From Typha latifolia (taxonomy: Eukaryota > Streptophyta > Magnoliopsida > Poales > Typhaceae): a stretch of 64,000 nucleotides of DNA. The notes beneath the pieces were generated by a model. It was not told the origin of the DNA. It saw only the letters and a program-made list of their open reading frames with translations, and did no database searches. Location: assembly GCA_019914945.1 (NCBI GenBank), contig CM034101.1, positions 8,567,188 to 8,631,187 of the forward strand. The letters are read 5' to 3'. This document shows, in pieces, positions 1 to 64,000 of the stretch. The translations under genes were made by a program, and so were the position numbers. Each line of letters starts with the position of its first letter. Position 1 is the stretch's first letter.

Positions 1-1609
1 AGGCTTCATAATAGATTTATGATAGAGTTGACAGAAGTTCAATATATATTGGAATTAAAGAAGAACCTCATTTCACTTAGTATCTTGGAATCAAATGATT
101 TCACCATTATATGAAGAGGTCAAGCATTAAAGGTTTCTTTAAGAGGGGTATAAGAAGAAGAAATTTATACTTCTTGTATGGCTCTACAAATATTAACAGT
201 GTAGCTACGACTTCAAACAATTTAGTTGATGTCGCTAACACTACTATATTATGATATATAAGGTTGGTGCATCTCGAAGATAAAGCATTGCAAGGTTTGG
301 CAAGCCAAGGATTGCTAAAGAGTGCGAAGAGTCTCAAACTAAAATATTGCAAACACTGTACTATGGGCAAACAAACAAGGGTAAAGTTTGCTACCAGAGT
401 GCATCGATCCCAGGGCATCATGGACAATATCCACATGTATTAGTTTGGGACCTATGAGGAATGTTTTTTTAGGCAAAAAATATTAGCTTGTGACCTTCAT
501 ATATGACTATTCAAGAAGGTTTTGGGTATACACATTATGCACCATAATGATGAAGTGCTTGAGATATTTTGGAATTGGAAGAAAATGACTAAAAATTAAA
601 CGAGCATTCTCTAGTGGTGAAGCATTCGTCCATTTAGAATTTACTAGCTTTGATAGCACAATTTGACCTAGAGCTAGCTTAGATGGATGTAAAGACCGCC
701 TTCTTTCATAGCGATTTGGAGAAAAATATTTACATGTCCCAACTAGAAGGATTCAAAGTCAATGGGAAGGGGGATATGACTTGCAAATTGAAGTTCTTAT
801 ATGACCGATCTCTACGGCAATGGTATAAATGTTTTGGTTAGATCATGCAGAAATAAATATAAGAGAATCACTATGATCATTATGCCTATTTTAGAAAGCT
901 TTAAGATGGGTCCTTTATCTATTTGCGTTTATATGTAATGATATACTTATTACTTCTAAGAATAAGGTTGAGACTGATAAATTGAAGAATCAATCGTATA
1001 AAGAATTTGACTAAGAAGATACTTGACATGTAAATCAAAAGAGATCGAAGAAAAATGATAGTATGCTTAGCATAGGAGTAGTATTTGAAGAAAGTACTTC
1101 AACAGTTTAGCATTGACATCAAAATATTATTAGTTAATACACCGTTGGCACCTCACTTTATACTTAGTGCAGCTATGTTACCAAGTACAGATGTCGAGAG
1201 AGATTTTATATTCAAAGTATAATATGTAAGCGCAGGTGAAAACCTAGTGTATGCAATGATGTGCACTAGGCCAGATATCTCACAAGCTATTAACATTGTT
1301 AGTAGATATATGCATGCTCTAGGAAAGGGGTATTAGCAAGTTATGTGAATTTTGAGATACATTTATCTTACTCTCAAAGTTGGACTTAAATTTGTGAAAG
1401 ATGATAGATTGAGTCTACATCTTATTTGATATGTAGATTTGGACTATGTAGTTTATTTTAATAAGTGAAATTTTGTTACTTGATATGTATTTACACTTGC
1501 GAAATGATTGGTATACGAGAGATCTACCTTAGAGTTGATAGTTTCTCTATCTACTACAAATGTTGAGTATATGACAATGACAAAGGCCATAAATGATGCT
1601 ATTTGGTTG
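1..1609 (+). pseudogene. Decayed Ty1/copia polyprotein (INT, RT, start of RNase H)
   Basis: No long frame survives, but conceptual translation in shifting frames shows copia pol landmarks in order. Pre-integrase region at about 270-400 (LKYCKHCTMGKQTRVKF). Start of the integrase core at about 480-540 (YDYSRRFWVY). RT start at about 640-780 (MDVKTAFFHSDLEKNIYM). A degenerate YVDD region near 930-960. The CTRPDIS motif near 1250-1300, and an RNase H segment at about 1530-1609 (STTNVEYM). The second half of integrase is missing between about 590 and 615. Numerous stops and indels make it non-functional. The reading continues beyond the insertion at 1615-2591. Confidence 0.85.
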
Positions 1610-1614
1610 ATTGG

Positions 1615-2591
1615 TGATACGATCACACCTCTGGCTATGGAGCTCTGATACCGGCTTGATACGATCTCGCCTTTTTGGTGAAGGGTCGATCTCTTCCAAT
1701 TCTTGATCTGGACTAGATCTGGCACAGAACTTTGAAATAAGATCCCGAAATATGTCGCCGTCGGATCGACGTGAAACTTTGATATGTTGTAGCCCCAGAA
1801 AAGATCTTTCCAACAAATCTAGTTTCAGGCGAATCGGAGTTGGGGATCTCGAGATATCGTTCATTTAGTGGACAAACATCAGGATGCTCTGTTTTGGATC
1901 CGTGGATGGAGGCACGAGATCCTAGGTAATGGTGGATGGTGGACCGGTGTTAATGTGGTGGCACCGGTGAAAAGTGATGGTGGAAGGGTTGTGGTTGATG
2001 GAAGGATTAGGGCAAGTGTTGGATAGATTGGACGAAGGGGAAGAAGAGGGCCACCCCTAAGGGACTAGGGTGATTAGCCGAACGAGGGAGGTTAGAAGTG
2101 GCGTCGCCGGGGATTGAGAGAACGGGAGCGAAGAAGACGAAAGAGGCAAGGCAAAACTCAATCTCAATAATCAATCCTCAATTTGGTTGCCTACCACATC
2201 CTTTTATAGGCTAACCAACAACTCAAATTAACCCTAAAAACATAATTTTCGTCGACCGCGTTCGAACTCGCCCGACCGCGTTCGAACGCACCGAGTTCGC
2301 TCTTCTGGATTTGCGAATGCGATGCAGGCGTTCGAACGCGCAATCGAACGCGCCTGTCGGTATTTGTAAACGCGATGCAGGCGTTCACAGTGCGTTCGAA
2401 CGCACAGTACATTCTCTTCACCACGTTCACAACCCCGTTCACAAACCGCGTTCGAACTCACTCCACCCGCGTTCGAACGCGACTTACAGAAAACTTATTT
2501 TAATGGAAATTAAACACTAAAACATGAAATAAAAACACTCCTAAAGTGAATCCATGCTCGAGACGACGTTGGTGAAGTCCGAATCGTATCA
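1615..2591 (-). mobile_element. Solo-LTR-like gypsy insertion with 5-bp target duplication
   Basis: Bounded by perfect 5-bp direct repeats ATTGG (1610-1614 and 2592-2596) and imperfect terminal inverted repeats TGATACGATC/GAATCGTATCA. It is the reverse complement of the element at 34721-35737. On the minus strand it starts in U3, carries a GCGTTCGAACGC-type array (about 2240-2480) and a TATAAAAGG box (revcomp of about 2204-2212). Its last part holds a copy of the PBS-like GGTATCAGAGC (revcomp, about 1645-1655), followed by a second GATCGTATCA terminus. It therefore includes about 42 bp beyond the usual LTR end. No coding sequence; it interrupts the copia RNase H. Confidence 0.85.
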
Positions 2592-2596
2592 ATTGG

Positions 2597-2830
2597 TTAG
2601 ATGGATGACTTATGCATATATCAAGAGCAAGTGAAGTTGCATTGTGATAGCTAGAGTTTAATTTGTTTAGCAAAAAATTAACTTTATTACCTTAGAACAA
2701 GCACATAAATGTCTAAATTTATTTTGTGACGAAAATTTTGGAAGAAGACAATTTTATTTACAAAATTGGAATTGTAGATAATTCTACAAATATGTCAATA
2801 GAAGTGGTGACAAGGGTTAAGTTCCAGCGG
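2597..2830 (+). pseudogene. Copia RNase H C-terminal remnant
   Basis: Continues the decayed copia pol after the insertion. The translation from about 2640 reads CDS-SLICLAKN followed by LYYLRT, the usual copia RNase H tail (CDN/S..A..L..NP..H.RTKHI). Near 2800-2835 it reads TRVKFQRCLDLI, the copia C-terminus. Several in-frame stops occur. Joining 1609 to 2597 restores the expected domain order, which supports the insertion boundaries. Confidence 0.75.
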
Positions 2831-3560
2831 TGTTTGGACTTAATCAATATCACACATGTTTGATTATTTTGGATTTGGCGTCCTAAGATGCAAATTTACA
2901 AACAGTGCATTTTGTGAGATTTTATTCACTTTGCATTGGTGAAGAGAAACTTGTTTGAAGCCTTGCAGTTATCTCAAAGATAGAGAATTGTTGAAGATTG
3001 GCTTGAATAAAAAGAAAATCAATTGAACGGGATTGGATCTATTTGAACAGTGTTATTGCAGGTTAGCATTCCAAGTTCCATGTGCTAGGCGTTTGGATGA
3101 ACTCTGGTGGCATTCGAACACCTAGGCACGAGAAAATATTTACACACCACATGTATTTAAATAGGTTATTAGAGTGTTTGAATGCCATTTTATGTTTTAG
3201 ATTAATGTTCGGAGGCATTGTAATAGGCATTCAAGCGTTCCAATGCCCAGTAGAATTTCTTCTCTATCAAGTCACCCGTAAACATAGATAAGTTATGATT
3301 TTAAGGTTATTATGAAAAAGCAAAACTTGAGAGATATAACCACTACTATAAAGAGGTAGATTGGAGTATCAAAAGCTTTGTACTTGGATTTGGATTAATA
3401 GGTCGAAACTTTGCACCACCTATAGAGAAGGAACATTATCGAACTGGTTCGTAATCGTATGCCTCTCCTTCTCTAATGATTACTTTCAATAAGAGTTCTT
3501 GTTTATGGTTTAATTGATTGATTGCTATTACCCTTCTATTAGCATCAAATTTTTAATATT
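2831..3560 (+). repeat. Probable decayed 3' LTR of the same copia element
   Basis: Lies directly downstream of the copia C-terminus. It contains decayed versions of the palindromic U3 motif (CATTCGAACACC near 3112, GTGTTTGAATGCC near 3174, GGCATTCAAGCG near 3227) and a CTATAAAGAGG TATA-like box near 3350. Ends are not definable, since no matching 5' LTR lies in the window. Assignment as LTR is inference from position and motifs. Confidence 0.4.
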
Positions 3561-4491
3561 CCCTTTTTGGTATTGCTTTTATCTATTACTTCCTATTGGA
3601 ATTAATAACCATCTTTCCTATTCGATTTATTTATGAATGATTAAGAATTGCTTTGTACAAAACTAAGCTACTTACATGAGCATATATAACGCATCGAAAT
3701 TAATACCAGTGGAACAGAAAATATCTTAAAATATCTCCTCTCTTATATATATTGCTACTAATTGGTTTATCGAGTTAACGAATTTTTTTATTTTTAATTG
3801 TTGAGCAACCAGTGTGAATGATGCTGCTTGGTCAGATATTTATATCCTGCCTCCGGATGCTCTCTAACGGCTATTCTTTTAAATGTACTATATTGTATCA
3901 AGTAATTCGCATTTATAAGGGACACGTCCCTCGACAGTCTACTGCAAGCTTCACGAGAAATAAAGCTGAAGTATAAAGTATATTTGACGATGCTGCCAAG
4001 TGGGACCTAGACTTTGACCCCTGCCTTTTTCCTCAACAAAGAAAAAGTAAACTAAACACAGATAATAATTTGATGTAATAAAATTGGGATCTATCCTGGG
4101 CCCGTAATCTAAGCACAAATCACAGACCTGGCCCACTCTCTACATTAGGGTGGGCAAGCAAATTAGTAGCCAAAAAATAGCAAGAATAAATCACCCAAAG
4201 TAGCCTTCTGATGAACCCATTGATTAACTTTAGCCCCCACCACGTGGAAGACTGGAAAGGAAGGAAAAGAAAAAGATACTGCAAACTTTACTTTCCAACA
4301 CTACTACTATAGTCTATAGCCCACTGGCTCTTTCCTGCCATTATGGCTCTTCTTTTTTACCCACCACTCTTTACTCCGTCCGTCCGTCCTTTCTTCTCTG
4401 TTCCCCTTACTGACACACCCAGGCCGGACCAGATTCTAGTTCACGATGCGGTCCACCCGGTCGTCTTAACTGAACCCAAAGCGGACCCAGA
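3561..4491. other. Gene-free spacer downstream of the subtilase
   Basis: AT-rich up to about 4300, then progressively GC-rich towards the stop codon of the minus-strand gene. No retroelement domains or tandem repeats seen. The part next to 4491 should hold the 3' UTR of the subtilase; no clear polyadenylation signal was picked out. Confidence 0.5.
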
Positions 4492-6801
4492 TCACATCGG
4501 CTGGATCCAGGAGACCACGATGGGGCTCCTGACCTCGTGGGCCCCGTCCGACCACACGAGATAGGCATACGCCGGCGCGGTCGTTGCCGCCGCCGCCGAC
4601 ACCGTGACGGCGAAGCTCCGCTTCCTCGCCGCCGCCGAGAATGCCAGCTTCCTCGGCCTTACGCTCACTACTACACCGTTCGCCGCCGCCATTTCAAGTC
4701 TGTTACGGTAGACGGCATCCGCGGTGGTTCCCACGTTGGTCACCATCCTCATGACAGTTCGGGTCTGGTTCCCCGCGCCGCTGTCGAAGGTCACCGAGAT
4801 AGAGGGGTAGTTGAGGTCCGGTATCGCGGGCTTCCTAGCCGGGCACGCCTCCGGCGCGTGCGTTATGACCTGGATGGTCTTGGCGTCGTAGCCCAAGGCG
4901 CAGAGGTAATTGACGTAGTCGGCGTCACCAAGATCGTAGACCAAACCGGGGTCCATGGCCTTCCCCAGGTTGAGATGCCCCGCCCCGAAATCGAAGGGGG
5001 AGGCAGGGCGACCGGTCGACTCGTCCGTCACGTGTCCGCCGCGGTTGTCGGCCACAGTGGCCGTGGTCATCATCGCGGAGCGGATCATGGCGGGGCTCCA
5101 ATTCGGGTGCGCAGACTTGAGTAACGCTGCGGCACCGCTCACGTGCGGGCAGGCCATGGAGGTGCCGGAGAGGATGTTAAACTCGGTGCGGCGACGGTCC
5201 GATTCGAGCCCCGTCGGCCCCGTCGCGCCGGTCCACGCCGCCAAAATATTGACTCCGGGGGCCACTAGATCCGGCTTGAGTACCTCCGGGCTCAGCCCGT
5301 TGGGCCCGCGTGCAGAGAAGGAGGCCACCACCGGCGCCGGCTTGACCCCGAGAACAGTCCCTTTAAAGTTGATGGTAGCGACAGGGTTTGTGGCCGAGGC
5401 GACGTAGGATTTGAGGGCGTCACCCTCGTCGGCTCCCACCGCGCACGCAGGGAGCACGTGCGCGTCGCCGACGAGGCCCTCCCCGTTGGACGCGCTGTTG
5501 GCGAGGACCATACCTGCGCCGCCGGCTTCCTTGACGACCTGCCCTTTCGCAACGCGCGGGCTGCTCCCGCGGTCGCAGATGACAATTTTGCCCCCGACGA
5601 GCTTGGGGTCGAGCGAGTTCTCCATGCAGAGAGACGCGGAGAGGCCTCCCGAGCGGCCTGGGTAGACGATGGGAAGCATCGAGCGGTTGAGGAGCTTACC
5701 GGAGTAGAGCGACACGCCAGCAAGTCGGCGACCATCGCCGAGAACCACGTAGGCTGGGAAGGTCCGGTCGATGGTCCCGGCGCCGACGGTAGTAAGCCAT
5801 GGGGCTAGGTTGGTCACTGACATCGGGGTGGGCCCGTCATTGCCGGCCGAGGTAGCTACAAACACCCCTCGCTTGACGGCGCCGTATGCACCGACGGCGA
5901 TGGGATCGAGATAGTACGGCGAAGCAACGCCGTCACCGCCGCCGATGGAAACGGAGATGACGTCCACCCCGTCCGCCACAGCACGGTCGAATCCAGCGAG
6001 GATATCGGAGTCAAGGCAACCAGAGTTCTTCCAGCAAACCTTGTACGCAGCCACTCGTGCCTTGGGGGCGACGCCCTTGGCGACCCCAGCGGCGTAGCCG
6101 TCCATGCTCGCGTCAAACGAGATGCTGCCGGCCGCCGTCGAGGCCGTGTGCGTCCCATGGCCGTCAGCGTCGCGCGGTGACATGAATTCCACCGTTCCGT
6201 TCACACCCCCAGACGTGCCGGCGGCTGCGTCATGACCTTTCGAGAAGAATCTCGCGCCGACCAGTTTCTTGTTGCAAAGCGTAGCCGGGAAGCCCGAACC
6301 GGAGTCGCATCCGCCACGCCACCGAGACGGGACTGGACCAAGATTGCGATCGGAGAAGCTGCGCCGTTCCGGCCAGACGCCGGTATCCAGGATGCCGACG
6401 ACGACATCGGAGCCGTAGTCGGAGAGGGACCAGAGGCCGAGCTGGGTCCGTAAACCGAGAAACTGGGGGGATCGCGTTGTGTGGAGGCGGCGCCGGCGGT
6501 CCTCAAATACAGCGAGCACGGCCGGGTGTCGGAGGAGCTCGGCAGCGCGGTCGGCGGACAAAGACGCCGAGAATCCGTGGAAGACCGTATCGTAGACATG
6601 GAGGAGATCGAGCGGCTCGCCGGAGCCGGCGCCGTTGAAAGCGGCGGAGGCGTACCAGTTGGCGTGGGTGGGGAAGACGGATGGTTTAGCTTGGTAGTCC
6701 ACCCGGAAGATGTAGGTCTTCTTCTGGGTAGTAGCCGTTGCTAGGGTTAGGATTAGGGTTAGGGTTAGGAGAAAGAAGAGATGGGGCAAACTGGAGGCCA
6801 T
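4492..6801 (-). CDS. SBT1.6: Subtilisin-like serine protease, SBT1.6 type
   Basis: Intact intronless frame of 769 aa, normal for plant subtilases (family S8). Order: signal peptide about 1-24 with a Leu/Thr-rich core; I9 propeptide about 29-107; probable mature start at the TTRSP motif (108-112); peptidase domain with Asp139 (GILDTG), His215 (GHGTHT), oxyanion Asn321 (SAGNDGP) and Ser548 (SGTSMACPH); protease-associated insert about 360-470; Fn3-like C-terminus about 663-768. Possible N-glycosylation at N201, N372, N567 and N678. Such enzymes are secreted to the cell wall and cleave proteins or peptide precursors. Motifs such as VFEDRRR and RDADGHGTHT match the Arabidopsis SBT1.6 group as I recall it. 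Very GC-rich, unlike its surroundings. The start is supported by the signal peptide and a TATA box about 50 bp upstream. Substrate unknown. Confidence 0.95.
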   Translation of the reverse strand: MASSLPHLFFLLTLTLILTLATATTQKKTYIFRVDYQAKPSVFPTHANWYASAAFNGAGSGEPLDLLHVYDTVFHGFSASLSADRAAELLRHPAVLAVFEDRRRRLHTTRSPQFLGLRTQLGLWSLSDYGSDVVVGILDTGVWPERRSFSDRNLGPVPSRWRGGCDSGSGFPATLCNKKLVGARFFSKGHDAAAGTSGGVNGTVEFMSPRDADGHGTHTASTAAGSISFDASMDGYAAGVAKGVAPKARVAAYKVCWKNSGCLDSDILAGFDRAVADGVDVISVSIGGGDGVASPYYLDPIAVGAYGAVKRGVFVATSAGNDGPTPMSVTNLAPWLTTVGAGTIDRTFPAYVVLGDGRRLAGVSLYSGKLLNRSMLPIVYPGRSGGLSASLCMENSLDPKLVGGKIVICDRGSSPRVAKGQVVKEAGGAGMVLANSASNGEGLVGDAHVLPACAVGADEGDALKSYVASATNPVATINFKGTVLGVKPAPVVASFSARGPNGLSPEVLKPDLVAPGVNILAAWTGATGPTGLESDRRRTEFNILSGTSMACPHVSGAAALLKSAHPNWSPAMIRSAMMTTATVADNRGGHVTDESTGRPASPFDFGAGHLNLGKAMDPGLVYDLGDADYVNYLCALGYDAKTIQVITHAPEACPARKPAIPDLNYPSISVTFDSGAGNQTRTVMRMVTNVGTTADAVYRNRLEMAAANGVVVSVRPRKLAFSAAARKRSFAVTVSAAAATTAPAYAYLVWSDGAHEVRSPIVVSWIQPM
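6742..6770 (-). repeat. Five TTAGGG-like hexamers inside the signal peptide
   Basis: On the plus strand five consecutive TTAGGR-type hexamers occur. On the coding strand they encode about residues 11-20, the alternating Leu/Thr hydrophobic core of the subtilase signal peptide. Confidence 0.8.
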
Positions 6802-6850
6802 CTGGGAGAGATGAAGGTGAGAATATGAGAGTGTGTTGAGTGCCCACTAA

Positions 6851-6862
6851 TTTTATTTATAG
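6851..6862 (-). promoter_or_regulatory. TATA box of the subtilase
   Basis: Reverse strand reads CTATAAATAAAA, about 50-60 bp before the ATG at 6801. This implies a short 5' UTR of roughly 20-30 nt. Confidence 0.7.
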
Positions 6863-7146
6863 AGAGAAAGGAATGGGAAACAGAGGAAGGGATCAGGGGA
6901 GTGAGTGGCGTGGTGGGTGAATGAGACAGTCAAAGAAGAAGAGATTTGTATTTTTTAATTCTTGTCTTAAAGTTTGAACTTAGATTTAAGCTCTTGTTCT
7001 CTTTAGATAATGGTAAATAATTGCTTTAGAAACAAGGATGTTTTTGCAATATTGTTTTATCTTTTTGGGCAGGGAAGTGGAGAGAATCGATGAGTATAGT
7101 TTCAAACTTTTTCATTAGCTGCCTTTATGCCCCTATGTGGGGGTGG
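6863..7146. other. Short upstream flank of the subtilase
   Basis: Between the TATA box and the hAT terminus, with no ORF and no recognised repeat except the last eight bases (7139-7146, GGGGGTGG), which are the left target-site copy. All proximal promoter sequence of the gene must lie in this stretch or across the 8-kb insertion. Confidence 0.6.
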
Positions 7147-7164
7147 TAGGGGTGAAAACGGGTC

Positions 7165-7385
7165 GGATTAAGTCCGATCCAATCCCCTATCTGATTCGGA
7201 TCAGATCAGATACAGATAGGAAAATCCTATCCGATCCAGATTTGGATACGGATACGGATAGCTATTTCCAAAAATATTTGGATCCGAATATGGATAGCCT
7301 TTTAGAAAAAAATCTAGATCCGGATACGGATACGGGTATAGTTGATTTTATTGGATACGGATTTAAATAACGGATATTCATTTAC
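7165..7385. repeat. Left subterminal repeats of the hAT element
   Basis: Many copies of GGATACGGATA and variants (ATCCGATCC, GGATCAGAT). Clustered subterminal motifs are the usual transposase-binding sites in hAT elements. Inverted counterparts (TATCCGTATCC) lie at 9060-9152 and 15030-15140. Confidence 0.8.
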
Positions 7386-7439
7386 CCGCTAAATAAATAC
7401 CCAACTAAAGTTAGTAAACCCTACCCTCTATCTCTCATC

Positions 7440-7830
7440 TACTCACCATCTCCCCTAAATCTCCATCGCCCTCACTGCTAACCGCGGCACCACCTCCATC
7501 TAAGGACTAAAATCCACATCGTTCGCATCTGTTTTCACCGCCTCCCTCGTCGAACTTGGCTCTCCTACACCGGCCCTCCCTCGTCGACCTCGGCTCTCCT
7601 CCACCGGCCTCACTCCACGGGTTCTCGATCCATCGCCATCACAGCTCGCCACCTCCATCTAAAATTCATCATCGCCATCACCGCCCTCCCTCCTCCGGCC
7701 CTCCCTCGTTGAGCTCGGCCCTCCTCCATGGGTCCTCCCTCCTCCTCCTCCACCACCACAGACCCTCCCTCCACGGGTCCTCCCTCCCTCCACCGGCCCT
7801 CCCTCCACTCCACTAGTCAGGTACTATCTA
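7440..7830. repeat. GC-rich degenerate repeat block inside hAT
   Basis: Imperfect repeats of CTCCCTCGTCGA, CTCCACCGGCC and CCTCC with strong strand asymmetry. Frames across it are Pro/Ser/His or Gly/Glu-rich low complexity and I do not regard them as genes. Origin unknown; it could be a captured genomic fragment. Confidence 0.6.
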
Positions 7831-8387
7831 TCATTCATAGCCATTTTTTATATCAACTAATTATAATAAAGTTAATGTCAAGTGTATTTGTGAGGCATTT
7901 TAAGCAAAATATATATTATCTTTTTCCCTAAAAACTATTTGTTAGTGACATCCATTGTCACTAGTTTTATCAAGCTGAAGCTGAAAGATAGTCTACCTAT
8001 GATTGAGATTGAGATTAAGTAGGAAATAAGAGAATGTTTCTCAATTCTATGAACATCCCATTGTAGATCTGGAATTATAGAAGCATCACTATAATATGAA
8101 GATGTTGATTTAAAAGGGGAAGTAATCATATTGTAAGTATTTTTCACTTTATATTTTAAGTTGATTAATCTTGTTTCTTTATATTACTTTTAAGTTGGTT
8201 AATTTCATTTCATTTATTTTGTAGATGCACTTGAAGAGGAGGATTGTTTGAATGGTTGGATGTTTTGACGTTTTGTTTCTCTCTAACTTTGGGATGTTGA
8301 TACTTTTTAAACTTGGTTAATTTTATTTGTTGAAGTTCATATAAACTTGTGTCAACTCTAAACTTTATTTTGATGGATATTTTAATT

Positions 8388-8583
8388 GCTTTTGTGGTTG
8401 ATAATATGAACTTGTGTAAGGATAATTTATTTACTTTTATGGTTGACAATGTGAACTTGTACAAGGATATTATATTTGCTTTTATGGTTGACAATGTGAA
8501 CTTGTGCAAGGATGTTATATTTGCTTTTATGGTTGACAATATGAACTTGTGCAAAAATATTTTATTTGCTTTTATGGTTGACA
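8388..8583 (+). repeat. 45-bp minisatellite in hAT
   Basis: Units start at 8388, 8433, 8478, 8523 and 8568, exactly 45 bp apart, each containing a GCTTTTATGGTTGACAA-like core and TGAACTTGTGCAA. Because 45 is a multiple of three, one frame shows a 15-residue repeat, but there is no support for a real protein. Confidence 0.9.
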
Positions 8584-9049
8584 AAGTTAGAATCTCATTA
8601 TTGTTGTTGTTGTAATTTTTGGATCAATATGAACTTACTTTCTGATGTAGGTATGCTTATCTTTAATATATTTTCTGAAGAATTATAGATTTAGGAGAGG
8701 GCCTTATGCAGATATGTCCTCTGGCGGAATATGCAATGTTTCTCTAGTTCCTTCTTTCTAATTTTGTTCGAACTATTTGGTGCAGAAAAGAGCACATGCA
8801 GTAATAATCTGATGGAGGGATGCATGAAATTTTGGGTTAGTATGATATAGTAAAAATACTACTAATTCACAATCATTGGTTTATACACATTATATTTGTT
8901 TAAAGTCTATAACTTCTTTTGTTTTCTTTTTGCACCGTTACTATCTTTTTGCCAATGAATCAGTTCTCAAATACTATAAGTTTTGTTCAAATTGTATTTG
9001 AAGGATTTTAGACTTGATTGATATTTGTAGTAAGTTCATATTGATTATT

Positions 9050-9152
9050 TAAAATTTGATACGTATCCGTTTAAGATACAAAAATTTATCCGAATACTAT
9101 CCGATCCGTATCCTAAAACTATCTGATTCGTATACGAAAATTATCCGTATCC
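9050..9152. repeat. Right subterminal hAT repeats, part 1
   Basis: ATCCGTATCC/TATCCGTATCCG motifs inverted relative to the left end. The block is split from its continuation at 15020-15149 by the gypsy insertion at 9158-15014. Confidence 0.75.
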
Positions 9153-9157
9153 GTTTT

Positions 9158-9832
9158 TGATACGATTCAATCCATATTGGCTCCATGCGGGACATTGGGT
9201 TCATGGGAATGAACCTATTTATCTAGTTGAGTAAGTAGAATCAATAAAATCTATTTTTGTCAGGGTCGTTCGAACGCAAAGACCACGTTCGAACGGGGCC
9301 GTTCGAATGCCTGCATCATGTTCGCATCGACAAAGAACGGAATTGGCACGTTCGAACGCAATCGGGCGTGTTCGAACGCCTGCATCACATTCGCATCGAC
9401 AGAGAACGGAATTGGTGCGTTCGAATGCAATCGGGTGCGTTCGAATGCACCGCAGCGAAAGTATGGGTTAAGTTAGGGATGTTAGGGTTATTTGGGGTGT
9501 TTTTATATTAATTATGGAGTCCTTAGGGTGAGCCTCTATATATATATATGGAGGAAACCCTAACTGAGATGGTTCTTATCTGGATTGGAATTGGCTTTAG
9601 CCTCATCTTCTTCTCTTTTGTCTCTAGCCATTGGCGCCCTCTCCCACCTCCTTCCTTCCACCGCCCAAGTTTTTGGTCGGCCTTTTCCAGCCTCTAACCT
9701 CCATCTTCCACAACAACTTCTCCCCCTTCACACTAAGAACAAACCCTAGCATCCATCTAGCCATTGGAGGGTTATCAAGCTAGGATCTAAGTTTTAGAAC
9801 CGTTGTGGATCAGATTAGGCTGGTTCATAACA
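9158..9832 (+). repeat. 5' LTR of the nested chromovirus
   Basis: 675 bp; matches 14327-15014. U3 carries GTTCGAAC palindromes from about 9266 to 9450, followed about 90 bp later by a CTATATATATATATGG TATA box near 9535-9551. Directly followed by the PBS. Confidence 0.9.
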
Positions 9833-9834
9833 AC

Positions 9835-9847
9835 TAGTATCAAAGCC
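9835..9847 (+). other. Primer binding site, decayed
   Basis: TAGTATCAAAGCC, two changes from the tRNA-iMet complement TGGTATCAGAGCC, two bases after the LTR end. Confidence 0.8.
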
Positions 9848-9865
9848 AACTTTCCTTGGACCACT

Positions 9866-12800
9866 ATGGCTACCACAAGATCCAAGGCGGCTAAGCAAGT
9901 CAGTGATTAAGGCGTGGAGACTGACCGCGTGGCTGTGTCAAGATCCCCATCCCCTTAGAGTTCTCAAGGACGGACAGAAAGCTCACCTAATCTCGCGCGA
10001 ACCCTAGCGCTTATGGTACAAACATTGTTGGAGATCAAAGCCACCTTTGTAGATAGGAATGAATACCCTCCAAGGCGTACACCTGAACATCATCGAAGAC
10101 ATGAAGAACCCCCCTTATCTAGAGAGGGAAACCGACGAGGACCGATCCTCGAGGCACCTTGGAGACAACGCGATGAGCCGCATGGACGCCACACCGACTT
10201 ACCTCCCCTTCACCCAAGGGAACCTATGGCCCCACAACCAGAGGAGGAGCCTTGGGATGAGTGGGAGGAACTTCCTCATCACCCAAGGGCCCAACATCAA
10301 GGACCGCTTCGTCGAGGACGCGAGAACGGGCACGACCAAATGCTAACAAAAAAAATTTCAGTAAGGGCCTACTAAGAGGAGTTCAAAAGGATAAGCAATA
10401 GAGTTCATGGGTGGTCAGACTCGGCCCTTAAAAGTACTTTTATCTCCGGTCTTCGCCATGATATCCAAGCGGAAGTCAAGGCTACACGTCCCACATCCTT
10501 ACTAGAGACATTCTCAGCAGTTCAAATGATGAAAAAAAGATAAGGGAATTGAAGGCTATTCACTGCCCCAATTGGAGCATTGCGGACCCACATGTTAACA
10601 CCAAATCGTTGGTTTCAAGAGTGGCACGTTCGGGGTGGGCTCGGCCAAACCTTAATCAGCAAAACCCTCCACATACAGGCTCTGACTCTCGGGGACAGCC
10701 AAGGGTGACAGAGCGACGCCTCACATCAGTACATGTTAAAGATCGGCATTCTAAGGGCTTATGCTTCTATTGCGACGAGCTCTTCACACTAGGTCACAAA
10801 TGTGCCAAACAACCTGCAGCCATCATGCTCATGGAAGAGATGATTGAGGAAGATTCTATTGAAGATCTTGAAGGGCAGCTAGTGGATGAAATGAATCACA
10901 TCGAGGAAGACAACTCGCTAGAAGTTCATGCCGAACTCTCCCTTTATTCGCTTGCTGGCGAGTCGACTCCGAAAACCCTTTGGGTCGAAGGTATGATTAA
11001 GAAGAAAAAGGCACTAATTCTTATTGACTCAGGAATCACCCACAACTTTGTGGATCTACGGATGGTTAGGCGGTTGGGTTTAGAATCAGAGCCTTCTAAT
11101 GGCTTTGATGTGATCATCGAGGACGGCACCGTGTTGAGGACTGAGGGAATATGCCGCAAGGTAGCTGCAAATTCAAGGCCACGCCTTCCGAATTGACTTC
11201 TACTTGTTGGCTCTTCGAGGGGCTGACATGGTGCTTGGGGTACAATGGCTACGGAATCTTGGATCGGTCACCTTCAATTTCACCACCATGGCGATGGAGT
11301 TTAGATATGACGGCAATCCGATCCAATTAACGACCGCATCAAACAAGGAACCTTTTGGAGTCCTACAATCCCTAGAAGGGTTGCCGAAACCCGAGTGTCG
11401 CGGGTTCCTCATGCAACTCATCGAGGGGACCCAAAATATGGAGGACTCAACACCCTTACCCGCTGACTTAAAGGCTATTTTGTAAGAATTTGAAGATGTG
11501 TTCTAGCAACCCCATTGACTACCACCACCTAGAGCGCAAAACCATCACATTGAGATCTTGCCAGGGGCGGGCCCAGCCAATGTGAGGCCATACCGATACC
11601 CATTCATCCAAAAGGAGGCTATATCAAAGATGGTCCAGGAGATATTGTCCAACGGGGTGATAAGGCCAAGTAGAAGCTCTTATTCTTCACCCGTCTTACT
11701 TGTGCGGAAGAAGGACGGGTCATGGTGATTCTGTGTGGACTATTGAGCTCTCAATTCTATCACCGTTAAGGATCGATACCCTAATTCCGGTAATTGAAGA
11801 GTTGTTGGATGAACTAGCTGGTGCATGTTTTTTTTCAAATTTGGATTTGAGGGTTGGATACCATCAAATCAGAGTCGAACCATCCGACGTGCATAAGATG
11901 ACATTTAGAACTCATGATGGACACTATGAGCTCTTGGTCATGCCTTCCGGTCTTACCAATGCCCCAGCCACTTTCCAGAGCTTGATGAATGATATATTTA
12001 GGCCTCATCTAAGGCAATATGTACTGATATTCTTTGATGATATATTAGTGTACAACCGCACATGGGAGGAACATTTGGGACATCTTTGGACGGTTCTTGG
12101 ACTAATTCGGCAGCATGAGCTAAAAGCAAAGGACTCTAAGTGTTCATGGGGGCAGCAAAGGGTCGACTATCTGGGTCACATCATATCAAAAGATGGAGTG
12201 GAAGCAGACCCTAAGAAGATCCAAAGCATGGTGGATTGGTCGTTGCCAAAGACTACCAAGGAACTACGCGGTTTCCTTGGTTTAACCAGCTACTATAGCT
12301 GGTTTGTAGCGAATTATGACAAAGTGGCAGCTCCCCTCACGGCCTTGCTATGAAAAGGGGCATTCTCATGGATGGACAAAGCCAGGGAATCATTTGAAGC
12401 CTTGAAGAAGGCAATGGTCTCAGCCCCGGTCCTTGCCTTAGCAGATTTTACCAAATTGTTCACCATTGAGTGCGATGCATACAGAGTCGGTATAGAGGCA
12501 GTTTTAATGCAAGAAGGAAGGCCTATAGCCTACATGAGCAAGGATCTTTCCGAGCGTTCACAACTGCTATCAACCTATGAAAGAGAGATACTTGCCATCG
12601 TCCATGCTATCACCAAATGGAGGCCTTATCTCATCGGCCTCGCTTCACGATTTACACAGATCAAAGGAGTTTACCATATTTTCTTGGGCACCGCATTCAC
12701 ATACCGGCCCAATAAAGGTGGGTGTCTAAGCTACTTGGATATGACTATGAGATCGTGTACAAAAGGGGGATTGAAAACAGCCCCGTCGACGCCTTATCCA

Positions 12801-14290
12801 GATGACCAAACCCAGCCGAGTTAGCAGCCATTTCAACACCAGTTTTTCCCTTTTTCCAGCAACTACGGGAGGCCTACAGGAATGATCCGGAAGCCAAGAA
12901 GATGATGGACGACCTTGCTGCAAATCCTAATTGTAAACAAGGGGTGTTGTTGAGGGATGGACTCTTGATAGACAAGGGGACGATCATTGTTCCAGATGAC
13001 CGTCAATTGTGCTTGGAGTTGATGCGCCACTTCTATGACTCTCCTATGGCTGGACATGAAGGGGTGTACGCACCTACAAAAGGTTGAGTCATAGTTGCAT
13101 ATGGGTTGGGATGAAGAAGGATGTGCAGACCTATGTCAAGGCTTATGAAGTGTGCCAAAGGACAAAGACGGATTCGGCAAAACCTACTGGATTGCTTCAA
13201 CTGCTTCCCATTCCGACCAAGGTTTGGGAGGATGTCGCCATGGATTTCATTGATGGCCTACCCAAGGCCAAGGAATATTCTATTATATTGGTGGTGGTTG
13301 ATTGCCTCAGCAAGTATGCGCATTTTTCAGCCTTAGCGCATCCTTACACGGCGAAAAGGGTGGCTGAGGTCTATGTGCACGATGTGGCCAAGATGCATGG
13401 TATGCCAAAATCCATTGTTTCAGATCGCGATCCTATATTTGTGAGTACATTTTGACAGGAATTCTTTGCACTCCAAGGGACAACCTTTCGGATGAGTTCA
13501 ACCTATCATCGTCAAATGGACGGGCAATTCGAAGTGCTGAACCATTGCTTAGAGCAGTATTTGAGGTGTTTTATGGGCGAGCGACCACGACGGTGGATAT
13601 ATTATTTGCCATGGGCGGAATGGTCGTACAATACAGCTTTTCATTCGGCCATTGGCATGACTCCGTTTGAGGCCGTTTATGGACAACCCCCTCCTACGTT
13701 GCAGACATACTTGCCATCAGCCCAAACGGAGTAAACTGAGGTAGATGCCGTTCTGAGAGACCGTGATGACGTGTTGAGGAGACTCAAAATACACTTAGCG
13801 GCTGCCCAAAATAGGATGAAGCAAGTTTATGACCACAGGCACCAAGAAAGGTCTTTCTCTATTGGGGATTGGGTCTACATCAAGCTCCAACTATATCGGC
13901 AAAGTTCGGTTAGACCAATTCCTAATCAGAAGTTAACTCCAAAATTTTATGGGCCATATCAGGTGATTGAGAGGATTGGACCGGTAGCCTATCACCTTGA
14001 CTTACCGGAGGAGGCACAGATACACCCAGTATTTCATGTTTCGAATCTCAAGACTCGAGTTCCCCTTACTGAGCCCATCGGAGGTGTTCCACCCGAACCA
14101 ACGACGACGGAGGCCGAAGAGTCTTAATCTGAACCAAGTACCCCTACTCCAGTTTGAATTCTAGCTCGCCGACGCACTCGATTTCAGGATGAGTGGATGA
14201 CTGAGATTTTGGTGGAGTGGCAAGGATGCCTAGAGGAGGAGGCGACATGGATGCCTGAAGCTGACTTCATGGATCATTACCCGTAGCTGA
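9866..14290 (+). pseudogene. Ty3/gypsy gag-pol with chromodomain
   Basis: Gag from ATG 9866 is broken by an early stop. Zinc-knuckle-like CFYCDELFTLGHKC near 10760-10805. Protease LIDSGITHNFVD near 11015-11055. RT 11560-12350 with [24 protein letters not shown] and the catalytic FFDDILVY near 12030-12055. RNase H 12372-12800. HHCC integrase head about 12950-13180 and integrase core 13200-13730 (MDFIDGLPK, VVDCLSKYAHF, SDRDPIF). Tail 13771-14127 (PVFHVSNLK). Chromodomain 14157-14287 (EILVEWQG, ATWMPEADF). Domain order identifies a chromovirus. Single-base stops and frameshifts (near 11725, 12352, 13086, 13455 and 14126) inactivate it. The longest clean pieces are RT at 11700-12353 and gag/PR at 10549-11196. 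Confidence 0.9.
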
Positions 14291-14326
14291 CACCATGAGG
14301 TCAAGGTGCGCGGAAGCGTAGTGGAG

Positions 14327-15014
14327 TGATTTGATTCGATCCATATTGGCTCCACGCGGGACATTGGGTTCATGGGAATGAGCCTATTTATCTAGTTGGG
14401 TAAGTAGAATCAATAAAATCTATTTTTGACAAGGTGTGTTCGAACGCAAAGACCGCGTTGGAACGGGGCTGTTCAAACACCTGCATCACGTCTGCATTGA
14501 TAAAGAACGGAATTGGCACGTTTGAACGCAATTAGGCGTGTTCAAACGCGGCTGTTCGAATGCCTGCATTACGTTCGCATCGATAGAGAACGGAATTGGC
14601 ACGTCCGAACGCAATCGGGGGCGTTCGAACACATCGCCATGAAAGTATGGGTTAAGTTAGGGATGTTAGGGTTATTTGGGGTGTTTTTATGTTAATTATG
14701 GAGTTCCTTACGGTGAGCCTCTATATATATGTAGAGGAAACCCTAATTGAGATGGTTCTTATCTGGATTGGAATTGGCTTTAGCCTCATCTTCTTCTCTC
14801 TTGACTCTAGCCATTGGCGCCCTCTCCCACCTCCTTCCTTCCACCGCCCAAGTCTTTGGTCGGCCTCTTCTAGCCTATAACCTTCATCTTCCACAACAAC
14901 TTCTCCCCGTTCACACCAAGAACAAACCTTAGTATCCATCTAGCCATTGGAGGGTTATCAAGCTAGGATCTAAGTTTTAGAACCGTTGGGATCGAATTAG
15001 GCTGGTTCGTAATA
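14327..15014 (+). repeat. 3' LTR of the nested chromovirus
   Basis: 688 bp, preceded by the purine-rich GGAAGCGTAGTGGAG. Palindrome array at about 14437-14630 and TATATATATG near 14722-14732. Differs from the 5' LTR by scattered substitutions and by an extra motif copy, so the insertion is not recent. Confidence 0.9.
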
Positions 15015-15157
15015 GTTTTCTTAGGATATGGTTTTAATTCTTGCTATCCGTCAAATATTCGTATCCGAATTCGTATCCGGATAAAAAAATATGGATCCAG
15101 ATATGGGTTGAGCACTATTCGATCCATATCCAATCTGTTTTCATCCCTAGGGGGTGG

Positions 15158-15386
15158 GCAAGTGTTATTAAATGTCCCATTTTAAAATTAAAATTAAATT
15201 TAAAATGTTCAGGATATATGTTTTCTTTTTTGGGCATGAGATGGCTTCCAGGAATTTATTATAAAATAAATTTCATTTGTTTCTAGAAAACTTACTACTA
15301 AACCTGAGATAAAATTTTGAAACAGTTAAATAGTATATTTATTCTAAAATATAAATAACCAATTTGCCAACACTTATTTACCTACT
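15158..15386. other. AT-rich spacer, nothing recognised
   Basis: Follows the right hAT target duplication. No ORF of interest or repeat boundary seen. Confidence 0.4.
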
Positions 15387-16889
15387 GATTATGGTGATAT
15401 TTTATAATTTAGATTCAGATTAAATATTATAATATGACTATAATATACTTAGTAATATATTTGTATATATTTATTCTTAAAAATGTTTTGATATGTGTGA
15501 TAGTATTTATATTGTATTTAACAGAGAAGATATTATAATAGTTGTTAAATAAAATTATAATTTACTTTAATTTTTGTAATCGTAGCTAATTTTATAAAAT
15601 TATCACTAGGACTTAAAAAAATTCCTCCACAAAAAAAAAGAAAAAATATTACAACTATATATTTATATTAGACTAAGAAAAGAGCGATAATATCAATTTG
15701 ATTATTTTTATGATATAACACTATATTAGGGTCCTCTATAAAGAATTATAGATAGGTCAAAATATGAAATAAAGTTGACCTTGATCTTGGGCACAGGTGA
15801 GTCTGGCTAGGTAGGTCTTTCTAATAGTCTTTGTTCTTTTCATTGGAATATAGCCCTTGTCTAGATATGAGCTAAAGTTTTGATCGAGTTTGGGTCGAGT
15901 AAAAGAACCCAACACAAAATATAAGACTTGATTGATCGGCTAGACGTAGCTACCATTAGAAGATTGTGTGGTGGTTTATGGACTATTAGCACGATTCTAT
16001 GAGGACCTAGTTAGAATATGAAGAGTTGGGGGATTGTTAGCATGAGGTGGTGGTGCTGATAGAAGGATGATGGCTGAGAATGGAGGCTTGACTTAGTGGT
16101 ACTAACTTGTGATTAGGTGGTGTTAATATTTTATAATTTAGATTCAGGTTAAATATTATAATATGACTATAATATACTTGATAATATATTTGAATATATT
16201 TATAATAAAAAGTGTTTTGATATGTGATGTTAATTTGTAATTCTATTTGTGATAGTATATATATTGTATTAACCAAGAGAATATTATAATAGTTGTAAAT
16301 AAAATTATAATTTAATTTAATTGTTGTAATCGTGGCTAATTTTATAAAAGTATCTCTTGGATTTAAAAGAAATCCTCCACAAAAAAAAAAGAAAATATAA
16401 CAAATATATATTTATATTAGACTAAGAAAAGAGCAATAATGTCAATTTTATTATTTTTATGATATGAGCCTAGGTTAGGGTTCTCTCAAAAGAATTATAG
16501 ATAGGTCAAAACAAGAAATAAAGAGGTCAAAATAAGAAGTAAAGTTGACCTCAATCTTGGCAGCTGAGTCCGACCGGTTAGGTATTTTGGTAGTCTTGTG
16601 CTTTTCACTCGAATATAGCCATTGTCTAGATATGAGCTATGATTTTGATCGGGTTTGAGTTGAGTAAAGGAACCAAACACACATAATATTAGAATGGACC
16701 GATCGAAACGACTAGATGTTGCTACCACTAGAAGAGTGCGTGGTGACTTACGGGCTAATGGAGGGATTCTGTGAGGACCTAGCTAGGCCATGAAGAGTTG
16801 GGGGGTATTATTAGTGTGAAGTGGTGGTGCTGATAGAAGGATGACAGCCAATTATGAAGGCTCGACTTAGTGGTACTAACTTGCGATTA
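15387..16889. repeat. Tandem duplication, two units of about 730-780 bp
   Basis: Unit 1 (about 15387-16112) and unit 2 (about 16113-16889) begin with GATTA-GGT and ATATTTTATAATTTAGATTCAG. They share the same order of segments: AT-rich block, GACTAAGAAAAGAGC near 15670/16422, AATTATAGATAGGTCAAAA, a GC-richer tail with GTGGTGGTGCTGATAGAAGG. The units are clearly diverged with small indels. No protein recognised. Confidence 0.8.
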
Positions 16890-17120
16890 GATGGTAGTGA
16901 TGGAAATGTTGGGTAGTGGAGTTGATTGAGTAACAGAAGAGAATAGAAGAAGGCGGTCAACCATAAGAGACTAGGGAGGTGGGGATTGGCTAAGATGAAC
17001 CATAGGATAGAGAAAGAGTGAGAGATAGGATTAAGAAAAATAATGCAATACTTGCATAGTCCTCAAAAAGGATGTTCTCCACATATTTATTGGGGCTAAC
17101 CTAACTCTAATTCAGTCTTA
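16890..17120. other. Spacer before gypsy remnant
   Basis: No coding or repeat signal recognised; the ACCTAACTCTAATTCAGTC stretch leads directly into the gypsy gag region. Confidence 0.35.
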
Positions 17121-18235
17121 ATCTAATTCAACTCAAGGTGAGCCTCGCCGACGAGCGCGGTTTGTAGATGAAGATGATGATGATCCCTTGATTAAGCGAG
17201 ATGAAGAGGAAGATTGAGAAACTGATAGAGGACATCAAAGGAATTATGTATGGCAAGAGGAGCACCCACCTCTGATTAGAGCTAGAGTAAGATTCGATCC
17301 TAGATACCGGCATTCGTAAGCGCACTATTTGATTGGAGTTTTTAATTTTTTGAGGTGGAGATTTAGTTGATTGGCTCTACCGTGTTGAATAATTCTTCAT
17401 CTTCCAAGGCATGAATGAGGGTAAAATGGTTCTTCTCGCATCCTTCTACCTCAAGGATGTGGCGCTACAGTGGTTTTGGTTCGCTATCACTCATAGGCCA
17501 GTCGAAACATGGGTGGAGTTTCATCGTTTGGTCTACCAACGGTTTGGATCATCAGGCTATGAAGACTTTCATGCTATCTTCACAAAGACAGTCTAGGAGA
17601 CGATGGTGAGAGCCTACCAAGAGAAATTTGAATGAGTGTGTAGCACATGAACACCACCATAGTCGGATATTCAACTCAAATCCATATTCATCACCGATTT
17701 GTAGGAGGACATTCAAGCCGACGTATGAGCACTACGACTTATAGATCTAGGGCAAGCCATAGAGGATGCTCTGCTCATGGAAGACAAATATCAAGCATTT
17801 AGTGAGCACTCAAGGCAACAATGGAGTAGCAAGCTACAACCAATGCCAATGCATGCACTTGATGGCTTGAATTACATGCATGTAGTTGGACAGCGACCAC
17901 CCTTTCACATTCGTAATTATGTGAAAACATCCCTTAGAACCCCTATGAAAACTCTAACACCTGCTCAGGTAGAGGAGCGAAGAGCTATAGGGTTGTGCTT
18001 TAGGTGCGACGAAAAGTTCACCCTGGGACACAGTTGTGCACGGCTGATCGATATGGTGATGTTGATTGATGGAGAGACCAAGGAGGAGCCAAAGGGATTA
18101 CCACCAAAGTGTGAAGAAGGAGGTTCTAGTGGAGTGGCTTGGATGGATCACTAACAAGGCAACGTGGGAGATGACTTGATGGATCATTTTCCTCACTTTG
18201 CACCTTGAGGACAATATGAGGGAAGCATGGTGGAT
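17121..18235 (+). pseudogene. Internally deleted gypsy (gag plus chromodomain)
   Basis: Acidic/basic gag stretch near 17140-17310 (RRRARFVDE). Retrotransposon gag core at 17411-17600 (LLASFYLKDVALQWF, ETWVEFHRLVYQRFGSS). Gag tail LGQAIEDALLMEDK near 17750, then zinc knuckle CFRCDEKFTLGHSC near 17998-18040. Within about 90 bp comes an RT-start-like EPKGLPPK, then a chromodomain fragment (EVLVEWLGWITNKATWE, about 18116-18170). Protease, nearly all RT, RNase H and integrase are missing by at least two deletions. Followed by the PPT-like GGAAGCATGGTGGAT and the LTR start at 18236. Related to element X (29197-39779). Confidence 0.8.
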
Positions 18236-18301
18236 TATTATAGTTCTTGATTTAGGTGCATAGTGAAACTGCTTCAATTTGTATCAATCACTATTTTATA
18301 T
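18236..18301 (+). repeat. Start of gypsy LTR, split by copia A
   Basis: Matches the LTR starts at 29197 and 39585 (TTCTTGATTTAGGTGC, GCTTCAATTTGTATCAAT). It continues on the far side of copia A at 28206-28257 (TTTAGGAAAATAATATAG). Confidence 0.85.
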
Positions 18302-19300
18302 TGTTAGGTTTTTATTTGTTGGCAATTGTGTACAAAATATTCTAAGTGTATTTTTTCATGTATATGAGCTTTACACAAGCCTAGAATATCTCTGGTTTGA
18401 AGAATTGTAAGATTATTGGAGAAAAGCCGTCGAGTTCACACCGCGTTCATAAACGTGTTCGAACGCGGTACTGCGTTCACACAGACAGAGAGTTGCGTTC
18501 ACAAACGCGTTCGAACGCGGGTACTGCGTTCACACATACAGAGAGCCGCGTTCACAAACACGTTCGAACGCGAATACTGCGTTCACACAAACCGAGAGCT
18601 GCGTTCACAAACGCGTTCGAACGCAACCTGAAGAATTCAAGTTGTCGCGTTCGGACGCACTCGGGCCCGTTCGAACGCTCCTGAGTTCAAGTCATGCCGT
18701 TCGAACGCACCCGGGCCGCGTTCGAACGCACCAACGAAGTTTGATAAAATTGGACTTTCGTGAGTACGGATAAGACTTGGATTTGTGAGTATGGATAAGA
18801 CTTGGATTTGGCTCTATCTTGGAGATCATATATAAGGATTGTGAAACCCTATCTCTAGGGGGGTTGAAAAAGCATTATTAAAGGAGACTTCTTGAGGCTA
18901 CATCGATTCTTTAACTAACAAGGTTCCACTCATCTACAAAACTGAATCTTTCGTCTTAAGGGCTATCTAGACGAAAGATCAATCTCAAGGGCTACTGAGA
19001 TTGGACTTCAATCACAAGAAGCAGTGAATCGTGGGTTCTAGCGATCAAGACTGAGAGGAACAAAGTCGTTTGATTCGACGGGTTATTTTGTGAGTCAGTC
19101 TTGTAACTGCTACTATTCTAGTGATTGGTTTTGATCCGAGTTTGGATCCGTGGTTTTTTCCCGTTTGGGTTTTTCCACGTTAAAATCTTGGCGTTCATCT
19201 CTGCTTTCGTTTTTAATATTTCTTCCAATTTTTACTTAAGCGAACGAGCGAGATCATTGCCTAGTGTTTAGATACATACATTTGTCTAGGGATTTTTTCA
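18302..19300 (+). repeat. 5' LTR of copia A
   Basis: 999 bp, TGTTAGG...TTTTTTCA. U3 holds four repeats of about 53 bp starting at 18443, 18495, 18548 and 18601, each with a GCGTTCAC segment and a CGTTCGAACGC palindrome. Three further palindromes follow up to 18731, and then the TATA box at 18829. Confidence 0.92.
18829..18837 (+). promoter_or_regulatory. TATA box of the copia LTR
   Basis: TATATAAGG, about 100 bp after the last palindrome at about 18720-18731. It is conserved in the LTRs at 27237, 45600 and 53100, and in reverse at 59423. Confidence 0.8.
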
Positions 19301-19302
19301 AT

Positions 19303-19314
19303 TGGTATCAGAGC
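19303..19314 (+). other. Primer binding site of copia A
   Basis: TGGTATCAGAGC, perfect complement of the tRNA-iMet 3' end, two bases after the LTR. Confidence 0.95.
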
Positions 19315-19349
19315 AGGTTCTCTCATCCTTTGAGAGAGATCAGATAGGC

Positions 19350-22300
19350 ATGGATTTTCATAGAGATGGACCATCATCTATTAGACCTCCTATCCTAGAT
19401 GGATCAAATTATGGATATTGGAAAGCTAGGATGAGAGCTTACTTGAAGTCTATAGATGAACGAGTATGATTTGCCGTTGTGAACGGTTGGAGTCCACCAA
19501 TGTACATGGTGGATGATAAACTTGCTGATAAACCGATAGAGTCATGGGATAGGTCAGACTATGAAAAAGTTGGATGGAATAGCAAGGCAATAAATGCAAT
19601 TTTTAGTTGTGTTTCCTCGGAAGAATTTAGAAGAATTTCTACTTGTGAGATAGCAAAAGAAGCTTGGACGATCTTAGAAACTACTCACGAAGGAACTATG
19701 GCTGTCAAACTTTCTAAACTTTAGAGGTTGAATACTAGTTTTGAAACTCTACGTATGGAGGAGAATGAGACATTTGATGAGTTCTATGCATAGATGAGTG
19801 ATATAGTCAACTCCAGTTTCAACCTAGGAGAGAAAATTCCTAAAAACAGAATTATCCGTAAGATCCTTAGGTCTCTTCCAGAGAGGTTTCAGGCAAAAGT
19901 TACAGCTATTGAGGAAAGTAAGGACATCGATTTTATGAAAGTTGAACAATTGGTAAGAAATCTACAAACATTTGAGTCCAGCCTTTCAAAGGGATTGCCC
20001 TATCCACAGTTGAACAAAGTATAGAGGAGTCTGATGATGAAGGTGATTTAGATGTTGAGATGTTGGCCATGTTCGTTAAAAAGTTTAATAAATTCTTTCG
20101 AAAGCCAAACAAGTTGAATGCTGAAAAACTTGAGAAAAGCAAAGCCTTTGTGAAAAAGAAGAATACTACAAGTTCGAACACAGGTGTGAGCAACAATGAT
20201 GTCAAACAGAAAATTAAGAATTCTGAGAATAAAGTTCGATGCTTTGAATGTTCTGGTTTTGGTCACATAGCACAAGAATGCCCTAATCGCCTTAAGAAGA
20301 AGGGTAAAGCTATGAAAGTTACTTGGGATGACTCAGATGAATCTGATGATGATTCTGGAAAAGACGAAGAAAACTTTGTAGCTTTTGCCTCTTCTCTACT
20401 TAATATTGATTCCGTTATTGATACTGATAGTACAGATGATCAGGATATGTTACCAGCTGAAGAAGATGAATCTGAAATTCAAAAGGCATATAATGACCTG
20501 TACCTGGAGTCGTTTAAACTCAAGAAAAGCAATCTTAGACTACATCAACGACTCAAGGTAATTGAACCAGAAAGAATTCAATTTGAGGAGAAGTACAAAT
20601 TGGAGCTTGAACGTCTCAAAGACCTTTTTGAACAACTTGACAATGCGAAAAATAAAATGAAGGCTGATGAAATTGAACTAGAGCGATTGAATAAGGAAGT
20701 GACATTTCTAAAAGTGCAGAACAAACTTGATGAGATTCTAAAAGCTCAGATCTCTGGAAAAGACAGGTATGGTGTTGGATACACTGGTAATTCAAATAAT
20801 AATAAAACTGTCTTTGTTTCTGCAGGTATACAAAAGGAAGAATACCTAAAGTCATCAACCGCATTTACAAAGCAATCCTGGATGAATGCTTCTAAACTGA
20901 AGTTGAATATACAAACTAGTGAAACTTCGACGGTACCAGAGGTAAACTCTAGTCACACTCCTCGACAAAAGGTGAGTAGAAAAAAGTTTGTTCCGACATG
21001 CTATCATTGTGGCATTCTAAGGCATATTCGACCTCATTGCAAACTTTTGCAAAAATCTAGAAGTGCTTTTATTTATGGGATGAAAACAAAGGCCATATGG
21101 GTCAAGAAAAGTGATTTGAAATGTTATGCTGTACATACTGTTCAAGACATATGTCAGGCGACAAATCCTTATTTTCTAATCTCGAAAAACATGAAGGGGG
21201 AGTTGTGACATACGGAGATGGTAATTCATCCAAAGTAATAGGTAAAGGAAAGGTAAGTATTCCAGGTGTTCCTATTCTTAAAAATATTTTTTATGTTAAG
21301 GGCTTGAAAGCAAATCTTATGAGCATCAGTCAATTTTGTGATGAAGATTATGAGGTAAAATTCTCCAAAAATGATGTACTATTCTAGATCATGGTGGTAA
21401 TGTTATATGTTATGGATCTAGAATATCTGATAATTGCTATGTTGTTGGAAAGTCACATAAACTGAAATGTAACAGTGCCTCTTCCGACATTGCAGATCTT
21501 TGGCATCAACGTCTTAGACATGTGAATCACAAGGAATTATTTACTCTGTCCAAACAAGAAGTAGTAAGAGGAATACCTAAGATGAAAGAAATGTCAAAAA
21601 GGGTTTGCGGTTCGTGTCAAATTGGAAAGCAAACTAGGATTTCACACAAGAAGGTAAATGCAGCTACCACCGACCGTATGCTCCAATTAGTTCACATGGA
21701 CTTGATGGGTCCAACAAAAACGGAAAGTCTTGGAGGTAAACGCTATATTTTCTTAATGGTCGATGATTACTCCAGATATACCTGGGTTGCCTTTCTACGT
21801 GAGAAGTCTGAAACCTTTGAAGTTTTTAAATCACTATGCTTAAAATTGCAGAATGAAAAATCTACTACCCTAGTTAGGATTCGTTCTGATTATGGTAGAG
21901 AATTTAAAAATGAAAATTTTTCTATATTTTGCGATTCTCTTGGTATTCAACATGAATTTTCAGCTCCTATAACTCCACAACAGAACGGGATTGTGGAAAG
22001 AAAGAACCGAGTTGTGCAGGAAATGGCTAGGGTTATGCTTCACACTAAAAAGGTTCCTCAAAGGTTTTGGGCAGAGGCGGTCAATACAGCGGTATATGTG
22101 ATAAATCGTGTTTATCTAAGACCAGGTACAAAATTGACTGCATATGAAATCTGTCAAGGTAAGAAACCTAGTGTTAAATATTTTCAAGTTTTTGGTAGTA
22201 AATGCTATATCTTGCGTGATTGAGAATATTTGACTAAATTTGACACTAGAAGTAACGAAGGCATCTTCTTAGGATATTCGAATAATAGCAGAGCCTACAG

Positions 22301-24155
22301 AGTATTTAATCTTAACACTTCTACTGTGATGGAATCTTCTAATGTAATGATAGATGAATCCACGACTGATTTAACTGAAGCTACTCCTATTTCTGTTTCT
22401 GCAGATACATATGACGAATAAATAGGAAAGGAGCTTGATCTGGAAATTGATAATCAGGACGAGGACAAAATTGAAATGAACAAAGATGACTGCAACGTAC
22501 CAGAACCATCTGCCAGAGTGAAATCAGATCATCCACTGTCACAAGTGATCGGAGATGTAAATGAACCAATTATGACAAGACGACAAATCCAAAGTGAGGT
22601 ATCATTTACTTGTTATACATCTTCTTTTGAACCTAAAAATATGAAGGAAGCATTGTTAGACGATTCTTGTGTTAATGCTATGCATGAGGAATTAGAGCAA
22701 TTTTCTAGGAATGATGTTTGGTATTTAGTTCCTAGACCTAAGAATGTGAACGTCATTGAAACAAAATGGATTTACAAGAATAAAAGTGATGAACATGGCA
22801 ATATAGTTTGAAATAAAGCTAGACTCGTAGCACAGGGATATACTCAGGTTGAGGGTATAGATTTTGATGAGACATTTGTTCCTGTTGCTAGATTAGAATC
22901 TATTCGTATACTGCTTGCTATTACTTGTCACTTAAAATTTAAATTGTTTCAAATGGATGTTAAAAGTGCTTTCTTGAATCATACCCTGAATGAAGATGTT
23001 TATGTGGAACAACCGAAAGGGTTCGAAGATCAAAAATTTCCTTCTCATGTTTTTAAACTGAAAAAGGCCCTCTACGGGCTAAAACAAGCTCCAAGAGCTT
23101 GGTATGAGAAGTTGACCACTTTTTTAGTGGATGCGGGGTGCACTCGAGGGGGAGTGGACAAGACATTGTTCATTAGACGGTCGAACAGAAGTTTAGTTGT
23201 GGTACAAATATATGTGGATGACATTGTCTTCGGGACAACGAGTCAATCGTTAGCTAAGGAGTTTGCTGATCTCATGCATAATCATTTTGAGATGAGCATG
23301 ATGGGTGAGTTGAAGTTCTTTTTGGGACTTCAAATTACTCAATTGGATAGAGGGATATTTATCGCTCAAACCAAGTATGCTAAGGATCTAGTGACTAAAT
23401 TTGGTTTAGAAAATGCAAAACATGCTAGAACTCCTATGAGTACAACTACCAAACTAGGTAAGGATATTTCAGGACAAAGTGTTGATCAGACACTGTATAG
23501 GAGCATGATTGGTAGTCTTTTGTACTTAACTGCTTGTAGACCTGACATTACATTTAGCGTCGGTGTGTGTGCTAGGTTTTAGTCTGAACCTAAGGAGACA
23601 CATTTGTATGCTGTGAAACGTATCATAAAATATGTCGGTGGCACAGTTGACTTAGGTATCTGGTTTACTTATGACTCGGGAGCTATCATATCTGGATACA
23701 CGGATTCTGATTGGGCAGGTTCATGTGATGATAGAAAGAGTACCTCTGGTGGATGTTTTTATATTGGAAACAATCTGGTTGCTTGGCACAGTAAGAAACA
23801 AAACTCGATATCTTTATCTACTGCGGAGGCCGAGTACATTGCAGCGGGTAGTTGTTGTTCTCAGTTACTATGGATGAAACAGATGGTCAAAGATTACGGC
23901 ATTGAACAAGATACTATGGTGCTTTATTGTGACAACATGAGTGCTATTAATATATCGAAGAATCCTGTTCAACACTCGTGTACTTAACATATTGATATCC
24001 GACATCATTTTATACGCGAGTTAGTTGAAGACAAAATAATAGCACTAGAACATGTTGAGACAGAGAAACAGTTGGGTGATCTATTTACAAAACCTTTGGA
24101 TTTACAGAGATTTGAGTATCTTCGTACTTCTTTAGAGATTTGTGCTTTGGATTGA
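19350..24155 (+). pseudogene. Copia A gag-pol
   Basis: Gag starts at ATG 19350 (LDGSNYGYWKARM, UBN2-type). Stops occur near 19468 and 19792, and a 16-bp deletion between CAAA repeats (about 19988) shifts the frame. The frame 20060-21208 holds zinc knuckle CFECSGFGHIAQEC, an acidic region, a charged coiled-coil-like stretch and a second knuckle CYHCGILRHIRPHC. A 46-bp deletion near 21139 removes the protease DSG centre that B and D keep. Pre-integrase about 21490-21640. Integrase 21680-22220 (HMDLMGPT, VDDYSRYTW, QQNGIVERKN). RT 22640-23580 ([18 protein letters not shown]). RNase H 23604-24155 (TDSDWAGS, STAEAEY). TGA stops at 22221 and 22809 replace CGA codons of copia B. Non-functional. Confidence 0.92.
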
Positions 24156-25165
24156 TTTTCTTTTTGTTTTGGTTTGCGTGTTTTGGTTTGCATGTTTCAT
24201 TTTTTACTATTTTCTTTTCGTTTTGTTTTAGGTTTTCTTTACTCTGAAAATTTTCTTTTGTTTTTAGTTTCAGATTTGTCGAGAGTGTTTGTCATAAAAA
24301 AATTTTTTTTTGATGCACTCCTAGATTCAATAATATACTCTTGACATATAAATATGATTTTTCTCTTGATTATGAGTTATTATAGTCAATTTTGTCATCT
24401 TGTAGTATATTGTTTCAATTTTGATTTTGTCACTCCCTCGACTTGTATAATAATAAAAATTTTAATGCACTCATAACGTATGTGTATTCTTGTGTGAGCA
24501 TGATATCATGAATATTTTTTTTAAATAGCTCACTATTAACTTTGATTTGCACAGTTTGACCTGATGCTTAGTCATAAAAAATATGTTCATAAAAGATCAA
24601 TAAAAAGGGCTACAATGAGTTAGTGTGAAAGCCATCTTGTTTAGAGTCCAGTTTGACTCAGTACATTACTTGCAAATTAAATAAATTTTTTGCTATTTGT
24701 GTATATATTCTGGCACATTGTTTGATTTGTACTACAAGAAAAGGGCTACCTATTCATGTGTGAAAGTCATCATTGCACCTATATGGTTTATTTATAAAAA
24801 AAAATATACAGGAAAAATTCCAGTTCGGTTATGGAGAATAAGTCGAAAAGTGCAAATTTCAATACTAAGTCGGTTTGACTACTGTGTAGTATCATTGTTT
24901 AAATAGGAAAGTTTATTTAAGAAGAATGTTTCATGTTATCTATACTCACCTTGCATATGCATATTGTTATGATCAATCAAGATTAATTTAATTTTGAGTG
25001 ATGCATTAGAATTGATTATAATATGCTTTTGATGATTTTGTTGATCTGTATATGACTTATTTCATTCGATTGTCATATTCTATGTCTTGAATCTATTTTG
25101 AATTTCTAGAAGTGCATCTCCAAAAAGATTTTTTGATTTGTTTAGACTTTTTACTTTAAAAAAAA
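24156..25165 (+). other. Untranslated 3' region between pol and the extra gene
   Basis: AT-rich, no ORF above background, conserved in copies B (51024-52030), C (42619-43615) and D (about 61300-62195, reverse). It may serve as the pol 3' UTR. Confidence 0.6.
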
Positions 25166-25312
25166 AGGGCGTTCGAACGCAAATTTTTGAGTTCGAACGC
25201 GGTGACTGGCGCGTTCGAACACGCAGACAGGTGCGTTCGAACGCGCAGACTGGTGCGTTCGAACGCGCAGACTGGTGCGTTCGAACGCGCAGACTGGTGC
25301 GTTCGAACGCAC
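25166..25312 (+). promoter_or_regulatory. Internal palindrome array upstream of the extra gene
   Basis: GCGTTCGAACGC-type motifs. The last five start at 25211, 25233, 25255, 25277 and 25299, exactly 22 bp apart (about two helical turns). Two more lie at about 25169 and 25191. The array ends 13-15 bp before a TATA box. Copies B and C have the same arrangement with only two 22-bp units. Confidence 0.85.
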
Positions 25313-25324
25313 TCAAAGATTCTT

Positions 25325-25331
25325 TATATAT
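25325..25331 (+). promoter_or_regulatory. TATA box of the internal promoter
   Basis: TATATAT following the palindrome array. About 40-60 bp downstream come plant-leader-like ACCCTAGAAACCC and a CT-rich leader. Intact in C (43714-43720), altered to TTTAAATATTT in B. Confidence 0.65.
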
Positions 25332-25522
25332 TGCGTCCGAACCCAAAGGTTTTCATCTTCCATCTTCCAAACCCTAGAAACCCATCATTTCCTCCCTCTC
25401 AAATCTTCAAGATCTTGGTATTTTTCATCAAATTTCTCACTACAAACCGCTTTAGAGGGTAGTTCTCCTCTGGATCTTGCATCTTTTGGCCGAATTTCTG
25501 AGTTTTTCTTCACTTTTGCGAG

Positions 25523-25786
25523 GTATGATCATCCATCAATTTTCCTATTTTTTTTATTCAATTAAGTCTTTTGATCTTGATTGATTTCGTGCGTTTTCAA
25601 GTTTTGATCTCGTTAAAGTTACTATCTTGATGTTTCTTGTGTGATTGAACGTGATATCTTAGCGTTTTCAAGTGGATGATGGATTTCATTTAGGACTTTT
25701 ATGGTTTCTTGATTTCTTTTTGATTTCTTGTTTTTTTTTGTTGCTTTGGGCATGTATTGAATCTTGCATCTTGTTTCTTTCTCAAG
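25523..25786 (+). other. Probable leader intron of the extra gene
   Basis: Donor GCGAG|GTATGATC at 25523 and acceptor TTTCTTTCTCAAG| at 25786, two bases before the ATG. The 264-bp interval is T-rich as in plant introns. Donor and acceptor are both conserved in B and C. Predicted from sequence only. Confidence 0.55.
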
Positions 25787-25787
25787 A

Positions 25788-26836
25788 ATGCCTAAGAAAG
25801 CTGCAGTTTCCAAGAAACCTAGGCTGCTTTCGTCACCATCTTCGGCCCCAAAGTTTTCTACTTCAACGGGTGCAGGATGATACAAACATAATTTTGGCAC
25901 CCGTCCTGTTATTTGTGAACGACCTGTGGTCATTTCCGATTTTTCATCTTTGGGGATCGAACAGATATTTATTGAGCGAGGATAGTTATCGATGTGTCGG
26001 ATGAGCGGGACTGCTTATGTGGAAGTTGTTTGCGAATTCTTTTGTAATGCCACAGTTTTAGAACGCTCTATTCGTTCTACTGTTCGTGGGGTGTCTGTAT
26101 ACTTGGACTTTGATGTTATTCGCGCTGAACTTCGTCTTCTGATGGTGAGTTCTAGTATCCCACGTCTGCTCCACTTCCTGATGTCGATGAATATGCTGGC
26201 ACAGTACTGATCAAAGGGGAACGTTGGAAGGGAAACATGATGCCGCATGCGAAACTGACACGAGTGCCTCGCATGCTTCACCTGTTTTATTTGTCCAACG
26301 TTACTCCCAAGACTCGACATTCCAGTATTAGTCTCGATCGTGCATTCCTCTTTCATGCAATGTTATCTGGAGTCTGTGTTGATTTGGCTGCGGTGATCTA
26401 TGATTCGATTCTCACAGCTGCACAGAAAGAAGCACCTCGTGAGGGGTTACCATTTGGCATCTTTATTACGAATTTGTGTACTCAGAGTGGGGTGCGTGTG
26501 GATGCTTCGGAACCTTTCGTTACTTCGCACAAACCATTGTATTAGATTACTCTTAAGCGGAGTCAAGCTCACGACCAGTCGTCTCCTCTCAAGCCGTCCT
26601 CTTCCGCCGCTGGTCGCTCGTCGCACCCTGACAGTTCTGATGATAGCTCTAACGGTGACACATCTCACTCTGAGGGGGAGTTACCACAGTACTCTAATCA
26701 TTTCGATCAGCTTAGTACTCAAGTGTGGGATCTCCATTCGGCAGTGACTGATTTACGAGCTCAGCAAGCTCGTCAGGGGACTGTATTTGACTCTGTGTTG
26801 ACGATTCTTCAACGTCAGTTTCCTCTGAGTTCCTAG
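25788..26836 (+). pseudogene. Extra copia ORF, transposon-associated domain (copy A)
   Basis: Same gene as 44177-45226 (C) and 52589-53099 (B). It starts with a basic Ser/Pro-rich N-terminus (MPKKAAVSKKPR) and continues with a globular core (MSGTAYVEVV, VRGVSVYLD, KGERWKGNMMPHAKL, SISLDRAFL). A Ser/Asp-rich linker (SSDDSSNGDT) and a coiled-coil-like C-terminus (QLSTQV, DSVLTILQRQ) follow. The core resembles the plant 'putative transposon protein' domain (Pfam Transposase_32 as I recall it); the function is unknown. Stops (near 25879 and 25982, about 26541) and a 1-bp deletion near 26138 inactivate this copy. It lies between pol and the 3' LTR, where other Maximus/SIRE elements carry env-like ORFs. 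Confidence 0.7.
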
Positions 26837-26993
26837 TCTTTGGCATTTGTGGCAAAAAGGGGGAGAGTGTCTAGGTGTCTAGGTGTGTAGGGGGAGCATG
26901 GTAATAGGGGGAGTTTACTTATAACTTTGCTTGGATAAATTGTGAACTTTGTCTGTTTAAGTATTTTTGAACTTGCTCCATTGATAACTTGTG

Positions 26994-27236
26994 ATGTTGA
27001 TTGATGGAGAGACCAAGGAGGAGCCAAAGGGATTACCACCAAAGTGTGAAGAAGGAGGTTCTAGTGGAGTGGCTTGGATGGATCACTAACAAGGCAACGT
27101 GGGAGATGACTTGATGGATCATTTTCCTCACTTTGCACCTTGAGGACAACATGAGGGAAGCATGGTGGATTATTATAGTTCTTGATTTAGATGCATAGTG
27201 AAACTGCTTCAATTTGTATCAATCACTATTTTATAT
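26994..27236 (+). repeat. 243-bp gypsy segment copied from the 5' flank of copia A
   Basis: Collinear with 18059-18301 without indels and with only a few substitutions, directly followed by the 3' LTR as the original is by the 5' LTR. The junction with copia DNA lies at a shared GTG (26991-26993). It replaces the stretch that holds the polypurine tract in copia C (about 45433-45599). Confidence 0.9.
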
Positions 27237-28205
27237 TGTTAGGTTTTTATTTGTTGGCAATTGTGTACAAAATATTCTAAGTGTATTTTTTCATGTATAT
27301 GAGCTTTACACAAGTCTAGAATATCTCTGGTTTGAAGAATTGCAAGATTATTAGAGAAAAGCCGTCGAGTTCACACCGCGTTCACAAACGCGTTCGAACG
27401 CGGGTACTGCGTTCACATAGACAGAGAGCCGCGTTCACAAATGCGTTCGAACACGGGTACTGCGTTCACATAGACAGAGAGCCGCGTTCACACAGACCGA
27501 GAGCTGCGTTCACAAACGCGTTCGAACGCAACCTGAAGAATTCAAGTTGTCGCGTTTGAACGCACTCGGGCCCGTTCGAATGCACCTGAGTTCAAGTCAT
27601 GCCGTTTGAACGCACCCGGGCCGCGTTCGAACGGACCAACGAAGTTTGATAAAATTGGACTTTCGTGAGTACGGATAAGACTTGGATGTGTGAGTACGGA
27701 TAAGACTTGGATTTGGCTCTATCTTGGAGATCATATATAAGGATTGTGAAACCCTATCTCTAGGGGGGTTGAAGAAGCATTATTGAAGGAGACTTCTTGA
27801 GGCTACATCGGTTCTTCAACTAACAAGGTTCCACTCATCTACAAAACTGATTCTTTCGTCTTAAGGGCTATCTAGACGAAAGATCAATCTCGAGGGCTAC
27901 TGAGATTGGACTTCAATCACAAGAAGCAGTGAATCGTGGGTTCTAGCGATCAAGACTGAGAGGAACAAAGTCGTTTGGTTCGACGGGTTGTTTTGTAAGT
28001 TAGTCTTGTAACTACTACTATTCTAGTGATTGGTTTTGATCCGAGTTTGGATCTGTGGTTTTTTCCCGTTTGGGTTTTTTCACGTTAAAATCTTGGTGTT
28101 CATCTCTGCTTTCGTTTTTAATATTTCTTCCAATTTTTACTTAAGCGAACGAGCGAGATCATTGCCTAGTGTTTAGATACATACGTGTGTCTTGGGATTT
28201 TTTCA
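27237..28205 (+). repeat. 3' LTR of copia A
   Basis: 969 bp; TGTTAGG...TTTTTTCA. Same plan as the 5' LTR, but the 53-bp repeat block is shorter (starts at 27378, 27431, a partial one at 27484, and 27506). Confidence 0.92.
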
Positions 28206-28257
28206 TATATTTTAGGAAAATAATATAGTTTTTGGCAGGTGCGTTCGAATGCAAATA
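28206..28257 (+). repeat. Continuation of the gypsy LTR after copia A
   Basis: Begins with the TATAT target copy and matches 29264-29315 (TTTAGGAAAATAA, GGTGCGTTCGAA). It breaks off at about 28257 into unrelated gypsy gag-like DNA. Confidence 0.8.
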
Positions 28258-29196
28258 AGGGCAGATCTAAGGTTCTTAGTGCTCGACGGCCAACTATAGG
28301 AACCGCCCCAGCTGCTGTCACTAGTAGTGGCTTGGATGGCCCTTTCCTCCAATCCTCTTCTCTCTCACCCACCTAGCACGAGAGGCCAATACCCATTCTA
28401 CCTAGCTGCCCACAACCTGGGAGCTAGCAGACTACCAGGCCGACAACTATAGTCTTCCAGCCTGAATGGCTCCTCTCTAAAGCCAACACCAACATGGGCA
28501 GCCACCGGCGATGGCAAACTGCTGCTACCACAGCCCCCGACTATGGCAAACCGTTGCTTCCACAACCCCATAGCCCAAGTCTTCCCTTCATGACCTCCAC
28601 AACAGGGGAAGATGTTAGGCCTACCCATGGCCCCCCTCATGAGCGAGTGCCTACAATAGAACTAGCCATCGGTCTACCACCTCAGCTTGCCTTCACTTAG
28701 ACTGCTACTGTGAGCCCAAGGGCTCTCCACCACCTCCACCAGATCCTAGGATCCCTTCGCAAGCTATCTACGGACTGGATCGAGAAAGAATAGGTTATAG
28801 ACATCAATGGAATCAAGAAAGGGGGGACGTCATAGTGGAAGCCCCTTGGTTAAGTAAGAGAACTTCGGGTTGCATCGCGATAGGGATGATCGAAGGTGGC
28901 GTGACTCGGGGGTATAGATCCTTCACCCACCCATGACCCCAACCATGACAATGATATCTGCAAGCGTACTATGTGGCTCGACTTTTCGGTGACAATTGGG
29001 GACGACACAAAGTTTTAAGCGGAGAACATACGCCGTGGGGTTACCTTCAAGGTGTAAGGCCACAATTTCATAGTGGACATGTACCCGTTGGCACTCTGTA
29101 AAATAGATGTGGCATTGGGCACCTAGTGGCTCCAGAGTTTTGGTTCGGTCACGTTCGACTTCTCACACAAGCGACTTACCTTTTAGAGGGAAGAAT
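28258..29196 (+). pseudogene. Gypsy remnant: gag N-terminus plus protease end
   Basis: About 28258-28960 is GC-richer and Pro-rich in translation and probably belongs to a gag N-terminal region (weak). From about 28960 the gag motif resembling RTMRLEF is followed at once by the protease C-terminal part (TIGDDTKF, FIVDMYPLAL, FGSVTFDFSHKRLTF). The protease active site, RT, RNase H, integrase and chromodomain are gone; the fragment runs straight into the LTR at 29197. Confidence 0.6.
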
Positions 29197-30024
29197 TGTT
29201 GCGGTTCTTGATTTAGGTGCATAATGAACATGATTAAATTGCTTCAATTAGTATTAATTTCTATTTATATTTTAGGAAAATAAATTAGTTTATGGTAGGT
29301 GCGTTCGAACACAAATAGATGGCGTTCGAACACCTGACTCATCTTTGCACATACAGATAACACATTATGGTCGTTCAAATGCCCGATCTCACGTTCGTAC
29401 ATACAGAGAACGCATTTTGGCCGTTTAAACGTGATCAGGGTATGTCTGTACACACGATGAGTAAGTTGAGTTGTAATAGGATTTATTTATGGTTTTTGGA
29501 TATTTGGTTAGCCTCCAAATATGTGGAAAGTAGCTTCTTTGAATTATTAATTATTGGAACTAATTTTCACCTAGGCTTGGGTCATCTTCTCCCTCCTCCT
29601 TCCTCTCTCTTGATATTCAACCCGAGTTCTTGTCTACGGCTGAGGTAAATCCTCCGTCGCTTCTCCCTCCTCCTAGCGACCAGCCATATCTAGAAGCTTT
29701 CTTCTCCCACCTCATCTAGTTCCAAGCACTAATTCATCCACCATACCCATAATCATCTTTCATAACTCTAATCACATAATCAACATCCACTTTACTATCT
29801 CTTGACCTTTGGTCATTGTTCCATATGTAACTTTCGATCTACTTATTCGATCAATGAAATTCCAGTGGTGTTAGATTTCTAACTCCTAGAGAAACAACAT
29901 ATTTAAATCGCAGACCGATCCAATGGTTGGATTGAACTCAGTTATCTTTGGAAGTTCTATATTGAATTCTGTCTAGATTATCAAATCTAATAGAAAATCA
30001 TCTTTACTGAAAATGACCGTAAGA
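29197..30024 (+). repeat. Gypsy X 5' LTR, shared with the upstream remnant
   Basis: 828 bp, TGTTGCGG...CCGTAAGA (expected CCGTAACA). It has gypsy 3'-internal remnants on its left and a PBS on its right, so it closes one element and opens the next. Decayed palindromes at about 29299-29430. The same LTR starts at 39585. Confidence 0.85.
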
Positions 30025-30027
30025 AGT

Positions 30028-30040
30028 TGGTATCAGAGCC
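30028..30040 (+). other. Primer binding site of gypsy X
   Basis: TGGTATCAGAGCC, perfect tRNA-iMet complement, three bases after the LTR end. Confidence 0.95.
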
Positions 30041-30063
30041 ATCTTTCCTTGGCGCGCATCCGC

Positions 30064-32739
30064 AATGATGTCTACCACTATATCCATGGCAGCTGAAGAA
30101 GAGAAGAAGAAAGGGAGATATCCATGCGCATAGGAGAGTGGAATTCTACAAATTCATCATCTAGCAACGAAGGGCAAGAGGATCACGCGCAGACAACGTT
30201 TCCTTCTCCATCTACTATCGTTGACCCGAACATAGAAATGCTATCAAAGTCTATTGAAGTATTGGGACAAACATTCCCTACTATCGTTGCCCAAACTATC
30301 GAAACCTTGAGTCAAACGATGGTGCAACAAAACACTGGATTGTTGTGGGCGATCTAAGAAGGGTCAAATTGAGGACCAGAAGTATCCTAGTCTTCCACCC
30401 CCAAAACTCCCATGATAGTTCCACCGGTCAACCAAGGACCACAAAGGGAAACCATGCCTAAATTGAGGAAAGAGGAGCCTCGCCGGCGAGCGCGGTTTGT
30501 TGATGAAGAAGATGATGATCCCTAGATTGAGAGGGGAGACAAAGAAGAAGATAACATCATGGCTATAGCGAGAGGACGCTATAGAGAGATGGCATAGCCC
30601 GAGGAGCATCCTCCCCTAGTTAGGGCTGGAGCTTGCTTCAATCCAAACTATGATACTAGTATCCACGGGCGAACGATGCGGTTGGAATTCCCCTAATTCA
30701 ACGGAGGTGACCTACTAAATTGGCTTTACAGCATCGAGCAATTGTTTGACTTCCATGGCACTAAAGAAGATCAAAAGGTGTTTCTTGCATCATTTCATTG
30801 GGAGGACACGACATTATCGTGGTACTGCTCGATGACGATGCATAGAGGAATAGCAACTTGGGAAGAATTTTACCGTTTGATCTCCAAATGGTTTGGATCA
30901 TTATGGTGGCAACTCAAAGCCACCTTTATTACTAGATTGAGGGAAGAAATATATGTTGATGTACGTACCTTGCAACCGCTGAACCTGGGGCAAGCAGTGG
31001 AGGATGCCCCGCTTATGGAAGACAAACATCAAGCACTTAGAGGTCATATGAAGCACCCATGGGTTAACAAGTAGCTGATGAAATCAGGTGGCCCCAGCGG
31101 CTCGGTTTATCTCCCAAGGACCATCCCGGGTACAAACTGGTCCACAACCTTCTTTTTGCACTTATTCAGATGTGAGGACAGGTCCTAGGGCCCCTGTACG
31201 GACTCTTGCACCTGCCTAGGTGGAGATGCGTAGGGTTAAGGAGTTATGTTTTAGATGCGACGATAAGTTCATGTCGAGTCATCATTGTGTGCAACAAACC
31301 GGTTTAGTGATGCTTATAGATAGGGAGGCCGAGGAGGATGATCCTATTAATGATGAGGGTGTTGTAGAGGACATGATTGATGAGCAGTGGCAGATCGAGG
31401 TGGAGGAGATTAGAGTGGGCATTTCTCTCCACGCCTACTCTAGATCTACAACACCTCTAAAGACCCTTATACAGTGCATATCCTCATTGACACGGGGAGC
31501 ACACACAACTCCCTTGATGATCGGCTAGTTAGGAAGATTGAACTCACTTTCGAGCTGTGAATGAGGTTTGATGTCACCATTGGTGATGGTACGATGCTTA
31601 GAGCCAACGACATATGCAGTGCAATTCAGGTTCGAGTTCAGAGCCATACCTTTATCATGGACTTGCACTCGATTGCACTCCATCGCATGGACGTCTTATT
31701 ACGGACACAATGATTACAGAGCCTTGGGCCCGTGACCTTTGATTTCAACAAGATATGACTCGCCTTCAAGCACAATGGTAGACGAGTCTGATTGGATAGA
31801 GCGCGCCATAATAGGGCGCCACCTTGCAACCTCTCTTGGGGTTGTCTAGCCACAACGATAATGCTTTTATAATGCAGCTAGCCCCTACTAAACCATTCGA
31901 GATGTGGATATCGAGCGCTCCAGTTGATTTGCAGAGTTTGTTATAGGAGTTTGTCGCTCTTTTAGAAGAGCAAAAGGGATTGCCGCTAGTATGAGGTGCA
32001 GATCAACACATTGAGATCGTATCGGGAGTAGGGCCTATGAATGTGAGACCTTACAAGTACCCTCACGTACAAAAGGAGGAGATTACATGGATTATGAAGG
32101 AGATGCTTACACAAGGAATTATACAGCCTAACCACATTGCATATTCTTCCACCGTTTTCTTAGTGTAGAAGAAGGACGGTAGTTAGAGATTTTGTGTCAA
32201 TTATAGGTCCGGTATCCTATTCCAGTTATTGAGGAGCTACTTGATGAGAGCAGGGGCTACATATTTAAGCAAGCTCGACTTATGCGTGGGCTATTATTAG
32301 ATTCAAGTGCACCCGGTAGATGTGCCCAAGACCGCCTTTTGAACTCATGATGGCCACTATGAGTTTCGGGTTATGCCCTCTGGCTTGACGAACACTCTAG
32401 TGACGTTCCAAAGCTTAATGAATGATGTGTTTTGACCACTCCTCTGTCGGTATGTTCTTGTCTTTTTTGATGACTTATTAGTTTATAGCAAAACTTAGCT
32501 GAATCATTTATAGCACTTGAAGAAGGTCTTGAATTTATTGCGGCAACATGAGTTGAATGTCAAGTTGTCCAAATGTCTATGGGGAGAGCATCAAGTGGAG
32601 TATCTTGGGCATATCATCTCAACCCAAGGTGTTGCAGCCCAACCTAGGAAAGATAGCTTGCATGATGGAGTGGCTGACGCCAAAGAATTCCAAGGGACTT
32701 TTGGGTTTGATAGGATGCTGCCCTATTGACCACATTATT
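30064..32739 (+). pseudogene. Gypsy X gag-protease-RT
   Basis: Gag from about 30064: the 30124-30357 frame, a basic stretch RRRARFVDEEDDD near 30480, and the gag core 30742-31074 (FLASFHWEDTTLSWY). Zinc knuckle CFRCDDKFMSSHHC near 31247-31290. Protease LIDTGSTHNSLDDR near 31480-31525. RT 31980-32739 ([32 protein letters not shown] near 32465, VEYLGHIIS). Many stops. RT is cut at about 32739 by the long solo LTR and RNase H resumes at about 36800. Confidence 0.88.
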
Positions 32740-34720
32740 TATAACGCCCTTGCCTAGCACGGGCACGTGCATGCCCACGTGCCCACTCGGCATGTGCGGC
32801 GCACTTGACAAGTCGGGCGGGGCCTGTCATACACGTATACACTCCTATGCTCAACATAATCCATCTTAGAGATAAAACATATTATTAACCAAACAAACTT
32901 GTTAACGTATGAATATCTAAATCCACAACAATCATATTAGACAGCTAAATAATCTGGCAGGGCCCACACAGGCCACAATAAACTATCAGGATACAATTAA
33001 AATAATTAGAATATGAATACACTATATTTCAACCTGTATTATACAAATCATCATCTATACAATAGAATACAAATATCAAATAATAGTACAACTGAATATC
33101 TAGATAAGAAATAAAGTAAAGAGAGTTATGAGCAAAAGGCTCAATGAATAGACCTTACCCCGAATCAGTGATGTTAAATAGAGAGTAAATCAAGTACTAG
33201 ATAATATGAATCAGAAAGAGCATCATGTCATGAATAAGTATATGAATATGTCCTCAATAATATATAAATAAAAAGTAGATATCATGTCATAACTAATAAA
33301 AGTATATAATTTTCAATAATGTATAAATAAATCTCTATGTCATACTATCATCATAACTCTCTCAATGACACATACGATGCATGCCGACCATGACCATATT
33401 ATGATATCAAATGCAATCACATATGATGCATAATGACTACTCGATAATCAGGTATATACGATGATAATAAAATCATATACATTTCTTAACATCTCAATCA
33501 TTAGAGTCATCCTTGAATGTCATCATCATACCAGACCACTGTACACAATCAACACCGGTACCTAGTCTCATCAACATGCCCGAAGGCTCAGAACATACCC
33601 TACCATCTCCAAAGGGTATCAACATCCATCTAGACCAGGCACCCTTATAGCTAATAGAAATTACGTGAGAATACCTCGCCACATATGCCCTAGCGAATAA
33701 CATGTGTTGAAATGTCTGTTGCACACAAACTAATGACCTCGGATGTAAGGCCATAGCATCATGACTACGTCGAGCAATTAATCATCTACCAAGCGCGTCC
33801 TAACCCTCGCGCCCACTCAGGTATCCTCACGCTTTCTATCAACTATTCTATCAATCAGATTTTATGTTTTCCTTTTAAATGACACATCATATGTATTTTA
33901 TCTAGTACTATAATAAATCATGCAACTCAGAATTTAGGTGGTAAAGAAGCCAAGAGGAAGCTTATGCAATATAGTCTCCAACCATATATCTAACACATGC
34001 ATATCCCTACTAGTCTATTACACATATTCATGCTAGAGATCATCTGGACATAAAGTTCCAATAGTATAGTCATCTCTAATCATCTCTATAAATCACCACC
34101 ATACTCATATCTCATATTAGTCTAATCAAATACATAATAAAATATGCTCAATTGAAATTATCTCTAGATAAGGTTATGTAATCATGCTGGAGATCAAAAC
34201 ATGCATATACATTATTAGATAATAAATCCTAATTTGCGAAAGACGTCTAGGGGATAAGACTACTCATATTTGATTAGAAGACAGAACCACATATCACTCA
34301 CATCCATTAACTGAGAGTCAACTCATCGCTAGTAGGGTTCTTGGGGTCTTAAATAAAGGGTTCAGAGTCTAAAAATATTTAAGTAATATTAAGTTAGTCG
34401 TTTCTCCAATTAGAATTAGTTCAAATGGAATATAAAGGTTTATTAGGTTTAGAATCACTTCTTTTAATTTGTACATAACTAGATCCACATTATAGGTACG
34501 ATTCAAATATTATGATTATACTATTATCATAAAATGCTCGTTATAATATAAGGGGGAGAGGTATGTTTCTTTTTATGTAAAAATATTCTAAATATATACT
34601 TATCAAATAAAATAAAAGGCTCAATAACTATAAATAAGATATAAGTATAGACAAGATCTATTTATAATTAATTTTATAATTCTTACTCTATCTTGATTAA
34701 TTAGAAACTATATAGTTTTT

Positions 34721-35737
34721 TGATACGATTTAGACTTCACCGACGTCGTCTCGAGCATGGATTCACTTTAGGAGTGTTTTTATTTCATGTTTTAGTGTTT
34801 AATTTCCATTAAAATAAGTTTTCTGTAAGTCGCGTTCGAACGCGAGTGGAGTGAGTTCGAACGCGGTTTGTGAACGGGGTTGTGAACGTGGTGAAGAGAA
34901 TATACTGTGCGTTCGAAAGCACTGTGAATGCCTGCATCGCGTTCGCAAATACCGACAGGCGCGTTCGATTGCGCGTTCGAACGCCTGCATCGCGTTCGCA
35001 AATCCAGAAGAGCGAACTCGGTGCGTTCGAACGCGGTCGGGCGAGTTCGAACGCGGTCGACGAAAATTATGTTTTTAGGGTTAATTCGAGTTGTTGGTTA
35101 GCATATAAAAGGATGTGGTAGGCAACCAAATTGATTATTGATTATTGAGATTGAGTTTTGCCTTGCCTCCTTCGTCTTCTTCGCTCCCGTTCTATCAATC
35201 CCCGGCGACGCCGCTTCTAACCTCCCTCGTCCGGCTAATCACCCTAGTCCCTTAGGAGTGGCTCTCTCCTCCCCCTTTTTCCAATCTATCCAGCACTTGC
35301 CCTAACCTTCCATCAACCATAACCCATCCACCACCACTTTTTCACCGGTGCCACCCCATTAACGCCGGTCCTGCACCAACCATCATTACCTAGGATCTCG
35401 TGCCTCCATCCACGAATCCAAAACAGAGCATCCTGACGTTCGTCCACTAAACGGACGATAGCTCGAGATCCACAACTCCGATTCGCCTGAGATTTGTTGG
35501 AAAGCTCTTTTCTGGGGCTACAACATATCAAAGTTTCACGTCGATCCGACGGCGGAATATTTCGGGATCTTATTTCAAAGTTTCGTGCCAGATCTAGTCC
35601 AGATCAAGAATTGGAAGAGATCGACCCTTCACCAAAATGGCGAGATCGTATCAAGCTGGTATCAGAGCTCCATAGCCAGAGGCGTGATCGTACCAAGCTG
35701 GTATCAGAGCTCCATAGCCAGAGGCGTGATCGTATCA
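34721..35737 (+). mobile_element. Solo-LTR-like gypsy insertion with doubled PBS tail
   Basis: Flanked by TTTTT on both sides (34716-34720, 35738-35742). The LTR proper, 34721-35653 (933 bp), runs TGATACGATT...GATCGTATCA. Then two tandem 42-bp units (35654-35695 and 35696-35737) follow, each holding GGTATCAGAGC and ending in GATCGTACCA or GATCGTATCA. Palindrome array 34832-35060; TATAAAAGG near 35104-35112. Reverse-oriented relative at 1615-2591, which has one such unit. Confidence 0.85.
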
Positions 35738-36240
35738 TTTTTACTTAATTATACAAAATAATAAATAAATAAATTAATAAGATTACTATCTTATTTTACA
35801 CACAATAGTATTTAATAAACTGTTAAAATTACTTAAAATGTATATATATTATGAATATTAGTATATATCTATAAATCTCATGATTATAATTAAGGAAATT
35901 GTTTATTAATCTAACAAAACACACACAGACACGTGCACACACACACATATATATATATTAAGTAAACCAATATTTATATGTAATAATATAAAACATAATT
36001 AATCATTCATTTTTGCTAATTATAATTAATAATAAGCATATTAATGAATATATATTACTATTAAAATAATTAATATTTAAATAATCTATTTGCATTAATT
36101 AATAAAAAATACCTAAATAAAATAAATAAAAACATTACCACTAGTGCTTGGCATGGCCTAGCATTGCGTGCTACAGTTTTGCCAAGCCCAGCATTGTTGC
36201 AGAAATAAAAGCTGAGAAAGGAGAAGGAGAAAGGAAGAAG

Positions 36241-36318
36241 ATGAAGAGAGAAGAAAGAAGAAGAAGAAGAAGAAGAAGAAGAAGAAGAAGAAGAAGAAGA
36301 AGAAGAAGAAGAAGAAGA
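36241..36318. repeat. (AAG)n microsatellite
   Basis: More than 20 consecutive AAG/AGA units, followed by GA-rich DNA to about 36600. Arg- or Ser/Phe-rich frames here are artefacts. Confidence 0.95.
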
Positions 36319-36784
36319 GAAGAGGAGAAGAAACAAAAGGGAAGGAAAGGGAGTGGGAGGGGATTGAGCCAGCAGGGAGGGGATCGAGCCAGCGAGGAGA
36401 GGAGAGGCCGCTGCTGGCTAGCCAGCGGCTGACCTCTTGCCGGCGGCTCGATTCCGGCAAACCTGAGAGAGAAAGAGAAAGAGAGAGGGAGGAGAGAGAT
36501 AAGGAGAGAGAGAGAGAGGAGGAGGTGGAGGCGGGAAGAGGCTCACCGGTGTCATTAGAGGTGATAGCAGCGGCGACGGTAGAGAGAGAGAGAGAGAATG
36601 TGTTTGAAAGAGAGAGAGGCAGTGGGGAGGGAGGCCGCGGCAAGGCCCACCGCGCCAACTGCCCATAGTCGATTAGCTGCGACAGTGGCGGCAGGTCTCG
36701 TGGCACCCTCCACGCAAGCTGTTCATGCAGCAATGGGGCCGGCCACAGTGTAGCCGGCCACGTCATGCCCATGAAAATGTTATA

Positions 36785-38029
36785 TTTCTTTTTTTTTACG
36801 ATTTGGTTGTTACATTGCTGAGGAAGGATGGTTTCATCTAGAGTGAGAAGGCCAAGACAGCCTTTGAAGCCCTTAAGATCGTCGTGACTATAGCTCCCAT
36901 ACTCACATTGCCAAACTTCACCAAATAGTTTGTGGTCGGGTGTGATGCTTCAAGGGTTGGCATAGGAGCTGTGTTAGTGCAGGAGGGACGGCCTATTGCT
37001 TATCTTAGCAAGGCCTTATTTGATAGTTCAAGGCATTTGTCGATGTATGAGCATGAGATGTTGGCGATTTTGCATGCAATCACTAAGATCATACCTCATT
37101 GATCGACACTTTTTGATTCGGACGGACTAGTAGAGCTTACCGTACTTCATGAAACAGTGAGTACATACACTTGCGTAGCAAAGATGGGTTTCCAAACTCA
37201 TGGGATACGATTACGAAATGGTGTACAAGAAGGGGCTATCTCACAACCCGGAACCAACAGAGTTGGCAACGTACTCCACACCTATTTTTCATTTTTTAGA
37301 GGAGTTGAGACTTGTAGGTATTGCTGACCCTGCATAAGCAGCAAAGTTAGAAGAAATGAAGGTGGATCCAAGGCAGCATGAAGAGAGAGATGTGTTGCTG
37401 ATTTTTTGGGGTCGCATACTTGTACTCGTCGATATCGAGCTCTGATGGTGATTATAGGAGTACTTCCATGACACTCCTACAGCTGGGCATGAAAGAGTGT
37501 TGAGAACATACAAGCGGCTGTCCGAAAGTTGCACTTGGCAAAGGATGAAGGCTGAAGTGAGGTGCTACATCAATGAATGCCAAAATTGTCAACATGCCAA
37601 AACCGAAGTTATGAAACCAGCTGGACTACTCCAACCTCTTCCTATTCCAGAGCAGATTTAGGAGGACATATCTATGAATTTCATTGAAGGACTTTCAGAA
37701 GTTAAAGGATATTCTATGGTGTTGATAGTCGTGGATCGTCTTAGCAAATATGCCCACTTTTCTGCCTTGGACTCCCCTTTTTAGCAAAAGAGCGTTGCTG
37801 AAATTTTTATTTGGGATGTTGCTAAATTACATGGGATGCTAAGGATGATTGTATGCGACAAAAATCATATCTTCATCAACGAATTATGGTCGGAGTTTCT
37901 CAGAATATAGGGAACATGATTAACACTTAGTTTAGCCTATCATCCGCAGACCGACGGCCAAACAGAGGTTGTTTATAGTGAATTAGAGTAGTTTCTGAGA
38001 TGTTTATAGCGGAGAAGATGAAGGAGTGT
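36785..38029 (+). pseudogene. Gypsy X RNase H and integrase, first part
   Basis: Resumes after the long LTR with LLRKDGF and AFEALK near 36820-36870, then RNase H (GCDASRVGIGAVLVQEGRPIA near 36935-37000). A decayed zinc-binding head lies near 37480-37600, then the integrase core 37610-38000 (LLQPLPIPEQI, VVDRLSKYAHFSAL, YHPQTDGQTEVV). Stops throughout. Interrupted at 38030 by a copia solo LTR. Confidence 0.85.
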
Positions 38030-38902
38030 GTTAGGTTTTTAATTATTGGAAATTGTGTACAAAATATTCTAAGTGTATTTTTACATGTATATGAGCTTTA
38101 TCCAAGTCTAGAATATCTCTGATTTGAAGAATTACAAAATTATTGGAGAAAAGCTATTGAGTTCATACCGCGTTCACAAATGCGTTCGAATGCGGTGCGT
38201 TCACAAACGCATTCGAATGCGGGTACTGCGTTCACACAGACCGAGAGCTGTGTTTACAAACGCGTTCGAACACAACTGAAGAATTCAAGTTGTCGCGTTC
38301 GAACGCACTCAGGCCCGTTTGAACGCACCTGAGATCAAGTCATGCCGTTCGAACGCACCCGGGCCGCGTTCGAACGGACCAACGAAGTTTGATAAAATTG
38401 GACTTTCGTGAGTACGGATAAGACTTGTGATGCCCTATAAGGATTATAATACCCTATCTCTAGGGTGATTGAAGAAGCATTATTGAAGGAGACTTTTTGA
38501 GGCTACATCGGTTCTTCAACTAACAAGGTTCCACTCATCTACAAAACTTAATCTTTCGTCTTAAGGGCTATCTAGACGAAAGATCAATCTCTAGGGTTAC
38601 TGAGGTTGGACTTCAATCACGAGAAGCAGTGAATCATGGGTTCTAGCGAGCAAGACTGAGAGGAACAAAGTTGTTTGGATCGACGGGTTGTTTTGCGAGT
38701 CAGTCTTATAACTGCTACTATTCTAGTGATTGGTTTTGATTCGAGTTTGGATCCGTGGTTTTTTCCCGTTTGGGTTTTTCCACATTAAAATCTTGGCATT
38801 TATCTCTACTTTCGTTCTTAATATTTATACGAACTGTTACTTAAGCGCGAGTGATATCATTGCCTAGTATTTAGATATATATTTGTGTCTAGGGGTTTTT
38901 CA
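38030..38902 (+). mobile_element. Copia solo LTR in gypsy X integrase
   Basis: 873 bp, TGTTAGG...TTTTTCA, with perfect 5-bp duplications GAGTG (38025-38029, 38903-38907). Same family as copia A-D. U3 palindromes at about 38167-38375. The TATA region differs (a short deletion joins GATAAGACTTG to the region after TATATA). Confidence 0.93.
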
Positions 38903-39560
38903 GAGTGGTTGAGATATATAACACCACATACCATCATTTCATTCGGATGACACCTTTTAAGGTGGTGTATGTATGGACGATGCTGACGTTGCAAACATAT
39001 GATAGAGAAGCGATAGCAGATCAATCAAAGGTGGACTTAGAGTTGTTGAATAGGGATGAGACATTGAGGAGATTGAGGGAGCATTTTAGAGCAGCTCAAA
39101 ATCACATAAAACAAGTTTATGATCGAGAACATCATGAGCGAGAGTTTGCTGTGAGCGATTTGGTTTATGTATGGGCAGAACCTTATCGGCAGATAAGGTT
39201 CGTAAAAAACCAAAAGCTATCTTTTTGGTATTTTGGACCCTATAGGGTCAAGGCAAGGGTTGGGCCAATTGCATATTTATTGGATTTATTTGAGGGGACA
39301 CGAGTTCATCCGGTGTTCCATGTGTCAGTTTTGAAGGCGAAGATTGGACATGATGTCATTATAGGAACTGATTGTCCAAGCCGGTTGCAGAACAAGATAT
39401 TAATGAGCCAGTTCGGATCTTGGCCAAGCGTAGGTAGTGATATGATGGGCACTTAGAAACAGAGGTTTTGGTGGAGTAGATGGGACGAGCCACTAACGAG
39501 GCATCATGGGAACTGGAGAATGATTTGATGGACCGTTTTCCTCACTTTAGACCTTGACAA
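38903..39560 (+). pseudogene. Gypsy X integrase C-terminus and chromodomain
   Basis: Restarts exactly after the solo LTR with YNTTYHHFIRMTPF. A 183-aa open stretch to 39456 carries the integrase tail (NRDETLRRL, VYVWAEPYRQ, VHPVFHVSVLKAKIG). The chromodomain follows in another frame (EVLVE, ATNEASWELENDLMDRFP, about 39458-39558), then the purine-rich GAGGGAAGCGTGGTGGAT. Confidence 0.88.
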
Positions 39561-39584
39561 CTTGATGAGGGAAGCGTGGTGGAT

Positions 39585-39779
39585 TGTTGCGATTCTTAAT
39601 TTATGTGCCTAGTGAATATGATTAACAGCTTCAATTTGTATCAATTACTTTTTATGTTTTAGGAAAATAAAATAGTTTCTGGTAGGTGTGTTTGAATGCA
39701 AATGGATGGCGATCAAACGCCTAATTCGTGTTCGCACATATAGAGAACGCATTTTGGTCGTTCGAACACCTGATCTGTG
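39585..39779 (+). repeat. Truncated 3' LTR of gypsy X
   Basis: Starts TGTTGCGATTC like 29197 and is collinear with it through its decayed palindromes. It breaks at about 39779 where a reverse-oriented LTR begins. Confidence 0.85.
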
Positions 39780-39783
39780 GTGC

Positions 39784-40440
39784 GCTCTGATACCACTTTG
39801 ATGGGTTCTTGTACCAGAGATAGTCTACGCAACGATTCCTTCAAGATCTGAATGTATTATAGGAATCAGTCCGTACAACTGTGGGAATATATTTTTTAGA
39901 TATTCTCTGATAGTCATAAAATTATGAAACTAATTGGGTTAGATCCATAACTTCCTGATTTACAACTTTTGTATTTATGCCCTTCACAGATTCGAACTGT
40001 AGTAGAGACAAAAAGACAGAATAACATTGGGGATGGTGGTGGTGACGGGTGGAGTGGATGTTAGGGTTATGGATGGGTATGGAGATGAAGGTGGATGGTG
40101 GATAGTGGATGTGATTAAGGGAAGTAGATGAAGGAAATAAAATGATCAAGATCCCAAAGAAGAGGGGTGACTCGATAGTCGAGGGAGATTAGAAGTTAGG
40201 AGAAACCTTGCCAACAGTAAAGGTGGAAGGATGGTGAAGAGGGAGTAGAGAGAGAGTCTAGAGAGAAGATAGGAGGCAAGAAATTAAAATTCCAATAGCA
40301 TTATGATGTTGACTGCCATCCACATATTTATAAAGGGTAGCTAATTAGTCCTAAAATAATATAAAACCCTAATTCTAGAGGATTCTCGTCGATCGCATTC
40401 GAACGCGCCCGATCGCGTTCGAATGCACCAAAACCTCCAT
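39784..40440 (-). repeat. Reverse-oriented gypsy LTR fragment with PBS
   Basis: Reverse complement shows PBS TGGTATCAGAGC (39784-39795) next to an LTR end (39799: TGATGGGTTC on the plus strand). The LTR then runs to about 40440, with palindromes at about 40386-40430 near its far end. Only this LTR/PBS piece remains. It abuts gypsy Z1 on the right. Confidence 0.7.
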
Positions 40441-42085
40441 CTCTATATTGCTAGCAGATTTTATTTGTGGAGGTGTGGAATTGAAGGTGCAAGGCCAAAC
40501 TTTCATATTGGATCTATATTCGTTGGCCTTGCGAGGTGCCGACATTGTTTTGGGGACTCAATAGCTTCGAAGCTTTGGGCCCGTGACATTTGACCTTACA
40601 AACCTCTCAATGACATTTTGGAGGAATGACCAAAGAGTGCTACTAGATGGAAATCAACAGCTGATTGAACTTCCAAACGTAGGGGACGTAAGTGAGCTCG
40701 TCTGTTTCTCAGCACCCACTTTTCCTTTTTTTCTCAGATTTGCAGAGAGCCAACGCAGGGGATAGTGAACTGGTTCGACTCATGGAGGAGCTGAGAGAGA
40801 ACCCATCAAGCCACCCGAGCACGAGGAGCGCAACGGGTTGGTACTCAAGCACAAGCAGTTCAAGGTACTCGTGGACGAAGAGCTACGAAGACTATTGATG
40901 GCACACTTCCATGACACTCCTATAGCAGGCCATGAAGGGGTCTTACATACCAACAAGCGGCTGGCCCAAAACTGTACATGGACGATGACGAAGTCGGATG
41001 TAGAAGAAATATGTGCGTGGACGCCAAATCTGCCAACGAGTTATATCGGAGACGCTAAAACCTAGCGGGTTGTTGCAACCACTGCCTATACCGGAGCATA
41101 TTTGGGAGGACATCTCCATGGACTTCATCGAAGGGCTGCCGGAGGTCCGAGGACAATCGGTGGTGTTTGTTGTGGTGGATATTCTGAGCAAATATGCTCA
41201 TTTCATAGCATTGTCTCACCCGTTTTTAGCGAAAAAGGTTGCTGAAAGTTTTGTTTGGGAAGTGGCATGCTTGCATGGGATGCCTAGGACGATCGTGTCA
41301 GACTGGGATCGCATCTTCATCAGCGAATTTTGGTCCGAGTTCTTCATATTGCAAGGGACTCGAATCAACCTTAGTTCAGCTTATCACCCCGAGACGGATG
41401 GCCAAACTGAGGTGGTGAATCGTGGACTGGAGCAATACTTGCGATGTTTTGTGGCGGACCAACCAAAGGATTAGGTCAAATTCCTTCCATGGGCCGAGTG
41501 GTCATACAATACCGCTCATCACTCTAGCATTGGCATGACCCCCTTCGAGGCAGTTTATGGGCGCACTCCCCCGGTCTTGCGTACCTACGATTGACTCGCG
41601 ACGGGAGATAGAACCAAGCTTGACTTGGAACTTGCAGATCAAGATGAAACATTGAGACGACTCAAGATTCACCTAGCAACACCCCAAAATCGTATGAACT
41701 AGATTCATGACAAGGGCCAGTGTGAGAGAGAATTTGAGGTGGATGAATGGGTGTTCGTTCGAGCTCAACCGTACCGGCAATCCATATTGAGACCAATTTT
41801 GAACCAGAAGTTGGGTTACAAGTACTATGGTCCGTACTGAGTGCTACAATGAATCGGTCTAGTAGCTTACTTGCTGGACCTACTTGAGGGGTATTGGCAT
41901 TGAAGGCCCAGATTGGGCCTAACTATGAGGTGGGTTTGGCCTTGCCCGAACCAATAGAGGAAGATGGCCCCACTGAACCAGTCCGAGTCTTAGGCTGCAG
42001 GAGAAGACGCCATGGATCCAACTGACGAGTCTATATGGGAGCTAGAGTCAGATATCATGGATCGCTTCCCAAATTTCAAACCTTG
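40441..42085 (+). pseudogene. Gypsy Z1, lacking RT and RNase H
   Basis: Starts inside the protease region (ADFICGGVELKVQGQTF near 40457-40505; LRGADIVLGT). After LLDGNQQLIELPNVGD it passes directly to the linker that normally follows RNase H (FSAPTFPFF near 40712-40735), the integrase head (MAHFHDTPIAGHEGV) and the core at 41013-41474 (EDISMDFIEGLPE, YHPETDGQTEVVNRG). Tail to about 41890 and a shortened chromodomain (ESIWELESDIMDRFP, about 42030-42080). RT and RNase H are absent, exactly as in Z2. Stops and small deletions add to the decay. Confidence 0.88.
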
Positions 42086-42113
42086 AGAACAAGGTTGCGG
42101 AAGCGTGGTGGAT

Positions 42114-42322
42114 TGATATGATTCGGACTTCGCCGATGTCATCTCAAGCATGGATTCACTTTAGGGGTGTCTTTGTTTCTTGTTTTAATATTGAATTCCT
42201 AAGAAAATAATTTTTTGTAAGTCGCATTCGAACGCGGGGGGAGTGCGTTCGAATGCGGTTGTGAACGCGGTTGTGAAGGCCTGCATCACGTCCAGAAAGT
42301 GTGAATTGTGCATTCGAACGTG
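42114..42322 (+). repeat. Start of Z1 3' LTR, truncated
   Basis: TGATATGATTCGGACTTCG..., the same start as 56420 and 34721, preceded by GGAAGCGTGGTGGAT. The U3 palindrome array (42225-42320) is cut where copia RNase H begins. Confidence 0.88.
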
Positions 42323-42618
42323 CTCAGTTACTATGGATGAAACAGATGGTCAAAGATTACGGCATTGAACAAGATACTATGGTGCTTTATTGTGACAACA
42401 TGAATGCTATTAATATTTTGAAAAATCCTGTTCAACACTCGCGTACAAAGCATATTGATATCCGGCATCATTTTATACGCGAGTTAGTTGAAGACAAAAT
42501 AATAGCACTAGAACATGTTGAGACGGAGAAACTGTTGGGTGATCTATTTACAAAACCTTTGGATTTACAGAGATTTGAGTATCTTCGTACTTCATTAGGG
42601 ATTTGTGCTTTGGATTGA
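42323..42618 (+). pseudogene. Copia C RNase H tail fused to a gypsy LTR
   Basis: From CTCAGTTACTATGG on, this is nearly identical to the pol ends of copia A and B ([50 protein letters not shown], stop at 42616-42618). The first residues of the 105-aa open frame come from the gypsy LTR. Everything of copia C upstream of this point is gone. The untranslated region continues to about 43615. Confidence 0.9.
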
Positions 42619-43619
42619 TTTTTTTTTGGTTTGGTTTGTGTGTGTTTTTTTATTTCTTTTCGTTTCCTTTTAGGTTTTCTTGACTCTGAACTTTTCTTTG
42701 GTTTTAGTTTCAGATTTGTCAAGAGATTTTGTCATAAAAAAAATTAAAAAAAAATTTGATGCACTCTTAGATTCAATAATATACTCTTGACATATAAATA
42801 TAATTTTCTCTTGATTATGAGTTATGATAGTCAATTCTGTCATCTTGTAGTATATTATATCATTTCTGATTTGTTCACTCTCTTGACTTCTATGATAAAT
42901 ATACTAAATTTAATGCACTCATAACGTGTGTATATTCTTGAGTGAGAATGACATCATGAAATTTTTTTTTAAATAGCTCACTATTGACGTTGATTTGCAC
43001 AGTTTGACCTCATGCTTAGTCATCACAAATGTGTTTATAAAAGATCAATGAAAAGGGCTGCAATGAGTTTGTGTGAAAGCCATCTTGTTTAGAGTCCAGT
43101 TTGACTCGGTACATTGCTTGCAAATTAAATAAAATTCTTTGATGTGTGTGAATATCTTCTTGCATATTATTCGATATGTACTACAAGAAAAGGGCTACCT
43201 ACTCATGTGTGAAAGCCATCATTGCACCTATATGGTTTATATATAAAAAATAATAATACAGGAAAAATTCTTGTTCGGTTATGGAGAATAAGTTGAAAAG
43301 TGCAAATTTACATACTAAGTCGGTTTGAATACTGTGTTGTATCATTGTTTAAATAGGAAAGTTTATTTAAGAATAATGTTTCATGTTATCTATGCTCACC
43401 TTGCATATTTAAATTGTTATGATCAATCAAGATTAATTTAATTTTGAATGATGCATTAGAATTGATTATAATATGCTTTTGATGATTTGATTGATCTGTG
43501 TATGACTTATTTCATTCGATTGTCATATTCTATGTCTTGAATCTATTTTGAATGTTTAGAGGTGCATCTCCAAAAAGATTTTTTGATTTTTTTTCTTTGA
43601 TTTTCTTATTTTAACAAAA

Positions 43620-43720
43620 AAGGGCGTTCGAATGCAAATTTTTGAGTTCGAACGCGGTGACTGGCGCGTTCGAACGCGCAGACTGGTGCATTCGAACGCA
43701 CTCGAGGATTCTTTATATAT
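43620..43720 (+). promoter_or_regulatory. Internal promoter region of copia C
   Basis: Palindromes near 43624 and 43645, then a 22-bp-spaced pair at 43666 and 43688; TATATAT at 43714-43720. Followed by the leader and the conserved GCGAG|GTATGATC donor near 43909. Confidence 0.75.
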
Positions 43721-44176
43721 TGCGTCCGAACCCTAGGGTTTTCATCTTCCATCTTCCAAACCCTAGAAACCCTTCATTTTCTCCCTCTCAAATCTTCAAG
43801 ATCTTGGTATTTTTCATCAAATTTCTCACTACAAACCCTTTTAAAGGGTCGTTCTCCTCCGGATCTAGCATCTTTCGGCCGAATTTCTTAGTTTTTCTTC
43901 ACTTTTGCGAGGTATGATCATCCATCAATTTTCCTATTTTTTTTATTCAATTAAGTCTTTTGATCTTGATTGATTTCTTGCGTTTTCGAGTTTTGAGCAC
44001 GTTAAAGTTACTATCTTGATGTTTCTTGTGTGATTGAATGTAATATCTTAGAGTTTTCAAGTGGATGATGGATTTCATTTAGGGCCTTCATGATTTCTTG
44101 GATTTTTTTATTTCTTGCTATCTTTTTGTTTGCTTTGGGCATGTATTGAATCTTGCATCTTGTTTCTTTCTCAAGA

Positions 44177-45226
44177 ATGCCTAGAAAAGCTGCAGTTTCC
44201 AAGAAACCTAGGCCGCCTTCCTCACCTACTTCGGCTCCTAAGTTTTCAACATCTACAGCTGCGGGGCGTTACAAACATAATTTTGGCACCCGTCCTGTTA
44301 TCTGTGAATGACCCGTGGTCATTTCTGATTTTTCTTCTTTGGGGATAGAACAGATATTTACTGAGCGAGGATGGTTATCGATGTGTGGGATGAGCGGGAC
44401 TGCTTATGTGGAAGTTGTTCGGGAATTTTTTACTAATGCCACGGTTTTAGACCGCTGTATACGTTCTACTATTCGTGGGGTGTCTGTATATCTAGACTCA
44501 GATGTTATTCGCGCTGAGCTTCGTCTTCCTGATGGTGAGTTCCAGTATCCAACGTCTACTCCACTTCCAGATATCGATGTATATGCTGGCACTGTACTGA
44601 TCAAAGGGGAACGTTGGAAGGGAAACATGATGCCGCATGCGAAGCTGACGTCCGTGGCTCGCATGCTTCACCTGTTTTGTCTGTACAATGTCAACCCCAA
44701 GACTCGACATTCAAGTATTAGTCTGGATCGTGCATTCCTTCTTCATGCAATGTTATTTGGAGTCTCGGTTGATTTGGCTGCGGTGATCTATGATTCAATA
44801 CTCATAGCTGCATAGAAAGAAGCATCTCGTGAGGGGTTACCGTTTGGCATCTTCCTTACAAATTTGTGCACTCAGAGTGGGGTGCGTGTGGATGCTTCGG
44901 AACCTTCTCTTACTTCGCACAAACCGTTGGATTGGATTACTCTTAAGCAGATTCAAGGTCACGACCAGTCGTCTCCTCTCAAGCCGTCCTCTTCCGCCGC
45001 TAGTCGCTCCTCGCACCTCGACAGCTCTGATGATAGCTCTGACGGTGACACATCTGACTCTAAGGGGGAGTTACCACAGTACTCTGACCATTTCGATTAG
45101 CTTAGTACTCAAGTGTAGGATCTCTATTCGGTAGTGCATGATTTACGAGCTGAGCAAGCTCGTCAGGGGACCGTACTTGACTCTGTGTTGACGATTCTTC
45201 AGCGTCAGTTTCCTCCGAGTTCCTAG
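44177..45226 (+). pseudogene. Extra copia ORF, best preserved copy (C)
   Basis: ATG 44177 to TAG 45224-45226 spans exactly 350 codons with no frameshift; only a few point stops (near 44309, 44813, and about 45099-45119) break it, mostly of CGA-to-TGA or CAG/TGG-to-TAG type. Longest open part 44315-44815. Layout: basic N-terminus; core with MSGTAYVEVVREFF, IRGVSVYLDSDVIRAELRL and GERWKGNMMPHAKL; Ser/Asp-rich linker; coiled-coil-like end. This copy defines the ancestral length of about 349 aa. Domain resemblance as for copy A; no catalytic motif recognised. Confidence 0.75.
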
Positions 45227-45587
45227 TCTTTGGCATTTGTGTCAAAATGGGGGAGAGTGTCTAGGTGTCTAAGTGTGTAGGGGGAGCATGGTAATAAGGG
45301 GAGTTTGTTAGAGTATTTCTGTCTTTCTAATCTTGCTTATAACTTTGCTTGGAGGAATTGTGAACTTTGTTTGTTTAAGACTTTGTTTGTTTAAGTATTT
45401 TTGAACTTATGCTCCATTGATAACTTGTGTTTGGATTGTTTATTCATTTCAAGTTATTTTCACTTGATCTTGGATTGGTATATGTTTATTTCCAGGGATT
45501 GATGTGCAAAATATTCTAGTCTTGTTGATTGCTCAATTTGAAGTCTTTGCAATATCTTGTAACCTAGGTGTTTTGTCACAAATTGCC

Positions 45588-45598
45588 AAAGGGGGAGA
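45588..45598 (+). other. Polypurine tract of copia C
   Basis: AAAGGGGGAGA immediately before the LTR TGTTAGG, the classic position for plus-strand priming. Confidence 0.93.
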
Positions 45599-45599
45599 T

Positions 45600-46468
45600 T
45601 GTTAGGTTTTTATTTGTTGGCAATTATGTACAAAATATTCTAAGTGTATTTTTTTCATGTATATGAGCTTTACACAAGTCTAGAATATCTCTGGTTTGAA
45701 GAATTGCAAGATTATTGGAAAAAAGCCATTGAGTTCACACCGCGTTCACAAACGCGTTCGAACGCGGGTACTGCGTTCACACAGACCGAGAGCTGCGTTC
45801 ACAAACGCGTTCGAACGCAACCTGAAGAATTCAAGTTGTCGCGTTCGAACGCACTCTGGCCCGTTTGAACGCACCTGAGTTCAAATCATGCCGTTCGAAC
45901 GCACCCGGGCCGCGTTCGAACGCACCTACGAAGTTTGATAAAATTGGACTTTCGTGAGTACGGATAAGACTTGGATTTGACTCTATCTTGGAGATCATAT
46001 ATAAGGATTGTGAAACCCTTTCTCTAGGGTGGTTGAAGAAGCATTATTGAAGGAGACTTCTTGAGGCTACATCGGTTCTTCAACTAACAAGGCTCTTGTC
46101 ATCTACAAATCTTAATCTTTCGTCTTAAGGGCTATCTAGACGAAAGATCAATCTCGAGGGTTACTGAGATTGGACTTCAATCACGAGAAGCGGTGAATCG
46201 TGGGTTCTAGCGAGCAAGACTGAGAGGAACAAAGTCGTTTGGTTCGACGGATTGTTTTGAGAGTCAGTCTTGTAACTGCTACTATTCTAGTGATTGGTTT
46301 CGATCCGAGTTTGGATCCGTGGTTTTTTCCCGTTTGGGTTTTTCCACGTTAAAATCTTGGCGTTCATCTCTACTTTCGTTCTTAATATTTCTACGGACTT
46401 TTACTTAAGCAAACGAGTGATATCATTGCCTAGTATTTAGATACATACGTGTGTCTAGGGATTTTTCA
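45600..46468 (+). repeat. LTR shared by copia C and copia B
   Basis: 869 bp, TGTTAGG...TTTTTCA. Polypurine tract on the left (end of C), PBS on the right (start of B). A perfect GCGTTCGAACGC lies at 45754-45765. It has fewer 53-bp units than the LTRs of A. The TATATAAGG box is near 45998-46006. Confidence 0.92.
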
Positions 46469-46470
46469 AT

Positions 46471-46482
46471 TGGTATGAGAGC
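46471..46482 (+). other. Primer binding site of copia B
   Basis: TGGTATGAGAGC, one mismatch to the tRNA-iMet complement. Confidence 0.88.
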
Positions 46483-46516
46483 AGGTTCTCTCACCTTTGA
46501 GAGAGATCAGATAGGC

Positions 46517-49500
46517 ATGGATTTTCATAGAGATGGACCATCATCAATTAGACCTCCTATCCTAGATGGATCAAATTATGGATATTGGAAAGCTAGGATG
46601 AGAGCTTACTTGAAGTCTTTAGATGAACGAGTATGGTTTGCCGTTGTGAACGGTTGGAGTCCAGCAATGTACATGGTGGATGATAAACTTGCTGATAAAC
46701 CGATAGAGTCATAGGATAGGTCAGACTATGAAAAAGTTGGATGGAATACCAAGGCAATAAATGCAATTTTTAGTTGTATTTTCTCGGAAGAATTTAGAAG
46801 AATTTCTACTTGTGAGATAGCAAAAGAAGCTTGGACGATCTTAGAAACTACTCATGAAGGAAATATGGCTGTCAAACTTTCTAAACTTCAGAGGTTGACT
46901 ACTAGTTTTGAAACTCTACGTATGGAGGAGAATGAGACATTTGATGAGTTCTATGCAACAGGTGTGAGCAACAAGTTGAATGCTGAAAAACTTGATAAAA
47001 GCAAAGCCTTTGTGAAAAAGAAGAATACTGTGAGTTCAAATACAGGTGGTACCAACAACAATGTCAAACAGAAAAATAAGAATTCTGAGAATAAAGTTCA
47101 ATATTTTGAATGTTCTGGTTTTGGACACATCGCACAAGAATGCCCTAATCGCCTTAAGAAGAAGGGTAAAGCTATGAAAGTTACTTGGGATGACTCAGAT
47201 GAATCTGATGATGATTCTGGAAAAGACGAAGAAAACTTTGTAGCTTTTCCTCTTCTCTACTTAATATTGATTCCGTTATTGATACTGATAGTACAGATGA
47301 TCAGGATATGTTACCAGCTGAAGAAGATGAATCTAAAATTCAAAAGGCATATAATGACCTTTACCTGGAGTCGTTTCAACTTAAGAAAAGCAATCTTAGA
47401 CTACATCAACGACTCAAGGTAATTGAACCAGAAAGAATTTAATTTGAGGAGAAGTACAAATTGGAGCTTGAATGTGTCAAAGACCTTTCTGAACAACTTG
47501 ACAATGAGAAAAATAAAATGAAGGCTGATGAAATTGAACTAGAGCGATTGAATAATGAAGTGACATTTCTAAAAGGAAAGAACAAACTTGATGAGATTCT
47601 AAAAGCTCAGATCTCTGGAAAAGACTGGTATGGTGTTGGATACACTGGTAATTCAAATAATAACAAAACTGTCTTTGTTTCTACAGGTATACAAAAGGAA
47701 AAATACCTGAAGCCATCAACCGCATTTAAAAACCAATCCAGGATGAATGCTTCTAAACTGAAGTTGAATCTACAAACTAGTGAAACTTCGACGGTAAAAA
47801 AGGTAAACTCTAGTCACACTCCTCGACAAAATGTGAGTAGAAAAAGGTTTGTTCCGACATGCTATCATTACAGCATTCTAGGTCATATTCGACCTCATTG
47901 CAAACTTTTGCAAAACCCTAGAAGTGCTTTTATTTATGGGATGAAAACAAAGGCCATATGGGTCAAGAAAGGTGATTTGAAATGTTATGTTGTACATACT
48001 GCCTTGAAAGCTTTAAATTCTGACTTATGGTATTTAGACAGTGGCTGTTCAAGACATATGTCAGGCGACAAATCCTTATTTTCTAATCTCGAAAAACATG
48101 AAGGGGGAGTTGTGACATACGGAGATGGTAATTCATCCAAGGTAATAGGTAAAGGAAAGGTAAGTATTCCAGGTGATCCTATTCTTGAAAATGTTCTTTA
48201 TGTTAAGGACATGAAAGCAAATCTTCTGAGCATCAGTAAATTTTGTGATGAAGATTATGAGGTAAAATTCTCCAAAAATGATTGTACTATTCTAGATCAT
48301 GGTGGTAATGTTATATGTTATGGATCTAGAACATCTGATAATTGCTATGTTGTTGGAAATTCATATAAACTGAAATGTAACAGTGCCTCTTTCGACATTG
48401 CAGATCTTTGGCATCAACGTCTTGGACATGTGAATCACAAGGAATTATTTACTCTGTCCAAACAAGAAGTGGTAAGAGGAATACCTAAGATGAAAGAAAT
48501 GTCAAAAAGGATTTGCGGTTCGCGTCAAATTGGAAAACAAACTAGGATTTCACACAAGAAGGTAAATGCAGCTACCACCGACCGTGTGCTCCAATTAGTT
48601 CACATGGACTTGATGGGTCCAATAAAAACGGAAAGTCTTGGAGGTAAACGCTATATTTTCTTAATGGGCGATGATTATTCCAGATATACCTGGGTTGCCT
48701 TTCTACGTGAGAAGTGTGAAACCTTTGAAGCTTTTAAATTACTATGCTTAAAATTGCAGAATGAAAAATCTACTACCCTAGTTATGATTCGTCCTGATCA
48801 TGGTAGAGAATTTGAAAATGAAATTTTTTCTATATTTGCGATTCTCTTGGTATTCAACATGAATTTTCAGCTCCTATAACTCCACAACAGAACGAGATCG
48901 TGGAAAAAAAGAACCGAGTTGTGCAGGAAATTGCTAGGGTTATGCTTCATGCTAAAAAGGTTCCTCAAAGGTTTTGGGCAGAGGCGGTCAATACAGCGGT
49001 ACATGTGATAAATCGTGTTTATCTAAGACCCGGTACAAAATTGACTGCATATGAAATCTGGAAAGGTAAGAAACCTAGTGTTAAATATTTTCGAGTTTTT
49101 GGTAGTAAATACTATATCTTGCGTGATCGAGAATATTTGACAAAATTTGACACTAGAAGTATCGAAGGCATCTTCTTAGGATATTCGAATAATAGGAGAG
49201 CCTACAGAGTATTTAGTCTTAACACTTCTACTGTGATGGAATCTGCTAATGTAATGATAGATGAATCCACGACTGATTTAACTAAAGCTACTCATATTTC
49301 TGTTTCTGCAGATACATATGACGAAGAAATAGGAAAGGAGCTTGATCTGGAAATTGAGAATCAGGACGAGGACAAAGTTGAAATGAACAAAGATGACTGC
49401 AACATACCAGAATCATCTGCCAGAGTGAAATCAGATCATCCATTGTCACAAGTGATCGGAGACGTAAATGAACCAATTAAGACAAGACGACAAATCCAAA

Positions 49501-51023
49501 GTGAGGTATCATTTACTTGTTATACATCTTATTTTGAACCTAAAAATGTGAAGGAAGCATTGTTAGACGATTCTTTGGTTAATGCTATGCATGAGGAATT
49601 AGAGCAATTTTCTAGGAATGATGTTTGGTATTTAGTTCCTAGACCTAAGAATGTGAACGTCATTGGAACAAAATGGATTTTCAAGAATAAAAGTGATGAA
49701 CATGGCAATATAGTTCGAAATAAAGCTAGACTCGTAGCACAGGGATATACTCAGGTTGAGGGTATAGATTTTGATGAGACATTTGCTCCTGTTGCTAGAT
49801 TAGAATCTATTCGTATACTGCTTGCTATTGCTTGTCACTTAAAATTTAAATTGTTTCAAATGGATGTTAATGTGGAACAACCGAAGGGGTTCGAAGATCA
49901 AAAATTTCCTTCTCATGTGTTTAAATTGAAAAAGGCCCTCTACGGGCTAAAACAAGCTCCAAGAGCTTGGTATGAGAAGTTGACCACTTTTTTAGTGGAT
50001 GCGGGGTTCACTCGAGGGGGAGTGGACAAGACATTGTTCATTAGACGGTCGAACAGAAGTTTAGTTGTAGCACAAATATATGTGGATGACATTGTCTTCG
50101 GGGCAACGAGTCAATCGTTAGCTAAGGAGTTTGCTGATCTCATGTATAGTCATTTTGAGATGACCATGATGGGTGAGTTGAAGTTCTTTTTGGGACTTCA
50201 AATTACTCAATTGGAAAGAGGAATATTTATCGCTCAAACCAAGTATGCTAAGGATCTAGTGATTAAATTTGGTTTAGAAAATGCAAAACATGCTAGAACT
50301 CCTATGAGTACAACTACCAAACTAGGTAAGGATATTTCAGGACAAAGTGTTGATCAGACACTATATAGGAGCATGATTGGTAGTCTTTTGTACTTAACTG
50401 CTAGTAGACATGATATTGCATTTAGTATCGGTGTGTGTGCTAGGTTTCAGTCTGAACCTAAGGAGACACATTTGTATGCTGTGAAACGTATCATAAAATA
50501 TGTCGGTGGCACAGTTGACTTAGGTATCTGGTTTACTTATGACTCGGGAGCTATAATATCTGGATACACGGATTCTGATTGGGCATGTTCATGTGATGAT
50601 AGAAAGAGTACCTCTGGTGGATATTTTTATATTGGAAACAATCTGGTTGCTTGGCATAGTAAGAAACAAAACTCGATATCTTTATCTACTGCGGAGGCCG
50701 AGTATATTGTAGCGGGTAATTGTTGTTCTCAGTTACTATGGATGAAACAGATGGTCAAAGATTACGGCATTGAACAAGATACTATGGTGCTTTATTGTGA
50801 CAACATGAGTGCTATTAATATATCGAAGAATCCTGTTCAACACTCGCGTACTAAACATATTGATATCCGACATCATTTTATACGCGAGTTAGTTGAAGAC
50901 ATAATAATAGCACTAGAACATGTTGAGACAGAGAAACAGTTGGGTGATCTATTTACAAAACCTTTGGATTTACAGAGATTTGAGTATCTTCGTACTTCTT
51001 TAGGCATTTGTGCTTTGGATTGA
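46517..51023 (+). pseudogene. Copia B gag-pol
   Basis: Most complete copia pol here. Gag from 46517; stop at 46712; about 300 bp of gag are replaced by a short patch near 46958-46976. Knuckle 1 has lost its first Cys (YFECSGFGHIAQEC). A 1-bp loss near 47249 shifts the frame. The 472-aa frame 47461-48879 contains knuckle 2 (second Cys changed to Tyr), intact protease YLDSGCSRHMSG, pre-integrase (LWHQRLGHVN) and the integrase start. A 1-bp loss near 48837 separates it from the 707-aa frame 48900-51023. That frame has the integrase end, RT with YVDDIVFG, and RNase H ([15 protein letters not shown], stop at 51021-51023). RT lacks about 13 residues after QMDV (49867), probably damaging its first catalytic motif region. 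Confidence 0.92.
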
Positions 51024-52030
51024 TTTTTTCTTTTATTTTGGTTTGCGTGTTTTGGTTTGCATGTTTCATTTTTTTACTATTTTCTTTTCGTTTTGTTTTA
51101 GGTTTTCTTTACTCTAAAATTTTCTTTGTTTTTAGTTTCAGATTTGTCGAGAGTGTTTGTTATAAAAAAAATTTTTTGATGCACTCCAAGATTCAATAAT
51201 ATACTCTTGACATATAAATATGATTTTTCTCTTGATTATGAGTTATTATAGTCAATTTTGTCATCTTGTAGTATATTGTATCATTTCTCAGTTATTCACT
51301 CTCTCGACTTTTATGATAATTATACTGAAATTAATGCACTCATAACGTGTGTATATTCTTGAGTGAGCATGACATCATGAAATTCTTTTTAAATAGCTCA
51401 CTATTGACCTTGATTTGCATAGTTTGACCTCATGCTTAGTCATCACAAATGTGTTCATAAAAGATCAATGAAAAGGGCTACAATGAGTTAGTGTAAAAGC
51501 CATCTTGTTTAGAGCCCAGTTTGACTCAGTACATTACTTGCAAATTAAATAAAATTTTTTTGCTACTTGTGTATATATTCTCGCACATTGTTTGATTTGT
51601 ACTATAAGAAAAGGGCTACCTACTCATGTGTGAAAGCCATCATTGCACCTATATGGTTTATGTATAAAAATAATAATACAGGAAAAATTCCTATTCTGTT
51701 ATGGCGAATAAGTCAAAAAGTGCAAATTTAAATACTAAGTCGGTTTGACTACTGTGTTGTATCATTGTTTAAATAGGAAAGTTTATTTAAGAAGAATGTT
51801 TCATATTATCTATGCTCACCTTGCATATGTATATTGTTATGATCAATTAAGATTAATTTAATTTTGAGTGATGCATTAGAATTGATTATAATATGCTCTT
51901 GATGATTTGATTGATCTCTGTATGACTTATTTCATTTGATTGTCATATTCTATGTCTTGAATCTATTTTGAATTTTCTAGAAGTGCATCTCCAAAAAGAT
52001 TTTTGATTTGTTTTAGTTTTAATTTAAAAA
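51024..52030 (+). other. Untranslated 3' region of copia B
   Basis: Aligns with 24156-25165 and 42619-43615; AT-rich, no gene seen. Confidence 0.6.
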
Positions 52031-52035
52031 AAAAG

Positions 52036-52135
52036 GGCGTTCGAACGCAGATTTTTGAGTTCGAACGCGGTGACTGGCACGTTCGAACGCGCAGACTGGT
52101 GCGTTCGAACGCACTCGAGGATTCTTTAAATATTT
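52036..52135 (+). promoter_or_regulatory. Internal promoter region of copia B
   Basis: Palindromes from about 52037, with a 22-bp-spaced pair at 52079 and 52101. The TATA position is changed to TTTAAATATTTCG, suggesting a weakened promoter. The leader and intron donor follow (GTGAG|GTATGATC near 52322). Confidence 0.65.
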
Positions 52136-52588
52136 CGTCCGAACCCCAGGGTTTTCATCTTCCATCTTCCAAACCCTAGAAACCCATGATTTCCTCCCTC
52201 TCAAATCTTCAAGATCTTGATATTTTTCATCTAATTTCTCACTACAAACCCTTTTAGAGGGTAGTTCTCCTCCGGATCTTGCATCTTTCGGCCGAATTTC
52301 TAAGTTTTTCCACTTTTGTGAGGTATGATCATCCATCAATTTTCCTATTTTTTTATTCATTTAAGTCTTTTGATCTTGATTGATTTCGTGCATTTTCAAG
52401 TTTTGATCACGTTAAAGTTACTATCTTGATGTTTCTTGTGTGATTGAATGTGGTATCTTAGCGTTTTCAAGTGGATGATGGATTTCATCTAGGGCCTTCA
52501 TGGTTTCTTGATTTCTTTTTGATATCTTGTTTTTTGTTTGGTTGCTTTGGGCATGAATTGAAACTTGCATCTTGTTTCTTCCTCAAGA

Positions 52589-53099
52589 ATGCCTAGGAAA
52601 GCTGCAGTTTCCAAGAAACTTAGGCCGCCTTCGTCACCATCTTCGGCCCCAAATTTTTCTACTTCAACGACTGCAGGACGATACAAACATAATTTTGGCA
52701 CCGTCCTATTATTTGTGAACGACCCGTGGTCATTTCCGATTTTTCATCTTTGGGGATCGAACAGATATTTACTGAGCGAGGATGGTTATCGGTGTGTCGG
52801 ATGAGCGGGACTGCTTATGTGGAAGTTGTTCGCGAATTCTTTTGTAATGCCACAGTTTTAGAACGCTGTATTCGTTCTACTGTTCGTGGGGTGTCTGTAT
52901 ACTTGGACTCTGATGTTATTCGCGCTGAACTTCGTCTTCCTGATGGTGAGTTCCAGTATCCCACGTCTGCTCCACTTCCTGATGTCGATGAATATGCTGG
53001 CACAGTACTGATCAAAGGGGAACGTTGGAAGGGAAACATGATGCCGCATGCGAAACTGACACCAGTGGCTCGCATGCTTCACCTGTTTTGTTTGTCCAA
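52589..53099 (+). pseudogene. Extra copia ORF, truncated (B)
   Basis: ATG at 52589. An internal 1-bp deletion near 52702 (GGCACCGTCC versus GGCACCCGTCC) shifts the frame, and it reopens as 52726-53172. The core is intact up to MLHLFCLSN, where the sequence jumps into the LTR at about 53099. The last roughly half of the protein, the polypurine tract and the LTR start are deleted. Confidence 0.8.
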
Positions 53100-53547
53100 C
53101 GCGTTCGAACGCAACCTGAAGAATTCATGTTGTCGCGTTCGAACGCACTCTGGCCCGTTCGAACGCACCTAAGTTCAAACCATGTCGTTCGAATGCACCC
53201 GGGCCACGTTCGAACGCACCAACGAAGTTTGATAAAATTGGACTTTTGTGAGTACGGATAAGACTTGGATTTGGCTCTATCTTGGAGATCATATATAAGG
53301 ATTGTGAAACCCTATCTCTAGGGTGGTTGAAGAAGCATTATTGAAGGAGACTTCTTGAGGCTACATTGGTTCTTCAACTAACAAGGCTCTTCTCATCTAC
53401 AAATCTTAATCTTTCGTCTTAAGGGCTATCTAGACGAAAGATCAATCTCGAGGGTTACTGAGATTAGACTTCAATCACGAGAAGCGGTGAATCGTGGGTT
53501 CTAGCGAGCAAGACTGAGAGGAACAAAGTCGTTTGGTTCGACGGGTT
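53100..53547 (+). repeat. Internal piece of copia 3' LTR
   Basis: Collinear with the LTR from the last GCGTTCGAACGC block through TATATAAGG (near 53291) to TTCGACGGGTT. Both LTR ends are missing. The left junction is inside AACG (shared by both partners), the right junction at GGTT. Confidence 0.88.
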
Positions 53548-56391
53548 AGATAAGGACTTGGACATGGTGCATCCTCCTCTAGTTAGATAAGGACTTGGAC
53601 ATGATCCGGAATGAGACAACGACATCCGTGGACAAATTGTGCATCTTGAATTCCCCAAGTTCAAGAGTGGCAATCCGATCGATTGGTTGCATAGGGCGGA
53701 GCAATTCTTCGCATACCAAGGTATGGCGGAAGAATACAAGGTGATGCTTGCGAGCTTCCACCTTGAGGATGCGGCGCTTCATTGGTTTCAAGCAGCCAAT
53801 GCCACTGAGGCTATCGATACTTGGGCTGAATTTTGTGCTGATATCACACGGCAATTTGAAGCATCGAGGTATAAAGACTTTGATGCTCTCCTCTCAAAGA
53901 TAGTGCAAAAGACCACGGTTGGGGCATACTAAGAAGAATTCGAGAGGATAAGTAGCCGATGTCATCCACCATGGACGGATCAGCAACTTCGCAGCACCTT
54001 CATCTCTGGACTGTGGGGAGACATACAAGCCGATGTGAAGGCCTAGAACTTTAAAGGAGGTCTTCGAAGATGCGGTGCTTATGGAAAACAAACAAAGGGC
54101 CATGAAGTTATACCTGAAATAGAGTTGGACGAGCCATGGAAGCCGCAATCAAGCTCAACCAACCATAGCGGCATGAAATATCACTGGAGTACCAAGAATT
54201 GCTGCTGCAATGGTACCTCCTCGAGCACCCTTGAAGCCTTCCCAAGATGTGAAGTACGCACCTAGAGGTCCGGGACGAGCGAGTACCTGCTCAAGTGGAG
54301 GAACGAAGAGCCAAAGACCTATGCTTCTGTTGTGATGAGAAGTTTGTACCCGGGCATCGCTGCGCTAAACTAATGGGATCAGTGATGCTAATCAACGGAT
54401 TGGAGGAGGCTGCGGATGAGTTTGCAGCCGAAAATGAAGGTGTGGCTAGACATCAAGGAGAAGAAGCTGAGGAGCAACCCATAGAGGACATGATAGCCAA
54501 AATCTCCCTCCACGCCTATCCGGGGATAGCTGCGCCAAAGACCTTGCAGGTGAACGGTGTAGTCAAGAAAACCATAGTGAGAATCTTGATTGACACCGGG
54601 TCCACCCATAACTTCATTGACAAGAGGCTCTTTAGGTAGATTGGGCTCGAGTCAGAACCCACGGAAGGGTTCGACATGATGATTGGTGATGGCACCACAT
54701 TGCGAGCGGATTTTATTTGTGGAGGTGTGGAATTGAAGGTGCAAGGCCAAACTTTCACATTGGACATTTATCCGTTGGCCTTGCGAGGTGCTGACATTGT
54801 TTTGGGGACTCAATGGCTTCGAAGCTTGGGGCTTGTGATATTTAATTTTACGAGCCTCACATTGACATTTTTGAGGAATGACCAGAGAGTGCTGCTGGAT
54901 GGAAGTCAACAACTGCTTGAACTTCTAAACGAAGGGGACGCAAGGGAGCTCGCTTCTTTCTCAGCACCCACCTTTCCTTTCTTCTCATATCTGCGGAGAG
55001 CCAGCGCAGAGGATAGTGATCTGGTTTGACTCATGGAGGAGCTGAGAGAGAACCCATCAAGCCACCCCGAGCACAAGGAGCGCGACGGGTTGGTACTCGA
55101 GCGTGGGCGGATCAAGGTACCCGAGGACAAAGATCTGCGGAGACTATTGATGGCAAACTTCCATGGTATCCTATAGCAGGCCATGAAGGGGTCTTGAGTA
55201 CCTACAAGCGGCTGGCCCAAAACTATACATGGACAACGATAAAGTTAGACGTGAAGAAATATGTGCGTGAATGCCAAATCTGCCAACGAGTCAAGTAGGA
55301 GACACTCAAGCCCAGTTGGCTGTTGCAACCACTACCTATACCGGAGCATATTTGGGAAGACATCTCCATGGACTTCATCGAAGGGCTGCCGAAGGTCCGA
55401 GGACAATTGGTGGTGTTTATTGTGGTGGATAGGTTGAGCAAATATGCTCATTTCATAGCATTGTCTCACCCGTTTTCAACAAAAAAGGTTGCTGAAATTT
55501 TTGTTCGGGAAGTGGCGCGCTTGCATGGGATGCCTAGGACGATCGTGTTAGACCGGGATCGCATCTTCATCAGCGAGTTTTGGTCCGAGTTCTTCAGATT
55601 ACAAGGGACTCGAATCAACCTTAGTTCAGCTTATCACCCCGAGACGAATGGACAAACCGAGGTGGTGAATCGTGGACTGCAACAATACATGCGATGCTTT
55701 GTGGCGGACCGACCAAAGGATTGGGTCAAATTCCTTCCATGGGCCGAGTGGTCATATAATACCGCTCATCACTCTAGCATCGACATGACCCCCTTTGAGG
55801 TGGTTTATGGGCGCACTCCCCCTATCTTGCGTGCCTACGATAGACTCGTGGTAGCGGATAGGACCGAGCTTGACTTGGAACTTGCTAATCGAGATGAAAC
55901 CTTGAGACGTGTCAAGATGCACCTAGCAACAGCCCAAAATTGCATGAAGCAAACTCATGACAAAGGCCAACGTGAGCAAGAGTTTGAGGTGGATCAATTG
56001 GTGTTCGTTCGAGCTCAACCGTACCGACAATCCACATTGAGGCCAATTTTCAACCAAAAGTTGGGTTACAATCGTACTGAGTGCTACAACGAATCAGTCA
56101 AGTAGCTTACTGGTTGGACCTACCTGAAGGAACTAGGATACATCCGGTCTTCCATGTATTGGCATTGAAGGCCCAGATCGGGCCTAACCATGTGGTGGGT
56201 TCAGCCTTACCCGAACCAATGGAGGAAGATGGCCCCACTGAACTGGTCCGAGTCTTAGGCTGCAAGAGAAGATGCCATGGATCCAGATTGGAGACTGAAG
56301 TGTTAATTGAGTGGCTGGGCAAACCTACTGACGAGTCTACATGGGAGCTAGACTCAGATATCCTAGACCGCTTCCCAAATTTCAAACCTTG
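53548..56391 (+). pseudogene. Gypsy Z2, lacking RT and RNase H
   Basis: Gag core 53639-53932 (LEFPKFKSGNPIDWLHRAEQF, split over frames; EEYKVMLASFHLEDAALHWF). Zinc knuckle CFCCDEKFVPGHRC near 54322-54365. Protease LIDTGSTHNFIDKRLF near 54586-54636, then LRGADIVLGTQWLRSLG. After LLDGSQQLLELLNEGD comes the RNase H-integrase linker (FSAPTFPFF near 54957). Integrase head (AGHEGVLSTYKRL, CQICQRV) and core 55323-56060 (DISMDFIEGLPK, DRLSKYAHF, YHPETNGQTEVVNRG). Tail (HPVFHVLALKAQIG). Chromodomain to 56391 (EVLIEWLGKPTDESTWELDS). RT and RNase H are absent as in Z1. An imperfect 37-bp tandem duplication sits at about 53546-53605. Confidence 0.9.
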
Positions 56392-56419
56392 AGGACAAGG
56401 TTGCGGAAGCATGGTGGAT

Positions 56420-57349
56420 TGATATGATTCGGACTTCACCAATATCGTCTCGAGATTGGATTCACTTTAGGAGTTTTTTTGTTTATTTTTTCAATATTTA
56501 AATTCTAAGAAAATAAATTTTCTGTAAGTCACGTTCTAACACGGGTGGAGTGCGTTCGAACGCGGTTTTGAACGTGATTGCGAACGCGGTTGTGAACGTG
56601 GTTGTGAGAGTGCATTGTGCATTCGAATGCCGCGTTCAAATGTACTGTGAACGCCTGCATCGCGTCGTAAATCCAGAGAAGTGAGAAACAGGCGCATTCG
56701 ATTGTGCATTTGAACGTCTGCATCGCGTTCGCAAATCCAGAGAAGAGCAAACTCAGTGCGTTCGAACGCGGTCGGCGAAAATTGTATTATTTAGGTTAAT
56801 TTTGAGTTGTTTGGTTAGCCTCTAAAAGGGATGTGGATGGCAACTAGAAGATTATTGATTATTGAAGAATTGAGTTTTGCCTTGCCTTCTTCGTCTTCTT
56901 CGCTCTCATTCTCTCAATCCCCGGCGACGCCGCTTCTAACCTCCCTCGACCGGCCAATCACCCTAGTCCCATAGGGGTGACCCTCTCCTTCCCCTTCTTC
57001 CAATCTATCCAACACTTGCCCTAACCCTTCCATCAACCATAACCTTCCCATCACCACTTTTCACCGGTGCCACCCCACAAACGCCGGTCCACCTCCAACC
57101 ACCATCATCCTAGGATCTTGTGACTCCATCCACGGATCCTAAACAGACCACACTGACATTCATCCACTAATCGGACGATATCTCGAGATTCCCACATCCA
57201 ATTCGCTTGAAACTTAATTTGTTGGTAGCTCTTTTCCGGGGCTACAACATATCCAAATTTTACGTCTTATTTCAAATTTTAGTGCCAGATCCAGTCCATA
57301 TCAGAGAATTTAAAGAGATCGAACCTTAGCCCAAGGGGAGATCATATCA
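56420..57349 (+). repeat. 3' LTR of gypsy Z2
   Basis: 930 bp, TGATATGATTCGG...GATCATATCA, preceded by GGAAGCATGGTGGAT. Same family as 34721-35653. Palindrome array about 56531-56770; degenerate TATA region near 56820 (CCTCTAAAAGGGATG). Confidence 0.9.
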
Positions 57350-57583
57350 ACTGCTTCCTACAATCAATCTATATCTTAAAAGGATCATTCCGTAACTTAT
57401 CATTGGTATTAGACCTCGTGAACTTTGGACCTCCATTAATGGTGGAGACAAGGAAGATGACATCAATAAGGAGATCAATGGAGAGCACACCAACAAGGGA
57501 AGACTCAATGCACAATAACCCTAACCGAGAGGCCGATTCCCTTGGGGCGGCCACGGTAGGACCGAGTCAACCAGCGTCCATGG
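57350..57583 (+). other. Short gypsy leader/gag-start segment between two LTRs
   Basis: Contains TTGGTATTAGACC near 57404 (PBS-like, several bases from the LTR end) and an ATG at 57439 opening a hydrophilic frame (MVETRKMTSIRRS). It probably is the 5' internal part of an element whose body was lost; uncertain. Confidence 0.4.
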
Positions 57584-58551
57584 TGATACGATTCAGACTT
57601 CACCAATGTCGTCTCGAGCATGGATTCACTTTAGGGGCGTCTCTATTTCTTATTTTAATGTTTAATTCCTAAGAAAATAAGTTTTCTGTAAGTCGCGTTC
57701 GAACGCGGGTGGAGTGCGTTCGAACGCAGTTGTGAACGCGGTTGTGAACGCCTGCATCACATCCAAAATGTGTGAATTGTGCGTTCGAACGCCGCATTCG
57801 AACGCGCTATGAACGCCAGTATCATGTTCACAAATCCAGAGAAACGGGAAATAGGTGCGTTCAGTCGCGCATTCGAACGCCTACATTGCGCTCGCAAATC
57901 CAGAGAAGAGCGAACTAGGTGCGCGTTCGAACACGAGCGGGCGCATTCGAACGCGGTCGGCAATAATGTACTATTTAGGGTTAATTTTGAATTGTTTGGT
58001 TAGCCTCTAAAAGATGTGGATGGCAACCATAGAGTCATTATTGAAGAATTGAGTTTTGCCTTGCCTCCTTCGTCTTCTTCGCTCTCGTTATCTCGATCCC
58101 CGACGACGCCGCTTCTAACCTCCCTCGACCGGCCAATCACCCTAGTCCCTTACGGGTGGCCCTCTCCTCCCCCTTCTTCCAATCTATCCAACACTTGCCC
58201 TAACCCTTCCATCAACCATAACCCTTCCACCACCACTTTTCACCGGTGCCACCCTATTAATGTCGGTCCATCCCCAACCACCATCATCTAGGATCTCGTG
58301 CCTCCATCAACGGATTCTGGTCGAACCTTCCCCGATGTTCATCCACTAATCAGACGGTACCTCGAGATCGCCATATCTGATTCGCCTGAAACTTAATTTT
58401 GTGGAAAGCTCTTTTCTAGGGCTACAATATATGTCAAGTCGATCCAATGGCGACATCTTTCATGATCTATTTATAAAGTTCCATTCCAGATCTAGTCTAG
58501 ATCTAAGAATTGGGAGAGATCGAACCTTAGCCTAACGGGGAGATTGTATCA
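57584..58551 (+). repeat. 5' LTR of gypsy W (Z family)
   Basis: 968 bp, TGATACGATTCAG...GATTGTATCA. Palindromes about 57697-57960. Followed after three bases by a decayed PBS (TAATATTAGAG in place of TGGTATCAGAG). Confidence 0.88.
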
Positions 58552-58611
58552 AGCTAATATTAGAGTGACCGTTCCTCAGACACGCACTTCTTGTGACGAC
58601 AACCAGAGCCA

Positions 58612-59422
58612 TGGCTGCACATTGAGATGATGAAGAAGAGATTCTCCCAATAGAGGAGGAAAAAATGGTTGCGGGGACTTCCACCCACAGAACCGCCCGA
58701 TCTAATCGGAATACGGAAGAACCTAGTGTTCAAGCCGGGTTGGGGTCTCTTTCTGAAAAAATGGTAACTAACAACCAGATGATGATGGAGATGATACGGG
58801 AATTACCGGCGGTAAGGGAAGCCATGGCGAATGGGAATGCACCATCGACCCCACAACGCGAGTCCACTCCCATGAACCCACCGCCAACGGTTTAGAATTT
58901 GCAACCACAAGAGCCGCTGCTGCCACCACCCTATGGGCAGAGGTAAGCAAGCATGGTTCCACTAGGGCCAGTTGCAGGTGAACCCATCCGACAAGTGAAC
59001 CACGGCGAGTTAATCAAAACCGAAGGAGGGATCATCAACCCTTCATGGTGCATCGTCCTCCGGTTAGACAAGGACTTGGACATGATCCGAACAACGGCAT
59101 CCGTGGACAAATCGTGCGTCTCGAATTCCCCAAGTTCAAAGGTGGCGATCCGATCGATTAGTTGTATAGAGCGGAGCAATTTTTCGTATACCAAGGTACG
59201 ATGGAAGAATACAAGGTGATGCTTGCGAACTTCCACCTTGAAGATGCGGCGGTTCATAGGTTTTGAGCAGCCAATGCCAACGGGAGATTGCATCACATGG
59301 GTGTGAACATGGGCTTAGCAGATGAACTTAGGGGCATGTTTCAAACATTATTGCATAGGGTAGACGTAATGCAGAATAATCTTAACGCCTTGAAGGAATT
59401 CTTCGTATACCAAGGTACGGCG
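58612..59422 (+). pseudogene. Gypsy W gag, cut by copia D
   Basis: Frame 58665-58895 gives a hydrophilic gag N-terminus (SLSEKMVTNNQMMMEMIREL). The gag core is at about 59096-59266 (VRLEFPKFKGGDPID, EQFFVYQGT, LANFHLEDAAVH). From about 59275 the sequence switches to a gag-N-like coil (LADELRGMFQTLLHRVDVMQ) and then repeats FFVYQGT near 59402-59419 before the copia D boundary. This suggests a rearranged gag. Confidence 0.75.
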
Positions 59423-60545
59423 TGAAAAACCCCTAGACACACGTATGTATCTAAACACTAGGCAATGATCTCGCTCGTTCGCTTAACTTAAAATTGGAAG
59501 AAATATTAAAAACGAAAGAAGAGATGAACACCAAGATTTTAACGTGGAAAAACCCAAACGGGAAAAAACTACAGATCCAAACTCGGATCAAAAACCAATC
59601 ACTAGAATAGTAGCAGTTACAAGACTGACTCACAAAACAACTCGTCGATCCAAACGACTTTGTTCCTCTCAGTCTTGCTCGCTAGAACTCACGATTCACC
59701 GCTTCTCATGATTGAAGTCCAATCTCAGTAACCCTCGAGATTGATCTTTCGTCTAGATAGCCCTTAAGACGAAAGATTAAGATTTGTAGATGAGTGCAAC
59801 CTTGTTAGTTGAAGAACCGATGTAGCCTCGAGAAGTCTCCTTCAATAATGCTTCTTCAACCACCCTAGAGATAGGGTTTTACAATCCTTATATATGATCT
59901 CTATCTTATCCTTATATATGATCTCCAAGATAGAGCCAAATCCAAGTCTTATCCGTACTCACGAAAGTACAAGATAGAGCCAAATCCAAATCTTATCCGT
60001 ACTCACGAAAGTACAAGATAGAGCCAAATCCTAATCTTATCCGTACTAACGAAATTACAAGATAGAGCCAAATCCAAATCTTATCCGCACTCATGAAAGT
60101 ACAAGATAGAGCCAAATCCTAATCTTATCCGTACTCACGAAAGTCCAATATTCTTAAACTTTGTTGGTGCATTCGAATGGGCTTGAGTGCGTTCGAACGC
60201 GACAGCTTGAATTCTTCAGGTTGCGTTGGAATGCGTTTGTGAACGCAGCTCTCGGTCTGTGTGAACGCAGTACCCGCGTTCGAACGCGTTTGTGAACGCG
60301 ACTCTCTGTCTGTGTGAACGTAGTACCCGCGTTCGAACACGTTTGTGAACACGGCTCTCTATCTGTGTGAACGCAATACCTGCGTTCGAACGCGTTTGTG
60401 AACGCGGTGTGAACTCGACGGCTTTTCTCCAATAATCTTGCAATTTTTCAAACTAGAGATATTCTAGACTTGTGTAAAGCTCATATACATGAAAAAATAT
60501 ATTTAGAATATTTTGTACACAATTGCCAATAAATAAAACCTAACA
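59423..60545 (-). repeat. 3' LTR of copia D
   Basis: On the minus strand TGTTAGG (60545) to TTTTTCA (59423), 1123 bp, the longest copia LTR here. The extra length comes from a 44-bp minisatellite. Palindrome arrays at about 60170-60420. Left flank CGGCG (59418-59422); the matching copy would lie outside the window. Confidence 0.93.
59927..60146 (-). repeat. 44-bp minisatellite in copia D U3
   Basis: Units start at 59927, 59971, 60015, 60059 and 60103, exactly 44 bp apart, each with AAGATAGAGCCAAATCC and TTATCCGTACTCACGAAA. They lie between the palindrome array and the TATA box. Other copies have one or a short partial unit. Confidence 0.93.
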
Positions 60546-60546
60546 A

Positions 60547-60557
60547 TCTCCCCCTTT
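60547..60557 (-). other. Polypurine tract of copia D
   Basis: Minus strand AAAGGGGGAGA next to the LTR, identical to 45588-45598. Confidence 0.93.
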
Positions 60558-62195
60558 GGCAATTTGTGACAAAACACCTAGGTTACAAGATATTACAAAG
60601 ACTTCAAATGAGCAATCAACAAGACTAGAATATTTTGCACATCTATCCCTGCAAATAAACATATACCAATCCAAGATCAAGTGAAAATAACTTGAAATGA
60701 ATAAACAATCCAACCACAAGTTATCAATGGAGCATAAGTTCAAAATTACTTAAACAGACAAAGTTCACAATTTCTCCAAGCAAAGTTATAAGCAACATTA
60801 GAAAGACAGAAAGACTCTAATAAACTCCCCCTATTGCCATGCTCCCCTACACACATAAACTCTAAAACTTTAAACTCGCACCACACACGACACACTAGAC
60901 ACTCTCCCCCTTTTTGACACAAATGCCAAAGACTAGGAACTCGGAGGGAACTGACGATGAAGAATCGTCAACACAGAGTCAAGTATGGTTTTTAGAAACC
61001 ATGAAGGCCCTAAATGAAACCCATCTTTCACTTGAAAACGCTAAGATATCACATTCAATCGCACAAGAAACATCAAGATATTAACTTTAATGTGATCAAA
61101 ACTCGAAACCGCACGAAATCAATCAAGATAAAGAGACTTAATTGAATAAAAAATAAGAAAATTGATGAATGATCATACCTCGCAAAAAGTGAAGAAAATC
61201 TTGAAGTTTCGGCCAAAAGACTTTAAAAGGGTTTGAAGTGAAAATTTTGATGAAAAAGATGAAGATCTTGAGGATTTGGATTTTTTTTAAAATTTAAACT
61301 AAAACAAATCAAAAATCTTTTTGGAGATGCACTTCTAGAAAATTCAAAATAGATTCAAGACATAGAATATGACAATCAAATGAAATAAGTCATACACAGA
61401 TCAATCAAATCATCAAGAGCATATTATAATCAATTCTAATGCATCACTCAAAATTAAATTAATCTTGATTGATCATAACGATATGCATATGCAAGATGAG
61501 CATAGATAACATGAACCAATCTTCTTAAACAAACTTTCCTATATAAACAATGATGCAACACAGTAGTCAAACCGACTTAGTATTGAAATTTTGCACTTTT
61601 CGACTTATTCTCCATCACACATGAGTAGGTAGCCATTTTCTTGTAATACAAATCAAACAAAGTGCAAGAAGAAATTCACATATATTTTTTTGAATTTGCA
61701 TATAATGTACTGAGTCAAACTGGACTCGAAACAAGACGGCTTTCACACTAACTCATTGTAGCCCTTTTCATTGATCTTTTATGAACATATTTTTTATGAC
61801 TAATCATGAGGTCAAACTGTGCAAATCAAAGTTAATAGTGAGCTATTTAAAAAAAATATTTATGATATCATGCTCACACAAGAATACACATACGTTATGA
61901 GTGCATTAAAATTTTTATTATTATAGAAGTCGAGGGAGTGACAAAGTCAAAATTGAAACAATATACTACAAGATGACAAAATTGACTATACTAACTCATA
62001 ATCAAGAGAAAAATCATATTTTTATGTCAAGAGTATATTATTGAATCTAGGAGTGCATCAATTTTTATTTTTTTATTTTTATTTTTATTTTTTTTTTTAG
62101 CAAAAACTCTCGACAAATCTGAAACTAAAACCAAAGAAAATTTCAGAGTAAAGAAAACCTAAAAAAAATGAAACGAAATAATAAGAAACTCGCAA
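60558..62195 (-). other. 3' region of copia D without the extra gene or its promoter array
   Basis: Collinear with the 3' regions of A and C, except for two gaps. Near 61280 the palindrome array and TATA box are missing. Near 60988 the sequence jumps from the intron (CATGGTTTCT) to the last codons of the extra ORF (DSVLTIL), deleting about 1 kb. The intron donor (GCGAG|GTATGATC, reverse) is still present near 61174-61187. Confidence 0.8.
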
Positions 62196-64000
62196 ACTAA
62201 AACACAAATCAATCCAAAGCACAAATCCCTAAAGAAGTACGACGATACTGAAATCTCTGTAAATCCAAAGATTTTGTAAACAAATCACCCAATTGTTTCT
62301 CCGTCTCAACATGTTCTAGTGCTATTGTTTTGTCTTGTTACATTTCAGATTATGTGAAGTTCTAACAACATAGCAATTATCAGATGTTCTAGATCCAAAA
62401 CATATAACATTACCATCATGATCTAGAATAGTACAATCATTTTTAGAGAATTTTATCTCATAACCTTCATCACAAAATTGAATGATGCTTAATAAATTTG
62501 CTTTTCGAGACTAGGAATACCTAGAGTACTTACCTTTCCTTTACCTATTACCTTGGATGAGTTACCATCTCCAAATGTCACAACTCCCCCTTCATATTCT
62601 TCGAGATTAGAAAATAAGGATTTGTCGCCTGACATATGTCTTGAACAGCCACTGTCTAAATACCACAAGTCAGAATTTAAAGCTTTCAAGGCAGTATGTA
62701 CAAGATAACATTTCAAATCACTTTTCTTGACCCATGTGGCCTTTATTTTCATCCCATAAATAAAAGCACTTCTAGGTTTTTGCACAACTTTGCAATGAGG
62801 TCGAATATGCCCTAGAATGCCGCAATGATAGCATGTCGGAACAAACCTTTTTCTACTCACCTTTTGTCGAGGAGTGTGACTAGAGTTTACCTTTGGTACC
62901 GTCGAAGTTTCACTAGTTTGTAGATTCAACTTCAGTTTAGAAGCATTCATCCAGGATTGCTTTGTAAATGCGGTTGATAACCTCAGATTTTTTTTCTTTT
63001 GTATAGCTGCAGAAACAAAGACAGTTTTATTATTATTTGAATTACTAGTGTATCCAATACCATACCTGTCTTTTCCAGAAATCTGAGCTTTTAATATCTC
63101 GTCAAGTTTGTTCTCCCCTTTAAGAAATGTCACTTCCTTCTGCAATCGCTCTAGTTCAATTTCATCAGCCTTCATCTTATTTTTCGCATTGTCAAGTTGT
63201 TCAGAAAGGTCTTTAAAACGTTCAAGTTCCAATTTGTACTTCTCCTCAAATTGATTTCTTTCTAATTCAATTATCTTGAGTCGTTGAAGTAGTCTAAGAT
63301 TGCTTTTCTTGAGTTTAAATGACTCCAGGTACAAGTCATTATATGCCTTTTGAATTTTAGATTCATCTTCCTCAGCTGGTAACATATCAAAATCATTTGT
63401 ACTATCAGTATCAACAACAGAGTCAGTATTAAGTAGAGAAGAGGCAAAGGCTACAAAGTTTTCTTCGTCTTTTTCAGAATTATCATCAGATTCATCTGAG
63501 TCGTCCCAAGTAACTTTCATAGCTTTACCCTTTCTTTTAAGACGATTAGGGCATTCTTGTGCGATGTGTCCAAAAGCAGAACATTCAAAACATTGAACTT
63601 TATTCTCAGAACTCTTATTTTTCTATTTGACATTGTTGTTAGTACCACCTGTATTTGAACTCACAGTATTCTTCTTTTTCACAAAGGCTTTGCTTTTCTC
63701 AAGTTTTTCAGCATTCAACTTGTTTGGCTTCCGAAAGAATTTATTAAACTTTTTGACAAACATAGTCAACATCTCAACATCTAAATCACCTTCATCATCA
63801 AACTCCTCTAAATTTTGTTCAATTGTGGATAGGGCCATCCCTTTGGATTTTCTTGGTTTTGAAAGATTGGACTCAAATGTTTGTAGATTTCCTACCAATT
63901 GTTCAACTTTCATAGAATCGATATCCTTACTTTCCTCAATAGCTGTAACTTTTGCTTGAAACCTTTCTGGAAGAGACCTAAGAATCTTACAGACAATTCT
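62196..64000 (-). pseudogene. Copia D gag-protease with deleted INT-RT-RH
   Basis: Reading right to left: gag enters from the window edge (63913-63623), one TAG near 63627, then zinc knuckle CFECSAFGHIAQEC (about 63560-63600). The 343-aa frame 63520-62489 has an acidic region, charged coils, knuckle 2 CYHCGILGHIRPHC and an intact protease centre YLDSGCSRHMSG. Pre-integrase DNA follows to about 62333, where it jumps to the last part of RNase H ([13 protein letters not shown] region, about 62330-62196). Integrase, RT and most of RNase H are deleted. The 5' LTR lies beyond the window. Confidence 0.9.

Follow-up and report, generated by a model that had tools for sequence, protein, structure and literature searches.

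Results

The window, that is, the whole 64-kb stretch of Typha latifolia DNA that was analysed, contains LTR retrotransposons of the Ty1/copia and Ty3/gypsy superfamilies, and in the LTRs of both lie arrays of GCGTTCGAACGC, a perfect 12-bp palindrome hereafter called the box (Table 1). Allowing at most two mismatches, 104 matches were detected in the window against ~1 expected, and the exact palindrome occurs 14,944 times in the 214-Mb genome compared with 7 times for a matched control palindrome, so the palindrome arrays in U3 regions described in the original prediction are real. Arrays were also present in 5 of 20 arbitrary 10-kb stretches, where 42 of the 46 box matches (0.5 expected) fell inside arrays. 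Each box has three CpGs, and its effective core is CGTTCGAACG, in which TT..AA is nearly invariant. Within families, conservation of the box was slightly stronger in the Z elements and not stronger in copia or the hAT-nested element. Distances between neighbouring boxes were 19-22 bp in 54/138 cases and 48-56 bp in 41/138, values that are only suggestive of helical phasing.

Table 1. Location of the box arrays in the window.
Feature	Position	Strand	Remarks
Array, Z-type chromovirus LTR 1615-2592	2258..2480	-	
Array, 5' LTR (9158-9830) of hAT-nested Ty3 element	9266..9448	+	
Array, 3' LTR (14327-15012) of hAT-nested Ty3 element	14436..14632	+	
Array, 8 sites, U3 of copia LTR 18302-19300	18455..18729	+	units of ~53 bp, followed by box-ACTCGGGC-box and box-ACCCGGGCC-box
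Internal copia array, 8 sites (<=2 mismatches)	25169..25344	+	mostly 22-bp period, own 10-nt spacers; upstream of PF20167 ORF (26156-26542)
Array, copia LTR 27237-28205	27390..27634	+	
Single box, X-type LTR resuming after copia insertion (TSD TATAT)	28241..28252	+	
Array, X-type LTR (from 29195)	29301..29382	+	third box: 3 mismatches
Array, Z-type LTR 34720-35695	34832..35054	+	
Array, copia LTR 38023-38914	38182..38377	+	LTR interrupts X-element integrase
Array, X-type LTR (from 39583)	39688..39769	+	first box: 3 mismatches
Box pair, 8-nt spacer, reverse Ty3-type LTR	40395..40426	-	TATA-like box 62 nt downstream
Array, truncated Z-type LTR 42112-42320	42224..42321	+	
Internal copia array	43624..43733	+	upstream of PF20167 ORF 44312-44812
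Array, copia LTR 45598-46466	45754..45923	+	Sirevirus-type PPT/attachment site AGGGGGAG-AT-TG at 45590 precedes LTR
Internal copia array	52037..52112	+	
Array, copia LTR fragment from 53098	53101..53217	+	
Array, Z-type LTR 56420-57350	56552..56769	+	element with integrase (55299-56102), chromodomain (56081-56389)
Array, Z-type LTR 57584-58565	57695..57954	+	
Array, reverse copia LTR 59423-60551	60189..60393	-	

The copia elements contain RVT_2 and carry the PPT AGGGGGAG joined to AT-TG that marks the genus Sirevirus, except for element 18302-28205, in which this junction was replaced. Further PPTs precede the one at the 3' LTR (at 45063 and 45279), and reverse-strand copies lie at 60548, 60825 and 60904. 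Exact AGGGGGAGATTGTTAGG was found 433 times in the genome. In the three internal arrays of these elements the box recurs, but its 10-nt spacers are entirely different ones; the two arrays covered by the Pfam scan each precede a PF20167 ORF.

Among the gypsy elements, Z has a Ty3-type integrase together with a chromodomain (PF00665, PF24626, PF00385) and is therefore a chromovirus. The Ty3 class of the non-Z elements is supported by integrase or RT similarity, the integrases of the X and hAT-nested elements being similar to that of Z; in the hAT-nested element SH3_Tf2-1 was found, with no chromodomain in its scanned pieces. These gypsy families are related to each other and have similar LTRs. 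The claim that one box is common to unrelated families thus applies to two superfamilies. Some chromovirus LTRs also show GGCGGGAA or GGCGAAAA and TTAGGGTT downstream of the last box, words reminiscent of the E2F and telo boxes found in S-phase promoters.

In Sirevirus and chromovirus LTRs alike, the arrays are placed upstream of a TATA-like box, which follows 10 of the 15 LTR arrays, mostly at a distance of 50-105 bp, so that the U3 position upstream of TATA noticed earlier is that of most arrays. Five of the six copia LTRs have a clear TATA-like box at 58-99 nt, and none was found after the array of the copia60 LTR.

Boxes are often separated by 19-22 bp or by ~50 bp; the long linker carries a second conserved word, and close pairs have the spacer TCGGGC. 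The compound units, box-9 nt-GTTCrCAnAnACAGAGA...box and box-NNTCGGGC-box, keep the same register and the same orientation in Ty1 and Ty3 elements. When copia linkers were compared with those of the Z, hAT-nested and X elements, no shuffle out of 500 matched the mean score in any of the three cases, and 7, 2 and 1 of 500, respectively, matched the best score. A further array (L003), chosen by the palindrome only, lies in an LTR with 70% similarity to the copia LTR across 428 bp, and in 11/11 comparisons of this array with chromovirus arrays 0/200 shuffles matched the score. Genome-wide, the linker CGTTCRCANANACAGAGA was found 1,981 times (reversed control, 0) and box-NNTCGGGC-box 517 times (control, 0). 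A search blind to the spacer yielded 80 places among the first 100 matches listed, all on one contig (C1), and when the better strand is taken, 62 of these 80 differ from TCGGGC by at most one base, with 1.9 expected.

The 21-mer CACATACAGAGAACRCATTTT occurs 12 times, and 10 of these loci were fetched. Two lie in Sirevirus-type LTRs (L025, L027) and seven in chromovirus-type LTRs (L026, L028, L029, L031-L034), and the remaining one (L030) has a chromovirus-like reading with a weaker match. The linkers of L027 and L031 agree in 26 of 27 bases, 21 of which are the search word itself. On the other side, several Ty1-Ty3 pairs have no detectable linker in common despite the common box. The original statement that sequences between motifs differ therefore holds for some pairs, but not for the linker word and TCGGGC spacer that Ty1 and Ty3 arrays have in register. 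A tree of 101 linker units, mis-registered ones included, had short and often weakly supported branches, and no direction of transfer was drawn from it.

The edges of this similarity were located in 5 x 13 Ty1-Ty3 pairs, with boxes masked, 150-bp flanks and 60 shuffles. Within the arrays the mean z was 5.42, and 49/65 pairs were matched by 0/60 shuffles. The corresponding values were 0.01 and 1/65 for the upstream flank, and 0.87 and 2/65 for the downstream flank. Similarity between the superfamilies is confined to the array and ends at its edges, and the flanks, being at background, give no continuous U3 homology.

Discussion

We interpret the arrays, with a probability of roughly 0.6, as an enhancer cassette in U3 to which a dimeric host factor probably binds, and which passed between Ty1 and Ty3 elements and was retained by selection. 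The 12-bp palindromic core is of a kind that a symmetric protein dimer could read. Passage between superfamilies would have taken place by sequence exchange, either through template switching or when nested copies recombined, and the cassette would be retained if the bound host factor drives transcription. In Sireviruses the box was also amplified, with different spacers, ahead of the additional ORF inside the element, an arrangement suggesting that the functional unit is the box itself. One of the original proposals, a host factor site that different families came to share through U3 exchange or through convergence, is the likely class of explanation.

Within this class, the same composite site might have evolved independently in Ty1 and Ty3 LTRs, favoured by one host factor complex and with no exchange. 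The internal Sirevirus arrays indicate that the linker is not needed for the box to spread or arise. Several Ty1-Ty3 pairs have the box in common but no detectable linker, and among COPIA families of Brassicaceae heat-response elements originated more than once (PMC5059998). Nevertheless, the best pairs, such as L027 and L031, agree jointly in linker, box offset, orientation and TCGGGC spacer and have dissimilar flanks, and we consider independent origin rather unlikely. Vertical inheritance of the array by all LTRs from an ancient common LTR suffices within Ty3, where the families are related and their LTRs alike, and a published LTR-model tree groups chromovirus LTRs with Pseudoviridae LTRs (PMC3601003). 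Between Ty1 and Ty3 it is highly improbable, as the 150-bp flanks are at background, and retaining only a fast-changing U3 array since the superfamily split is implausible.

The box CpGs had also raised the possibility of a methylation target, in which CpG-rich palindromes would be maintained for host silencing or siRNA rather than for activation. CpG transitions make up 90 of the 176 substitutions, as expected if the DNA is methylated; in a transcript, adjacent copies could base-pair; and a 2016 paper reportedly dealt with maize Sirevirus LTR palindromes and the host epigenetic response. However, CpG decay is no faster in the boxes than elsewhere in the LTR (copia, 0.163 vs 0.217; Z, 0.167 vs 0.241), which does not support a special target; moreover, elements gain nothing from keeping one across families, and a location upstream of TATA is more in keeping with an activator. 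We therefore regard this explanation as improbable. The resemblance to the Pol III B box, consensus GGTTCGANTCC, is limited to the GTTCGA core, with most outer bases unmatched, and the copies are arrayed with TATA-like boxes downstream of most arrays; an internal Pol III promoter, or another non-Pol II element, was accordingly rejected as the remotest of these readings.

The closest known system is that of the RM boxes, high-copy, CpG-rich palindromic LTR boxes that stand just ahead of a conserved TATA box; further copies precede the extra (ENV-position) ORF, and the elements that carry them have multiple AGGGGGAG PPTs (Bousios et al. 2010; PMC2829016). Likewise, the box here has dyad symmetry and many copies per element (8 in LTR 18302-19300 plus 8 internal), and its LTR arrays are mostly followed by a TATA-like box. 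Two of the internal arrays precede a PF20167 ORF, which may correspond to the ENV-position ORF. Unlike RM boxes, its core lacks CGG-CCG, a signature also absent from Tnd-1 (PMC2829016). The authors called RM boxes Sirevirus-specific, from a Ty1/copia data set, and could name no common binding factor (PMC2829016). Here, box, linker and spacer are not restricted to Sireviruses, being also found in Ty3/gypsy chromovirus LTRs; this is what is new, position and design being otherwise as published.

ONSEN and other COPIA families gained heat-response elements tied to a host factor, likewise LTR-borne TTC/GAA half-sites (PMC5059998). Theirs are spaced (TTCnnGAA), whereas those of the box abut (TTCGAA), and the sharing described here crosses superfamilies and includes linker sequence. 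The heat shock element nTTCnnGAAn was accordingly rejected as an identity for the box. By sequence only, TTCGAA fits the CHR element TTYRAA of CXC-domain (LIN54/TSO1-like) proteins, but LIN54 affinity may be low, since this protein favours a centre with one or more A-T pairs (PMC4974476). GTTCGAAC is an 8-mer of an oomycete bZIP (PMC11267843), a lead that counts for little in a plant. Exchange between families also gave prolific recombinants among grass centromeric retrotransposons, but that exchange stayed within one chromovirus clade (PMC4079200), whereas the cassette proposed here is a short U3 segment common to Ty1 and Ty3. Among the matches listed, literature with the box 12-mer or 10-mer was mouse, CpG-oligonucleotide or other unrelated work, with retrotransposons the subject of no title or abstract opening, and literature on exchange between LTR families gave no recognisable report of a common Ty1-Ty3 cassette.

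More tentatively, one U3 enhancer block may have passed repeatedly between Ty1/copia and Ty3/gypsy, a single host factor may control most young LTR elements here, and regulatory modules may evolve independently of coding parts across superfamilies. RM boxes were reported as characteristic of Sireviruses; here one box with its linkers is seen in Ty3 elements of the same genome as well. Two questions thereby become testable, namely whether superfamilies trade promoter parts and what host protein is the one that recognises the box. Such sharing would also explain how unrelated elements could become active under the same conditions.

A palindrome arrayed in LTRs and frequent genome-wide

The 12-bp CpG-rich palindrome (hereafter, the box) was confirmed at the positions originally noted, with 104 copies in the window at up to two mismatches, 35 of them exact, where about one was expected. 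A genome-wide count gave 14,944 exact sites across the 214.19-Mb genome (62 contigs; the 15 queried contigs total 212.3 Mb), against none for the reversed word and seven for a control palindrome matched in composition and in the arrangement of its CpGs. Five of 20 arbitrary 10-kb stretches contained arrays, and these stretches held 46 box hits (4 exact, 15 with one mismatch and 27 with two) against 0.5 expected. Of these hits, 42 fell within arrays, and all eight arrays lay beside or inside sequence resembling the LTRs of the window families. One version of the proximal box plus its downstream sequence was present in 340 copies for the Sirevirus type and 237 for the chromovirus type, and the Sirevirus PPT/LTR junction word in 433, every reversed control giving 0.

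Among 168 array sites (up to two mismatches; window and fetched loci, with L002 dropped as a duplicate) 176 substitutions were counted, 90 of them accounted for by the six CpG transitions and only 10 falling at positions 4, 5, 8 and 9 (TT..AA). Positions 1 and 12 are only loosely conserved, which leaves CGTTCGAACG as the effective core. Neighbouring boxes were 19–22 bp apart in 54 of 138 cases and 48–56 bp apart in 41. At one fetched locus (L015:4200-5545, reverse) the U3 of a Sirevirus-like LTR held boxes that were all decayed, as judged by eye, so arrays may also occur outside young copies.

The copia (Ty1) elements carry RVT_2, the Sirevirus PPT/attachment site (its junction is lost in the element at 18302-28205) and several PPTs; two of the three, both those profile-scanned, have an extra PF20167 ORF downstream of the internal array. 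A chromodomain was found in the Z element (gypsy) and none was seen in the scanned pieces of the hAT-nested element. Integrase amino acid identity between gypsy families (52–63%) groups the hAT-nested and X elements with Z, and RT similarity (58%) joins the former two to each other. As the LTRs of these Ty3 families are recognisably related, box sharing among them may reflect descent, and the sharing in need of explanation is that between Ty1 and Ty3.

Linkers are shared between Ty1 and Ty3 arrays

Linkers between distant boxes measure 40–41 nt in copia and 31–53 nt in Z, and those of the X and hAT-nested arrays usually have 37 nt. All four groups have in common a GTTCrCA.A.ACAGAGA-like word, placed in most linkers at a common distance of 9 nt from the box. 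A TCGGGC spacer between close boxes is likewise present in both superfamilies, as ACTCGGGC in copia and as GGTCGGGC and AATCGGGC in Ty3, with GATCGGGC at further loci; the 80 listed close-pair places are not independent, many being copies of few families. With boxes masked, Ty1-Ty3 array similarity exceeded shuffles in most pairs, and similarity of the 150-bp flanks on each side did not. Compared with 11 chromovirus arrays, the Sirevirus-type L003 array scored in every case at a level that 0 of 200 shuffles reached; the same held for copia18 (window copia LTR) with five of the 11, for L004 with three, and for copia45 (window copia LTR) and L017a with one each. The strength of the similarity thus varies by family. 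The original statement that sequences between motifs differ is partly wrong, although a shared linker is lacking in some Ty1-Ty3 pairs; the similarity reaches the linkers but not the flanks.

The strongest case for Ty1-Ty3 sharing is a 21-base linker word with 12 genome occurrences. Of the 10 loci fetched, seven are chromovirus-type LTRs and two Sirevirus-type (L025, which is the L003 locus, and L027); L030 resembles the chromovirus-type carriers with a weaker match. L027 matched the copia PPT/LTR junction region at 87% over 47 bp and the downstream part of the copia LTR at 75% over 457 bp, and the exact junction word was not found in it. Ty3 integrase sequence adjoins the chromovirus-type LTR in L017, L028 and L033. 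Colinearity between L027 and L033 (64 of 88 aligned positions) runs from a box through the linker, a decayed box and a TCGGG spacer to a further box. For flanks of 100 bp, gapped alignment gave 54–67% for L027 against four chromovirus loci and up to 70% for one L025 flank, under an uncalibrated scoring for which the boxes-masked shuffles are the controlled test.

Relation to known boxes and possible origin

The closest known system, Sirevirus RM boxes (PMC2829016), accounts for where the copia arrays lie and how they are built. RM boxes are described there as having a CGG-CCG core and as restricted to Sireviruses, whereas the present boxes lack that core and occur also in Ty3. The arrays are therefore likened to RM boxes, as which they would work by analogy, and the Ty3 arrays are kept outside that class. 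No report of a Ty1-Ty3 cassette was found in the open-licence literature, among the matches listed.

Features of the window
Feature	Position	Strand	Remarks
Subtilase gene	4492-6846	-	plant-type, GC-rich, uninterrupted; domains S8, PA, I9, fn3
X-type Ty3 fragment, 245 bp	18056-18301		upstream of 5' copia LTR
X-type Ty3 fragment, 245 bp	26991-27236		between copia internal domain and 3' LTR, at expected PPT place
Copia insertion in X-type LTR	18302-28205		TSD TATAT
Copia internal-LTR-internal-LTR run	42320-53548		one LTR (45598-46466) common to both
Internal Sirevirus array	25169-25344		TATA-like TTTATATATT near array end; PF20167 ORF downstream
Internal Sirevirus array	43624-43733		TATA-like TTTATATATT near array end; PF20167 ORF downstream
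Internal Sirevirus array	52037-52112		TATA-like TTTAAATATT near array end

Two routes of exchange are conceivable for the cassette: template switching between RNAs packaged together, and recombination following nested insertion. The window holds such a nested setting, a copia within an X-type LTR, which is an opportunity for exchange and not the event itself. Including the adjoining LTR start, the two X-type fragment copies agree at 99.4% over 310 bp. The copia run resembles complex elements discussed in PMC1950507. The subtilase gene stands amid these retrotransposons.

In some chromovirus LTRs TTAGGGTT, which we take to be telo-box-like, lies between array and TATA, downstream of the last box (e.g. 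35055-35085), and at some loci GGCGGGAA, presumably E2F-like, lies between the last box and TATA. In the internal Sirevirus arrays AAACCCTA motifs follow the TATA-like box, and array and TATA-like box together may form an internal promoter. A perfect palindrome repeated at preferred distances a little way upstream of TATA would suit a dimeric activator. The internal arrays keep the same box and change the spacers, which makes the box the likely functional unit; the linker would then be either a site for a partner or a vestige of descent.
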